From Auricularia sp. M13 (Eukaryota > Basidiomycota > Agaricomycetes > Auriculariales > Auriculariaceae): 64,000 bases of DNA. The notes beneath the pieces were generated by a model that did not search any database, was not told the DNA's origin, and worked only from the letters and a program-made list of their open reading frames with translations. The stretch covers positions 1,550,001 through 1,614,000 of the forward strand of contig CM073195.1 of assembly GCA_037042915.1 (NCBI GenBank), read 5' to 3'. Within the stretch, counting starts at the first letter, position 1. Each line of letters begins with the position of its first letter. A program made the translations under genes and the position numbers. Below, in pieces: positions 1 to 64,000 of this stretch.

Positions 1-299
1 ATAAAGCAGGGTATCAAGGTAGCGCTTGGGCTATTACGGCGGGAGAATGTGCCAGGGCCGCGTTGGAAGAGCGAGGGATATAGACTTGAGGAATTGGTGA
101 GCTTTCGTCAGCAGGAAAGCACGCCCCTCAGTATTGACAAGCACTTACAAGGGCCCAATCCGATTTGAAGACGGTACGCGAGAGTGAGATGCACTCGAAC
201 GGTGCTGATGCACGCTCAGAGGGACATCGCGAGGTCATGGAGGCAGCCGAGAAGATTCACGGAGGCCCGATCAAAGCACCATGGTCGCTCCAATCGTAA
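1..299 (+). CDS. mpaB-like ER-bound oxygenase, C-terminal part (5' end outside window)
   Basis: Only the last three exons are in the window: 1-96, 152-173 and 220-299, ending in TAA at 297-299. The introns start GTGAGC and GTACGC and end in AAG and CTCAG. The spliced tail reads VPGPRWKSEGYRLEEL, then GPIRFED, then EGHREVMEAAEKIHG. This matches, exon for exon and in intron phase, the C-terminal tails of the two full-length mpaB-like genes at 11.9-15.7 kb, so it is a third paralogue, on the opposite strand. The family (mpaB/rubber-oxygenase-like, formerly DUF2236) contains ER-membrane oxygenases such as MpaB of mycophenolic acid synthesis. The substrate of this gene is unknown. The identification rests on paralogy within the window. 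Confidence 0.85.
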
Positions 300-974
300 A
301 AGGTAGCAACCTGCACGTGGTTGCAACAGCTGTCGATGATAGGTCACTCCAGTGACAGGAAAACGGGGAGGTGATACGCGAGAGCTCGAGCAGGATTTGG
401 GAGCTGTCTTGGGGGCGAACAGCAGGTAAATTTTTTCCATGGCTTGTTACACGTCGATAGATCTTGTGTGCTGGGGATATCGCATTAGGTATGCAAATCT
501 AGGATCGCGTTCCTGATGTTGCCCTGGGGGGCTGGGATGACCGAAGACCGAAAGAACAGAAATCGCGGAAGTCACCTTCAGCATTAGAGGCCGAGTTTTT
601 TCAAGCAATATGATCCGCGCTGGGCCTGGCGCGACTGACAACGGTGTCTCTTCGTAACGCCGTTGGCAACGCTAGCACGTGCCGAGCGTCGACCACATCG
701 CCGCGTCGCGTCCGTCACAATTGTAAGCGCATCCACCCGCACATCACCAATCGCACTGAGCGCATGGGTGATGACGGTGCGGTGGACCTTGCACGTTTGG
801 TCGCAGCGGGACTCGAAGAGGACATGTCCGTAGTTTGTGTATGTTTGTACCCTCCTCACCACCCGATGTCCCGAAGGACTCAGAGCTTGCTCCAGCTGTG
901 GCCACACGATATTTCATTCAGGCAGACCCGACCGGATAACTGTAACTATACAGAAACTTATACATCAACCGTCC
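300..974. other. intergenic, no gene seen
   Basis: Short overlapping frames exist on both strands, but none shows a domain, signal peptide or intron logic. The region separates the convergent ends of the mpaB-like fragment and the F-box gene. Confidence 0.6.
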
Positions 975-2579
975 TCATGCCAACAACGACGGCCGATGTG
1001 CAACAAGAAGACGCGAAAACTGAGCTCGCATGGCGCTCAGCATTGCAACCCCCAACAATTCCTGTCTACAGCGGGCCAACTGTGTCTCCCATCCCACATC
1101 TACATATGCTCCTGCGAAAAGTGTGCCGTCGCAGACGATTTTCAGCAGCTCAGCGTCGGGGCGCCGGAAAACGACGTGGCGCACGCGGTCTGGGCCGCAC
1201 CACACGCTCAGGCGCACTCTTGCAGCTCCATCGGAAAGGACGCCAACATGCGTCCAGTGCGGCAGCTCGCGCGTCGCAGCGCGCAGTGCTGCGCCACTTG
1301 CTATATCTGCGAAGACCATCTCGAGCTCCCTGACGTGGTCGTGGTCGCGCATCCTGGCCGGCGCGCGTTTCCCGTGAGGTGGGTCCAGCATCTCCGTCAG
1401 CGCGTCTGGGCTCGCCCATGGCGGCACCTCCAGCGTCAACTTGCGGAGGGTCGTGTCTGGGTCGATGAACGGCAGCATCGCGCCCGCTTGTACCGCCCAG
1501 AGGGTCAGCTCGGTGAGCTTCGGGAACACACGCAGAAGGTGCAAGTGCTGCGTCGCGCGCGCGATTGCTGCGCCTGCTGTGTATGGCGTTGAGAGCGATA
1601 GCACGTTGGCGAATGCGCCGGCTGCCCAGTGCCGCGAGTCACCCAATGTACACGACAACAGCACGACCTCGGTTAGACGCGGCGCGGTGCCTTCAAATAT
1701 CCTGCAATTGAGTGGTATCGAATTTCCTGAGCTTCGCGGCGCGGTGAGCACAAATCTTTCCAGTAGCGGCGCAGCTTTCTTGCTGAGTACGTGCATCATT
1801 GCCATAGCCGTTTTTTGTCCGGTGTCGGCGGCCACCCGAAGTTCCAGCTGGCGCAGACGAGAAACATGCTCGCCGAGCGGTGCATGGAGGACATCGACAT
1901 GCCAAGGGCGCAGATCGTGCATGGCGAGTGAAAGCGGCAGGCGCTTGCTGAGTGCGAGGAATTGCTGAATGACGATACGGTCCGTCTTGAAGTCAGCCCA
2001 GCACTCGTGGTCCCACACCGACCTCCTGCGCGCGAACAGCTCCAGATCACACCACAGCCGCGGCGCGCTTCGCGCAGCTGCGCGCCACGAGCTGCACACC
2101 TGCGTCGCGGCCAGTCGATCGCGGAACGGCGCGTGTACAAGGATGGCGCAGAGCACCTCGGGCGGCATGCTGCGGCATTTGCGCGCGTTGCCTTCCCTTG
2201 CGTACCGCACTGCGGTGGCATAGAGACTCTCGTGCACCTGGTGGAGAACAATCTCGATGGCCTCGTCGATATTGAAGCCCACTCGGCCGCCAGAAATCAC
2301 AAGCTCGAACGCCGTTTCGACCACCGTCTGTTTCAGGGACCGCTCGATGCCGTCCGGAATCGACAAAGTCAACGTTTCTGCGGACGGTCCAGCATCGCAG
2401 GCAAAGCCAGCGCCGCCATTGCCTGACATCAGTCTCAGCGACAGCTCGCATCGCTGGACGAGCATATTGCAGAACCGGGCGGCGTGAAGCAGGTGATTCT
2501 CCAGCGGCCACTTGCGTATGAGCATCTTGGAGCGGTACCAGTCCTCGAGCGCTTGGTCGACAGCCCAGGACACGGGCAT
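975..2579 (-). CDS. F-box domain protein
   Basis: A single uninterrupted ORF of 534 residues. A typical agaricomycete F-box lies around residues 135-185 (MPPEVLCAILVHAPFRDRL, ATQVCSSWRAAARSAPRLW). The following about 330 residues have the leucine-spaced pattern of the LRR-like C-terminal halves of these proteins (RLRQLELRV, LTEVVLLSC, KLTELTLWA, LRKLTLEVP). F-box proteins usually dock to SKP1 in SCF ubiquitin ligases and choose substrates through the C-terminal part; the target here cannot be inferred. Agaricomycete genomes carry very large, fast-evolving sets of such genes. The first ATG gives about 130 residues ahead of the F-box. Internal starts are possible, but the upstream stretch is continuous and plausible. 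Confidence 0.85.
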   Translation of the reverse strand: MPVSWAVDQALEDWYRSKMLIRKWPLENHLLHAARFCNMLVQRCELSLRLMSGNGGAGFACDAGPSAETLTLSIPDGIERSLKQTVVETAFELVISGGRVGFNIDEAIEIVLHQVHESLYATAVRYAREGNARKCRSMPPEVLCAILVHAPFRDRLAATQVCSSWRAAARSAPRLWCDLELFARRRSVWDHECWADFKTDRIVIQQFLALSKRLPLSLAMHDLRPWHVDVLHAPLGEHVSRLRQLELRVAADTGQKTAMAMMHVLSKKAAPLLERFVLTAPRSSGNSIPLNCRIFEGTAPRLTEVVLLSCTLGDSRHWAAGAFANVLSLSTPYTAGAAIARATQHLHLLRVFPKLTELTLWAVQAGAMLPFIDPDTTLRKLTLEVPPWASPDALTEMLDPPHGKRAPARMRDHDHVRELEMVFADIASGAALRAATRELPHWTHVGVLSDGAARVRLSVWCGPDRVRHVVFRRPDAELLKIVCDGTLFAGAYVDVGWETQLARCRQELLGVAMLSAMRAQFSRLLVAHRPSLLA

Positions 2580-2789
2580 CGTAGCTCCGGCTTTAGATGG
2601 GGGCCTGGAAACAAAGGCTACTACTTATAAGGGACAGGACCACTGTCAAAGAGCACGTCGCATACGAATTGTGGCACACTAAGGCAAATCAACCATCATA
2701 GTCAGGTCGGTGGTGGTCGTTCGTCGTATATTTATGATGTGTTGATTCCACAGACGTGCCAGCTCGTGCTACTCCGATACTACACAAAA

Positions 2790-3743
2790 TTATGCATCCA
2801 CCTTTAAGGTAGAAAAAACCACGGCCTTGTTCTTCTCGAGGTACTCCGTAAACGGGGTAAGGGGGAGGCCGTAGGTCTTGAGCTTGGCAATTTCCTCGTC
2901 CGGGACAACGAGTCCCGTCTTGTTCATCCAATCCGCAAAACCGGCAGTCACTGGGGCGAATGGGTTCGACGTGTCCTTGGCCAACTCGGCGGGTTCGAGG
3001 AACTCGGTGGCGATCTCGACACCGGCGAATTTCTCGAGCGCGCGCACGACCTGCTCCAAAGTGAGATTCTCTGCAGCGAGGGTGATCTCCTTGCCCGCAA
3101 ACTTAGCGGGCTCGAGCAGTGCCGCGGCCGCCCAGGACCCGATGTCCGCCGGGTCGAGATGCGCGATCGGCATGTCGCGGCGGATGGCGGTCGAGAGCTT
3201 GCGCTCGGTGTGCAGCTTCGGGAACTGGAAACGGTTGTGGGGGGCGGTGTAGTTGTGGAAGAGCCACGGCGGGCGAAGGACTGTCCAGTACTTGATGCCG
3301 CTGTTACGCACGGCGTCTTCAGCGGAGGACTTGGACTCGTAGTACTGCTTCATCGGATAGTCGGGCACCTCCTTGACCCATTGAGCGTGTTTGTCGGTGT
3401 TCTGCACCGTGCTGATCACCAGCGACTCGACCGTCCCCGCCTCGCGCGCAGCATCGACAAAGCGCTGCGCCTGCTTCCCCTCCCCAGTTGGATCGGTGAA
3501 TGTCGGGTAGGGATTGATGAAGACGCCCTTCACGCCGACGGTGGCCTTCTTGATGGCTTCAACGTCGTCAAAATCTCCTGTGAAGAGTACTGCGCCGAGT
3601 TTCTCGAGCTCCTTGGCCTCAGGTTTGGCGGGATCGCGCACAAGAGCGTGTACGCGCTGGCCAGCCTTGAGCAGTGCACGAGCTACAGCGCCGCCTTGAG
3701 CACCCGTAGCACCGGTAACAAGATAGGCAGAGGACGACGACAT
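2790..3743 (-). CDS. NmrA-like NAD(P)-binding protein (atypical SDR)
   Basis: An intronless 317-residue ORF. The N terminus holds the Rossmann nucleotide-binding loop VTGATGAQGGAVARALL (residues about 8-24), followed by VHALVRDPAKPEAKELEKLG, in which an Arg after the second strand suggests NADP(H) preference. Later family-like segments include KGVFINPYP, SLVISTVQNTDKHAQW and the conserved tail region around FADWMNKTGL. The length is normal for NmrA/HSCARG-type proteins (300-350). In this family some members are redox sensors or regulators and others are reductases or isomerases; no catalytic tyrosine motif makes an enzyme role certain here. The gene stands alone between the F-box gene and the BCS1-like gene, all on the minus strand. 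Confidence 0.9.
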   Translation of the reverse strand: MSSSSAYLVTGATGAQGGAVARALLKAGQRVHALVRDPAKPEAKELEKLGAVLFTGDFDDVEAIKKATVGVKGVFINPYPTFTDPTGEGKQAQRFVDAAREAGTVESLVISTVQNTDKHAQWVKEVPDYPMKQYYESKSSAEDAVRNSGIKYWTVLRPPWLFHNYTAPHNRFQFPKLHTERKLSTAIRRDMPIAHLDPADIGSWAAAALLEPAKFAGKEITLAAENLTLEQVVRALEKFAGVEIATEFLEPAELAKDTSNPFAPVTAGFADWMNKTGLVVPDEEIAKLKTYGLPLTPFTEYLEKNKAVVFSTLKVDA

Positions 3744-4159
3744 TTGACTAGATGCTGTTAGATCGACGACAGAGGCGAGAGCGACGGCCGTGTATTTAAC
3801 TCCAGGCTCAGATTACCAATCAGCATGACTAACCAATCGATTGTAACGCTGCGGATCCTCCGTTATATTTATAAGTAGTGTTAAAATACACGGCGCCTGG
3901 TCCAGCGTCGTACCTGGAGCATACCAGGCCGAAAGCATTACATATTCTCCAGATCAAGTAGTTAAACTGGCTCAGCAGCTATGACAGCAAGGAGGCCGCA
4001 CCCGCCAATTGCTGACCGCAAAACATTCAACATTCTATTTCGAGCTACGATATTCAAGGCTCGCTCACCGCAGAAACTGAGAAGTGAAATGGCAGAGAAA
4101 TACTGTATGTCGGACATCTCGTCACGTAATACATGGCGCTAACATTCCTGAGAGCGCCT
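3744..4159. other. intergenic/promoter of the NmrA-like gene
   Basis: Upstream of the NmrA-like start there is AT-richer sequence (around 3860-3890) that could hold its promoter. No other gene is seen. Confidence 0.5.
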
Positions 4160-6887
4160 CTATAGCTCATCCTCAGAACCACTCTGCAGACCCTTGGCCC
4201 GCCGCTGCGCCTTGAGCTTCCTTCGTGCAATAGCATTCCTTCGCCGTGCCTCCTCCCGCTCCTTATCCTCCCGTTCCTCCTGTGCGACAAACTCGGAGAC
4301 AGCTCCAATAGCTCCAAGAGGATCGCTCTTCCAGAGCAACAAGAATCCCTGCAGCGCCGCCGCAGAAAACTTGCCCTCGGGGATAGCATCTCCAAACGTC
4401 TCGGCTAGCACATGCAGCTCGCTCCTGCTCAGGTAGGCGCGCGGCGCGTCGGGATCTGCTGCGCGGCTTGGCGCGGATACACTAACGTGGGCGGAGGAAA
4501 GTCGCGGTGGGCCCGAGGATGCACTTGCGGCGGCCGATGGGTACGAATCTGGAGGGAAGAAGCGCTCGAACATCCGTGCTGCCTGGTCGCGGGTCGATGC
4601 TGTGTAAGACACCTTGACGTCGATGCGCCCTGGGCGAATGAGTGCGGGATCGAGCTTCTCGATGTGGTTTGTCTATCGCAGTTACAGACGAGAATTTAGC
4701 ACTGAATGAACAGGTGTCCTGGAACACGAACCGTAGCAAAGAGCAGACGTCCCTCCTCGCTCCAGACTCCGTCTATAAGGTTGAGGAGCCCACTGAGCGT
4801 GACGTCGCTCGTTTTCGGCGGCAGCGCCATCTCGTCCAGCTCGGCTAATGCTTCCTCGGAAAGCTCCACGCCTTGGGCAGCAGCTTCTTGTTCCCGTGCG
4901 CGTCGACGCGCCCCACGCTCCTCCATCTCCTCCTCTTTCTCAGCCTCGATATCATCTGCGCGACGCGGTTCTGGAAATGTGCAATCGATGTCTTCAATGC
5001 TCAGAATGCATTCAGGTGGCGTCTCAGCTACGAGGCTCTGCAAAGCCGAATCGTCCATGCTGATTGAGAAATTGAGTAAGACGGAGCGCTGGCTGAGTGG
5101 ACGGAAGAAGCCATACCCTTTCGTGGCTAGAGAAATGGAGTATATGGGCAGCATGAGCTCGCTTGCCTGCGCAGCGCATGAGCAACTCAAGAAATAGCGC
5201 CAGCGGGTCACTTACCAGCGCGTGGATCGTCGAACTTTTCCCCGTCCCAGGCATACCATGCAGCAGGTAACCTCGGCGATGCGGCACGCCGGCCGTGCGA
5301 TACCATTTCTCGCTGGCCAGGAAGTCGCGCGCATCGTCGAGAAGAAGTTCCAGAACCCCCGCGGGCAAGATGAGCGTCTCCAGCGGCCGTCGCGCCTTTG
5401 TGATCGTCTTTGACCAAGAACCATACTATACGAGGGTCGGGGTGACGTCAGAAACTCAAACTGCGGGATATCTAGGATCCTCAGTATCCGTACCTGATCT
5501 GCAAGGTAGACGGTGACGTGGTGCATCGCGGCCTTGGAGAACTGCACCCGCGCGGCTTCAATCATGTCGTCCAGCACGGCACGGTTGGCGTTATGCAGGC
5601 TATGCGTTTCATCAGAATGAGATGCGCGTGCGCAAGTGGGCAGGTGGTGGTAACGCACATGAGGGTTAGTTTCCCGCCCTCCTCCTTACCGGTCCGCCAG
5701 TCGCGGGAGCCAGCGTCACGCGTGACCTGCACCCAGTGTTCCTTCCACTTGAACAGTTGCGGACGGTCTGGAGCAGGACGATAAACGAGCTTTTGCCGCT
5801 TGCGAAGACGTTTGAGAAGCTCCTCGTTCATCTCCTCATCAACGACGACTTGAAGATCCTGCGCCGAGCTGATGCCCCAGGATGAACCTTGCTGCTTCGA
5901 GGAAACGTATAGCTGGCGCACGTTGCCCCATGCATTGGCACTGCCCTGAAAGCCATTCAGACTATACTAGTTGTAACTAAAAAGCTGAACGTACTAAGAA
6001 CTCGCAGAGCCATTCGAAGATTCTATCCGGCTGCTCGACATAGGCCGTGATAACAGATTCAGACTAGAGAATAGTCGTGAGAATATGGAATCATCATGGA
6101 TGCCCCCATGCACCTTGGGTCCTGTGTCATCGACGAGACGCGGCTTCGATTTTCTAATGTATTCCTTGCGAGCTTCATCAATGAGCGCTGTAAGAACCCA
6201 TTTCTTCCAGGAGTACACGCTTTTACAAAGTCAGAAATGGCACGTATGAAACGTAAAGAACGCACGAAACGGAGATCGCGCCGTCGACCTCTTCTCCGGT
6301 GCGCCAGTGCTTGGTGCCTGGAGTTTTGCTGATCTTCAGCCATTGCCCACGCCATCGCCAGAAATCCTCTTGATTGGCCGCGGCTTGGTACGATGGTAAA
6401 GGGTGCCCATCGTCATTGGAAATGGAAGACAGGGATGTGGTCACGCGGAATGTGGTCATGAAGCCCCATGCCTGCTGAGATGCGAGATAATCGTCGATCC
6501 AGTCATAGCTGCGGATAGGTTCAGGGCCGGAAATGACTTGAAAACGTAGAAGCTCAGCTCACGCAAAGTCGCCATTTTCAAATTTAGCCGTCGTAAAGAT
6601 GCCTGCGGAGAAGTAAGCATGCGTAGGGGCGGATGCAGGACTTTTTACTTACTCGCAGTGACCTTGTTGCTGACTTGCTGCCAAAGCCGGTGGCCAGTTT
6701 CCATTACGGAACCCAGGAGCAACAGGCGCGCGCCATCCTGGAACCATTGCTGTTGAAGGAGCGGTATGATATACGCGTAGACGACGCGCAAGCTGAGCAC
6801 AAGCGTGATGACTGCCTCGTAGGCCGAGTATGCAGTTTCGTATACCGCGCCAGGCGCAGTGAGCGTTACATTCTTGAAGCCCTCCAT
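4160..6887 (-). CDS. BCS1-like mitochondrial AAA ATPase with duplicated N-terminal domain
   Basis: Ten exons fit one frame of 728 residues: 6887-6653, 6602-6563, 6508-6266, 6219-6114, 6063-5995, 5945-5659, 5599-5494, 5425-5216, 5166-5117 plus 5059-4732, and 4672-4160 (eleven pieces counting the 50-nt exon). The order is N-terminal hydrophobic segment (VVYAYIIPLLQQQW), a BCS1_N unit (IFTTAKFENGDFAYDWI to LIDEARKEYIRK), a second BCS1_N unit (VITAYVEQPDRIFEWLCEFL to MIEAARVQFSKAAM), then one AAA domain. The AAA domain has Walker A GMPGTGKSS, Walker B CILSIEDIDCTF and sensor region LLFATTNHIEKLDPALIRPG. An acidic insertion of Glu and Arg follows Walker B. BCS1 translocates the Rieske protein in mitochondria; basidiomycete paralogues are numerous and mostly uncharacterised. 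Homologous introns in both N units have equal phase, and the last exon of each is 106 nt. Alternatively the upstream unit is a remnant of a second gene. Confidence 0.85.
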
Positions 6888-7791
6888 GACTGTGATGCCA
6901 ACGCTGTTGCCCGTGGCGATTTATGGGTGATAAATGAGTCAGTGCACTGTAGTCGGAACAAAAAACTGTGCCAGGGAGTCAAATCTGTGCATAGCTCCGG
7001 GTGGCAAGCGCCGGCGCCAGGCGGACGGAAATGTGCAACGCAGACCATCTTGGTCCGAAAGAGAAATGACTTCAAAGACCCTGCGCATGGATCTAAGTAT
7101 ACCGCACCTTCTATAATTCAATTAATTGCAGATCTCAGTCTCTGATACTCCTGAACGTGCGCGGTTCCCTTGACGAAGCCAGAAACTGGGCTCTATCGAT
7201 GGGCGAGGAACGTCAGATCGGATCGGAAGATTCGTTTTATCCCACGATAGCGTGCTTCGCAAGGCTTCGCAGGAACAAAGGCAATCTGAGACAAGCAGGC
7301 CATTGAGTTGGATTCTGGGGGCAGGGACGATAAATAAGATATGGACGACAACAAAGCCTAGAGTAGCTACAAAGACACAAGTTCATAATAACCCAAGGAG
7401 CCCACAGCAAGCGATAATCGTCCGCGTGTGGAGGAAGGGGGTGGCATCCGACTGGCCGCATGACCAGATTACGGATGCACATGCACAGGTGACAGCCGCG
7501 ACGGGCGGATGCACAGAGAGCCTGGGAAAGAGTTACAGCGAGTAGCAGATGTCCATGGTGTAGTGGTTCGTGTATGAAAATATGAAGGGTGATGCGATGT
7601 ACGAGTGAGATGATGCGATGGGCGATAACCAGACATGACAATGAGAGGACCGTGTGCAAGAGGGAGAGGTAGAGTACGAGAGACGATGTGAATGCCGGAG
7701 TGACGGCGAATTAGGGGAGTGTGATAGGAAGCTGTGGGAGCGGACGAGGATACGAGAGAGCGAATGTGGAACCGACGCAGGCGCGCGCCGC
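6888..7791. other. intergenic, no gene seen
   Basis: Weak overlapping ORFs on both strands without recognisable domains. The region serves as 5' flank of the BCS1-like gene and 3' flank of the next gene. Confidence 0.5.
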
Positions 7792-8618
7792 TCAGTCACT
7801 ATCCTCGTCGTCTTCGAGCTCCGAGTCGTCGTCCTGCACGCCGACGCTGAAGATTTTGTAAGTGGGAGACGGGCCGCGGCAGGCCACGGCCATCGCTATC
7901 GCGTTTTGGGCTGGGAGGCTTCCGGAAATGCAGCGGGCAGTCCCGGAGGAGGCACAGGGGATGATAGTGCCGGAACTGGTTTTGGCTATGGGGCGGCGAC
8001 TAGGCGAGGCCTGCGGTGTGCGGTGCGTACGCGGGGTCGCGGAGCACGGCGTCGCGGTGGCGGACGAGCGGCCGCTGCGCAAGGGCGCGAAGTATTCGCT
8101 GCTAGACGCCTCGCCCGGCGTCGTTGGCGGACCAGTCGAGGCTGACGATGTGGAGTCCGTGCTGTTGCGCGTCGTGAGAGGCGGCATGGTCCCAATCGCC
8201 TTGCTTTTTGTGTTGTCCTTCGCCGGCATCGCGGTCATGCGTAACTACGGCCATCTATGAGCTCTAGCAGCATCAACGGCACGACGAAGGGGACGTACAC
8301 GACGGACAAGAGGCGGCTCGTCGTCCTCTGACGACGACGTTGCAATCGTCTTTTTGGATCCTTTGAGGACCTTCGCGAGCTATGGACGGGGGTGAGCGCC
8401 AGTATGGCGACATCAACCAATCCACACACCTTAGCCTGACTCGCCCTGCGCGAACTTTCATCGCCGGACCAGGAGAGAATGGTGGGCTCCACGATCTCCA
8501 CATACGGGAATTCGTCGAGCGAGTGCACGAAGCTCGGGAGGGCGGCGAGGTCGCGGGCGACGGTCTTGCTGCTGGCGGTGTGGCGCGGCGAGCGCGCGGC
8601 GGCGAGGGTGTTGCTCAT
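7792..8618 (-). CDS. protein of unknown function with acidic C terminus
   Basis: Not recognised. Three exons give 240 residues: 8618-8430, 8379-8299 and 8244-7792, with introns of 50 and 54 nt (GTGTGT...ATAG and GTACGT...GTAG). The N-terminal part contains LDEFPYVEIVEPTILSW. The middle is Ser/Thr/Pro- and Lys/Arg-rich with a casein-kinase-like stretch SSSEDDEPP. A semi-hydrophobic segment GSLPAQNAIAMAVACRG lies before the end, and the protein finishes with QDDDSELEDDEDSD. The acidic tail and basic, disordered middle would suit a nuclear or chromatin-associated protein, but that is inference only. If the second intron is not used, translation stops soon after exon 2, so that splice decides the product. 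Confidence 0.55.
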
Positions 8619-9978
8619 GTCTGCGGGGGTGGTTGTCTGAGTAGTGTGGAGTGTGAGGAAGGCTGGTTGAGACCCGGGTGTGGTTGGGTGGCGGAGACGG
8701 CGCCCCCGGAATATATGGCAGAAAGAGTTGCGTCCGAGTCCGCGTCCGCGTCCGGTTTGAAATCAAACAAGCGCCCGGGCCTAGGATTCCAGATTAAAAC
8801 CGCGCTCCGCCCGATCTTCCTCCTGGCCTGTGTCTGAACGAGCCTGCCTGCGCCCAGCGAGCTGCTGAATGCCCACCTCCCCCTCAGTTCGAGAGCGTCG
8901 ACACGTCACTCCTGCGCGCTTCCGGCGTGGGCGTGGTGCGCTGCGAACGAGCACATGACCAGAAATTACCACCACCTGTGTGCTCTGAGTTCGCCTGTGA
9001 CCCAGGGACGGCCTCTGCAAGCTCTGCCCGCGCGTTGTCAGCTCCATCCGAAGCCATTCTGTAATCCGCTCGTTCATCAATGTCGCCGTCTTGTCGCATC
9101 CCGTCCCTGCAGGTCGCTCGTCTGACCTCGTCAGTCACGCATTCTACGTCCCGTCTCACAGTGGAGCTCTTTTCTTCGATGTGCATCTTGGTGGCTCCAT
9201 GTACTCGGACTCCTCATCTGCAGAATCAGCAGACCTCACTCTACCACATTCCGTGCACGCGCTGCCCCCCTGCGACCCGTCTTCGTCGCGTAATTTCGTA
9301 AATACTTCGCGCACACAGCTCGAATCACGGCATCCTAGACGTTGCCGACATGCTGCACTCCTGTTTACCTGTGCTGCTTGTAGATGTGCTACAGCTCTGG
9401 ACGCTGGCCTCTCCAGAGTCGACTCTGGGGCATCGGTCCACACGACTGCTTTCCTGACTCTTGAGTCACGCTCGCACAAGAGAAATTGACAGTTTCGCAG
9501 AGTTGAATATTAGAAACTGCTTGTACTTTGCTCAACGATCGAAGAAGTGCCAGGACCCTCGAGAAAGCCATCGAGGACACCGTCGTCCCGTGCTTAGGAA
9601 CCAATATCCTCACCCTCCGAGTCGTACGACATCTGATTTCGAGACAGTTTGCGGCTGCGTTATACAAGTGTCCGGACTAAATTAAGCGAGGGACAAGCGC
9701 AATCGACTCAACGAGCCTGAAGACCTGGCAACATGTATAAAACCTACCTACATCCGATCCCTGCCCTGCTTTGGCGCATTTCTATAGTCAACCCATGCTC
9801 GACTCAGCACCATATGATTCGCATTGCCGATTGGAAGTCGCGTCTGAGTGGCCTGATACCCCCATCTCATTGCATGTGGACAGATTGTATTCATTCATTC
9901 ATTCATTGCACGACAGCGTGTACACAAGAGCTCCCAATCCTACACAGAATTCAAAGAAAGGAAAAGCAGAGAAAAAAT
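8619..9978. other. intergenic, no gene seen
   Basis: GC-rich near 8.5-8.8 kb (promoter side of the preceding gene) and then about 1 kb with only short frames. A small (TTCA)4-like run lies near 9891-9906. No domain or peptide motif was recognised. Confidence 0.5.
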
Positions 9979-11574
9979 TTAGGCCTCGATGTCAGCTGGG
10001 ATACCTTCGCCTTGCGTAGCATCGCGTATCTTGCCCTCATCCGCAAAGGAAAGGATGCCGCCTATCTGCAGGCTCTCGACGACGGCCTCGGCCTCCTCGA
10101 TGGACATGTTGCCGAGGACCTTATTGACCTTCTCGAGCTTGCCGCTTTGGAGCGCCTTCTGCAGCTCGGGCGGGAAGCCGGAGAAGATGTCCCAGCGCAT
10201 CTGCAGGGCCTTGCGCACCTCCTCGATGTCGAGGTCCTCGACGCCCTCGCCCTCGAGGCGCAGGTCGGCGGGCGGCGGGCCGTCGGGGACGTTAAAGGAG
10301 ATGCTCTGCGACGGGTCCTGCGCGACGAGCTGGATCTGCTCCTTGCCGCCCTTGGCGCGGATCTCCTCCTCCTCGGCGCGCACGATGGCCGCGCGCCGCT
10401 TGACGTGCGCGTACGTGTCCTCGAAGTCCTTCCGGAACACGCTCTCCGCGCGTGGATCGCCGTTCATCATGCGCTGGAAGAACACCCGCACGCCGTCCTT
10501 GCCCAGCTTCTCGCAGTACTGCAGCGTGAGCGACTGGTGCACGCACTGCGCCGCGTACTTGTAGTTGCCGCGCTGCTCCGCGCTGAAGCCCTCGACGAGC
10601 AGCGCGTCGCTCGCGCCCGGGACGTAGACGGAGCGGTGCTTCTGGATGTACTCGTAGGACGCGGCGTAGTCGTGTATCTTGATTTTCGCGTAGCCCTTGA
10701 GCTCGGGCGTCATCTCGGGCAGGCTCTCCGCGTCGTCCTCTTCCTCAGTATCCGAGTCGTCTTTGGCGGGTGCGGCTGCTGGCGCTGCAGGGGCAGCAGA
10801 AGTGGACGCTTTCGGATTCAAGACTTCGATTTCGGTGTGCTGTTCTTTCTTGGTCTTCTTGGGTGGTACCAAAGGCGCCGGTTCTGGCTTCGGCGGCACG
10901 TACTACAAATTGTAAGTGACTCAGATACTATACAAGAAGGAATTATGGCTCACCTTGGACTCGAAACCTTCATGAATGTCGTCCGAGGTAATCTTCTTCT
11001 TCTGCTCTGCAATTTCGTTCGCCAGCTCCTTCTTGATATGTTCATGGTGCGCCTTGAATTCGTCGATATGGTCCCGTATCTCCTGGACGAGCTTCTCGGC
11101 GAACTTGGGGTCGGACTTGTCGACGCCCTTGTTCTTCAAATCGTTATAGATCTTGAGTAGGCTGGCCTCGAGCAGCGCATCGTACGTCGGCTGGTTCGGC
11201 GCGTTCGACGGAGGCTTGTCCGGGCTGGGGTTCGTCTTCAGGCGCTCGACGAGCACGGAGAAGGCCTCGGGGCCGCCGCGCTCGGTGTCGGCCAGCGCCT
11301 GGTCGAGCCGCGGCAGGATCACGTCGTTGCAGGCGATTTCGGCGGTCAGCTGGGCGATGCGGGCCTTGCGCTTCTCGCGCTTCTCGTGGATGTCGCGCTG
11401 CTTCCAGCGCACGAGCGACTTGTGGTCCACGTTCGGGTGGCCCTCAATGTCAGAGTCGTCTGAGACCTGGACAGCGTGCGCCACGGAGTCAGTACAATTG
11501 TAACTGAGGCGAGATCGGACGCGATTGCAGCTGCGCACCTCAAGCTGGTCCCATTTGGAGTAGTTCAGAGGCAT
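9979..11574 (-). CDS. CDC37: Hsp90 co-chaperone Cdc37
   Basis: Three exons (11574-11539, 11466-10954, 10902-9979) give 490 residues, close to yeast Cdc37 (about 506). The N terminus is the family hallmark: MPLNYSKWDQLE, then VSDDSDIEGHPNVDHKSL and RWKQRDIHEKREKRK. This contains the serine before acidic residues that casein kinase 2 phosphorylates in known Cdc37s. A long helical, charged region follows, with an Ala/Pro/Asp/Glu-rich linker around residue 205-235. The C-terminal Hsp90-binding half contains VVESLQIGGILSF. Cdc37 loads protein-kinase clients onto Hsp90 in the cytosol and is essential in yeast. The first exon encodes only 12 residues, so the first intron (72 nt) is needed to reach the conserved start. 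The long plus-strand frame across this gene is an antisense shadow. Confidence 0.96.
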
Positions 11575-11866
11575 GGTGAGATGGTACGAGTGCTGCTGGG
11601 AGCAGTCGTGAGTGCGCGCAAGTATAAGGAAGACAAGCTGCAGAGCCGTCGGATTCCGCCGGGAACGTGCTTCCGCGCACCGCGTTCTCGAGTATTCCAG
11701 AGCCTTTTCCCGGATCCTGGCGCGGGAAATCCGTTGCGATGCAGCAGCTCTCACAATGTCAGCCCCAGTCCCATGATAGAGGTAAATAGGTACTTTGGCT
11801 CGTCAAAAATCTCTCACACTAACTTCACATCGAACAATCGTCCCGACCATCCCAATCTATCCAATC

Positions 11867-13648
11867 TCATCGTCTCGACTCCAAGGAGTACGGGGGTCCG
11901 ATTACATCCCCATGTATTCTCTCTGCCTGCTTCATGACTTCGCGATGACCATCTGAAAAGAATGACTGAGCGTTAGATGTCCATCGAGCTTCTCGAGCAA
12001 TGGTGCATACCATCCTCAAACTTCAAGGGTCCCTGTGCGACCAGAGCTGTCAATCTACAAGCATTACGGCGTGGCCAAGGCTTACCATTCCCTCCAACCG
12101 GTAACCCTCACTCTGCCATTTCCTACCAGGGACAAACCTCGATGACATTAGTCCGAGAGCGATCATCGCATCTTGCAGGATTTTCCGCATGCCACTGGCT
12201 TCTGGATAATACCACGGGCCTGCTCGTAGTTTGCTACACGTGTTGTCAGTGCGATTGCGGCCTAGGTAATCGGGAAACAAGGAGGCTCACTAGACTGCCT
12301 GCATGCGTCCCTCGGGCCACGCGGGCTCTACTGACACCCAATGCGACGGGTGGCTGCGTGGGAGACACATATGCCGGACGACGAATGCTCGGATGTAAAA
12401 GCCTCCATAGACGAGTCTCTTGACGGTCGGAGACGGGTCTCCCAGCCTGTCGCGAGGATTATGAGAGGATCAGAGGTTAATGCCAGTGGGACGTTCTGCT
12501 ACGCACATCATCGCCCTTCGCGCGCGTTCGTCCAGGAGGGAGAGCACAACATTGCGCAGGAGCCAACGCGCTCCCGGAATGGGCGGAAGCTGCTCATTGA
12601 AATGATTCATGAGCGTAGTCACGAGGTCGTTAGACGCTTGAGAAGGCCTCATTCGCTTCTCCTCGTACGCCTAGCTGTGTGCATGAGAAGCTACCCCGCT
12701 GAGAGATGTCAGAGACGCACCATCGCCCATTCATACATTTCGTCGTACGTGTCCCAGAGTTCCTGGATCCCCATGCGCCTCCCGATCTCCCTCCAGAATA
12801 CAAAAAGCGCCTGAATCAATATTCAATCAGGTCACACATTGAGGAAGGGATGGAGATCGAACCTGCCGTTCGACCAGCAAGTGCGGTCGCCAGTCCAACA
12901 CATCGACCCATTTCTACGAAGGAAAATATAGTAGGTGAGACCTTCAAACATGCAAACGACTGAATAGGAAGGTGAGTCTCACGGATGGCTCGATGACGAA
13001 TAGTGCAAGGTTGTAGAGCAGGTCATCGTTTCTCTTCCTCGAAATCAGACTCTGGCAGCAGCTTCCGAGTCAATCAAAGTAACGACGTACAATGAGATGT
13101 TTGCCGTGCAGGTAGTTGACCCGCGCTACCGCGAGCGCACCGCGCGGGTCTTTCATGTCGTCTTCGTTGTCGTTGCCCGATCCAGGTCCCGTTAATGGAT
13201 TCGTGACCCATGTAGCAATCAAAAGAACAGTCTGCCAGAGTTCAGCAATCAGGGTTTCTCACGAGATAGATGCACGACTAACGTCTGCGAGACGCTTGCT
13301 GATCAGCTCGTAGGTGTTCAATTGCCCGGTCTTGATGAGCAAAGATGCAACGCTGGCCTGGAAGGGAGGTTTCACTCAGCAACCTGACCTGCGAAAATGT
13401 CTTCGAGACAAACTTACAATGCCGTAGACCTTCAGCAGCGCAATCTGCGAGCCGAGGTGATACACCATTGGGTGTTCGTACAGCAGCGAGCCCTGCAGAA
13501 TCTTCTGCGCAGTTATCGGCGTCATACTCGCCAGAGAATCTGGAGTAGAGAACTGCGCCAGCAGCTTGTCACGTCGCCGATCCCGCATAACGCGCACCAG
13601 CGCGAGGTAGAGTGCACCTGCACCTGCTATTAGTACTGGAGCTTTCAT
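11867..13648 (-). CDS. mpaB-like ER-bound oxygenase, paralogue A
   Basis: About ten short introns; the splices I could follow give roughly 400 residues. The N terminus has one membrane helix (MKAPVLIAGAGALYLALVRV) followed by MRDRRRDKLLAQF. Further family segments are TAQKILQGSLLYEHPMVYHL, QIALLKVYGI, LLIKTGQLNTYELISKRLAD, the conserved VNYLHGKHLI, NDDLLYNLALFVIEPS, WREIGRRMGIQELWDTYDEM and a tail ending in SLESRR. Family knowledge: mpaB/Lcp-like proteins (former DUF2236) are haem-type or ER-anchored oxygenases. The NYLHG histidine region is the most conserved feature here. The start at 13648 is chosen by match to paralogue B; an in-frame ATG at 13813 would add 55 residues without similarity. 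The gene lies 257 nt downstream of paralogue B on the same strand. The substrate is unknown. Confidence 0.85.
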
Positions 13649-13904
13649 CGGTGCTCCGGTTGCGGTGAGGAATAGACGAGAAAGGCTACGCGTTGCACGT
13701 CCAACCTCCTGAGGTCTGACAGCGGGCTGCGGCAGTGGCGCACCGGTGGCAGCCTTGACGGGCCCGATAGACAGGACCCTTCGCTCGCCGGGCTGTGCGC
13801 CGCCTCGGGACATTTTGTTCACGCTGCCTGAAAGGGGTGAGGTCGCGACGGGGACAGTTGGGAATACTAAGATTAATTGAAGGGCAAAGTAACTCTTCGC
13901 GTCT

Positions 13905-15672
13905 TTACATTGCCACCGAACTCCCCGATCGCGACTCCAGTGAGTAGGGCGCACCGATCACGTGACCGTGTATCCGCTCGGCAGCTTCCATCACTTCGCG
14001 ATGACCATCTGAAATGAACAATTGAGCAAATATCCCAGCAAAACTCGCAGTCAGAACAAACCTTTTTCAAACTGTACCGGGCCCTGCGCGATGGGAGGTT
14101 AGTTTCGATGCATCAGCGCAAGCAGTTCGAACTTACAATTTCCTCTAGGCGATATCCTTCACTCTTCCATCTCCTCCCAGGCACGAATCGCGGGGAAATC
14201 AGGCCAAGCTTGAGCTTAAGGTCTTGCACCATTCTCGCCATCCCCGTCGGCTCCGGGTAATACCATGGACCAGCGCGGCGCATGCTACAAGCGTGCTTGA
14301 GCATTAGTTCTAAACGGCATGTATGGTCAAGACTCACTAGACTGCATGCATACGTCCGTCCGGCCACGCGGGCTCTACTTGTGTCCAGTGAGACGGCTTG
14401 CTTCGCGGGAGACACAGATTCCGGACGATGAAGGCGCGCAGGTGGAAGCCTGCGTAAACAAATCGCTTGATCAGCGGAGATGGGTCTCTCAGCCTAGGAC
14501 GAAAAGCTTCAGAGTAGTATGCTAGACATAGTGAGTGCTTACTGCATTGCTCTACGTGTGCGGTCATCCAAGAGGGAGAGAGCTATATTGTGCAGAAGCC
14601 ACTGTGCTCCAGGGATGGGTGGAAGCCGGTCATTGAAATGCTCTAGGAGCGTTTGAACGAGCTGCTTTGAGGCTTTCGAGGGCCGCAAGTGCTTTTCTTC
14701 ATACGCCTGGTTGTGCAATTAAGGGGATATTAGACCGTCTGAGTAATCTAAGAAAGAGGCATACCCTCGTCCATTCGGTCATCTCGTCGCGCGTCTCCCA
14801 GAGATCCTCAATGCCCATGCGTCGCCCGATCTCCCTCCAAAAGACAAACATGGCCTAATTGATTCGTTATCGTCACGCCTCCTGGACAAGCACACGATAA
14901 AACACGCACCTGGTGTTCTATGGCAGAGTGCGGCCTCCAGTCCAAACGATCGATACATTTCTTCGAAGGATGAGGGGTTGAGAGAGGAGCGAATTCGAAC
15001 TAAACGAGGACTCACGGAAGGTTCGATCATGAATAACGCGAGGTTATACCGCATATCGTCGTTTTTCTTCGCCGCGAGTCAGAGATAGGACAAATCTAAT
15101 ACGCGCGAAGCCAGGCTCTGCGACTACGCACGATGAGATATTTCCCGTGTAGGAAATTTACACGCGCAATTGCAATTGCTCCGCGAGGATCCGCAATGTC
15201 CTCGTCTTTGTCGTTACCAGACCCTGGTCCTGTCATTGGGTTCGTAATCCATGTAGAGATCAATACGCCAGTCTGTTGCAACGGTCAGGAAGTCATGACC
15301 ACAAAATCGAACGCACGAACGTCTGCCAGGCGCCTGCTGATGAGATCTCCCGTATTCAACTGGCCCGTCTTGATGAGCAAAGACGCAATGTTGGCCTAAC
15401 GACCGTCAGCATTCCTGGCCATCTCCGCGGAAGCCCGGTCGTACGATACCGTAGACTTTGAAGAGTGCAATTTGCGTGCCCAGGAGCATTATCATTGGAC
15501 TTTCATACAGCAGTGACTCAAGAAGAATCTTTTGCGCTGTAGCTGGCGTCATATTCGCTAGTTCGTCCGCCGAAAAGTTTGCGAGGAGCTTGTCGCGTCG
15601 TCGATACCGCAGAGTCCGCACGAAACCAAGGTACAGGAAGAATAGGAGTAGTACGAGCAGGAGCGCTGACAT
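13905..15672 (-). CDS. mpaB-like ER-bound oxygenase, paralogue B
   Basis: Same exon pattern as paralogue A. It opens with a strong membrane helix (MSALLLVLLLFFLYLGFV) and RTLRYRRRDKLLANF. Next come TAQKILLESLLYESPMIMLL, QIALFKVYGI, NFLHGKYLIV, RYNLALFMIEPS, an exon with LRPSKASKQLVQTLLEHF, and LGDPSPLIKRFVYAGFHLRA. The tail is RFVPGRRWKSEGYRLEEI, AQGPVQFEK, then DGHREVMEAAERIHG, ending SGSSVAM. All parts of the family fold are represented and I saw no frame break, so it is probably functional. Genes A and B are a head-to-tail tandem pair; the third paralogue at the window start has the same last exons. A cytosol-facing catalytic domain on the ER membrane is the family expectation. Confidence 0.85.
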
Positions 15673-16103
15673 GTGTGCGTCCAGAAACGGCTACTGCTGG
15701 TTTGGGTGAAGAGAAGGCCAAGTGTGAAACATCGAAGTCCGACCTCGGGAGGTTTGAACCGGTGTCTTGATTGACGTGCATTCCCTTTGATCGCCGTCGG
15801 ATCGACAGGCTGTGCGGCCCGGCTGTGCCCACCGTGTCGTGCAGCTCTCCTGTCTTCCTCTAGGAGGATTATGGTCACGATGTTCGGTAACATTTGGCAA
15901 ACTGCTATCGATCCGCTTCTCACTCCTTGCTGTACGCACGTTGGTTCCCGGGATGGAACCTGAGAGCCAAGGGCATGGAATACGAGACCGCCTCAGACCT
16001 GCGTGCCTGATACCCCACACTCGAAGGTTCAGCGCCTCAAGGGCACGCATCTGTTCGAAAATTATATATAATTCTTCGCGATATCGTAGCGAGGATCTCG
16101 AAA
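15673..16103. other. divergent intergenic region
   Basis: Separates the minus-strand mpaB-like gene from the plus-strand DUF6533-type gene and presumably carries both promoters. An AT-rich stretch lies near 16057-16075. No gene seen. Confidence 0.5.
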
Positions 16104-17690
16104 ATGGCATTATCGATCTCGTACCTCACCCTGGAGCTGCATTGGATGCAGCATGCCTTTCTCGAGAGTACGTCACGGTTTTCCTCTTCTGCTAAGCCCA
16201 GGGCGATCTCATGAGCCGGTATTGACAGTTGCTGGGACCACACTCATGATCTGGGACTACTTGATTACGATGGATCTCGAGGTGTGTGCTCCTCAGACTT
16301 ACAACGGATGCCCGCTGAATATCACCGCGCAGATCCAACTATATTGGGTGAGAAATCATGCAAAATGAGGCCAGTCTCCGGGGAAGCTGATCTCCCGCCA
16401 GGGCCAGGAGTTTTCCTGGACATCCACTCTGTTTTACGTCGTACGTGGAAGCTGCGAGCTATGCCCAAACGGCCCTCTCTGACCCACTCGCAGAACCGCT
16501 ACATGGTTCTCCTTTCGCAGTCTCTCACCACATATGGTCAGTCGATGGCGTGTCATGCTCGTCGAGGTCTAACACCATGCGAAGCACATCTCAGTACAAA
16601 CGTTACCTACTCCGTACGTCGCTTAAGAAGATTGACCGAGATAGTTCTCAAAAATTTCGCAGTTGTGAGTTTTAGCGGATGGTGTTTTTCGAGGCCCCGC
16701 ATCTGATCCAACCTAGCTGTGAGTGCAGAATGTCTGTAAGAGTACCTCACCGACACAGTGCGGGCTAGGTAAATTTGCAATCGGCGTGTGGCTCCTCGGC
16801 TTCGGTTCGCTTTCCCTCGCCGCTCAGGGGATGCTCTGCAAACTGAAGTTCTTTCTAGGAATGGCGCAGGTCATCCTTGCCGAGATAATCATATACATAC
16901 GCGTCTGCGCCCTGTACCACGGTCAGAAGACCTTGCACCGATTTTTACTGGCGTTCCTCGTGGTCGCCAATATCGGTTCCACGACCATTATTGCCATGGT
17001 GGCCAAGCGTTCGAGAGGTCAGTACTCCCACGCAGTCTAGAGGCTGCTCATAGCCCTGGGAACCGAATCAGGAACGGCGGACCCATACCCGGGAAGAAAG
17101 CGTTGCACTGTCACTACGCAATACGGCTTTCTGTGGACGTACTGGTCAGTGTCACCGCGACCGTTCTAGCTCGACGAACTCACACGCGTGACTAAGGATT
17201 CCCATCCTCGCCTATGAGGCAACCGTCTGCTATCTTGTCGGGCGCAAAGTCTACGAGTATCTGAAGGACTGGCGTAAATACGGCCCCGAATGGACGTCGC
17301 ACCTGATTTTTATCTTCATGCGCGACCTGGTGGCGTACTATATCCTGTGAGCAGCCCGACACGGCTGATAGCACCTCCATTGACGCCCAGTAGCATTTTC
17401 ATGTTGATTGTCGGTAACGCAGTGCTATTTGGAGACAACGACGTCAGTGAACCCTCGCGTTCGTCCTTGCAAACTTTTACTGATAAGCTTTCAGCCAAGC
17501 CTCGCAGGAATAATTCAACCACTTACCACGGTACTCCTGGCTCTGATGGGATCGCGCTGGGTAGGTTTCTTTATCTGAAAGAAAGCCATAGTGACATGAT
17601 GGGCAGCTGCTCAATCTCCGAGAGGAATCGCTGCGCGAGCAGGTTCTGCCAGCGAATGCGACTGGGACCACCCCCTTTGAATTCTCCTGA
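16104..17690 (+). CDS. DUF6533-type seven-TM membrane protein
   Basis: Start MALSISYLTLELHW; exons 16104-16167, 16229-16281, a 15-nt microexon 16333-16347 (IQLYW), 16408-16440, 16494-16536 and further exons to TGA at 17688-17690. Joined, the first exons give TLMIWDYLITMDLEIQLYW then NRYMVLLSQ. This is the signature of the basidiomycete DUF6533 region at the start of a multi-pass protein. Later helices include FGSLSLAAQGMLC, QVILAEIIIYIRVCALYHG, FLLAFLVVANIGSTTIIAMV, LIFIFMRDLVAYYI and IFMLIVGNAVLF, and the family-typical ending GSRW-LLNLREE is present. These proteins are abundant in mushrooms, are plasma-membrane or endomembrane proteins with no proven function, and have a receptor-like topology. 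Splices between about 16540 and 17200 are less certain, and a stop-containing stretch near 17030 must be intronic. Confidence 0.75.
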
Positions 17691-17976
17691 GTATAATTCA
17701 ACCTTCAAGTTTTACTGTATGGAAAAAAAATTGTACATACGCAAAGGCAGGCCTTGTCGTACGCAAAGAATCACCAATTAATCTGAAAGGTGCATGGTAT
17801 AACGCGCGTATGGACTATACAGCCCAAGTGCAGCAGCAGGTTCGAGTCGAAGTTGAAGCCGCGAAGGTTTGAACCGGCACCCACAGCCGGCCCGGTGCTT
17901 TGATGATGCGGGATCGCTCTTCAGTTCCACCTTGCTTCAAGCAGGGCAGCACCTGAAACAGTATCTACGACGAGCC

Positions 17977-20292
17977 ATGTTGCAAGGTCTAGGTCACCTC
18001 GTGCTCGCAGCAGCATTGCTCTGTCGGTGGCGAACCGTTCATGCCTCAGCCTCCGCCGAACAGTTTGACAGCGCTCGTCCTGCCTATCTGCTCGAGCTGT
18101 ACCGCGAGCAGGACGGCACCTGCGTTTTTGGGCGTTCCGGGACCGCCATCAACAAGGAGTTGACGACCTTATCATCCGTCTATGTCGAGAAGAGCAGCTC
18201 GTCGCGTCTTCTCGCGAGGGCAGAGCCAGCTCAAGGCGAGCGCCTGCGCATTTACAGCTATGACTATCGGGCCTTGTCGGATGCGGCCCAGCGCGAGTGC
18301 ATTAACTCATTGTATCCGGACTCGAACGCCAGCCCTCAAGCCCCATTGGTATCAGCAAGGCTCGCGGACGCGCCACCGTTGGAGATATCACCTATCCTCA
18401 CCTCTGGACCCAGCACGAACCGCGTCAACCTCGTATTCTTCTCGGATGGCTGTGCGTATGGCCGTATTCTGGTATTGACCAGCGCATTGACGCATCTCGC
18501 CCCAGATACCGCCGATGAGAAACAAAGGTTTATCGACGACGCCACGAAGCTGGCATGGGATATAGCAGGAAATCAGACTTTCGCGACGGTGCAGCCGCTC
18601 CTGAACATATTTGCAGCATTCTCCCCTAGCAACGAGGTCCATATATTCTCCAACATGCCCAATCAAAGAGCTGACTGATTTGGAGAGCGGCATCGGCATT
18701 GGCGGGAAGCCAAAGGAGTACGTACCCTCTGGCTCAGGCTCGTTTGCGTGCACTTATTTCCATGGGGCAGTACGGTATTCGGTCTTTATCGCGATGGCAC
18801 CGAGCTCCGCGGCGTGTATACGAGTCAACGCGACGTTGCGAGAGCGGCTTGTGAAGCAGCTGCAGATTCCGTCGGTTGCGACTATCCTATCCTGTTAGGT
18901 CAACCCATGTCTTGCTGGCGCTGAACGACCTTTAACGCTGAAGTTGATAGGCAATGACCCTCGCTATGGAGGTTCGTTACCCTTTCCTTGGGTGTAGCAT
19001 CCACTGAAGTTAACCAGGACTCGGTGGCGAGTTCACGTGAGATCACCATCTCTTGGATTTGTACCAGCGCAGTTGACATCTCTCTAGAATTGTCACAGCA
19101 TCTGCTCTGAACGGCCCTTTGGTTCTAAGGTAAGCACTGCTGCGGACATTGTATGCAAGTTGACCATCCGTAGACATGAGTTGGGCCACTCCGTCATCGA
19201 AGTGGGCGAGGAATACGACGGCGGATTCGCCTACTTCGGCGTCAACGCAGAAGCCACTCTCCCCGACTCGTCGTCAAACGCGACTTTCAAGTGGGAGCAC
19301 TGGCTTACGTCGCCTCCCGTACGCGAAGAGCGCGCTGTCATGCCGCTGCAAGAATACGCTTGGACGATGCTGAACCACTCGACGCCCTTTTCGACTAGGT
19401 TCACTTCCGCGGGGACATATTCTTCGCACGTCGTCGTCATATCCCTGAGCGGGATACCGGAAGCGAAACATTTGCGCGTCACACTGGACGGCGAAGACCT
19501 CGGGTGGGAGCCTCTCGAAGGCATTGGACAAGATAGATGGCATTACCGACTGCAGGTGCCCCGCGGACTTTCGGAAGGCGAGCATGAGGTCCAATTCGAA
19601 CTCTTAGCGGATGGTGTGGAGGGCGATCCCGCTACTGGACAGGGCGCGCAGCTCTGCAGCGTCGAGGTCCTTGAATATGGCAGCGAGCACGAGTCAGTTG
19701 CATAGTCGATCTTCGGTGCAGCGTACGGTCTTCTCACGCTGTGATTGACAGGTTCAACAAGACGGAAGGTCACATTTCTGCATACCCAACGTATGTCACG
19801 CATATCACTCATCGAGCAAACTGATGATATCTCTTCAGGTTCTCTGACGCGAACGAGACGACATACCGCCCCACCAACGAAGGCTGCCTCATGCGCCTCG
19901 TGACCACACCGATTTTCTGCAGCGTCTGCATTGAAGGGCTGTGGTATGCTACACTACGGCACGTCGACCTAATCGACTCCTTGGACATTACGCTCCCCTC
20001 CTGCGACCGCCCATTCGCCATGGCACTCACCCTCGTGCACCTCGCGCAATTCCGCGACTCGGCTCACACGAACGCCCACAACGAAGCCTATACGATCGAA
20101 TGGCAGCGGAACGGCGTCGTGCTCGACGCATTCGCCAACGAGACGCGCCTCGAGATGGACAGCGCGCACTCGGTGGGCATCTACACTGTGTTCGTGCAGT
20201 TTTCCACCGACGAAGTGCGGCTCGATCCCAAGGGACTCTTGACCGCCCGCCGGCACTTCTGGGTCGAACAGTCTGGCTGCTCGGCACTCTGA
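17977..20292 (+). CDS. secreted peptidase M64 (IgA-peptidase-type metalloprotease)
   Basis: About nine introns; roughly 600 residues. The start at 17977 gives a signal peptide (MLQGLGHLVLAAALLC). Recognisable blocks after splicing are NRVNLVFFSDGY-TADEKQRFIDDA (an intron splits the GY), AGNQTFATVQPLLNIFAAF, SGIGIGGKPKE, TVFGLYRDGTELRGVYTS, ARAACEAAADSVGCDYPILL, GNDPRYGGLGGEF and the zinc site RHELGHSVIEVGEEYDGG, which contains HExxH. The C-terminal domain runs to HFWVEQSGCSAL and the TGA at 20290. M64 enzymes are zinc metallopeptidases first known from bacteria that cut IgA; fungal members are secreted and presumably take part in extracellular protein degradation. An upstream in-frame ATG at 17869 would put 36 residues ahead of the signal peptide and is not preferred. 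Confidence 0.92.
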
Positions 20293-20773
20293 CTGAAGAT
20301 GTCTGCGATACGAAGTGGGAGATGATATCATGATTCTCATGCAATGGAATTTCAATGTCCACAGCGCCTCTGGTCCGCGATTTCGTTTTGCTCATCAATG
20401 ATCACGATTATTCAGCCCATTGAATGAGGTCAAATATGTGCTGGTAACGCGCGCCCTTAAACTCACCGGAACAACCTTCGCTCATAGATGCTGGTGGTAG
20501 AGTCCTTCACGCAGGGATAATTCACCTCGCAGCTCAATGCGGAGCGCAGATCAGGATTGTCGAGATTCTCGTCCCTGGTAACGCGATCCACATGTGCAGC
20601 AACATGCCAAATCCGGATTTGTCTTACGCCGGTGTCGCATCATGATCACTTGCCAACGCAGATAAAGAGCGCAGACATGCCTCGCTTCTTCTCCTAGGTT
20701 TCTCCTTCCCGTTCCACTTCGCCCTCTCCCTCTCCTTGCGCTTTCCTTTCCTTCTGCGGTTTCTGCTTCTACA
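20293..20773. other. intergenic, promoter of the DUF1996 gene
   Basis: Pyrimidine-rich tract (CTCTCCCTCTCC type) directly upstream of the ATG at 20774, as is common for fungal promoters. No gene seen. Confidence 0.5.
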
Positions 20774-22746
20774 ATGCGTTCCTTCGTCCTGCTCGCCGCG
20801 GCCGGCGCCGCGTTCGCATTCGGCGACGTTTTCGTCGTGAACTGCGACCCGCTCACCATCCAGCGCTCGGACCCCATCATCAGCAAGGGCATCCCATCCG
20901 GCCACGTGCACGCCGTCATCGGCGGCAACGCGTTCCAGCGCGACATGAGCGCGCCCGACGCTGCGCTCGCATCCAATGCCACGACGTGCGACAAGAAGCT
21001 CGACCATTCCAATTATTGGGTGCCCATGCTCTATCACCAGAATGAGGATGGCCGCTTTGAGATGGTCAAGTGGCTCGGCACGGTACGTGAATTCTGAAGT
21101 GTAGACTTATTAATGAAATTTGATTGTGCGGACACGACGAATAGGCCGTTTATTACCTCAACCGCGCGTGCAACTATTCCGCGACGGAGAGGGACTGCGA
21201 CAAGAACAAGGTTGCGCTCGCTTTTCCTATGGGGTGTGCAGCATCCCCAATCGTCTGGGTGGCGAAATGCTGACGTTGCTCGCCGAACGTCTCTAGCTTC
21301 CGCATGATCGCAGGTGACAGCACGCGTCGGTGAGACTGAAATGCATTCACAACGCTGGAGGCGTCTCGCTCATCGAGCACGCACAGGTACCACAACGACT
21401 CGGATGCATCGCACAACGCAGTGAGCTACATGTGCATGAACGACAACGAGTCGCACGAGGTGCACGGCTTCCCGACTAGCGGCTGCAAGACGACGCGCGC
21501 GCAGGTGTTCTTCCCGTCCTGCTGGGACGGCGTCAACCTCGACTCGCCGGACCATAAGAGCCATGTGCGTCTACATACCTTACTTTTCGCATTCTCAACC
21601 GCTGTTTCGGTCATGCTGATTAGCACATTTAATTTTTATGCAGGTCTCTTATCCCACGGAGTACTACAACCATTTCGGCGGCGGCGTGTGCCCCAAGTCA
21701 CACCCCGTAGCTCTGCTCTCCATCTTCTTCGAGTACTTCTTCGACACGTCGATGTACGGACCGAACGACCCCAACGCCAAGTCGCGCCTGGTCTTTGCAA
21801 ACGGCGACGCCACCGGGTTCGGATTCGTACGTAACTCTCCCCTTCCATCCCTTCCTCATCTGACCTCCTTGCAGCACGGCGACTTCATCAACGGGTGGAA
21901 GGACCTGGACGCGCTGCAGCACGCGCACGAGACCTGCCTGGGCCCGGACAACTGCCCGATCAACACGCTCGGCTCGACGCCCGACCAGCCGCCGCGCCGT
22001 GGGCCCGCGCCGCTGCAGGTGCCCGCGGTGTATGAGGAGGACATCGGGCTCGACGGGTCCATCATTGACGCGCTTCCGGGCAACAACCCTGTCACTACTG
22101 CACCGTGCGTTGCATATCGACCTGAAATGAGGTGGTAGAAGCTGATCATGTTCTTGTTGTGTGTAGTGGCGAAGCTCCTGCCCCAGCCCCTGCGCCTACA
22201 TCTGTGCCCGAGGAACCGACCCCGGCGCCAGAGCCTGAGCAACCTGCGCCCTCGGAGACCTCAGCCCCGGCTGAGCCCACGCCTTCCCCAGAGCCAGAGG
22301 AGCCTGCGAAGCCCTCTCCCGAGCCCGAGGAGCCTACTACGCCCTCGCCCGAAGAGCCCGGCCGTCCTGCACCAGAGGAGCCCTTCCCGGAGGACCCCAA
22401 CCCGGAGTCGACGGACGCGCCCACTGAGACTGCACCGCCGACTGCGACCCTGCCCGCGCCCTCCCCGCCGGTGACCTCCGAGGCGCCGCACGCACCAGGG
22501 CCTGCGCTCCCGCCGTCGGATGAGACCGAGACCGAGACTGAGGCGCCTTCCACCGAGACTGAGGTGCCTGTGTCAACAGCTACGACCACCGAGAGCAGCA
22601 CGACCGTATCTCCTTCGGCGACGACCTCCAGCTCTACCAGCACGCGCACGCGCACGCATGGCGGACACTGGCACCACCGCCCGCATTCGCGCCCCGTGCG
22701 CACGTCCGCCTGGAGCTCGCGTCCCACCGCCTCGCAAGCGGCTTGA
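20774..22746 (+). CDS. secreted DUF1996 protein with Pro/Glu/Thr-rich tail
   Basis: Signal peptide MRSFVLLAAAGAAFAFG, then the DUF1996 hallmark: VVNCDPLTIQRSDPIIS and SGHVHAVIGGNAF. Introns follow WLGT, FPMG, STRR, HKSH and GFGF. Further family blocks are VYYLNRACNYS, HEVHGFPTSGC, VFFPSCWDGVNLDSPDH, SYPTEYYNHFGGGVCPKSHP, FFEYFFDTSMYG and HGDFINGWKD. The domain ends near LPGNNPVTTAP. The last exon encodes about 190 residues of Pro/Glu/Ala repeats changing to Thr/Ser-rich sequence, likely O-glycosylated and extended, with no GPI-like hydrophobic end. DUF1996 proteins are secreted fungal proteins with a histidine-containing fold resembling a metal or carbohydrate-active site, but no activity is established. 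The final exon in the opposite strand shows a long shadow ORF because of its skewed composition. Confidence 0.92.
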
Positions 22747-22764
22747 TCATGCCTGCCGTTCCGG

Positions 22765-22804
22765 AAGTCCGAGGGCCCACTTTTAAGTCCGAGGGCCCAC
22801 TTTT
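22765..22804. repeat. two tandem 20-bp repeats
   Basis: Two identical 20-bp units at 22765-22784 and 22785-22804, centred on the palindrome GAGGGCCC, lie just after the DUF1996 stop codon. A third partial unit begins at 22805. Possibly part of the 3' UTR. Confidence 0.9.
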
Positions 22805-23146
22805 CAGTCCCATATCGTTTCCAATATCGCGCTCTTGTCTTTTTCCTTTCAGCACTCCAGGCGTCTTTCTGCGAAGGACGAGTGGCTGGCTCGCAGTGCA
22901 GAACGACGGCGAGTGGGCTGCGAGCCAGCCCTCTCCAACTCTGCTGCATCATCATCTTCTCAAGTTATTTTTTCCCAGTCTTTGTCCAACCGCCAGCAAC
23001 CAATATATTATCGCCCCGCGCCAAGTCGCGAAGGTGAACGTTTGCAGCTAAAATTACTTGCTCGATGCTCTCTGTGATCATGGGTTGTTCAGCAACCGTG
23101 TTGAATGAATAAATTAGAATACATGGCGGTGGCAAGATGATCATGC
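22805..23146. other. convergent intergenic region
   Basis: Between the 3' ends of the DUF1996 and GH43 genes. It probably holds both 3' UTRs and polyadenylation sites (AATAAATT near 23107). No gene seen. Confidence 0.5.
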
Positions 23147-25090
23147 TCATGCGCGCATGGGCAGATGCGCGCGCGAGCGCTTGGCCTTCTTCGCGCACTT
23201 GCTGGGCGTCGGCGCCGGGACCGGCTCCTCCGTCGGCGCGGGCTCCGGCGCTGCCGTCGGCTCAGGTGCCGCGGAGGGCTCGGGCTCCGGCGCGGGCTCA
23301 GGTGTGGGCTCCGGCGCAGGCTCGGGGGTCGGCGTGGGAGTGGGCTCGGGCGCGGGCTCGACGGCGGGCAGGTCGACGACGACGGGCCATCCGGAGGAGA
23401 AGTCGAGATAGTTGATCCCCAGGAAGGACGGGCCGCCGATCGGGCCGTCTGCTTTCACCTGTTGAGAATGGAGAGTGTAAGCATTGATGGGAGGGGAGGG
23501 AGGGGAGCACACGCACGTAGTGGTACGCAATGACGTCGCGTCCGGAGACGGCGTCGCGGAAGATGCTCTGGCCTACATCGAGCGGGAGATGTGAGAAATG
23601 AGGAATAATCCAACACAAGCTGCGGGAGGGGACGCACCGCCGGGCGCGTAGACGTTGTCGTGCGAGCCGAGGACGATCCACCCGGTGGGCGGGTCCATCT
23701 GCGTCGTCAGGTCGTCGCCGTTCTTGTCCGTGAAGGGCCCGCTGGGGCTCGTGCCGCGCCCGACGCGCACTTTGTACTCCTTGCCTGGCTCCGGGTTCGA
23801 CGTCGCCTGAGAGATTATGACATGAGTTTCGAGCGTCGCTGCGGGAGAGACATGGGCTGGAGGAGAGGCAGCATGTGCCGGGGGTGGAGCAAGGAGGAAT
23901 CTATCGGAGAGGAGGAATGCGTAGGGAAGGAGGGATGCGACATTTCAGATCGGAGGAGGTGAGGGACAGCCGGATGTGAGAGATAGCAGAGGAGGGCAAA
24001 GTACGCACCCCGCCAAGCGGCGTGACGCCGTCCGAGAAGAAAAAGAAGTAAAACTCCGAGTCGGGCGACTTGTACACGAACCCGCCCTCCGCGGGGCGGC
24101 CGCCGTTACCTGTAGTATTATTAGCATCAGCACGCACATTCCCACCCGTTCCAAATCAGACGCACCGGCGAGATGGCGGCTCGTCAAGTCCTACATACGG
24201 TCATGCAGGGTGAGCAGGAAACGAAATGAGGCGGATGGACGGATGGACGGACCTGGGTGGCGGGCGTCTTGAAGTCCTGCATGTCGATCTGGAAGATGCC
24301 GTCCCAGTACGAGCCGAAGGTGAGCTTGAGCCCGCCGTCGTCGATGATGTTCGGGTCGACTGTTATACAGTACATAAACGTCCACGCCGCTCGGTTGGCT
24401 ACAGGCACGCACTGGAGTTGAACGGCCTGCTCCCATCGCTCCGAATGACCTCGCCAAGGTCCGTCCACGTGTCGGCGTCCATGCTGGCGCTCGTCGCGAC
24501 GCCGATGACGCTGTCCTGCGAGCCGATGCGCGAGGACGAGTAGTACAGCACGTACTGGTCGCCGAGCTTCGCGACGTCCGCCGCCCAGAGCTCGCAGTGC
24601 CCGGCGTTGTCGACGATCGAGCAGTTCGGCATCACCTCGCCCGAGTGCTCCCACGGCCTGCACGAGCATTAGCGAGCGGTGCGAGAGCGCATCAGCGAGC
24701 GGTTTGAGAGGGCATAGCGAACTCGAGGACGAGCGCAGCGGGCGTCGATGCGATTAGCAGGGAGGGGAGGGCGCGACTGCTTACTTACCCGGTGATAGAC
24801 GGCGCCTTGAAGATGTGCATGCCCTTGCCCGTGCTGAACATATAATAATTCTACCGTACGTAGACATCACTAATTAGTACATTTCACTTGTAACGAGGGG
24901 AAGACGCGCACCTTGGTATCCGGGTTATACAGCATGGCGGGGTCGCGACATTGGACGCCATCTTGCGCCGTCAGCGCCGGCGCACACATGCGGGCCGGGC
25001 GAACGCACCACTCCCTGGCAACGGGTTGGGATAGCTCTGCGCGAGCGCGAGCGGGGCGAGGGCGATGAAGAAAGGCAGGCGGAGCTGCAT
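23147..25090 (-). CDS. secreted GH43 arabinanase-like glycoside hydrolase with Pro/Glu-rich tail
   Basis: Signal peptide MQLRLPFFIALAPLALAQ. After the first intron the catalytic base region reads DGVQCRDPAMLYNPDTK, then NYYMFSTGKGMHIFKAPSIT. Next are the second GH43 blade NAGHCELWAADV with LGDQYVLYYSSS, DSVIGVATSASMDADTW, and the third acidic site DPNIIDDGGLKLTFGSYWDG. The likely acid residue lies in PAEGGFVYKSPDSEFYFFFF. The end of the domain is QSIFRDAVSGRDVIAYHYV and FLGINYLDFSSGWPVV. This is the five-blade propeller pattern of endo-1,5-alpha-L-arabinanases, so the enzyme probably attacks pectin arabinan outside the cell. After the catalytic domain come about 55 residues rich in Pro, Glu and Ala and a basic end (KCAKKAKRSRAH). 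About seven short introns; I could follow most of them. Confidence 0.88.
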
Positions 25091-26178
25091 TGCAAAGAAA
25101 AAAAAAGCTTTGAGGAGGGAAGAAGGAAGAGGGGCAAAATGGGAGGAAAGGGAGAATCGCGCTGGCGACGCGCCTATAAAGGCATATGATGCGTGATCCA
25201 TGCGAATCCGGCAGCGCCTTGCACTGCTTTAAATGCTTTGCCATGCGTCCGTTGCCCCTTCGGGACTTCCGCCCATCGGCGATCGTGATACAGTGTGATG
25301 CCCGTGTGAAAGAAATTGCCGCGGAGACTTTGAGTGGACTGGAATAGCTCTTTTGAAGTGCAAGTCAATGGACAGCCGCTGGGGCACAGAACTGCAGGGG
25401 GGCCGCAACGTTGGTCGGACGTCTCTTACTGTACCGTATCGACCGTAGGTTCATTCCCACGGTGTCCGATAAAATTGGTCTAATCTTTGTGAGCCTCGAT
25501 AAGAGATAGCGATCGATTCCGCACATCAAACCTTAATTTTCAGAGGTGGGCGTTACGCGATACTGAACCTACGGTCGATACGGTACAGTAGTCAAGGTCG
25601 TCGTACGAGCTGTGCGCTGGCGAGCGGTGAAGACAAGGGACAATTCAAAAGCCATTGTCGATAGGCACCTCATGGAGCAAGGAATGTAGCGGGAAGAAGG
25701 GAGACAACTGCCGGTTCAGCTCCAACTGGCGTAGACTATCACGTGATCGGATGGCGGAGTTTGCGCGTGGTGTCAATGGCGTACAATCTTCCGAGGGGGC
25801 TCCCCAAGGATGACGTGGGGTCTATCATAGCGTTTCCTATGCTAGCCTTACAAGGCGAATATTTGCAACATAATGAAACAGCAGGGCCTCAAATGCTACT
25901 GCGACGAGCAACCGAGCTGCGCTGATCCTTCATTTCAGCTTTAGAAAGAATTTTTCAGAGGCCACATTCAATTCCTTCTTCGTTATAAAACATTGAAAAT
26001 AGTGAACCATATACAGGACACCCAAAATTGTAGTCAAAATCACAGCATGCGTTTCTATTTCACCGAGTAGCGCGCTCGCAACAAGCGTGCGTTTTGTAAA
26101 TGGGCTCAAGATGGCACGGGGATGTCCCTTCAGTTCGAAGATCTGGTTAGCATGTGTATGCCGCGGCGGTGAGATCAC
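25091..26178. other. intergenic region containing a MITE-like element
   Basis: Apart from the inverted-repeat element at 25427-25590, nothing gene-like was seen. The right part (25.9-26.1 kb) is AT-richer. Confidence 0.5.
25427..25590. mobile_element. 164-bp MITE-like element with perfect 27-bp terminal inverted repeats
   Basis: Positions 25427-25453 and 25564-25590 are exact reverse complements (27 of 27). The outermost TA on both sides can be read as a duplicated TA target, leaving a 160-bp element with 25-bp inverted repeats that starts CTGTACCG and ends CGGTACAG. There is no coding potential inside. A TA target and short length are typical of Tc1/mariner-derived non-autonomous elements. 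No second copy was noticed in this window. Confidence 0.85.
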
Positions 26179-26325
26179 TCACGGCAGGCCGCTACATTTG
26201 CAGCATGTCGGGTTGGGCCCGGAGACCTCGCGTCCACAGATTTGTGGGAGAGGGATGGGCGCGGCGTTGGTGAGCGATGCGAACATGCAGCCGGCGAGGA
26301 CCGTGACGAGGAGAGTGCAACGCAT
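26179..26325 (-). CDS. tiny secreted cysteine peptide P1
   Basis: 48 residues. Signal peptide MRCTLLVTVLAGCMFASL-TNA, then three Xaa-Pro pairs (AP, IP, LP) and Q, then CGRE and CCKC with the tail SGLP. Cysteine pattern C-x10-CC-x-C. It is the leftmost member of the family, next to the LEA-like gene. The stop codon overlaps a good splice donor (GTGAGTG at the CCG), so a longer spliced form cannot be excluded. No properly oriented TATA box: a TATAAAA about 90 bp upstream lies on the other strand. Function unknown. Confidence 0.75.
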   Translation of the reverse strand: MRCTLLVTVLAGCMFASLTNAAPIPLPQICGREVSGPNPTCCKCSGLP

Positions 26326-26899
26326 TTTTGCAGGAGGAGTAAAGGTTGTGCTGAGCTGAGCGTTTGGGGAGTATTCGGCGTGTTGCTGGTGCCGGACTCA
26401 TGCGGTGAGCACGGCGCGTATAAAACGCCGGGGAGGGTAAGACATGTTTGTGCGACCTGCGCGCGGGATAACGAGAAGCGTCGCGCGGGATGTCGAGATG
26501 GGCATGCGATCCCGCGAGGTGGGGCGGGGGTCCGAAAATGGATGCGTGCTCGCGCAAACGCGATCGTGCGATCGCTACCCTATGAGCTTATCGAGTGGGC
26601 GGGTATCGGTTGCCGGGGTCAAGGGGAACGATGAGAGGAGCAGGAGACGAGCAGCTATATCGGGTCCCGCGTGACTGCATGTCTCCGAGGCAAATGGTCG
26701 ACACTGGTAACTTAGAGTGTGCGATCGCCAGCCACTGAGAAGCGTGACAGTTGATGCCGCGGAGCGCCATCGAGTCTCCGAGGGGCGCGCGGGATGACGA
26801 GGAAAGTGACGTCACGCCGTCGGTCATTACTTAACCCTTTCCCGCGGCCCTTTCAGTCTCGCCATTTTCTCCCACCCTCACTCTCACTCCCAACGCGAC
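26326..26899. other. divergent intergenic region
   Basis: Between P1 (-) and the LEA-like gene (+). A TATAAAA on the plus strand near 26422 is far from the LEA-like start. No gene seen. Confidence 0.5.
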
Positions 26900-27442
26900 A
26901 TGTTCTCGCACACCGTCCGCCGCGCGCTCTCGACGTCCGCGCGCACGCGCATGGCCGACAAGTCCTTCGCGCAGTCCGTCAAGGAGACCGCCGCAGGCGT
27001 CGCCGCCGCCGTGAGCCCCTCTCCCTCGCTCCCGGCGCTGTCTCTGACGGCGGGCATAGTTCCAGAATACGGGAAAGGTCGGGTCCAAGTTTGAGAAGGG
27101 CGGGGAAGTGGCCGAGACGGCCGAGAAGGTCGGCGGACCCTTCAGCAGCGACGGTGCCATTGGCAAGCAATTCGTGCGTTCCCCGCCATTATACCCGTTT
27201 TCTCTAGCTCATAGAGCGATCAGAGCGCCAAGGAGGGCGGCGTCGTTGGCGGCACGGGCCAGGCGGCGGCGAGCACGGCGAAGGGCGCAGCCAAAGAGTC
27301 GCTGAAGAAGGATCACGGCCACCAAGGCGCCAGCGGTAGTCATGTAAAGAACGACCCGAGCCCGCATGCGCAGAACGCCGCGTCGATGCCGTCGTCCAAC
27401 GAGCAGCTCGCGAACCACGCGCAGGTCGGAACCAAGGGTTAG
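26900..27442 (+). CDS. small LEA-like, probably mitochondrial stress protein
   Basis: Three exons. The first ends after ETAAGVAA, the second runs NTGKVGSKFEKGGEVAETAE to GAIGKQF, the third SDQSAKEGGVVGGTGQAA to NEQLANHAQVGTKG and the TAG at 27440. The N terminus MFSHTVRRALSTSARTRM is an amphipathic Arg/Ser-rich presequence typical of mitochondrial import. The rest is hydrophilic, Ala/Gly/Lys/Glu-rich, with repeated short helices (TAKGAAKESLKK) like group-3 late-embryogenesis-abundant proteins, plus a His/Gln/Asn-rich end. I infer a role in desiccation or stress protection; no catalytic motif is present. Intron ends are GTGAGC...CCAG and GTGCGT...ATAG. Confidence 0.7.
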
Positions 27443-29929
27443 TAGACTTGGTGTGGAGCCTCGTGAGGTCGTAGTTTAATTTCTTCCCCCTTTTTTCTCC
27501 CTACTTTAGATAAGGCTAAGTAAACGATCGCCAAAGCGCGACACTATTACTTTACCAGCAGCAAAGCAAATGTCAATGTATTTTATCATCTGCAATTCAG
27601 TTTGGCAACGCACCGTCACTGGAATAATTTCACATGAATCGATTTTGCACGGGTATGAGCTCGTCATTCGCTCGACCCAATCTTATTCGCCGCGCGCAAA
27701 CTCCGACATCCAATCCCGTGACTGAAGGACTGAAGGCATGTCATTCGGAGCCGAAGCACGGTTCTCTCCTTGAAGTTTTTTTCCACGCCTAACCCGCCGT
27801 CTTCAGTCAATGCCCGACGAAGCTGTCGGCAGTGCCGCAGCGGGTTCCTCTGTCTGCTACCCAAACTATGTATGCCTGTCGACGATGGCATCCGTTGCGA
27901 ACTGCCCGCTCGCTTCATCGCTCGCGTGCGCACGGTGTTGCTTGGGCTGCCGACGCGTGCGACGACCTTGGCTGTAGATCACTGCTGTCCAACCGACATC
28001 GTGGCCTCCTGCAGTTCTGCGGCTGGCCGTTGTATCCGAGTTCCACTGTCCTCGTGCCTACCCAATACTCTCGCACTGCGCACACTCGTCTATGCCTAGC
28101 GACAAGATTGTCTTGCTCAAGCGCCGATCTTTCTGCCAACTGCGTCTTGCTCTGCCAGTTCCAGTGCGCGCAATCTGTAGCACACACTGGCAGCAGCTCT
28201 CGAGTACCTCTCGCTCGTTATACAGTATGTCATTATACTAGGCTGGCGGACCTTATCAATATCATCGACGGCTGGTTTCAGGCCTCCGCACGCAATGCCC
28301 GACTCAAGCTGTGGCCGTGGCATGTGTCTTCGCTTGGGCTACGCCTGGCGGCTGGTTTCATCTTGCACTGTTCTGCGAGCGCTTGAGGCTTGAGCGCAGA
28401 CACATCGTGCAATCCCTGGCTTCTTTAAATTTGCGATACTTTTTGCTCCAAAGGAATGCCGGCAGCTGCGCTCGAGTCGTCGCTGTATAAGCGATTTCAG
28501 GATTTCTCCGAGTCTCGGCGCCCTCATCTACAGTATACCAGCACTGGCACAATCCTCCCGTTCCCCGCCTGCTCCTTCGGGCAGTCCGTGCCCTTCCAAA
28601 TCCTCTCCGCATGCGCCCGCTCGCACTCGGTGTCGCTCGCGCACGTACCGCGATTTGAAGGTACCCGAAGCAGATGCTGCGCTCCTACCTGCCTGCCACC
28701 CGATGCGCGCATCTTTTTTGCGGCTTCGAGGACGTGGTGCGGCGCGGTTGGGCGGTAGTGCGTTGATTCCGATACCGCGCGGTGGCTGGGGCGAGCGAGA
28801 GTCGGAGATGATTCTGGTTGCAGTTGGCCTGCCGCCGTCATTGATGATTGTAGCAGCCCGCTGCTGTCCTGCACGAGCGACATCTAAGCGGACTCGGGCG
28901 GAGTCTTCATCTTCGCATTATGGAATGGGTGCCAACCTATACACTATAGCGGCTCGCTCACACTCACACTTGGGCTTGACCTTGTCCAGGTGCTGTCTCC
29001 TGGCGCGTATCTGCAACAGGCACTCAGCCGCCTGCATCTCGAGGCTCGACATCTCCTGGCCTTTGCTATTGTCGGGCGCAGGCGACTCGCGTGCGGGCCC
29101 TGGGTCGTTGACTGTAGGTGGTGGAAATCGCGGAGGCATGGCCGTCTGCAGCTGGGACGTCCGCCTCAGGCTGCGGTCTTCGCTGCACGATTTTTGGATT
29201 CCACCTACCAGGCAACGATCTTTGGGCGCCTTGGGGGAGACAGGTTCATCTTGCTTGGCGTGTGATTTCTCATACGATGTGGGAGTTCGATTTTCATTCA
29301 ACGCAGTCAAGGTGTTGTTTCAGAGTTGCATCATCAGAAAAATCCGGTTCATCGAAACCTACGCTCCTTCATCGTTTGCTGATCGCTCGCTCATACAGTA
29401 CTAAGATTAATCATTTCTCGCCGTTGTCGACGCCGTCTTCTCCACCCTCCTCCCGGACTGAAATCCTCGCCCCGCGGATCTGCAAGCGGGACTTGGTCCG
29501 AGGTCGATTCCAAGGAGTGCTGCGAGTGCTAAACATCGTGCTGGACCACTCATAACTTGTACAAGACGAAAACCTTTGCAGGTGCTCTCCCTCAGGCTTC
29601 CCGGGCCGACCGAAGTGCGTATTTCTCGGGAACGTTGAACATTTGCAGAAGACAGGCCTCAAGTGTTCCGAAGATGTGACAAGGTCGTAGTAGAAACGAA
29701 GATATGATATGATTAGAGGCGGTTCCGAAAAGTGCAGTACATCATTGGGGACGAAGCGGCTGCCAGTGTACAATTTTCACGATTATACATATGCGGGACA
29801 GAAATAAGGATATGAAGGGCACAGTGGTAAGGCTACAATGGAGGAGGCACGAGGGACCTTTGCAATTCGAGTCAGCTCTGGAGAATGTGGCGAATGTGAG
29901 GGGTGGATATACCAATACATGAGCGCAGC
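27443..29929. other. 2.5-kb region without a recognised gene
   Basis: Frames up to 249 residues exist (for example plus strand 28655-29404), but they overlap on both strands, lack domains and have unconvincing composition. It may hold non-coding RNA, a decayed gene or only spacer. Confidence 0.4.
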
Positions 29930-30049
29930 TTAGCAGCTGCAGCACGCGTTGTCGCGCTTGCACGTCTGCGGGACGGGGCTGGCGGATGTCGGTGCCGCGA
30001 GGGCGGCAGCGAGGACGAAGGCGAGAGTGGCAGCGACGTTGACGCGCAT
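29930..30049 (-). CDS. tiny secreted cysteine peptide P2
   Basis: 39 residues, too short for usual gene callers. Signal peptide MRVNVAATLAFVLAAALAAP-TSA, then SPVPQTCKR and DNACCSC at the end. Pattern C-x5-CC-x-C, the shortest spacing in the family with P7. Predicted mature form after removal of SP and VP pairs: 12 residues starting at Gln. A TTATAA-type box lies about 100 bp upstream on the coding strand. Function unknown. Confidence 0.85.
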   Translation of the reverse strand: MRVNVAATLAFVLAAALAAPTSASPVPQTCKRDNACCSC

Positions 30050-30891
30050 TATGTGATAGGCGGCGAATGTAGTGAGGAAGAATTAAGATGCTTGAAAGTA
30101 GTCGAACGAGGTCGGTGAGTTCTGTGGTCGAGCAACGCAGGACTCCTCGTTATAAGCAGCAAGACGGCGAGAAAGTATAGCAGAGTCGTCAGATCAACAT
30201 GAGAGCCGTGGTTGGCGGTTGCGTATGTCCACCCAAGGGCCGTACAGTGCATATGGCTCTGGCGCATCCGGACTCGTAAGGCCGATCGCCGGGACCTGCA
30301 AGAGCACTGCAACTTGGAGCGTGTTGACAGTTGAAACGCGCCACCGCCACTCTGCGAGGAAGCTCGTGCAGCAGCTTCTCTCGGCACTGGATGGCGTCTA
30401 GGATGCGTCGTGGTTGTCCTAGATAATACAACGCTTGCACGAGAAAGAAAGCTTAGTGAGAAAGACGCCACCAGACTTTGGGAACGGCTGGCTAGCCCAC
30501 AGCATTCACCGCCGCGCGCCCGCAGAATTGATGTGCCTGCTACGAGTCATGACATTTCGTGCAAACAGCGACTCAGGCCCGCGTTCCCAGATTGGAGCAC
30601 CTGTCCGATCGTGACGTGCCGCGTGTGGCCGCGGCGCCGGCACAAGCTGCACCGCAAGCTGCCTGATTTACCGCCATTGTTTTATGCATCGCGACGTGCG
30701 TGGCGCTGGGCGCTGGGGGGTATTCGACCGAGGCATCATGAAAAATTGCGGCGAGCGTGGAAAACCTCCGAAAAGACTTTGCACTCCGATTGTGCCGCTC
30801 TGTCGTCTTTTGTTTCCTTGTTTATTTGGTTTTTAATGACGGTGACGGTGGCGCGTCCTCCCACTCTCCTCTACACCATCTACCGTGCACC
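30050..30891. other. intergenic, divergent promoters
   Basis: Between P2 (-) and the LRR-like gene (+). No domain-bearing frame was found; the pyrimidine-rich CTCCCACTCTCC before 30892 suits a promoter/5' UTR. Confidence 0.5.
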
Positions 30892-31911
30892 ATGCTCGAG
30901 TCGAAGTCGTCAGCGCCCGTAGAATTCCTGCTGGACGCCGCGCGCCAGCTAGAAGCAGCACCCCATACAGCGCAACTGGTCCCGTTCGCGCGACATCTCC
31001 GCGTCGCCTTCCATGGCCCTCGCCGCGGGCATAGACAAGCTTTGGACGCCGACCTCGTGTCGTTTTTCTCCCGTTTATTCTCCTTGGAGCTCAGATTCAC
31101 GCGCCTCGATCCGTCGCTGCTCGCGCTCCGCTTCGACCAGCTCACGTACCTCAGCTACCACGAACTTCCGCTCAACCGTACACCCGGAACTATTATGCTC
31201 TTCCGGTTCTTCCATTGCATGCCCAAGCTGAAGAGCCTGCTGCTCATCGAAGTATCCGACGGCGGTTATGGCAAGTTGCGTGACTCCCGCTCTCCCTCGT
31301 TGTCTGCGGCGAATATGCTCCCACCTTTCCAACTGCGATATTATCATTACCACGGCTCTGGAAGGTTCCCATTCTGGCATATCCCCGTAATGAACAGCGC
31401 GTCGACGCTGCAGGATCTTACCATTAGGCTCACGCCAGGGGGCAGCTTTGACTCTGGCCAGATGGAATGCATCTCGACCGTCTGCGCGAATCTCCGAAGG
31501 CTCGTACTCGAGGGATACGACTCTACAATTTTTATGCGCGGCTGCAATGTCAAGCTGCAACCGTCCGCGGTACGATACGTCGTTGCGCGGTGTCCACGCC
31601 TCCAATTTCTCATACTCCTGCCGACAAACTGGCGTACGGATGAGCTCGAACATATCGCGAGATTTGTGCTGGACGCCTCGCCTCCTGCACTGCGCGTTCT
31701 GGAGCTCGGGCGCCAGCTGTCGCATGTTCTCGTCGAGCGACTGGCGCGCGAGTATTCGCCGGGTGCTGAAAATCTTCCGGATGGGCTGCGTGCCCTGAGG
31801 CTGCTCATCCTGGACTGCCCGACGCCAGGGGAGGAGTTAGATGCAATCCTCCGCAAATTTGCAAGCCGCCGCGTCCGCGTATTGTGCTTTCATATGGGCA
31901 CGGCCTCGTGA
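30892..31911 (+). CDS. LRR-like protein of the agaricomycete F-box-associated type, no F-box
   Basis: Intronless, 339 residues from the ATG at 30892 (MLESKSSAPVEFLLDAARQL). Leucine-spaced repeats recur: LKSLLLIEV, LQDLTIRL, LRRLVLEGYD, LQFLILLP, LRVLELGRQL, LRALRLLILD. This is the scaffold seen in the C-terminal halves of agaricomycete F-box/LRR proteins, but no F-box was found at the N terminus. The frame is open for 45 codons upstream; that extension is rejected because it lacks family character and the 30892 ATG sits in CACCATG context. The role is not known. It may be a substrate-binding module that lost the SKP1-docking part. Confidence 0.7.
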   Translation: MLESKSSAPVEFLLDAARQLEAAPHTAQLVPFARHLRVAFHGPRRGHRQALDADLVSFFSRLFSLELRFTRLDPSLLALRFDQLTYLSYHELPLNRTPGTIMLFRFFHCMPKLKSLLLIEVSDGGYGKLRDSRSPSLSAANMLPPFQLRYYHYHGSGRFPFWHIPVMNSASTLQDLTIRLTPGGSFDSGQMECISTVCANLRRLVLEGYDSTIFMRGCNVKLQPSAVRYVVARCPRLQFLILLPTNWRTDELEHIARFVLDASPPALRVLELGRQLSHVLVERLAREYSPGAENLPDGLRALRLLILDCPTPGEELDAILRKFASRRVRVLCFHMGTAS

Positions 31912-32629
31912 GCGGTGGTTTTGAGAATGTACAACACAGTTACTGTATCTTTCAATGTAATTCTCCCACGCGCCTGGAAAATATACAATGCCGCTCCAAT
32001 TGCAGGACGTCAGAGAGTTAGGACACCTCACTATCTGCGCGCGCCCTGTGCCGCAATGATCCACGCAGGTTAAGCTTTAGCCGCTCAAACAGTGGCTCGA
32101 TCATGGTATTCCAATCATAAAAGAGCAGAAACGAGTCGGTGCTCACTGCTAGCTACATTGTCGGCCTGAGACGTACAAACCCCGGGCAGTTGAGAGGTGT
32201 TTAGCCGCATTGTTCAAAAGGAAGGAATTCACTGGCACTACAGTATTCCCGCATATTATTGCATGGCCTATAGTTGCGACTGTAATGCGTCGAGAAATAC
32301 AAGCATGCGTATGGCGGTCGTTGTGCGAGCGCGGTCAACACAGGCACAGAAGCGAATCCTCGCGTGGTGGCTATACCAAGTTTCAATGTGCAGTGCTCCC
32401 GATCGGCTTTATGCCTCCGGACGCATCGGCACCATATGATGGTCGTGCAGCGTTTGGATGTTAAACGCCCGTGTCGCTGTGGTCGTCTCACTGCTGATGT
32501 CTGTCTCGTGTGCGTATGTACAGTATATAAGCTCTCCACTTGCTGTAAAGTGAGATTCAACACACAGTCTTCGTCTCATCACCCACTCTCTTCTACTGCA
32601 ATATCTCGTCTATATTTCCCATTATAACC
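31912..32629. other. intergenic, promoter of P3
   Basis: No gene seen. The right end carries the P3 TATA box. Confidence 0.55.
32524..32530 (+). promoter_or_regulatory. TATA box of P3
   Basis: TATATAA 100 bp before the P3 start codon, followed by a CT-rich leader (CACCCACTCTCTTCTACTGC), a typical fungal core promoter. Confidence 0.7.
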
Positions 32630-32749
32630 ATGCGCTTCAACCTTACTGCCACCCTTGTTGCCGTCCTCGCGGTAGCTCTTACTGCCGGCGCTACGCCCGT
32701 CCCACAGACATGCAAGCGTCAGGGCTCAAGCGAGTGCTGCAATTGCTGA
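32630..32749 (+). CDS. tiny secreted cysteine peptide P3
   Basis: 39 residues: signal peptide MRFNLTATLVAVLAVALTAG-A, then TPVPQTCKR and QGSSECCNC. Pattern C-x7-CC-x-C; TP and VP pairs precede Gln. Very close to P7, P8 and P9 in signal peptide (MRFN) and in the PVPQTCKR block, while the stretch between the KR and the CC differs completely. It is one of the few members on the plus strand. Confidence 0.88.
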   Translation: MRFNLTATLVAVLAVALTAGATPVPQTCKRQGSSECCNC

Positions 32750-33098
32750 GGCGGAGGTCAGTACCATCGCTTCGCTGAAGAGCCTGCGAATAGTTTACTC
32801 ATACAATGCTCTGCTCGACAGATATGTCATAAGATTCCTTCGCTCTGTATGAATAATGGGTCAATGCCGCCTTGTTATCTGTATCCTCAGCATGTATTCG
32901 TCTCAGCCCCGGAAATTACATAAAGCAATGTTGTAATACTAGATGTCATATAATTTTGGGGGCAGTTTTGATTTTCCATTCATAATTGGGTCCGGACTGC
33001 TCGGTTCGAACGACAAACAAAGACAAACAGCCTCGGTGCCTCTTCTCAGCAACATCATTCAGGCCGTCCTGCGCGCGTCTTCCATCACCCGCGCCGCC

Positions 33099-34117
33099 AT
33101 GGCGCTTCGCGTGGCCGTCGTGCAGTTTAATCCGAAGCTAGGCGCCGTGCGCTGCAACATGGATCGCGTACAAGAGCTCATTTCGGCGGCGTCTATCGAG
33201 CGCGGCTCGGTTGACCTGATCGTACTGCCTGAGATGGCCTTCACTGGTGCGTGTTGCAGATCCCCAACCTGATACTTTGGTGAATTGCGCATCGCGAGAT
33301 AGGCTATGTCTTTCGTAGTCCAGACGCCATACGACCTCATCTTGAACACCGCGAGACCGGCCCAACGACGGTGTTTGCACAGGAGTTGGCAACCAGATTT
33401 GCGTGCGCTGTCATTGCGGGCTATCCGCAGGCTCTTGAAGACAATGAAGTGCGTGAGGAGCACCAGGTTGGCGCGAATGCCGCCGTGGTATGCGCCCCGG
33501 ATGGCGAGATCGTCTCCGTCTACCGCAAGACGAATCTCTACACCGATGATATTCCCTGGTGCTTGCCGGGTGAGTGTAAACTGGCTCATGCCTCCACATC
33601 CCGCACTAATCTAGGCTGTTGAGGCACGGGATTCGCATCATTTGACCTGCTGGACAGACGGGTCGCGTTAGGCATTTGCATGGATCTTAATCCTGTGCCC
33701 TCTAACAGTGCTACGACTTGGACGTTCGAAGATGGTCCATTTGAACTCGCAAGCTTCGTTGTGCAGCAGAAGGCCAAAGTCCTCGTGCTGCTCTGTGCAT
33801 GGCTTGACTCGAAACTCGGCAAGCCAGGGGACACGGGGCCGGACATGCACAATCTTCGCTACTGGGTCGCACGCTTGGACCCTTTATGGGATCAGAGCAA
33901 GGGTGACAGGGTTGTTATCATCTCGAACCGCTGCGGGACGGAAAAAGGTGTGTTGCATAAACACGGTGCAGCGCCCTAGATCTCATATGTGGCAGACGTT
34001 CTATTTGCGGGCAGCTCCGTCGTTCTCAGCTACAGTTCTAGCCAGAACCAGGTTTCACTTGTAGGAATTCTAGGACGCGGCGACGAGGCCGTCTTGCAGT
34101 GTACCGTCAACATATAA
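33099..34117 (+). CDS. NTA1: protein N-terminal amidase (NTA1-like), carbon-nitrogen hydrolase
   Basis: Four exons; the start at 33099 gives MALRVAVVQFNPKLGAV. The nitrilase-type catalytic triad is complete: Glu in VDLIVLPEMAFTG, Lys in VSVYRKTNLY, Cys in VALGICMDLNP. Other matches are GYVFRSPDA after the first intron, GPTTVFAQELATRF, VGANAAVVCAPDGE and a last exon DVLFAGSSVVLSYSSS ending VLQCTVNI. NTA1 deamidates N-terminal Asn and Gln so that proteins enter the Arg/N-degron degradation pathway in the cytosol. Length (about 280 residues) is shorter than yeast Nta1 (about 457) but usual for basidiomycete homologues. It is an ordinary housekeeping-type gene embedded in the peptide cluster. Confidence 0.88.
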
Positions 34118-34786
34118 CGGCCGAGAAATGTGGTACGCAGGTGCACCGCGCTTATGGATACTGGCCCATGGCTGCTCGTCCCCGCATGTTGCTGTGCTGA
34201 CACCGCTGCGCCTTTGTACGGCTCGGAGCTTTGCGTCACGTCCGTTACTCAACCGTGCTTCGAGGAGGAGTTGAATCTGGGCCCTATCGCTGCCTTCGAG
34301 CTTGCAGTGTCCTCTCCCGAAAACGCTGGCGGTACCGGGATGTGTTCGCGGGCTCCTCTGCTCCGAGACTTCGGCCGCGCTGCTCATTGCACGATCTTGG
34401 AACAGCAATAGGAATATCCCGAGCACAGTGACGCGCCGCAGTGCAGCGTGCTTTGCTACCTGGCTTCGCATGCTGTGCTACTGATGGGAGCGCGTACGAA
34501 AATAATGCTGCTTCTTGTGGTTTCCTGGCGCCGTCAACTCCGAATCTGTCCCGTGCATTGCGCTGCCTGGTCCGATCTATGTGTATGCTGGATCGAAGAA
34601 CCCTTAACGCCGTGACGTCGGTGATGCGCGACAAGTTTTCACTTGTCGCATCTGTCTAGCCGTTACGTAGCAAAGCGTTGCTAGCAAGGAACCTTTGCCA
34701 CATCGCCTATATAAAAAGCTGCTGAGCCACTCGCTAGACCGACCCCAGCTCATATATCGTTTCCGCTCCCAAGTCCTCAGATAGCG
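34118..34786. other. intergenic, promoter of P4
   Basis: No gene seen; carries the P4 core promoter at its right end. Confidence 0.55.
34708..34716 (+). promoter_or_regulatory. TATA box of P4
   Basis: TATATAAAA 79 bp before the P4 start codon. Confidence 0.7.
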
Positions 34787-34966
34787 ATGCGTCTCACCGA
34801 GTTCAAGGCCGTTCTTGCTCTCTGCGCCATGTCTGCCTTCGCAGCTCCCGCTCCGCAGGCATGCAGGCGCGACATCCATGGCGTTCTTTGTTGCCGCTGC
34901 GGCCTGGTCGTGGTGGCAAGCATCGCGTATGTTTGGCTCACTGTTGAGACCCGTCCCACCTGCTGA
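34787..34966 (+). CDS. tiny secreted cysteine peptide P4
   Basis: 59 residues. Signal peptide MRLTEFKAVLALCAMSAF-A, then APAPQACRR (AP, AP pairs before Gln), DIHGVLCCRC, then an unusual hydrophobic extension GLVVVASIAYVWL ending TVETRPTC. Pattern C-x8-CC-x-C. The extension could be real (a membrane-anchored form), or the stretch from GTCGTGG could be an unrecognised intron, which would restore the usual short tail. Confidence 0.75.
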   Translation: MRLTEFKAVLALCAMSAFAAPAPQACRRDIHGVLCCRCGLVVVASIAYVWLTVETRPTC

Positions 34967-35326
34967 CGACCCACGAAAAGGAATGTCAACAACACACCTA
35001 GTACAATCTCAGTCTAGTTTTCGCGCACTAGATTCTTCTTCACTTTTGACCTCCAATGATGCCGCGCGAGGCGCATATATAACAGTGTAGATGTCCCAAC
35101 ATGCGCGAAACGCGGCACGTACTGTAGAATATACATTTTGTTATTATAGAGTAGGACATGCAATTATGCAAAAGTGCCGTGAGATTCCTATAATGTAAAA
35201 TAATAAATGTCCGGAGCAGTTCACGTAGGACTGCAATCTCGATTCTCATGCAGTTGGGAGGGGAACTGCACTGAAAGGCCGGCGTCAACGACAATCGATT
35301 TTGCAGGGCATGTACTCCAAACGGAC
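34967..35326. other. intergenic, no gene seen
   Basis: AT-rich around 35100-35210; probably 3' flanks of the convergent P4 and P5 genes. Confidence 0.5.
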
Positions 35327-35476
35327 TCACGTCCTTGTGGTAGTTAGTGCACATTTGCAGCAGAGCTCGCCAAGACTGTCGCGTCCACATATCGGTCCCG
35401 GAGTCGGCACAGCATGCACACCTCGGAAGGCTGCCGGGAGGACGAAGACGAGGAGGGTGGCGAACTCGAAGCGCAT
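35327..35476 (-). CDS. tiny secreted cysteine peptide P5
   Basis: 49 residues: signal peptide MRFEFATLLVFVLPAAFRGV-HA, then VPTPGPICGR, DSLGELCCKC and tail ALTTTRT. Pattern C-x8-CC-x-C. It has three Xaa-Pro pairs (VP, TP, GP) but, unlike most members, no Gln before the first Cys. A TATAAAG box lies at 35554-35560 on the minus strand, 78 bp upstream. Confidence 0.8.
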   Translation of the reverse strand: MRFEFATLLVFVLPAAFRGVHAVPTPGPICGRDSLGELCCKCALTTTRT

Positions 35477-36496
35477 TATCGCAATGAGTGGTAGTATGTT
35501 TCGAAGATAAGGTGCTGTTGGATATGAGCGGGGCCATGTGAGGTCGGCGCCGCCTTTATACGATCGTGAATCTTGGCAGCAAGACACTGGAGTTGAAGGA
35601 AATGTGCGACGCGATCGAGGCGCGGCTGCTTGAAGTTTGGACATCCTAGCTGTGAGAGATGTCTGACTGACATCATGGCGTCCCTATGATCGGGAATCGT
35701 GCGGCCCGTTCGCGTCCGTGCTCTCAGGCGGCGTGTGTGAGGATCACTCCCGTTTCGGACATTTCAGTGCGGCCTGACGCGGAGTTACGCACGCGAGTCC
35801 GGTTCAGCCTCATGACCCATTGGGATACGTATCTGAACTAGATCTTCCGCTCAGCCTCAACGCCTTTCAGTGCAAGGAGATTCCCTGGTATCAACGCAGT
35901 AGCTTGCCTCTGGTTTGCCTTCCCGCAAATTCTCACTGGCGGGCCCCTTAAACGACACTGCCTGCTCATCAATAGGGGCAAGCATTTTTGACCGATGTGC
36001 CAGCTGCTGTGTGAATCTGCAACAAACCGGTCAGGCTGTGCTTGCCGATCCTGACGAGTCGGAATTGGTTGAGCATTCATGGCCCTGAGGCCTTGCTCGA
36101 CATTTTTGACTAGTAGTGGTGTTCTCTTGAGCTTCATGTCAAACGAGTCACGCGATCAACTCTGTTCGAGAGGTTGCATTCAAACTGAATATGCTTTAGA
36201 AGTCGAAATATGTGATAGATAGTACGCCGTAGATCCACTACGAGGAACGACAATAGTGCAGCAGTGATACAGCAAGTATGACAGCAGTCCGTAGGCCTGC
36301 AACAATAGGATGGAAGTAGTAATACAGACATGGCAATACAGGTAATTATCGTCAACTCTGCAGAAGCATCGCTAGGTTCTCACAACGAGTGGCTAACGTG
36401 CGCAAGCGCGCGCACGAGTTGCAATGATACTACGCAATCAAGCTTCGACTATCGGAGAAGGGCTATTGTAGAGTTAGACCAAGAGCCTCGGCGTTG
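35477..36496. other. intergenic, promoter of P5; no gene seen
   Basis: Apart from the P5 TATA box near its left end I see only short shadow frames. Confidence 0.5.
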
Positions 36497-36640
36497 TTAG
36501 GCTGACCTCTCGGCGAGGCTACCGCAGTTCTTGCAGCAGCGCCGTACGACGCGCCCGCAGACCTGGGGGACCGGAGTAGCAACCGATATTGTGCAGAGAG
36601 AGGCAAGGACGACGATGAAAAGGGTTAATGAGAGGCGCAT
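36497..36640 (-). CDS. tiny secreted cysteine peptide P6
   Basis: 47 residues: signal peptide MRLSLTLFIVVLASLCTISV-A, then TPVPQVCGR, VVRRCCKNC and the tail GSLAERSA. Pattern C-x6-CC-x2-C. TP and VP pairs precede Gln. Unlike the KR members the position after the first Cys is GR, and a second basic pair (RR) sits just before CC. Confidence 0.85.
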   Translation of the reverse strand: MRLSLTLFIVVLASLCTISVATPVPQVCGRVVRRCCKNCGSLAERSA

Positions 36641-38070
36641 TATGGTCGGGGAGGCTGGCGGAAAGTACAAGAGTTGTATGATGCCAATTCCTCTGGCACA
36701 GTAAGGTTTATATAGGCCGCGGTGCGTGGCGGGGGAACAACGTGTACAGGAGATCCACGGCTGTCCGTTAAGTCATGGGTTTCACGCCCCCGGTTGAGAA
36801 TCTGTGCGGCACCGCGAAAAGGAGAGAGCAGTGTTAAGCTGCATATCATTGTTAGGTGTTGTGGATAAGATTAAACGAATGAAGGCTTGCCATGACATTC
36901 AAACTGTCGAACAAACCGGCGGGCAATGCCCGCAGGGAGTATAACTTGGACTGCTGCAGCGAAGTGCCAGCTGAACTGCACGACTCCGCGAAGCTTTCGG
37001 TGACCCAACAATGCATTAAAACTGGATGGGCCGTGGGAAAGTTTAGCGCTGCAAAATATCATCAGGCCGCAACGCTGTGCGCGCCCGTGCTCAAACAGAC
37101 CGCCCGTGCTCGTGAGATCTCGCAGCAAGCAATCCAGGGGGGATAGAGAGCGCCCATCGGGCAAAGCCATGAGAACCGTTAACCGTTAATCACCGCAAGA
37201 GTACAAGCAGTTCCCGGCGCACAGCCATCCGCCTTTCGAAACAGATCGGTAGGCAGACAGGGCCTACTATCAGATAAAAAAACTCGACTCCTTGTATGGG
37301 CTTGAGCTGACTGGAAGAAGCTGTCGACGGCAAGGCAGAACAATATTTATCCCAGTCGACAGGATGCAGCGTCGAAAAAAAGAGACACAGGGCCTAGCGA
37401 CAGTGAGGGCCAAGTTAACCAGGCCAGCAACATGCGGTTCCGAATGCACGGTCTGCACATATGCGTCAATGGTTGGGAAGCAAGGCGACCTTCGGCACTT
37501 GTCGCGGTTTTGAACGCAGCGTAATTTTTATAGCAGAAGTTAAAGGAGGCATTGTCGTGCGCGTGATATTGACGTTTGCCCTGCATGAATGCTCATGCAC
37601 CTGGTCCGCATTGGGGGCCGGTGGGCGGGCAGCGCAGACAACGAGGTTATGGTCGCTGGCCAACTCGGCCGGGTCGGACCGGCAAACTTTGGTCGCGCAC
37701 CATCAGAGAATTTCGAATCTACTACTACTACGGAGAGGATCAACAAAGTAATCCCACCGTTACAAGTTTTAGAGAAAAAGTGAGTAGATGTAGATATCTT
37801 GAAATTCTCGCAAATGTACCGACTTCCGAGTTATTGTATAATTTGATTGCTCACTGGCGAGGCTCGAATACAACGATGCAGATACTGTACAGTCAAGCCA
37901 CTGGCAATACAAGATGACATAGATCATGCTGAGGGAAAGTATGATATTACTAAGCCTCGTGTGGCGTGTTACGTGTTACAATAAGGTCTTCGATTGCAAA
38001 GCAAGAAGCTAGATCAGGCATGTTAGATAAAACAGCAACATGAAGTGAATTACTTGAATATTTACCAAAA
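36641..38070. other. intergenic, no further gene seen
   Basis: Holds the P6 promoter. A plus-strand frame at 36892-37146 contains a lone CC but has no signal peptide, so it is not counted as a family member. Confidence 0.5.
36707..36714 (-). promoter_or_regulatory. TATA box of P6
   Basis: TATATAAA on the minus strand, 67 bp upstream of the P6 start codon. Confidence 0.7.
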
Positions 38071-38187
38071 TTAGCAGTTGTTGCAGCATAGACTGCCACG
38101 CTTGCAGGTTTGGGGAACGGGGTTGGCTTTCGAGGCCATGACCGCGGCAAGAACGGCGACGAGGACAGCAGCTGCGTTGAAGCGCAT
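38071..38187 (-). CDS. tiny secreted cysteine peptide P7
   Basis: 38 residues, the smallest member: signal peptide MRFNAAAVLVAVLAAVMASK-A, then NPVPQTCKR and GSLCCNNC at the C terminus. Pattern C-x5-CC-x2-C. NP and VP pairs precede Gln. A TATAAAG box lies about 90 bp upstream on the minus strand (near 38277-38283). Confidence 0.87.
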   Translation of the reverse strand: MRFNAAAVLVAVLAAVMASKANPVPQTCKRGSLCCNNC

Positions 38188-39697
38188 GATTGGTTGTCGA
38201 AGTATGAAATGAAGTAGGAGGAGTGATTAGAGTAAGTGTGAGTTGGGTTGCCTTCAGTGGTGCAGCACCCTTCAGGCTTTATATGTAGCGCGGGAATTTA
38301 GCATCAGTGGTGCCCATGGAGGGAGCCTGATCACGGCCACAGCGTCTGTACGAACACCCGCAGGAGTGCTCTGACGCCTACGAGCCCGCGCAGTCCGGCA
38401 GCGTAAAGCCGATCAAAAACAGGGCAGAGAGGAACCGAACAGAGCCGGCGCTACGAGCTGAACAGAGTCGCTGCTGCTATGAATATCTCTGAGCACTGTT
38501 CTGCTGATATCGGGCGCTCTGCATGGACGTTGCTTCCAGACGATCGGCCCGCGGCGATGCCAGAGTCACTCCGCATTGACTATTCGGAACTAAGAGCGGC
38601 GCCGCTGCGCGAACCAGACTTCAACGCGCAGCCGCAAGCGCAAGTGGTGTTTGAGTCTCGCATCATGGTGCAGCGCCGAAGCATTTCTTTGCGGCGGAGC
38701 ATTCATAGCACTCAGCACGTAATCCGCAAGACAACGTTCCGAAACTCCTGTACAGGAAGAACGAGCTCTAAAGCCAACCCATGGCATAAACAATATAGGC
38801 CGCGAGAACCTGATTGCGGTCGCCGCGGAAATGTAGGCCCGAGGCCGGTACAGACTGTGACAGGCTCCCAGTCCCCGTTCAACCTAGACTCCGTCGCCCT
38901 CCGACAGCAGCATAAGCAGATAAAAAGCGCGCTGAGTGGCTCCGACATCGCGAGACCTTCCACGATCAAAGGGAACAGACAGTCCGATACACTTCGGTGA
39001 GCAAACCTCGTGAGACCGTAGAAATTCGGCCCTTCCAGTCGCGCCGCAGATAATTTGGAAGTGGTGTATGTCATGCGTACATCGCATGTATGAATAGTCT
39101 TCACAGATACAGAGAGTGCAAGTTGCCAAGTTGCCGAAGAGTGTGCATCGGAGCCGACAGAAAAACGATAGACACTGATACGTCCCTGCCACAAGACCTG
39201 TAAAAACAGCGCAGTGCTGGTTGAAAGTAAACCCGAAGCTTCTGTAAGCCGCTGGCCGGTTGGCATTGTGAACCATGGAGCCTCGACAGAGGAGTCCACA
39301 ATCAACACACTTCGATGTGGCTTTGTCACGAGCGCCGTAGGGGCCGCGCAAAGTCTGGATGCAAGCAGAGGGCCGATGCGCTCGGAGAAGGGCGCGCGTG
39401 CCGCGCGATTGGGTGGGCAAGAGGTAGAGCTTCGGGATGTTTGTCGTTGTTGGTTCCGGAGTCAAATAACACCGGGACTATTTATGTCATAAAATCTGAC
39501 GTCGCATGGGAGACCACATTAACACTATAATTATACATATTCAATACAACTAATTTGGTCGATAATGTCAGAAGGATATCGCTACAGATTCGGGCAATGC
39601 TGCGTTCAAAGCCGACGAGACAGAGAGTGCAACTTGATCGTGGGTCAGTGGCGGGCAAACAGCGTTCAGCGTGCACATACAGCTAGAGTTTCTCTTA
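38188..39697. other. intergenic, no further gene seen
   Basis: Frames of 170-205 residues occur on both strands across the same bases and show no domain or splice logic. Confidence 0.45.
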
Positions 39698-39823
39698 TCA
39701 GCCGCAGTTGCAGCAGTCTGTCGATGCTCCCTCGCGTTTGCATGTTTGCGGAACAGGATTTGCCGACGTCGCAGTTGCAGCGGTAAGCACGGCGACGACA
39801 ACGGCGGCAAAGTTAAAGCGCAT
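39698..39823 (-). CDS. tiny secreted cysteine peptide P8
   Basis: 41 residues: signal peptide MRFNFAAVVVAVLTAATATS-A, then NPVPQTCKR and EGASTDCCNCG. Pattern C-x8-CC-x-C with one residue (Gly) after the last Cys, so the C-terminal Cys of its close relatives is not strictly terminal. A TTATAAAG-type box lies about 100 bp upstream. Confidence 0.87.
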   Translation of the reverse strand: MRFNFAAVVVAVLTAATATSANPVPQTCKREGASTDCCNCG

Positions 39824-41102
39824 TGAGGTTTATAAGGATAGAAGTAGTGTCAGAGGCTCGAAGAAGAAGAAGTGAGGCTTGTCGTTGGGATCTATATGTC
39901 GCCAAGTGGTCGAAGCAAAGGTCCTTATAAAGTACGGCCTTACGCAAGCATACCGGCCAGTGCAAAGAGTCTCCAAGCGCTGGACGCCGTAGGAGAACAA
40001 CAGCATGATTCCGTGGTCGTCGGAGAATCCCTGTGACAAGGAATGAAGCGCCGCGACTTGAAACCGAGCACAGCCCTGTACGCTACCTGGGGGATCCTCA
40101 TATTTGACATTTGGTGATGCACATGCAGAGTGAAGCCCTGACTCGACGGCGCCTTCTGACCGTTATATGAATGTCGAGTCATTCAGCAGTGCATATTATT
40201 CAGTGTAGATGCTGAGTAATGCGTCTGGGCAAGAGCCTCTATTGGAGTCTGAGCGGACGCAAGGCGGTCCTATTTGCGGTGCAGGGATGTGTTTCTCCGT
40301 CGAGACAGATCTGGGCAGAGAAACCAGATTCAACACAGGTATACGAAAGTGTTCGAGTGCCATGCCGAAGTCCACACCGCCAAGATTAATCGAGATATCC
40401 GACCCGAGTTGGTAGGAGCGAGAAATGTGAATCATGATGCGCAATAAGCGGATGAGATGCACTGGAGGAGAATGATGTACGCAAATCGCGGGCGGTGACG
40501 AACCTCGCCATACACCCAGTCCTAGACCAAGGCCTTCAGTGTCCGCCGTCGAGTGAAGAGCAACATGAGGGCATGCAGACAACCGGAAGGTGGACCGTAT
40601 TGGTCAATGCGGCATGTTGGCTTCCAGTTGCGACGGGTCGGCGAACGCTTGCACAAAACGGAGCAGGAACGGAGACCTCGAGTCTTCGATGAGCCAGCCA
40701 ATGCCAATCCACCGCAATTCAGGGATCCTAATAGCGCAACCTTGGTAAGCCACAGCTTTACTCAGCAGGCTCAAGCTAAACGATGCCCGTCGCTGCAGTA
40801 GAATCAGGGCGATGGACAAGTTGAAGGAGCGGTAAAACTGTTTGTTGATCGCAGTCGGCTTTCGGTCCGACCGTTTGGGTCACGTGAGCGCAGGTTTTCA
40901 GACGGAAAAAAAGGTACAATATATGAGAATTATACATGATTATAAGCTGATATAATGTATGAGACACTATGGATACAGCGAGTGAACCATGGGAGCCAAG
41001 TGGCTGGATAATGAATAAACACGCAGTTCTGTTTGAAGCTTGAGCAAGAGGAACGCAGAGATCAGGGGCCACTTACAAGTTATGCAAGGTCCAGAGCGAG
41101 AT
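39824..41102. other. intergenic, no further gene seen
   Basis: Only short frames without motifs; the P8 promoter occupies the left end. Confidence 0.5.
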
Positions 41103-41228
41103 TTAGCATTGGCAGCAGTCTGCCGGGTCGATCGAGTCGCGCTTGCACGTCTGAGGAACGGGGTTGGCTGTCGTCGTGAGGGCAGCGGCGAAGACAGTGA
41201 CGATGACGGTGACGAATGTGAAGCGCAT
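41103..41228 (-). CDS. tiny secreted cysteine peptide P9
   Basis: 41 residues: signal peptide MRFTFVTVIVTVFAAALTTT-A, then NPVPQTCKR, DSIDPADCCQC. Pattern C-x9-CC-x-C. The last of the run of closely related PVPQTCKR members (P2, P3, P7, P8, P9). The upstream core promoter is weak (TACTTAAG instead of a clear TATA box). Confidence 0.87.
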   Translation of the reverse strand: MRFTFVTVIVTVFAAALTTTANPVPQTCKRDSIDPADCCQC

Positions 41229-42344
41229 TACGAGTAATATGAGGGAGAAGTAGTAGAAAAAGTAGAGTAGGCTTGAATGAGGTGGGAAACTGTTGAACTG
41301 ATGGATCTCTGAGACGGCGAATGGGCTGGGCTTAAGTATCAATTCCAAGGCCAGATCTCCCATACGGGAGAGAATCACCGCAATGCTCTGTAAGAGACCT
41401 GAATCACCGTGGCGTGCTCACAGACCCTGAGCACATGAGTCCGCGCTCACCGATCGGAAGCGCTGCAGAATGAAACCGACCGCTGACACTGCCGCCGGTC
41501 ATGGCTCGAACGAGATGCCAAACAGTGTTTAAGCGTGCGAGTCGCAATGCCACGTGCGTTGGGACAGCTTGAGTCCGGCATTTGTTCCAGAGCGAATACG
41601 GATCCGAAGTCGCCGTTGAGGACGCGTCCACCGCCAATGACCTGCAACCCAGTCGCCTTCGCCGACTTTGAAGTTCGAAGATAATCGTTCGAATTAAACC
41701 TGCAACCCGTCCTCATGAGCTCGTGTACAAGGGCGCGTGGCGTCCAACCGGGACGGTGCTATAAAGTAGAGAGCGTTTCAGTTCGCATAGAATACCATCG
41801 CATTAGCTTCCTCGACTGAATGTGGTACGACTGCACCGAGCAGTCCAAAAGCCAGCTGGTCGCCAACCCGATACATTGCATCGCAATCGAAGAAATGTGT
41901 GAAGGCTGGACAGTCACTGTAAGTAGTAGCCGAGCCGATGCACGACGGTGCAAGTCTGCGCCTGCGCGTCGCACCGTGTTGGAAGATCAGCCAGGCCTGT
42001 TTAGCATTTGAGTAGGTCGATCTTGCCGATCCCAACAACATCGCTTTGGCAGATGACACGAGACCGACGAGGGTGGTCCAGAGGGTACGGGCAAGTACTG
42101 GAGCAAGCGAGGCGTGGTACATCGCGATCGTACACTGGCTAACCGTTGTTGAACGAGTGCTTCAGGACGCCCCGATGTCGGCATGATGGAATGGTCTTTC
42201 ACAGCTAACAGTAGGCAAAAGCGCTTCGCCTCCGAGCTAGCTTGCACTGGGCGCGAGCGAGGAAGAGAAGACGCTGCGAAAGCGAAGTACCGTACAGCGG
42301 AAAGCCGGCGTGCGCCGTGCACGGCTATGTCGGACAATGCTCTG
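41229..42344. other. intergenic, left flank of the tandem duplication
   Basis: Nothing gene-like was seen. Position 42344/42345 is the left breakpoint of the 10.5-kb duplicated unit. Confidence 0.5.
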
Positions 42345-43608
42345 GACTACTTACATGTCGAAGTTGCGCACAATGGGCGCGGACGCAGCGGCGTCTGGGC
42401 GCTTGTGTTCTGCTTGTGCTGAGGAGGACAGAAAAGGCGTTCGGCATTCGGCCCCGATGCAAGAAGACACGGTCACGTGACTAACTTCATGCTGACATCG
42501 GAGTTGACAAGTGGTAACATCTGCATCCTGAGGTAAGTAACTTATGTCACACACTCGCGAAGTGTCACGCAGATAGCTCCTATCTTCGCGCAGACATACG
42601 GCCTTGTGCAGGTACACGCGGGCATAAGATCGACGAAGACTGCGCAGTTTGATAGGTTAGTAACGACCGCGGATTCAGCGCGTTCGTAAGCATGGCGGGT
42701 ATTGCGCGACGCTCGTGCTCGAGTACAGCCATTACTCTGCTTGTTTTGGGAGTCACAATGCTGCTAGCCGTGGCGAAGATTATAGATCGAATCCGGCGCT
42801 TGCATGAGCGTTGAGCACAGAAAGGACGGCATTTAGTCTTCCAGAAAGAAATGCCCTGCGCTTCGGGGGATATGTAGCCAGCAATAAGCTGCGGAAGATA
42901 TGTGCATGCGGGTTCGCCAATGACATCGCAGATGAGGACAGCGAAACGGATGGCTCAATCACGTGACGATGGATTTCTTTCCGGATAGTATCCCAAGCGT
43001 GCATGATATCGGTGTGTAAGATTATTATCGTGCAGTATCTCAACGGCCTCTGGTTGGAACGATAATTGACTCGTTGCTTCGTGCTCCAGGTTCTAGCGTT
43101 AGCAACCATATCCATCACTCCGAGGCCTCCAACGTGCATCGTCCTATGGCGCAACCCGGCATTCCGTAAATCCACAATAGTCAGACTTGACAAGAATGCC
43201 ACAGCCGTTACTTTGACGTGACTGCTCCCTAACCAGCTCTGGATTGACGCCCAAACTCCAAACTCCAAGTTTGGACGTCGACGCGAGTCCCGCAGCGGCC
43301 TAAACACGACAACGTCACGGACTTTCGCTGATGGCTGCGCATACGTCGGCGATCGCCACCGAGCTTTGCGCGTTCCATACACTCGCAGCTTTCCCGCGGA
43401 CTGCAACCTGGACGATCAGGCGCACACGTCGGAGCCGTTCGACTGCGCCGGGCTGTTTCGGCGTACATACTCAACTGGCAATGTAGTTCACACGCGCTGC
43501 CAGTGGTCGTCTGGGTATATAAACGCGCCTGAATTATTGCAGCGTGGCTTCAATCTCATTCTTTCTCACGCAGTCGCTCTCATATCCTCACCCGTACTAG
43601 TACTCATA
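42345..43608. other. intergenic/promoter region of P10
   Basis: A 208-residue minus-strand frame (42780-43406) is intact in both units, but that is expected from their identity. It has no recognised domain, and I do not call it a gene. Confidence 0.45.
43516..43523 (+). promoter_or_regulatory. TATA box of P10
   Basis: TATATAAA 93 bp before the P10 start codon, with a CT-rich leader following. Identical in the second unit. Confidence 0.7.
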
Positions 43609-43917
43609 ATGCGTTTCTTCTTCGCCTTCGCGCTTAACCTCGTCACGGTCCTTCTCGCTCTCTACACCGTGACTGTCTCAGCGAGCCCCATCTCGGCAGA
43701 CAAGCGTCAGACCTGCCGCAGAGGCCAGACGGGCGTCGACGGCGCCGCCATACCGCCCTGCTGCAATTGCGGACCTAGCTCACAGCCTGGAGCTCCTGCC
43801 ACAGTATCGGGTAAGCTGTTCCCGACTTTCTCACGATGAGCTTTGGCTCACATCGCAATCCTTACAGCGTCAGCTACCGTATCCGCCATTGTAGATGCGA
43901 CCGTGGCTCCGAACTGA
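43609..43917 (+). CDS. tiny secreted cysteine peptide P10 (KRQTC type)
   Basis: Signal peptide MRFFFAFALNLVTVLLALYT-VTVSA, then SPISADKR, QTCRRGQTGVDG, AAIPPCCNCGP. Pattern C-x14-CC-x-C. A dibasic KR directly before QTC replaces the Xaa-Pro ladder. A 57-nt intron (43811-43867, GTAAGC...TTACAG) fits well; spliced, the tail becomes PATVSASATVSAIVDATVAP plus Asn and stops at 43915. Unspliced it would end at 43839 after 76 residues. The intron form is preferred because of good splice sites and the smooth repeat-like tail. Confidence 0.8.
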
Positions 43918-44442
43918 GAGTAATCGCCAGGAGGAGATACCGTATAGACTGTCCCGGCCGTCTTCCGAGTTCATTCATTTGACTCGGATTCTAGATTTCT
44001 CGAAGCAGAGAGGATTGATAGAGTAGATCATACATAGAGCTCCGGTGTATCCGTTATTCATATTTAATTTAGACGCGTGATATCTATGACTTATACTTAT
44101 CAGTCCCAGGTCAAGCCCAGCTGTACCCAAGCGCCGCAGTGGTTTGTCTCCTGACTCTCGGGGCGAGGCGCGCGGGAAAGTGATAAGTAAGATCATGTCT
44201 TTTACAGAAATTATGAGATTAAGCGGGAATTCTATAATACTGAAACTAATTGCTACACGCATATGAGTGGGAAATACAGTCCAAGGGGATGTCCGTGGAT
44301 CCGAGGCGCAACAGCAGGCCGGATGCGAAATACTGCATTCTGACTCGGTGCCTATTTCTCGCCTAGGGCTTGTGCGACTGTCAGCGTCTTCAGGCCTAGA
44401 AACGTACAGTATATAGAACGCACTTTATAGTATCGCATATGA
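43918..44442. other. 3' flanks of convergent P10 and P11
   Basis: AT-rich, no gene seen. Confidence 0.5.
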
Positions 44443-44583
44443 TTAACATTTGCAGCATAATGGCTGGGTCGTGGAGTTGCCGCAGGCCTGCCGCTCCGCG
44501 AGGGATGGCGCCGCGGTGGGGAAGGACGCCACGGTGGCCGCCGTACAGAGAAGTGCGAGCGCAATGGTGAAGGTGAAGTGCAT
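44443..44583 (-). CDS. tiny secreted cysteine peptide P11 (ERQAC type)
   Basis: 46 residues: signal peptide MHFTFTIALALLCTAATVAS, then FPTAAPSLAERQACGN, STTQPLCCKC at the C terminus. Pattern C-x8-CC-x-C. A single Arg before Gln marks the possible cleavage site, as in P12. It is the only member that begins MH rather than MR. Confidence 0.82.
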   Translation of the reverse strand: MHFTFTIALALLCTAATVASFPTAAPSLAERQACGNSTTQPLCCKC

Positions 44584-45439
44584 TATTGGTGAATGGAAAA
44601 GTGGGTAAAGTAGAGGGTGATGAGGACTGAAGTTTAGGATGCCGCTGGTAGTGAGTTTCTAAGAACTTGGACGACGCTGGTTAAATACTCTGAACCACGA
44701 GACGAGCGCTCTCCCCGCAGTACTGCAAGGTGTGAGCCTGTGGGCCGGGACTGGTCCAAAGCTGTTCCTCGCTGTTCGCGGCGCAAGACGGCATCCCGGG
44801 CCTGCGTATCCTGGCGCTGAGATTCAGCTCAACAGATCGACGCAGAGTTGGTGTTTACGAAAAGCCTAACGGAGCGCGTGCACGCAAAACAGCGCGGATC
44901 GTCGAGCGGTGCTGGCAGGTGGACGGCGTGCCGGGCCGGCGGCGCCGCGCTTGTACTCGCGCAGCGGCGAGCGCAGACCTTTCGCGCGTAGACGCAGAGT
45001 GAGACAGCTGCAGAGCCATGTACGTTTCGCCGGTACGGCTGCGCAGACGGTGAGCCCTGGCCTGGACCTCAGAAACCGCCAGCCAGGCTCGAACACAGGC
45101 GGACCACGCGCAGTCTGCGATGGTTCATACGGAGTGTCGAGCGGCTGGGTTCACGGTCATGGGGAAAAAAAAGAAGACGATCATCGCGGGCGGAGGAGAA
45201 GAGATCGTCGGGGTTGAGCGGAAGCAAACGCGTCTTGCACCCCGACAACGACGACGACCGGCGCAGCACAGAACCAGACGAAGAAGCACGTTACCCCAGT
45301 CGCGATTTAGAACTCAGACAGGGGCGCGGATGAGCGCGAAGTGGGGGATTTAGCCCCCCCAATTACGGGCTGCGGGAGTAATCCGGGAGGGGGCGAATGA
45401 CAGCCTCCTGTCCCGCACGCCTCTTGCTCCCCGCCCACG
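44584..45439. other. intergenic, no gene seen
   Basis: GC-rich in 44.9-45.1 kb; only short frames without motifs. Confidence 0.5.
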
Positions 45440-47247
45440 ATGGTCAACTGGACAGACCCCGTCGTCATCTACCTCTGCGCTCGTGCGCCCGTTTCCCGCC
45501 TTTTTTGCTTTATATCCGCTGACCCCGGCTCTCAGGCGCGTTCACGCTCGTCGTGTGCTGCGCGTTTGGCATCTACATGTCCGTCCCGTCTATCCCCTAT
45601 CTCCGTTTTTTTATGCTGCTGACGACGACGGGCAGATGGGAGGTCCTCATCTCGCTCGACTTTGACATCGAGCACTTCACGGGCAAGCGGCCGATCCGGT
45701 GGACGTTCGTCGCCTACCTCCTCACGCGCTACCTCCTCCTCCTCGGCCTCATCGCCGGCATCCGCGTCACGAACGTCTTATCCCCGATAGACTGTGTCAT
45801 CTGGAACCGTCTCGTCTACGTGCGTCCCTCCGTCTCCCCCGGCGTTAACGGCGCTGACAATTTCTAGGCCTGCGCGCACGGCTGCTTCGCGATGGCGTCG
45901 CTGCTGCTGCTCCTGCGCGTCATCGCGATCGCGGAGAAGAACATGTACATCATCGGCTTCCTCGGCACCTTCTACCTCGTCAACCTCGGCCTGCTCATCC
46001 ACGGTCCGTCCCTCCTCAAAGTGCCCCTGACCAATCCTAACGCCACAACACCGAAGGTGTCACGGTCGTAAGTCCCCGCTACCCCCGGCTTCTCCGCTGA
46101 CACCTCGGGAATCCCCAGGCACATTCGATCTACGTGCCAGAGCTCTTCCTGTGCGGCGCGACGAACACCGTCGCGTCGCGCGTGAACGTCTGGGCGTCGT
46201 TTGGCTTCGACCTCGCGTGTCTCTTCCTCATGCTCTACCTCCTCCTGCGCCAGCCCGGCGGCGGCTTCTGGCGCTTCCTTGTTAACCAGGGATTCGTGTA
46301 TTTCTTGGTCGCCACTGGCAGCTATCTCTTGCCTTCGGTACGCCACGCCTAGTATAATCTGCTGCGCAACTCAACCGAAGTGCATTGCCAGATTTTCCTA
46401 ATCTTCAACTTGAACGGTGAGTCGAAGCGTTGATGAATCTCAGGCGTGCCCTGCTGACTTGGAGCGCCTCGTAGATGCGATGAACGAGGTTCGCATGCAT
46501 TATCCTTTGCTTTGAGCCGCGCGCTGACAGCCTCGAATCAAAGCTCCCACAAACAGTTTCCCGTGAGACCTCTCCCTCACCCCTCCTCTGTCGCGAGCGC
46601 TGACGTCTGGTTCTCAATGCGACAGTGACGACGATGGTGATCTGCGCGACGCGCATGTACCGCCAGCTCAGCGTGTTCGACGAGGACGAGGCGAACCGGT
46701 ACATCATCTCGGGGTGCGTCCGAATGTCTCATAACGAACTGTCGACTCAATTTGTCACAGCGAGGAGACGCAGATGGGCACGCGCCGCACGGCTGGCCGC
46801 AGGGGTGACCGGTTCAGTGTCGGCCGTGCGAGCATCAGGTCTGTCTTACCTCCACACCATTCTCGCCTTCCCCGTCGCTCGCTGACGCTCGCCGGCGCGC
46901 AGCATCCAATTCAAGCGCGACCAGCCCGGCGGCGGGCCGGGCCGGGCGACAGCACGGTGGGCGTGCTGGGCGGCGGCGCGCGCGGGACGATGCGCGGCGG
47001 GCTTGTGGACGAGTACGACGACGACTTTGAGGGGCGCAGTGCTGTGGGGCTTGGCGCGGATGGGATGCCCATGCGCAGGATGGGTGGTGGAGGTGGGATC
47101 GATGTTATGCATAGGTGCGTCCTTTTGTGCTGTGGTGGGTTGGAACTTGGAAGGCTGATTGTGGTTGCGATGGGGAGCCCGTCGAGCGTGAGCGATGCGA
47201 GTGCGTATGAGAAGGATGTGAAGGACCGGGATGTGTTTGTCGTTTAG
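45440..47247 (+). CDS. multi-pass (about 7 TM) membrane protein, first copy, frame broken near the 3' end
   Basis: About eight introns. Start MVNWTDPVVIYLCA; spliced segments include AFTLVVCCAFGIYIWEVLIS, LDFDIEHFTGKRPIRW, TFVAYLLTRYLLLLGLIAGI, ACAHGCFAMASLLLLLRVIA, YIIGFLGTFYLVNLGLLIHG, VPELFLCGATNTVASRVNVW, FGFDLACLFLMLYLLLRQPG, VTTMVICATRMYRQLSVFDE, and a cytosolic Gly-rich tail (MRGGLVDEYDDDFEG) ending KDRDVFVV. This layout matches a large basidiomycete-restricted class of 7-TM proteins without known function. Compared with the second copy, one C is missing in the GGGCC run near 46945, which shifts the frame just before the Gly-rich tail. Either the gene is damaged here or this is a sequence error. 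Confidence 0.75.
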
Positions 47248-48120
47248 GGCCGTCTCGGCTCGGACCTGCACTGTGCTCCCCTCGTTAGAGCACTGTGCTC
47301 CGAGGAGGACGGGCTGACATAGGCCCATTGCCGTGGGCTGCCCTGTTTGTACTCGTTTGTGTTTGTCAATGTGCCGGTTCACAACTGTTTGCGTTTCTCA
47401 ATCTGATCGGTTCAATGGGCTTGAGCCGTGAGTCTGGCGAGCGGGAAATGGTGCGAGATGGGCAGGGTGCGTTGTAGGGGTGTAAAGCGGAAACGAGCGA
47501 GCTGTCAGAGCTTCGGTGACGTTCACGCGCCGGTGAGTGAGTCATCGGAGCGAACCCAGAGCAGTGAGCTCGCTGAATCCGCGGAACATTCATAACGTTC
47601 CAAGCAGGTGACTAAGCTTGTGCTTAGGAGGCACTCGCAAGTTTCAGTCGTGGGCGGCTCAGAGACTATTTGCATTCGTTTATATTTGCATCTGTCACGG
47701 TACGCGTCCGCTGTACGTAATGGTTTATCTGTCATGGAATGCGTCGGGCAGCTTATCTCTAACAGTCGGTCGTAGGTACATCCAGTGCGAACACGGTGTT
47801 TCGGCCGGTGCGCCGTGATCGTCGGTCCCCATCGGTGCTGTGCGTGTGAATCGGAGGCTCGGAGTGTTTGAGCTTGAGAATGCGAACGATCGACACGGAG
47901 TAAGTGGGAGAAGAGTATGTGGATTATATATGGGAACTACGGGGATCGGGAACGCGGCGACTACAGGGATGCTAAGCGGCTACTACAGGGATCGGCTAAG
48001 CGGGAACTACAGGGATTGGGCGCAATGCATAGCATAAGAATATCGCTAGGGCTACAAGTTGGGATCATAATGATATCCGAGTCCGACTCGTCAGTGGTGC
48101 AGAGTTAAATATTCATCTAG
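47248..48120. other. intergenic with a short minisatellite
   Basis: No gene seen apart from the repeat at 47934-48020. Confidence 0.5.
47934..48020. repeat. minisatellite-like array
   Basis: Four imperfect units built on ACTACAGGGATYGG with GCTAAGCGG spacers (about 22-27 bp each). Also present in the second unit at 58442-58528. Confidence 0.75.
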
Positions 48121-48387
48121 TTAAGGGTCACAGCTGCGGGGCGGGGGTCCTGGGATATGAGGTGCCGCGTCAGGGAATTTATGGGAAATTAGGGTAGGAG
48201 CTGGGCGCACGCACCCTGAAGGAACAACATCGCCGCAGTTCTTGCAGCATAGAGTGCCAAATTGGTCGCGCGCGCAGGCTTGCCTGCCGACGAGCGGCGA
48301 GTCGGAGGCAGTAGCACCGAGCGGCGAGGCCGCCGTGAGAGTGAGGGCGCTGAGGAGGGCGGCGGAGATGGCGAGGATGAAGCGCAT
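48121..48387 (-). CDS. tiny secreted cysteine peptide P12 (GRQAC type)
   Basis: Signal peptide MRFILAISAALLSALTLTAA, then SPLGATASDSPLVGRQACAR, DQFGTLCCKNCGDVVPSG. Pattern C-x8-CC-x2-C. Unspliced, 88 residues with a Pro-rich tail. An intron from GTGCGTGCGCC to the AG before GACCCCCGCC would give the shorter tail GTPAPQL, closer to family size. I cannot decide between them. TATAAAGG sits about 105 bp upstream. Confidence 0.8.
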   Translation of the reverse strand: MRFILAISAALLSALTLTAASPLGATASDSPLVGRQACARDQFGTLCCKNCGDVVPSGCVRPAPTLISHKFPDAAPHIPGPPPRSCDP

Positions 48388-50638
48388 TATTGGTGTGTGT
48401 TAGATAGGTAGGAGAGAGAGTTGAGTAGTGGAGAAGAGAAGAGAAAAGTAGTGTAAAACTGATGATGAGCCCTCCCCAGCGCACATGCGTTCTCCTTTAT
48501 ACTCTTACTCCTGCTACTCATCCCACAGCTCCGGCACAGATCCTGGCAATGTTCACCATGGGTTTCATCAGCACATCGCTGGAACACACCGTGCTGAGAC
48601 AGTAGCGTATAGCCGGCGAGGGCGGTGTTTGCGAACACAATCGCCGATACACTGTGCCCAGGCTGTTTTCTTCCATCCGAGTCACGCTTAAGGTCCGCTA
48701 TGGCTGCGCTCATCTGTCGTAAGCCCCCCTGAGCGGCCGATCGTGAACGCGTATCACGTGGAGTGCGGTTTGGGCGCGTGTTTTGTGAATGGGCGTTTTT
48801 TTAACCTTTATGGTGACTCTGACTCCGTGAGAGGCGGATTGTTGACGCGTTGACGCCTGACCTTTTTTCGGTTCACTGGCAATGAACCCGAGATTAGTCA
48901 TTCGCCACCAATGAGAACTTTTCCAATGAGATCCGTCGAGCGCAACCACCGGCGCATCGGTATTACTAGCTGCTGCCGACAACAACTGCTCTTGCTTGGA
49001 TCCGTGCAGAAAGTATCGCATATACATGCATGCGCGGGTCTCCCCCGCAAATGAGATTTCACCTCTGCGTCTCCTTCGTTACAAGGTCCGATCCTGAAAT
49101 TCAGGGTATCACGTGATGAGCCGGTCCGGCAGGCGATCTAAACAAGGCCAAATCTCGTGCTCCTCCGAGTCGACTCGCTCAACCACTGCCATCGTCCGCA
49201 TAGCAGCGTTGTCCACATCTGCGCGCCGACATCAGTTACTTGTGCTTTCCTTCAGTATCACGCAACAGCATCCCTGGTCTGCGCTCGCTGTCTACGGCAG
49301 CGCCATGAGTGGAGCATCTGGCCAGACCGTGTTCCGCACTACCGTTCCCCGCTTTCAGTGCCCAACGTCAGGGCAGGCAGTCACACACATCGCTTGTGGT
49401 GACGGTATAGATATCTGGCGCTAGCGTGCTTCTTGGGATTGTGGCAGTCGTCTTTTTCTCCCGGCAAACCCTTGCCGTGCTGACCCAATGGCCAACGCAG
49501 CCTCGTTATCTTCCATTCATCTGGTGACTAGGGCATGGATCATTTCAGCGCCCCTTGTCTCCCTTGGATTCCGAACCGCCGTTCATCACAGACGACCTGC
49601 CATGCTTCGCTCCGCTCGCTGAAATCCCGATGTGTCTGCTTGCGAGTCTAATCTCATGACTGGAAGCTTGGCTATGCCTTTTACTCGCACTCCGGTCCTC
49701 GCTGGTTCTTGGGCGCTGATGCCGATTCAGTGCGTTGACGGCTGAACGGACCGCGACGCTGTTTTGCCGCTCAGTTAGGGAGGCCCAGCCGGGCGACAAC
49801 GAAGCTCCATGCCTACGTGCTCTCGCTTTGACAGTGGTTTTGTTCGGCCATAGATCTCTCCGGTTGTTCATGTGCACAGAACTCGCATTAGCCCCTCGAA
49901 CTGCGTTGCGGCAAGGACGGCAAGGCGCGTGACTTCTGAACACGGCGTGCTAGTAGGGATTAGAGGGGAACTTATTGAACTGCAGCACGACGGTTGAATC
50001 GTGCTCAATTATCCTCGCAGGCCCTCCATGACCGGTGTCATCCGTGCCAGAGTGCAGAAGCACGATACGGACGCGGATCCTTTGCCATGACAAGGCCCGT
50101 TTCAGGACGATATGGTTCGTACAGCCTTGGAGACAACGGACCGACGCATTATCGATGGCGGTCCTCTTTCCCGCCTCCATACCTCGACGGCTCCGCCTTG
50201 TTTGAGCTCCGAGCGCGCGCTTCACGAGTCCGCATGGGCTTATGGCGCAGACACAGGCGGCGAACATTGTGCCCACAGTACGAAGAGGTTGGCGTTTGGC
50301 GTCGCCCAATCACTCGATACGAAAGTCGTTGTCTCTTGCCCTCAGCGGAATACAATCGCGGCTGTACGGATATGGCACCGTACTCACGATGGATCGTTTC
50401 TTAGGCTCGTGGAACTCTGTTAAACGTTTAAAAGAGGCACAATGGAGATTACAGAAATATCAGGTACAGCTGTGGACGTGCAAAGGAAGCTATATTTACT
50501 TGAGGCGAGATGGAGATAGTCTGAGGGATTGTGAGGTTTCTCCGAGTTTGGTGGACGTCGGGCGTGGAGGTTATAGGGCCGGGTTTAATCTGTTGACTGT
50601 GTGGTTGGAGTTAGCAGTGGTCATTCAGGTGAAACAGA
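48388..50638. other. 2.2-kb intergenic region, the most diverged part of the duplication
   Basis: Short frames only. Between 48.5 and 50.6 kb it differs from the second unit by many substitutions and small indels, unlike the 6 kb to its left. Confidence 0.5.
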
Positions 50639-50785
50639 TCATACCCGGGCTACCATAGAATCACATCCCTTGCAGCACAAAGTGCCGTCACTGAGTATCA
50701 CGCCGCATGTCTGCGGCAGAGGTGTGGCAACTCCAATGGCAAATATGGTGCAGAGCACGCCTATGAATGGGCGGACGATGCGCAT
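50639..50785 (-). CDS. tiny secreted cysteine peptide P13
   Basis: 48 residues: MRIVRPFIGVLCTIFAIGVA, then TPLPQTCGV (TP and LP pairs before Gln), ILSDGTLCCKGC and the tail DSMVARV. Pattern C-x9-CC-x2-C. The Arg at position 5 shortens the hydrophobic start; the second copy has Leu there. No basic pair follows the first Cys. Confidence 0.82.
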   Translation of the reverse strand: MRIVRPFIGVLCTIFAIGVATPLPQTCGVILSDGTLCCKGCDSMVARV

Positions 50786-51457
50786 TGTCAATCAAAGCGA
50801 CGAGAGATGAGAGACAGAGTGTTTCTTTGAAGAGCGTGCACACATACCCAGCTCCTTTATATTGGCCATAGGCACCGCTAGTCTCGTGGGCACAGTAAAG
50901 CTTGGGGTGTATGACATCCTAGCGGTGCATTAGATTAATTCTTGCGCGGAGATGCTGTGTTCATTCCGCCCAGTCCGATGTACACTTGCTTGTCCTGACT
51001 CGCCTGCTTTCACGTTCGGCAGCTTGCGCGCCTCCACGCGACGGTTCGGCGAGGTCCTACAGATGCGTCGAAATCTAATGCAAGTGCTTCGGTATCAGCT
51101 GGGAAAACTGGGGAACGGCAGCTTTGCCGTTGAGGGCGCTTTGAGTCGGATTAGGAAAAGAACTTCAGTTCCCATCGCGCGCCTGCCGGTGTGTGATAGC
51201 AACGACGTCGGCGCCGCCTGATGCCACATTCTCGTGCATAGACAAGCTGCGGAATTAGCAGCCTCTGCCTGTGTAGTTTGAGGGAGGAGGGTATGTTTGC
51301 GCGAAAAGATTGTAGACGAGCCGATCATAGCGCGCATGGACTCCAATAATGAGTCCTATTGACAGGTGATGCAGCTGGCAAGTCATATTCTGTTCAAGCA
51401 TCACGGGAATACAAAGGCACAGTTACACAGGCGAGCTCGCGACTGCTCTCGTCAGTT
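50786..51457. other. intergenic, no gene seen
   Basis: Contains the P13 promoter and the 3' flank of P14. Confidence 0.5.
50854..50861 (-). promoter_or_regulatory. TATA box of P13, first copy
   Basis: TATAAAGG on the minus strand, about 70 bp upstream of the P13 start codon. The second copy has a substitution inside this box. Confidence 0.65.
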
Positions 51458-51663
51458 CTACGCGGCGGAATCGGCTGGACAACATCCTGAATGAGCTATT
51501 CGACTGCCAAAGGAAGACAGGAGCAACGTACCGACCACGCCGTCAGGGAGGTCACGGCGACAGGCAGGGAGGGGTTGCACGTTCCACCTCCCTGGGGGAC
51601 AGGAGACGCCATAGTAGCCAGCAGAGTTGCCAGGACGGTGACGGACGCGAGGGCGAAGCGCAT
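51458..51663 (-). pseudogene. peptide P14, first copy, frameshifted
   Basis: Starts like the intact second copy (MRFALASVTVLATLLATMAS, PVPQGGGTCN), but a run of four instead of five G (plus strand, near 51570) shifts the frame before the cysteine core, giving PSLPVAVTSLTAWSV instead. The downstream intron and second exon are still present in the other frame. Single-base homopolymer length is also a common sequencing error, so it may be intact in reality. Confidence 0.7.
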
Positions 51664-51725
51664 GTTGGTGGTGCCTTACTGTAGTAACGAGCCATATGCG
51701 CGGCACGTGTGCGGATCGGAAGCTT

Positions 51726-51827
51726 TACTCCTTTGCTTTCATCCCACTCGTGCCAGGTACGCGTCGTAGTATTACTATTCCATACTTATATTAATCTACT
51801 CCTTTGCTTTCATCCCACTCGTGCCAG
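51726..51827. repeat. pair of 31-bp direct repeats, 71 bp apart
   Basis: The 31-nt sequence TACTCCTTTGC...CGTGCCAG occurs at 51726-51756 and 51797-51827, between the P14 promoter and the copia gag. It may belong to the LTR/leader of the copia element or be a promoter duplication. Confidence 0.85.
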
Positions 51828-52091
51828 TTCCCTGAACCGTGCCTCAGTGCATAGGTTATGAGCCCCGTCGTGTAACGACAGGGAACTGAATAGAGTCAAA
51901 CGGCACCTCTTGATACGCCAAGCAGCGCCCGCCCAGCTCAAAGAAGCGAAGCCCGACGCGTGCAAAGGCCATCAAGCGCGCCAAGTCACCGGACACGCGC
52001 AGATCCATCGCAGATCTGTTGACGCGACCGGCCATCAACGCGGGACGTCGCCGGCCCTGAGCGCGTCACCCTCTCTCTTCCTCGTACCGCC

Positions 52092-52854
52092 ATGGACGTT
52101 AACTACGACAACGCCACGCGCACGAACGTGTGCCTGCTCACCGAGGCGAACTTCGCCCACCCGAGAACGAGATGACGGCCTACCTCGATACCCGCATGCT
52201 GAGCCGATACATCGAGGCCTCGCACGGCGTTGCGCCCGCGGTCGACCCTACCAAGCCCGACACGTTCGACAAGCTGACGGCGTGGGAGGACAAGCATCGC
52301 GCCGTCTGTGGGCACATCTACCGCCACCTCGACGCGTCGATTCAAGGCGAATTCCTCGAGCACTACCAGAAGAAGAATGCGTACGAGTTCTGGTCCGCCC
52401 TCGAGAAACGTTTCCGCACCAAGCGCCCCGGGCAGCGATTCCAGGCGATGGGGGACGAACTCAACATCAAGATGTCCCCGCGGACGCCGCTCACCGACCT
52501 GTACTCGCGCGTCATTGAGCGCAAGAGGGGCCCGAGCAACTACACGCTCAAGAACTTCGACGACGAGTTTGACGCCTGCGTCTGGATGCGTGCGCTGCCC
52601 GAGGAGTATGGTACGCTTGCCACCGCCATTCACGTCTCGAACGGAGAGAAACCGCTCGAGATGTCCGTCATCCACGCGGCGCGCGCGTCGAGGACGACCA
52701 GCAGCTCACTCGCGGAAAGCCTGCCGCTGCCGCCATGCGCGCCCGTGCCGCCGCTGCTGACGCCACCGGGGCACCGGCGCCATTCGCGCAGCCCAGTCTC
52801 TATTGTCGAAGCTCTGAAGCGCCTGCACAAAGACGCTGCGCTCACCCGATGCCT
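52092..52854 (+). pseudogene. truncated, frame-broken Ty1/copia gag
   Basis: Same sequence as the gag at 62604, but with a frameshift after ANFA (near 52155), several more indels near 52480-52550 and 52670-52800, and an abrupt end at the duplication junction after KRLHKDAALTRC. The zinc knuckle, protease and all pol domains are missing. Confidence 0.9.
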
Positions 52855-54118
52855 GACTACTTACATGTCGAAGTTGCGCACAATGGGCGCGGACGCAGCG
52901 GCGTCTGGGCGCTTGTGTTCTGCTTGTGCTGAGGAGGACAGAAAAGGCGTTCGGCATTCGGCCCCGATGCAAGAAGACACGGTCACGTGACTAACTTCAT
53001 GCTGACATCGGAGTTGACAAGTGGTAACATCTGCATCCTGAGGTAAGTAACTTATGTCACACACTCGCGAAGTGTCACGCAGATAGCTCCTATCTTCGCG
53101 CAGACATACGGCCTTGTGCAGGTACACGCGGGCATAAGATCGACGAAGACTGCGCAGTTTGATAGGTTAGTAACGACCGCGGATTCAGCGCGTTCGTAAG
53201 CATGGCGGGTATTGCGCGACGCTCGTGCTCGAGTACAGCCATTACTCTGCTTGTTTTGGGAGTCACAATGCTGCTAGCCGTGGCGAAGATTATAGATCGA
53301 ATCCGGCGCTTGCATGAGCGTTGAGCACAGAAAGGACGGCATTTAGTCTTCCAGAAAGAAATGCCCTGCGCTTCGGGGGATATGTAGCCAGCAATAAGCT
53401 GCGGAAGATATGTGCATGCGGGTTCGCCAATGACATCGCAGATGAGGACAGCGAAACGGATGGCTCAATCACGTGACGATGGATTTCTTTCCGGATAGTA
53501 TCCCAAGCGTGCATGATATCGGTGTGTAAGATTATTATCGTGCAGTATCTCAACGGCCTCTGGTTGGAACGATAATTGACTCGTTGCTTCGTGCTCCAGG
53601 TTCTAGCGTTAGCAACCATATCCATCACTCCGAGGCCTCCAACGTGCATCGTCCTATGGCGCAACCCGGCATTCCGTAAATCCACAATAGTCAGACTTGA
53701 CAAGAATGCCACAGCCGTTACTTTGACGTGACTGCTCCCTAACCAGCTCTGGATTGACGCCCAAACTCCAAACTCCAAGTTTGGACGTCGACGCGAGTCC
53801 CGCAGCGGCCTAAACACGACAACGTCACGGACTTTCGCTGATGGCTGCGCATACGTCGGCGATCGCCACCGAGCTTTGCGCGTTCCATACACTCGCAGCT
53901 TTCCCGCGGACTGCAACCTGGACGATCAGGCGCACACGTCGGAGCCGTTCGACTGCGCCGGGCTGTTTCGGCGTACATACTCAACTGGCAATGTAGTTCA
54001 CACGCGCTGCCAGTGGTCGTCTGGGTATATAAACGCGCCTGAATTATTGCAGCGTGGCTTCAATCTCATTCTTTCTCACGCAGTCGCTCTCATATCCTCA
54101 CCCGTACTAGTACTCATA
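52855..54118. other. intergenic/promoter region of P10 second copy
   Basis: Same content as 42345-43608; no gene called. Confidence 0.45.
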
Positions 54119-54427
54119 ATGCGTTTCTTCTTCGCCTTCGCGCTTAACCTCGTCACGGTCCTTCTCGCTCTCTACACCGTGACTGTCTCAGCGAGCCCCA
54201 TCTCGGCAGACAAGCGTCAGACCTGCCGCAGAGGCCAGACGGGCGTCGACGGCGCCGCCATACCGCCCTGCTGCAATTGCGGACCTAGCTCACAGCCTGG
54301 AGCTCCTGCCACAGTATCGGGTAAGCTGTTCCCGACTTTCTCACGATGAGCTTTGGCTCACATCGCAATCCTTACAGCGTCAGCTACCGTATCCGCCATT
54401 GTAGATGCGACCGTGGCTCCGAACTGA
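54119..54427 (+). CDS. peptide P10, second copy
   Basis: Identical in coding sequence, intron and TATA box (54026-54033) to the first copy at 43609-43917. Confidence 0.8.
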
Positions 54428-54952
54428 GAGTAATCGCCAGGAGGAGATACCGTATAGACTGTCCCGGCCGTCTTCCGAGTTCATTCATTTGACTCGGATT
54501 CTAGATTTCTCGAAGCAGAGAGGATTGATAGAGTAGATCATACATAGAGCTCCGGTGTATCCGTTATTCATATTTAATTTAGACGCGTGATATCTATGAC
54601 TTATACTTATCAGTCCCAGGTCAAGCCCAGCTGTACCCAAGCGCCGCAGTGGTTTGTCTCCTGACTCTCGGGGCGAGGCGCGCGGGAAAGTGATAAGTAA
54701 GATCATGTCTTTTACAGAAATTATGAGATTAAGCGGGAATTCTATAATACTGAAACTAATTGCTACACGCATATGAGTGGGAAATACAGTCCAAGGGGAT
54801 GTCCGTGGATCCGAGGCGCAACAGCAGGCCGGATGCGAAATACTGCATTCTGACTCGGTGCCTATTTCTCGCCTAGGGCTTGTGCGACTGTCAGCGTCTT
54901 CAGGCCTAGAAACGTACAGTATATAGAACGCACTTTATAGTATCGCATATGA
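54428..54952. other. 3' flanks of P10 and P11 second copies
   Basis: As in the first unit, no gene seen. Confidence 0.5.
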
Positions 54953-55093
54953 TTAACATTTGCAGCATAATGGCTGGGTCGTGGAGTTGCCGCAGGCCTG
55001 CCGCTCCGCGAGGGATGGCGCCGCGGTGGGGAAGGACGCCACGGTGGCCGCCGTACAGAGAAGTGCGAGCGCAATGGTGAAGGTGAAGTGCAT
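54953..55093 (-). CDS. peptide P11, second copy
   Basis: Identical to the first copy at 44443-44583. Confidence 0.82.
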   Translation of the reverse strand: MHFTFTIALALLCTAATVASFPTAAPSLAERQACGNSTTQPLCCKC

Positions 55094-55949
55094 TATTGGT
55101 GAATGGAAAAGTGGGTAAAGTAGAGGGTGATGAGGACTGAAGTTTAGGATGCCGCTGGTAGTGAGTTTCTAAGAACTTGGACGACGCTGGTTAAATACTC
55201 TGAACCACGAGACGAGCGCTCTCCCCGCAGTACTGCAAGGTGTGAGCCTGTGGGCCGGGACTGGTCCAAAGCTGTTCCTCGCTGTTCGCGGCGCAAGACG
55301 GCATCCCGGGCCTGCGTATCCTGGCGCTGAGATTCAGCTCAACAGATCGACGCAGAGTTGGTGTTTACGAAAAGCCTAACGGAGCGCGTGCACGCAAAAC
55401 AGCGCGGATCGTCGAGCGGTGCTGGCAGGTGGACGGCGTGCCGGGCCGGCGGCGCCGCGCTTGTACTCGCGCAGCGGCGAGCGCAGACCTTTCGCGCGTA
55501 GACGCAGAGTGAGACAGCTGCAGAGCCATGTACGTTTCGCCGGTACGGCTGCGCAGACGGTGAGCCCTGGCCTGGACCTCAGAAACCGCCAGCCAGGCTC
55601 GAACACAGGCGGACCACGCGCAGTCTGCGATGGTTCATACGGAGTGTCGAGCGGCTGGGTTCACGGTCATGGGGAAAAAAAAGAAGACGATCATCGCGGG
55701 CGGAGGAGAAGAGATCGTCGGGGTTGAGCGGAAGCAAACGCGTCTTGCACCCCGACAACGACGACGACCGGCGCAGCACAGAACCAGACGAAGAAGCACG
55801 TTACCCCAGTCGCGATTTAGAACTCAGACAGGGGCGCGGATGAGCGCGAAGTGGGGGATTTAGCCCCCCCAATTACGGGCTGCGGGAGTAATCCGGGAGG
55901 GGGCGAATGACAGCCTCCTGTCCCGCACGCCTCTTGCTCCCCGCCCACG
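55094..55949. other. intergenic, as 44584-45439
   Basis: No gene seen. Confidence 0.5.
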
Positions 55950-57755
55950 ATGGTCAACTGGACAGACCCCGTCGTCATCTACCTCTGCGCTCGTGCGCCC
56001 GTTTCCCGCCTTTTTGCTTTATATCCGCTGACCCCGGCTCTCAGGCGCGTTCACGCTCGTCGTGTGCTGCGCGTTTGGCATCTACATGTCCGTCCCGTCT
56101 ATCCCCTATCTCCGTTTTTTTATGCTGCTGACGACGACGGGCAGATGGGAGGTCCTCATCTCGCTCGACTTTGACATCGAGCACTTCACGGGCAAGCGGC
56201 CGATCCGGTGGACGTTCGTCGCCTACCTCCTCACGCGCTACCTCCTCCTCCTCGGCCTCATCGCCGGCATCCGCGTCACGAACGTCTTATCCCCGATAGA
56301 CTGTGTCATCTGGAACCGTCTCGTCTACGTGCGTCCCTCCGTCTCCCCCGGCGTTAACGGCGCTGACAATTTCTAGGCCTGCGCGCACGGCTGCTTCGCG
56401 ATGGCGTCGCTGCTGCTGCTCCTGCGCGTCATCGCGATCGCGGAGAAGAACATGTACATCATCGGCTTCCTCGGCACCTTCTACCTCGTCAACCTCGGCC
56501 TGCTCATCCACGGTCCGTCCCTCCTCAAAGTGCCCCTGACCAATCCTAACGCCACAACACCGAAGGTGTCACGGTCGTAAGTCCCCGCTACCCCGGCTTC
56601 TCCGCTGACACCTCGGGAATCCCCAGGCACATTCGATCTACGTGCCAGAGCTCTTCCTGTGCGGCGCGACGAACACCGTCGCGTCGCGCGTGACGTCTGG
56701 GCGTCGTTTGGCTTCGACCTCGCGTGTCTCTTCCTCATGCTCTACCTCCTCCTGCGCCAGCCCGGCGGCGGCTTCTGGCGCTTCCTTGTTAACCAGGGAT
56801 TCGTGTATTTCTTGGTCGCCACTGGCAGCTATCTCTTGCCTTCGGTACGCCACGCCTAGTATAATCTGCTGCGCAACTCAACCGAAGTGCATTGCCAGAT
56901 TTTCCTAATCTTCAACTTGAACGGTGAGTCGAAGCGTTGATGAATCTCAGGCGTGCCCTGCTGACTTGGAGCGCCTCGTAGATGCGATGAACGAGGTTCG
57001 CATGCATTATCCTTTGCTTTGAGCCGCGCGCTGACAGCCTCGAATCAAAGCTCCCACAAACAGTTTCCCGTGAGACCTCTCCCTCACCCCTCCTCTGTCG
57101 CGAGCGCTGACGTCTGGTTCTCAATGCGACAGTGACGACGATGGTGATCTGCGCGACGCGCATGTACCGCCAGCTCAGCGTGTTCGACGAGGACGAGGCG
57201 AACCGGTACATCATCTCGGGGTGCGTCCGAATGTCTCATAACGAACTGTCGACTCAATTTGTCACAGCGAGGAGACGCAGATGGGCACGCGCCGCACGGC
57301 TGGCCGCAGGGGTGACCGGTTCAGTGTCGGCCGTGCGAGCATCAGGTCTGTCTTACCTCCACACCATTCTCGCCTTCCCCGTCGCTCGCTGACGCTCGCC
57401 GGCGCGCAGCATCCAATTCAAGCGCGACCAGCCCGGCGGCGGGCCGGGCCCGGGCGACAGCACGGTGGGCGTGCTGGGCGGCGGCGCGCGCGGGACGATG
57501 CGCGGCGGGCTTGTGGACGAGTACGACGACGACTTTGAGGGGCGCAGTGCTGTGGGGCTTGGCGCGGATGGGATGCCCATGCGCAGGATGGGTGGTGGAG
57601 GTGGGATCGATGTTATGCATAGGTGCGTCCTTTTGTGCTGTGGTGGGTTGGAACTTGGAAGGCTGATTGTGGTTGCGATGGGGAGCCCGTCGAGCGTGAG
57701 CGATGCGAGTGCGTATGAGAAGGATGTGAAGGACCGGGATGTGTTTGTCGTTTAG
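55950..57755 (+). CDS. multi-pass (about 7 TM) membrane protein, second copy, frame broken in a TM exon
   Basis: Same gene as 45440-47247. Here the Gly-rich tail is intact (GGGPGPGDSTVGVLGGG), but one A is missing near 56691 (CGTGACG where the first copy has CGTGAACG), which shifts the frame inside TVASRVNVWASFGFDLACLF. Other differences are one-base length changes in homopolymers that fall in introns. A consensus of the two copies would be fully open. Confidence 0.75.
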
Positions 57756-58628
57756 GGCCGTCTCGGCTCGGACCTGCACTGTGCTCCCCTCGTTAGAGCA
57801 CTGTGCTCCGAGGAGGACGGGCTGACATAGGCCCATTGCCGTGGGCTGCCCTGTTTGTACTCGTTTGTGTTTGTCAATGTGCCGGTTCACAACTGTTTGC
57901 GTTTCTCAATCTGATCGGTTCAATGGGCTTGAGCCGTGAGTCTGGCGAGCGGGAAATGGTGCGAGATGGGCAGGGTGCGTTGTAGGGGTGTAAAGCGGAA
58001 ACGAGCGAGCTGTCAGAGCTTCGGTGACGTTCACGCGCCGGTGAGTGAGTCATCGGAGCGAACCCAGAGCAGTGAGCTCGCTGAATCCGCGGAACATTCA
58101 TAACGTTCCAAGCAGGTGACTAAGCTTGTGCTTAGGAGGCACTCGCAAGTTTCAGTCGTGGGCGGCTCAGAGACTATTTGCATTCGTTTATATTTGCATC
58201 TGTCACGGTACGCGTCCGCTGTACGTAATGGTTTATCTGTCATGGAATGCGTCGGGCAGCTTATCTCTAACAGTCGGTCGTAGGTACATCCAGTGCGAAC
58301 ACGGTGTTTCGGCCGGTGCGCCGTGATCGTCGGTCCCCATCGGTGCTGTGCGTGTGAATCGGAGGCTCGGAGTGTTTGAGCTTGAGAATGCGAACGATCG
58401 ACACGGAGTAAGTGGGAGAAGAGTATGTGGATTATATATGGGAACTACGGGGATCGGGAACGCGGCGACTACAGGGATGCTAAGCGGCTACTACAGGGAT
58501 CGGCTAAGCGGGAACTACAGGGATTGGGCGCAATGCATAGCATAAGAATATCGCTAGGGCTACAAGTTGGGATCATAATGATATCCGAGTCCGACTCGTC
58601 AGTGGTGCAGAGTTAAATATTCATCTAG
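57756..58628. other. intergenic with minisatellite, as 47248-48120
   Basis: No gene seen; repeat at 58442-58528. Confidence 0.5.
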
Positions 58629-58895
58629 TTAAGGGTCACAGCTGCGGGGCGGGGGTCCTGGGATATGAGGTGCCGCGTCAGGGAATTTATGGGAAATTAG
58701 GGTAGGAGCTGGGCGCACGCACCCTGAAGGAACAACATCGCCGCAGTTCTTGCAGCATAGAGTGCCAAATTGGTCGCGCGCGCAGGCTTGCCTGCCGACG
58801 AGCGGCGAGTCGGAGGCAGTAGCACCGAGCGGCGAGGCCGCCGTGAGAGTGAGGGCGCTGAGGAGGGCGGCGGAGATGGCGAGGATGAAGCGCAT
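58629..58895 (-). CDS. peptide P12, second copy
   Basis: Coding sequence identical to 48121-48387. Divergence between the units begins a little upstream of its start codon. Confidence 0.8.
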   Translation of the reverse strand: MRFILAISAALLSALTLTAASPLGATASDSPLVGRQACARDQFGTLCCKNCGDVVPSGCVRPAPTLISHKFPDAAPHIPGPPPRSCDP

Positions 58896-61147
58896 TATTG
58901 GTGTGTGTTAGATAGGTAGGAGAGAGAGTTGAGTAGTGGAGAAGAGAAGAGAAAAGTAGTGTAAAACTGATGATGAGCCCTCCCCAGCGCACATGCGTTC
59001 TCCTTTATACTCTCACTCCTCCTACTCATCCCACAGCTCTGGCACAGATCCTGGCAATGTTCACGATGGGTTTCATCAGCACATCGCCGGAACGCACCGT
59101 GCTGAGACAGTAGCGTATAGCCGGCGAGGGCGGTGTTTGCGAACACAATCGCCGATACACTGTGCCCAGGCTGTTTTCTTCCATCCGAGTCACGCTTAAG
59201 GACCGCTATGGCTGCGCTCATCTGTCGTAAGCCCCCCTGAGCGGCCGATCGTGAACGCGTATCACGTGGAGTGCGGTTTGAGTGCGTGTTTGTTAGTGGG
59301 CGTTTTTTAACCTTTTAGATGACTCTGACTCCGTATGAGGCGGATTGTTGACGCGTTGACGCTCGACATTCTTTTCTTCGGTTCATTACTGGCAATGAAC
59401 CCGAGATTAGTCATTTACCACCATGAGAACTTGTCCAATGAGATCCGTCGAGCACAAGCACCGGCGCATCGGTATTACTAACTGCCGCCGACAACTGCTC
59501 TTGCTTGGATCGGTGCAGAAGTATCGCATATACATGCATGCGCGGGTCTCCCCCGCAAATGAGATTTCACCTCTGCGTCTCCTTCGTTACAAGGTCCGAT
59601 CCTGAAATTCAGGGTATCACGTGATGAGCCGGTCCGGCAGGCGATCTAAACAAGGCCAAATCTCGTGCTCCTCGACTCGCTCAACCACTGCCATCGTCCG
59701 CATAGCAGCGTTGTCCACATCTGCGCGCCGGCATCAGTTACTTGTGCTTTCCTTCAGTATCACGCAACAGCATCCCTGGTCTGCGCTCGCTGTCTACGGC
59801 AGCGCCATGAGTGGAGCATCTGGCCAGACCGTGTTCCGCACTACCGTTCCCCGCTTTCAGTGCCCAACGTCAGGGCAGGCAGTCACACACATCGCTTGTA
59901 CCAGGTGACGGTATATGATATCTGGCGCTAGCGTGCTTCTTGGGATTGTGGCAGTCGTCTTTTTCTCCCGGCAAACCCTTGCCGTGCTGGCCCAATAGCC
60001 AACGCAGCCTCGTCCTCTTCCATTCATCTGGTGACTAGGGCATGGATCATTTCAGTGCCCCTTGGCTCCCTTGGATTCCGAACCGCCGTTCATCACAGAC
60101 GACCTGCCATGCTTCGCTCCGCTCGCTGAAATCCCGATGTGTCTGCTTGCGAGTCTAGTCTCACTGACTGGAAGTTTGGCTATGCCCTTTATGCGCACTC
60201 CGGTCCTCGCTGGTTCTTGGGCGCTGATGCTGATTCAGTGCGTTGACGTTTGAACGGACCGCGCGCGACGCTTGTTCGCCGCTCGGTTAGGGAGGCCCAG
60301 CGGGGCGACAACGGAGCTGCACGCCTACGTGCTCTCGCTTTGACAGTGGTTTTGTTCGGCCATGGATCTCTTCGGTTGTTCATATGCTCAGAACTTGCAT
60401 TAGCCCCTCGAACTGCGTTGCGGCAAGGACGGCAAGGCGCGTGACTTCTGAACACTGCGTGCTAGTAGGGATTAGAGGGGAACTTATTGAACTGCAGCAC
60501 GACGTTGAATCGTGCTCAATTATCCTCACAGGCCCTCCATAACCAGTGTCATCCGTGCCAGAGTGCAGAAGCACGATACGGACGCGGGTCCTTTGCCATG
60601 ACAAGGCCCGTTTCAGGACGATATGGTTCGTACAGCCTTGGAGACAACGGACCGACGCATTATCGATGGCGGTCCTCTTTCCCGCCTCCATACCTCGACG
60701 GCTCCGCCATGTTTGAGCTCCGAGCGCGCTTCACGAGTCCGCATGGGCTTATGGCGCAGACACAGGCGGCGAACATTGTGCCCACAGTACGAAGAGGTTG
60801 GCGTTTGGCGTCGCCCAATCACTCGATACGAAAGTCGTTGTCTCTTGCCCTCAGCGGAATACAATCGCGGCTGTACGGATATGGCACCGTACTCACGATG
60901 GATCGTTTCTTAGGCTCGTGGAACTCTGTTAAACGTTTAATAGAGGCACAATGGAGATTACAGAAATATCAGGTACAGCTGTGGACGTGCAAAGGAAGCT
61001 ATATTTACTTGAGGCGAGATGGAGATAGTTTGAGGGATTGTGAGGTTTCTCCGAGTTTGGTGGACGTCGGGCGTGGAGGTTATAGGGCCGGGGTTAATCT
61101 GTTGACTGTGTGGTTGGAGTTAGCAGTGGTCATTCAGGTGAAATAGA
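58896..61147. other. intergenic, diverged counterpart of 48388-50638
   Basis: No gene called. Short frames differ in length from those of the first unit because of indels, which argues against coding function. Confidence 0.5.
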
Positions 61148-61294
61148 TCATACCCGGGCGACCATAGAATCACATCCCTTGCAGCACAAAGTGCCGTCAC
61201 TGAGTATCACGCCGCATGTCTGCGGCAGAGGTGTGGCAACTCCAATGGCAAATATGGTGCAGAGCACGCCTATGAATGGGAGGACGATGCGCAT
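61148..61294 (-). CDS. peptide P13, second copy
   Basis: 48 residues. Differs from the first copy by Leu instead of Arg at position 5 (MRIVLPFIGVLCT), a better signal peptide. The TPLPQTCGV and CCKGC blocks are unchanged. Confidence 0.82.
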   Translation of the reverse strand: MRIVLPFIGVLCTIFAIGVATPLPQTCGVILSDGTLCCKGCDSMVARV

Positions 61295-61966
61295 TGTCAA
61301 TCAAAGCGACGAGAGATGAGAGACAGAGTGTTTCTTTGAAGAGCGTGCACACATACCCAGCTCCTTTTTATTGGCCATAGGCACCGCTAGTCTCGTGGGC
61401 ACAGTAAAGCTTGGGGTGTATGACATCCTAGCGGTGCATTAGATTAATTCTTGCGCGGAGATGCTGTGTTCATTCCGCCCAGTCCGATGTACACTTGCTT
61501 GTCCTGACTCGCCTGCTTTCACGTTCGGCAGCTTGCGCGCCTCCACGCGACGGTTCGGCGAGGTCCTACAGATGCCTCGAAATCTAATGCAAGTGCTTTG
61601 GTATCAGCTGGGGAAACTGGGGAACGGCAGCTTTGCCGTTGAGGGCGCTTTGAGTCGGATTAGGAAAAGAACTTCAGTTCCCATCGCGCGCCTGCCGGTG
61701 TGTGATAGCAACGACGTCGGCGCCGCTTGATGCCACATTCTCGTGCATAGACAAACTGCGGAATTAGCAGCCTCTGCCTGTGTAGTTTGAGGGAGGAGGG
61801 CATGTTTGCGCGAAAAGATTGTAGACGAGCCGATCATAGCGCGCATGGACTCCAATAATGAGTCCTATTGACAGGTGATGCAGCTGGCAAGTCATATTCT
61901 GTTCAAGCATCACGGGAATATAAAGGCACAGTTACACAGGCGAGCTCGCGACTGCTCTCGTCAGTT
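61295..61966. other. intergenic, as 50786-51457
   Basis: A few substitutions relative to the first unit; no gene seen. Confidence 0.5.
61363..61370 (-). promoter_or_regulatory. altered TATA box of P13, second copy
   Basis: One substitution (61368; equivalent to 50859) turns TATAAAGG of the first copy into TAAAAAGG on the minus strand. Confidence 0.6.
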
Positions 61967-62173
61967 CTACGCGGCGGAATCGGCTGGACAACATCCTGAA
62001 TGAGCTATTCGACTGCCAAAGGAAGACAGGAGCAACGTACCGACCGCGCCGTCAGGGAGGTCACGGCGACAGGCAGGGAGGGGGTTGCACGTTCCACCTC
62101 CCTGGGGGACAGGAGACGCCATAGTAGCCAGCAGAGTTGCCAGGACGGTGACGGACGCGAGGGCGAAGCGCAT
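61967..62173 (-). CDS. peptide P14, second copy, intact with one intron
   Basis: Exons 62173-62041 and 61995-61967 (intron 45 nt, GTACGT...TTCAG) give 53 residues: signal peptide MRFALASVTVLATLLATMA, then SPVPQGGGTCNPLPACRR, DLPDGAVGCCPADSAA. It keeps the SP and VP pairs, Gln and the RR after a Cys, but the last Cys of the CC-x-C motif is lacking while an extra Cys lies upstream (TCN). It is the most divergent member. Without the intron the frame runs on to the same stop, but the CC is displaced. Confidence 0.75.
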   Translation of the reverse strand: MRFALASVTVLATLLATMASPVPQGGGTCNPLPACRRDLPDGAVGTLLLSSFGSRIAHSGCCPADSAA

Positions 62174-62235
62174 GTTGGTGGTACCTTACTGTAGTAACGA
62201 GCCATATGCGCGGCACGTGTGCGGATCGGAAGCTT

Positions 62236-62337
62236 TACTCCTTTGCTTTCATCCCACTCGTGCCAGGTACGCGTCGTAGTATTACTATTCCATACTTATA
62301 TTAATCTACTCCTTTGCTTTCATCCCACTCGTGCCAG
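62236..62337. repeat. pair of 31-bp direct repeats, second copy
   Basis: Units at 62236-62266 and 62307-62337, same as 51726-51827. Confidence 0.85.
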
Positions 62338-62603
62338 TTCCCTGAACCGTGCCTCAGTGCATAGGTTATGAGCCCCGTCGTGTAACGACAGGGAACTGAA
62401 TAGGAGTCAAACGGCACCTCTTGATACGCCAAGCAGCGCCCGCCCAGCTCAAAGAAGCGAAGCCCGACGCGTGCAAAGGCCATCAAGCGCGCCAAGTCAC
62501 CGGACACGCGCAGATCCATCGCAGATCTGTTGACGCGACCGGCCATCAACGCGGGACGTCGCCGGCCCTGAGCGCGTCACCTCTCTCTCTTCCTCGTACC
62601 GCC

Positions 62604-64000
62604 ATGGACGCGAACTACGACAACGCCACGCGCACGAACGTGTGCCTGCTCACCGAGGCGAACTTCGCCCAATTCGAGAACGAGATGACGGCCTACCTCG
62701 ATACCCGCATGCTGAGCCGATACATCGAGGCCTCGCACGGCGTTGCGCCCGCGGTCGACCCTACCAAGCCCGACACGTTCGACAAGCTGACGGCGTGGGA
62801 GGACAAGCATCGCGCCGTCTGTGGGCACATCTACCGCCACCTCGACGCGTCGATTCAAGGCGAATTCCTCGAGCACTACCAGAAGAAGAATGCGTACGAG
62901 TTCTGGTCCGCCCTCGAGAAACGTTTCCGCACCAAGCGCCCCGGGCAGCGATTCCAGGCGATGGGGGACGAACTCAACATCAAGATGTCCCCCGCGGACT
63001 CGCTCACCGACCTGTACTCGCGCGTCATGGAGAAATCGCGCGAGCGCAAGAGGCTTCGCCCGAGCAACTACACGCTCAAGAACTTCGACGACGAGTTTGA
63101 CGCCTGCGTCTGGATGCGTGCGCTGCCCGAGGAGTATGGTACGCTTGCCACCGCCATTCACGTCTCGAACGGAGAGAAACCGCTCGAGATGTCCGTCATC
63201 CACGCGGCCGCGCGCGTCGAGGACGACCAGCAGCTCACTCGCGGAAAGCCTGCCGCTGCCGCCATGCGCGCCCGTGCCGCCGCTGCTGTCCCGAACGCCA
63301 CCGGGGCACCGGCGCCATTCGCGCGCCCAGTCTCTATTGTCGAAGCTCTGAAGCGCCTGCACAAAGACGCTGCGCTCACCCGATGCCTCTTCTGCGACTC
63401 GCCCGACCACACCTCCGATGCCTGCAAGCGCCGCGAGGCGATCCTCAAGGCCGGAAAGGAGTCGCGCGAGGCCTTCAATCGCTCGCGCAACGAGAATCGC
63501 AAGTCTGACGACAAGAAGAACAAGGCCAACGCTGCCGACGCCGAGCCCGCCGTCACGTCCGCCGCCGTTCGTCACTTTGTCTCTGCGTCCTCCGCCGAGC
63601 TTGCCTGCGCTGCCACTACCTCACGAGCGTCCGCTGACTGGAACGCTGACACAGGCTGCTCTGCGCATATGACGCCAAACCGACGCTGGTTCCGCACGCT
63701 CCTCCCGTACCGCACGCCGATCCGCCTCGCCGACGACACAGTCATATATTCGGAGGGGGTTGGGGCTGTCGAATTCATCCCGCGTCTTAACGGCGAGGAC
63801 TGCGCGCCTGTCGTCTTCGACGATGTACTCTATGTTCCGGCACTCGGGGTGAATCTATTCTCTGTTTTTCACCTCATGACGAACCGCGACTTCGAGATAC
63901 ACGGCAAACGCGACGTTCTGAACTTCAAGCGCGACGACAAACTGTTGTTCACGGCCACCGTCACCAACAACGTCGGGTACCTCGACGGACGCTCCGTCGT
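62604..64000 (+). mobile_element. Ty1/copia retrotransposon gag-pol (3' part outside window)
   Basis: The open frame runs from ATG 62604 (MDANYDNATRTNVCLL) to the window end. A gag region of the copia/UBN2 type (LDASIQGEFLEHYQKKNAYE, FWSALEKRFRTKRPGQRF, NFDDEFDACVWMRALPEEYG) is followed by a CCHC zinc knuckle, CLFCDSPDHTSDAC (CX2CX4HX4C), near residue 260. The aspartic protease follows, with DWNADTGCSAHMTPNRRWF (catalytic DTG) and the downstream VLYVPALGVNLFSV block typical of copia elements. Integrase and reverse transcriptase would lie beyond 64000. The frame is intact in this copy, so the element could be young. No LTR boundary could be fixed. Confidence 0.93.

Follow-up and report, generated by a model that had tools for sequence, protein, structure and literature searches.

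The closest described systems to the peptides analyzed here are the KEX2-processed repeat proteins (KEPs) with STE13 signatures of basidiomycetes and copsin, the defensin of Coprinopsis cinerea. In the reports on KEPs (PMC6339444, PMC9769878), the precursors are described with a signal sequence and with a product preceded by X-Pro/X-Ala pairs or a basic site; several core repeats are flanked by KEX2 sites, some products begin with Gln or pyroglutamate, and the cores quoted contain either none or two Cys. According to the same sources, STE13-type enzymes strip X-Pro and X-Ala pairs (PMC6339444, PMC9769878), and STE13 motifs, as well as secreted precursors that yield pyroglutamate peptides, are reported for other agaricomycetes (PMC9769878). 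Copsin, as presented in the sources drawn on (PMC4381204, PMC9769878), is a secreted, KEX2-cleaved agaricomycete peptide with a Q-x-C start carrying pyroglutamate. The family found in this study shares the signal sequence and the X-Pro or basic site with the KEPs, and an N-terminal Gln/pyroglutamate is predicted here as well, whereas it has one core per gene, clustered genes, and four Cys.

The window, i.e., the whole 64-kb stretch of DNA that was analyzed (contig C3:1,550,001-1,614,000 in a 52.1-Mb assembly of 14 contigs), contained 14 distinct loci (P1-P14), with ORFs of 38-88 codons, and five further copies inside a 10.5-kb direct repeat. A preliminary description had listed these 14 loci and five duplicates at positions 26179..62173 of the window and had assigned to each a signal peptide and the pattern C-x(5-14)-CC-x(1-2)-C. 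Every locus was found in that range, and the Cys pattern held for 13 of the 14, with P14 deviating as had been described. A hydrophobic start above the threshold was present in 17 motif-bearing family ORFs of the window, hydrophobicity being the sole criterion for a signal. The cluster is larger than first described, since two additional members, P15 (C3:1,619.6 kb) and P16 (C3:1,621.0 kb), lie just beyond the window and extend it to approximately C3:1,621,100.

Most precursors followed a single layout, in which two to six X-Pro pairs separate Ala at the presumed signal site from Q-x-C. In the window, this layout was identified in P1 (26179..26325, minus strand; A/AP-IP-LP/QIC), P2 (29930..30049, minus; A/SP-VP/QTCKRDNACCSC), P3 (32630..32749, plus; A/TP-VP/QTCKRQGSSECCNC), P4 (34787..34966, plus; A/AP-AP/QACRRDIHGVLCCRC), P5 (35327..35476, minus; A/VP-TP-GP/ICGRDSLGELCCKC), P6 (36497..36640, minus; A/TP-VP/QVCGRVVRRCCKNC), P7 (38071..38187, minus; A/NP-VP/QTCKRGSLCCNNC), P8 (39698..39823, minus; A/NP-VP/QTCKREGASTDCCNCG), P9 (41103..41228, minus; A/NP-VP/QTCKRDSIDPADCCQC), P13 (50639..50785, minus; A/TP-LP/QTCGVILSDGTLCCKGC), and the divergent P14 (51496..51663, minus; A/SP-VP/QGGGTC). 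With the members outside the window, it was found in 15 of 18 distinct precursors, counting P5, for which Ile-Cys was allowed, and P14, with Q-GGG-T-C, in a test devised after the pattern had been noticed. The remaining three carried a basic residue before Q-x-C instead: P10 (43609..43839, plus; KR/QTCRRGQTGVDGAAIPPCCNC), P11 (44443..44583, minus; ER/QACGNSTTQPLCCKC), and P12 (48121..48387, minus; GR/QACARDQFGTLCCKNC). Each of the 18 distinct members read had one core per precursor.

Outside the cluster, P17 (C3:1,971.2 kb, approximately 350 kb off) had a spacer of six pairs (SP-VP-AP-VP-AP-VP/Q), and therefore the spacer appears to grow by two residues at once. Spacers of whole X-Pro pairs, together with another cleavage signal in the remaining three precursors, are expected if the product must begin at Gln. 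We infer that both kinds of precursor yield one N-terminus by STE13/KEX2 logic. The string A(XP)2-6-Q-x-C had 12 matches, all in the family (11 distinct members and the second copy of P13), in the 507,996 six-frame residues of 254 kb; because the string was derived from the family, this count describes its rarity elsewhere and is no independent prediction. X-Pro after a signal peptide is also found in other fungal secreted proteins, so it need not imply a processed peptide. The block before the first Cys, previously described as conserved, was indeed conserved, and it can be refined into a processing signal and the first residues of the product.

Following this layout, signal peptidase would cut after Ala, a STE13-type dipeptidyl aminopeptidase would then remove the X-Pro pairs, and in P10-P12 a KEX2-type protease would cut after the basic residue instead. 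The exposed N-terminal Gln would become pyroglutamate, the four Cys would form two disulfides (the bonding is assumed), and peptides of 12-21 residues, or longer with C-terminal tails, would exit the cell. STE13 belongs to the DPPIV_N family, and a DPPIV_N gene was identified at C8:3,079,723-3,081,050, which could be STE13 or another dipeptidyl peptidase. A search for glutaminyl cyclase of the plant type (PF05096) gave no match.

Among the 16 motif-bearing members (P14 and P18 excluded), the predicted products up to the last Cys comprised 12-21 residues with a net charge of -1 to +4. The loop between the first Cys and CC ranged from 5 to 14 residues and was different in all 16, ending in CC-x-C in 12 members and CC-x(2)-C in four. 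The loop had been described as variable in length and sequence, and both vary; it is not wholly free, however, as Arg was retained two places past the first Cys in 14 of 16 and Leu ahead of CC in 7 of 16, and Gln was the first residue in 15 of 16. Therefore, the loop is variable, yet not free. A structure prediction by AlphaFold (P13 with 13 family rows) reached a mean pLDDT of 58.1 and a pTM of 0.18, with two short strands and no confident fold.

Several observations indicate that these short ORFs look like genes. The loose motif C-x(3-16)-CC-x(0-3)-C was present in 22 ORFs of the window, 17 of which also passed the hydrophobicity cut of 1.6, and every one of these belonged to the family (13 distinct members and four copies). 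In 30 Markov-generated windows, a mean of 2.23 motif ORFs was obtained (maximum 5), and 0.23 with hydrophobicity (maximum 2), which rules out chance ORFs as the source of the 17. A TATAWAAG box (at most one mismatch, between -135 and -55) preceded 12 of 17 distinct genes, including P3 with its TATA box at -106, compared with 2.6% of 4,000 random positions; only poorer matches were found for P1, P2, P7, P9, and P11. The upstream word CGATCGGC was found in 5 of 17 genes compared with 1.4% of control stretches, a marginal enrichment because 10,559 words were tested.

Additionally, candidate introns with donor, branch, and acceptor were identified past the last Cys in P1 (26143-26182), P10 (43811-43867, alternative acceptors being possible), P12 (48150-48214), and P13 (50597-50644), with more than one option in the latter three. 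Intron candidates were less clear in P4 and P6, leaving their C-terminal ends uncertain, and those of P5 (a possible 3' intron lacking a standard branch site), P16, and the second copy of P14 were judged by eye. No intron is required in P2, P3, P7, P8, P9, P11, and P17, which stop at the last Cys or a single residue beyond it. Thus, the ORFs exist as first listed, but several of their ends may be wrong because candidate 3' introns of 40-65 nt are present.

The string PVPQTCKR, reported earlier for P2, P3, P7, P8, and P9, was confirmed in these five and also occurs in P17. Across its codons in the six genes, 7 of 8 third positions were variable compared with 0 of 16 first and second positions. 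In a larger precursor block, the ten pairs of P2, P3, P7, P8, and P9 gave a pS of 0.698 and a pN of 0.237. Judged by these codon patterns, the precursor part is under purifying selection; P14 and P18 were excluded from the selection and loop counts.

Repeated tandem duplication had been suggested for the family; in recent form it is seen only for the 10.5-kb unit, which might be an assembly join, the remaining duplications being old. A sensitive self-comparison of 25.0-52.85 kb yielded eight matches, of which five, of 47-119 nt, involved the family. Four matches of 66-119 nt among P2, P7, P8, and P9 were coding, and one of them extended approximately 25 nt upstream of the start. Because gene-to-gene DNA matches were this few and short, and because synonymous sites among P2, P3, P7, P8, and P9 are near saturation, the duplications outside the 10.5-kb repeat are considered old. 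A decayed relic of the family (29400..29532, plus) contained APRICKRD and DSKECCEC-stop in different frames without an intact signal, the pieces being read by eye, and it matched the end and flank of P9 with 78.7% identity across 47 nt.

The two copies of the direct repeat (approximate ends 42345..52854 and 52855..63364) are represented in the first by P10-P14, a gene with multiple membrane segments (by eye), and a copia gag fragment. The second copies P10b (54119..54349, plus), P11b (54953..55093, minus), and P12b (58629..58895, minus) were identical to their counterparts, and P13b (61148..61294, minus) differed by two substitutions. P14b (61967..62173, minus) differs from P14 by a one-base indel that shifts the loop frame of P14, and a possible 45-nt intron seen by eye would yield a C-C-CC pattern. 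Together with the relic, this indel makes both birth and decay of the family visible. The repeat units showed no substitutions and four gap columns in the first 6,000 bases, and up to 22 substitutions per 500 bases thereafter. This mosaic fits either a recent duplication with gene conversion or an assembly in which two haplotypes were placed in tandem. Because sequence alone leaves both origins possible, the second copies should not be taken as five independent genes.

The genome-wide distribution was examined by protein searches against the same assembly, in which the number of family members is at least that reported here. In a 254-kb scan of C3 around the window, the family was confined to 1,576-1,621 kb, plus two matches unlike the family. 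P18 on C9 (398.0 kb) and its 93% near-copy on C12, which was excluded from every count, form a divergent pair; P18 has a single Cys, not two, ahead of C-x-C, while it keeps the start A/AP-TP/QVCGR and a TATA-like stretch. A weak match was also found at C11:2,514,020 (E 0.072). Another at C4:2,388,150 (E 0.108), which has neither a signal-like start nor CC, was taken as chance, although it may be a remote relic.

The preliminary description had recognised no described family, and none was found here. Searches with 13 members (P14-P18 left out) gave nothing significant against Pfam (best E 0.015), NCBIfam (best 0.029), or the PDB (best 0.94, to the first 29 residues of a beta-lactamase), and a literature search, covering mostly papers outside subscription, recovered no description of a four-cysteine family of this kind. 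Therefore, we provisionally regard the family as undescribed so far, its comparison with fungal sequences having covered its own genome.

Taken together, these results suggest, with a probability of approximately 0.5, a dispersed, mostly clustered fungal family of single-core precursors that would be trimmed by STE13/KEX2-type enzymes and may give rise to defence or competition peptides. The role itself is proposed more tentatively, at a little less than even odds: diversified extracellular peptides may act in defence or competition, with the scaffold and ends kept and the loop varying. This role was put first because a secreted scaffold that is protected at its ends, probably braced by disulfides, and present in many paralogues differing in their loops is typical of peptides that encounter varied targets. 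A membrane-lytic action is not indicated, as the predicted products are only weakly charged. Signalling was ranked next because the precursors follow the logic of a pheromone. The members would then be alpha-pheromone-like, non-mating messengers for fungal surface receptors, differing in receptor specificity, and the X-Pro pairs and basic site recall the alpha-pheromones as covered in the reports consulted (PMC6339444, PMC9769878). The conserved ends Q-x-C-x-R and CC-x-C, as well as partial loop conservation in some members, would also suit such ligands. However, the precursors are single-core and one cluster holds 15 different motif-bearing products (P1-P13, P15, and P16), the five STE3 matches sit on another contig (C7), and the multi-membrane-segment gene of the 10.5-kb unit, read as two exon-like ORFs, matches no Pfam family. 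On balance, self-signalling is a possible but clearly less probable role, at perhaps half the weight of defence.

Other readings concern the Arg retained behind the first Cys and the setting of the cluster. If a KEX2-like protease cut after this Arg ([KRGA]-R), a short Q-x-C-x-R chain would be held by a disulfide to a CC-x-C chain, in a somewhat insulin-like arrangement. The Arg position reads KR or RR in 8 of the 16 motif-bearing members, and in P11 and P12 the pairs ahead of Gln, after which a cut is already proposed, are ER and GR; yet P11 (GN) and P13 (GV) lack any site behind the first Cys, KEX2 cuts poorly at GR and AR, and the retained Arg may simply be functional; we consider two chains unlikely. 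It is more doubtful still that the family represents a new basidiomycete system of pyroglutamate-capped one-core peptides with two independent routes to the N-terminus (removal of X-Pro pairs and cleavage at a basic site), in which the Arg cut would generate two-chain, disulfide-linked ligands for recognition between individuals or organisms. Small, Cys-rich, clustered genes with a secretory start and diverse loops could likewise encode effectors directed at a plant or another host, or peptides linked to the colonization of wood or a host. The Pfam matches in the surroundings included DUF1996 and BCS1-like genes, a CDC37 gene, and the copia gag fragment, and none among the 20 neighbouring ORFs scanned pointed to a host, so that an effector role seems just as doubtful. 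Together with the STE3 matches and the candidate introns of 40-65 nt, these neighbouring genes are consistent with a basidiomycete. The least probable reading, with very little weight, is that of secreted metal-binding thiol peptides: the CC-x-C and C-x-C spacing would suit it, but the peptides would traverse an oxidising secretory pathway, they have only four Cys and a variable distance to the first, and they carry a secretory signal, which known fungal metallothioneins lack.

Peptides this small fall below the usual gene-length cut-offs and KEP surveys sought repeats, so single-core families could escape both. The rule of X-Pro followed by Gln-x-Cys could be tried on other basidiomycete genomes and for calculating mature masses in peptidomics. 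If the peptides are active on other organisms, very small scaffolds stabilised by disulfides could be drawn from them; as ligands, they would bear on the role of STE13-type processing in fungi whose mating pheromones need none.

Among the known peptide classes, conotoxins have a C-CC-C framework, and they combine a conserved precursor, a fixed Cys scaffold, variable loops, and many paralogues, as does the family here; belonging to a different kingdom, they provide an evolutionary analogy alone, with no homology implied. Hydrophobins have eight Cys, in contrast to the four found here, and metallothioneins were ruled out by Cys number and signal. Basidiomycete a-type pheromones are CaaX peptides that are prenylated, lack a signal peptide, and are linked to STE3 genes, whereas the present peptides have ends such as CCNC, CCKC, and CNCG with a hydrophobic start, and linkage is absent, all STE3 matches being on C7 and the cluster on C3. 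Tiny multi-copy genes are a feature common to both, as far as the pheromones are treated in the report consulted (PMC6339444). The processing logic inferred here is like the STE13/KEX2 logic of ascomycete alpha-pheromones and some mushroom peptides, and X-Pro/X-Ala dipeptides lie directly ahead of the product in 15 of 18 distinct members. In these 15, X-Pro comes straight after the presumed signal site and not after a KEX2 site, unlike the KEPs as reported. The 18 distinct members lack a repeated core; the secretory signal in common with the KEPs was judged by hydrophobicity in the 17 motif-bearing family ORFs of the window. Copsin, with 57 residues, 12 Cys in six disulfides, and a defensin fold in the source cited (PMC4381204), is likewise set apart from products of 12-21 residues to the last Cys with four Cys and no Pfam match among the 13 members scanned, so the family is not a copsin-type fungal defensin. 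Thus, although it differs from the KEPs in its single core and from copsin in Cys number, the family resembles both in its predicted processing signals.

The region at 42345-63364 consists of a direct duplication of a 10.5-kb unit, with mosaic divergence between the copies. In the unit-to-unit comparison, no substitutions were found between the copies in the first 6 kb, and beyond this part the substitutions rose to a maximum of 22 per 500 bases. Either a genuine duplication affected by gene conversion or the joining of two haplotypes would explain this pattern.

Each unit also carried a tandem repeat (24-base unit, 3.5 copies; 47935-48016 and 58443-58524), located approximately 100 nt downstream of the peptide genes P12 and P12b, respectively. 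Additionally, a gene with multiple membrane segments was identified by eye from the ORFs of each unit (45440-46800 and 55950-57300), and Pfam assigned no family to two of its exon-like ORFs. Judged by its position alone, this gene is possibly a partner or a receptor.

At its end, the first unit contains a copia-type gag fragment (Pfam Retrotran_gag_2; 52103-52987), and the gag seems to be cut at about 52,855 by the junction of the units. The repeat comparison placed the fragment again in the second unit, at about 62583-63350, where the ORF at 62534-63097 returned nothing from Pfam.

Between the peptide genes P3 and P4, we identified the start of a carbon-nitrogen hydrolase (PF00795, 32943-33979), the Pfam match spanning profile positions 1-46 of 256. 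Two more ORFs from this region were given no family by Pfam. This nitrilase-type gene is either broken or intron-containing.

A decayed relic of a family member, its two conserved pieces lying in different frames, was located at 29400-29532. Elsewhere in the source assembly, a match to P4 on contig C4 (2388150-2388263), which is weak (E 0.108), contained APLP and C..C-x-C pieces, and when read through showed neither a signal-like start nor a CC pair; it represents either chance or a remote relic. Divergent family members were found on two further contigs (C9:398020-398142 and C12:486082-486204) as a near-identical pair, 93% alike over 41 residues.
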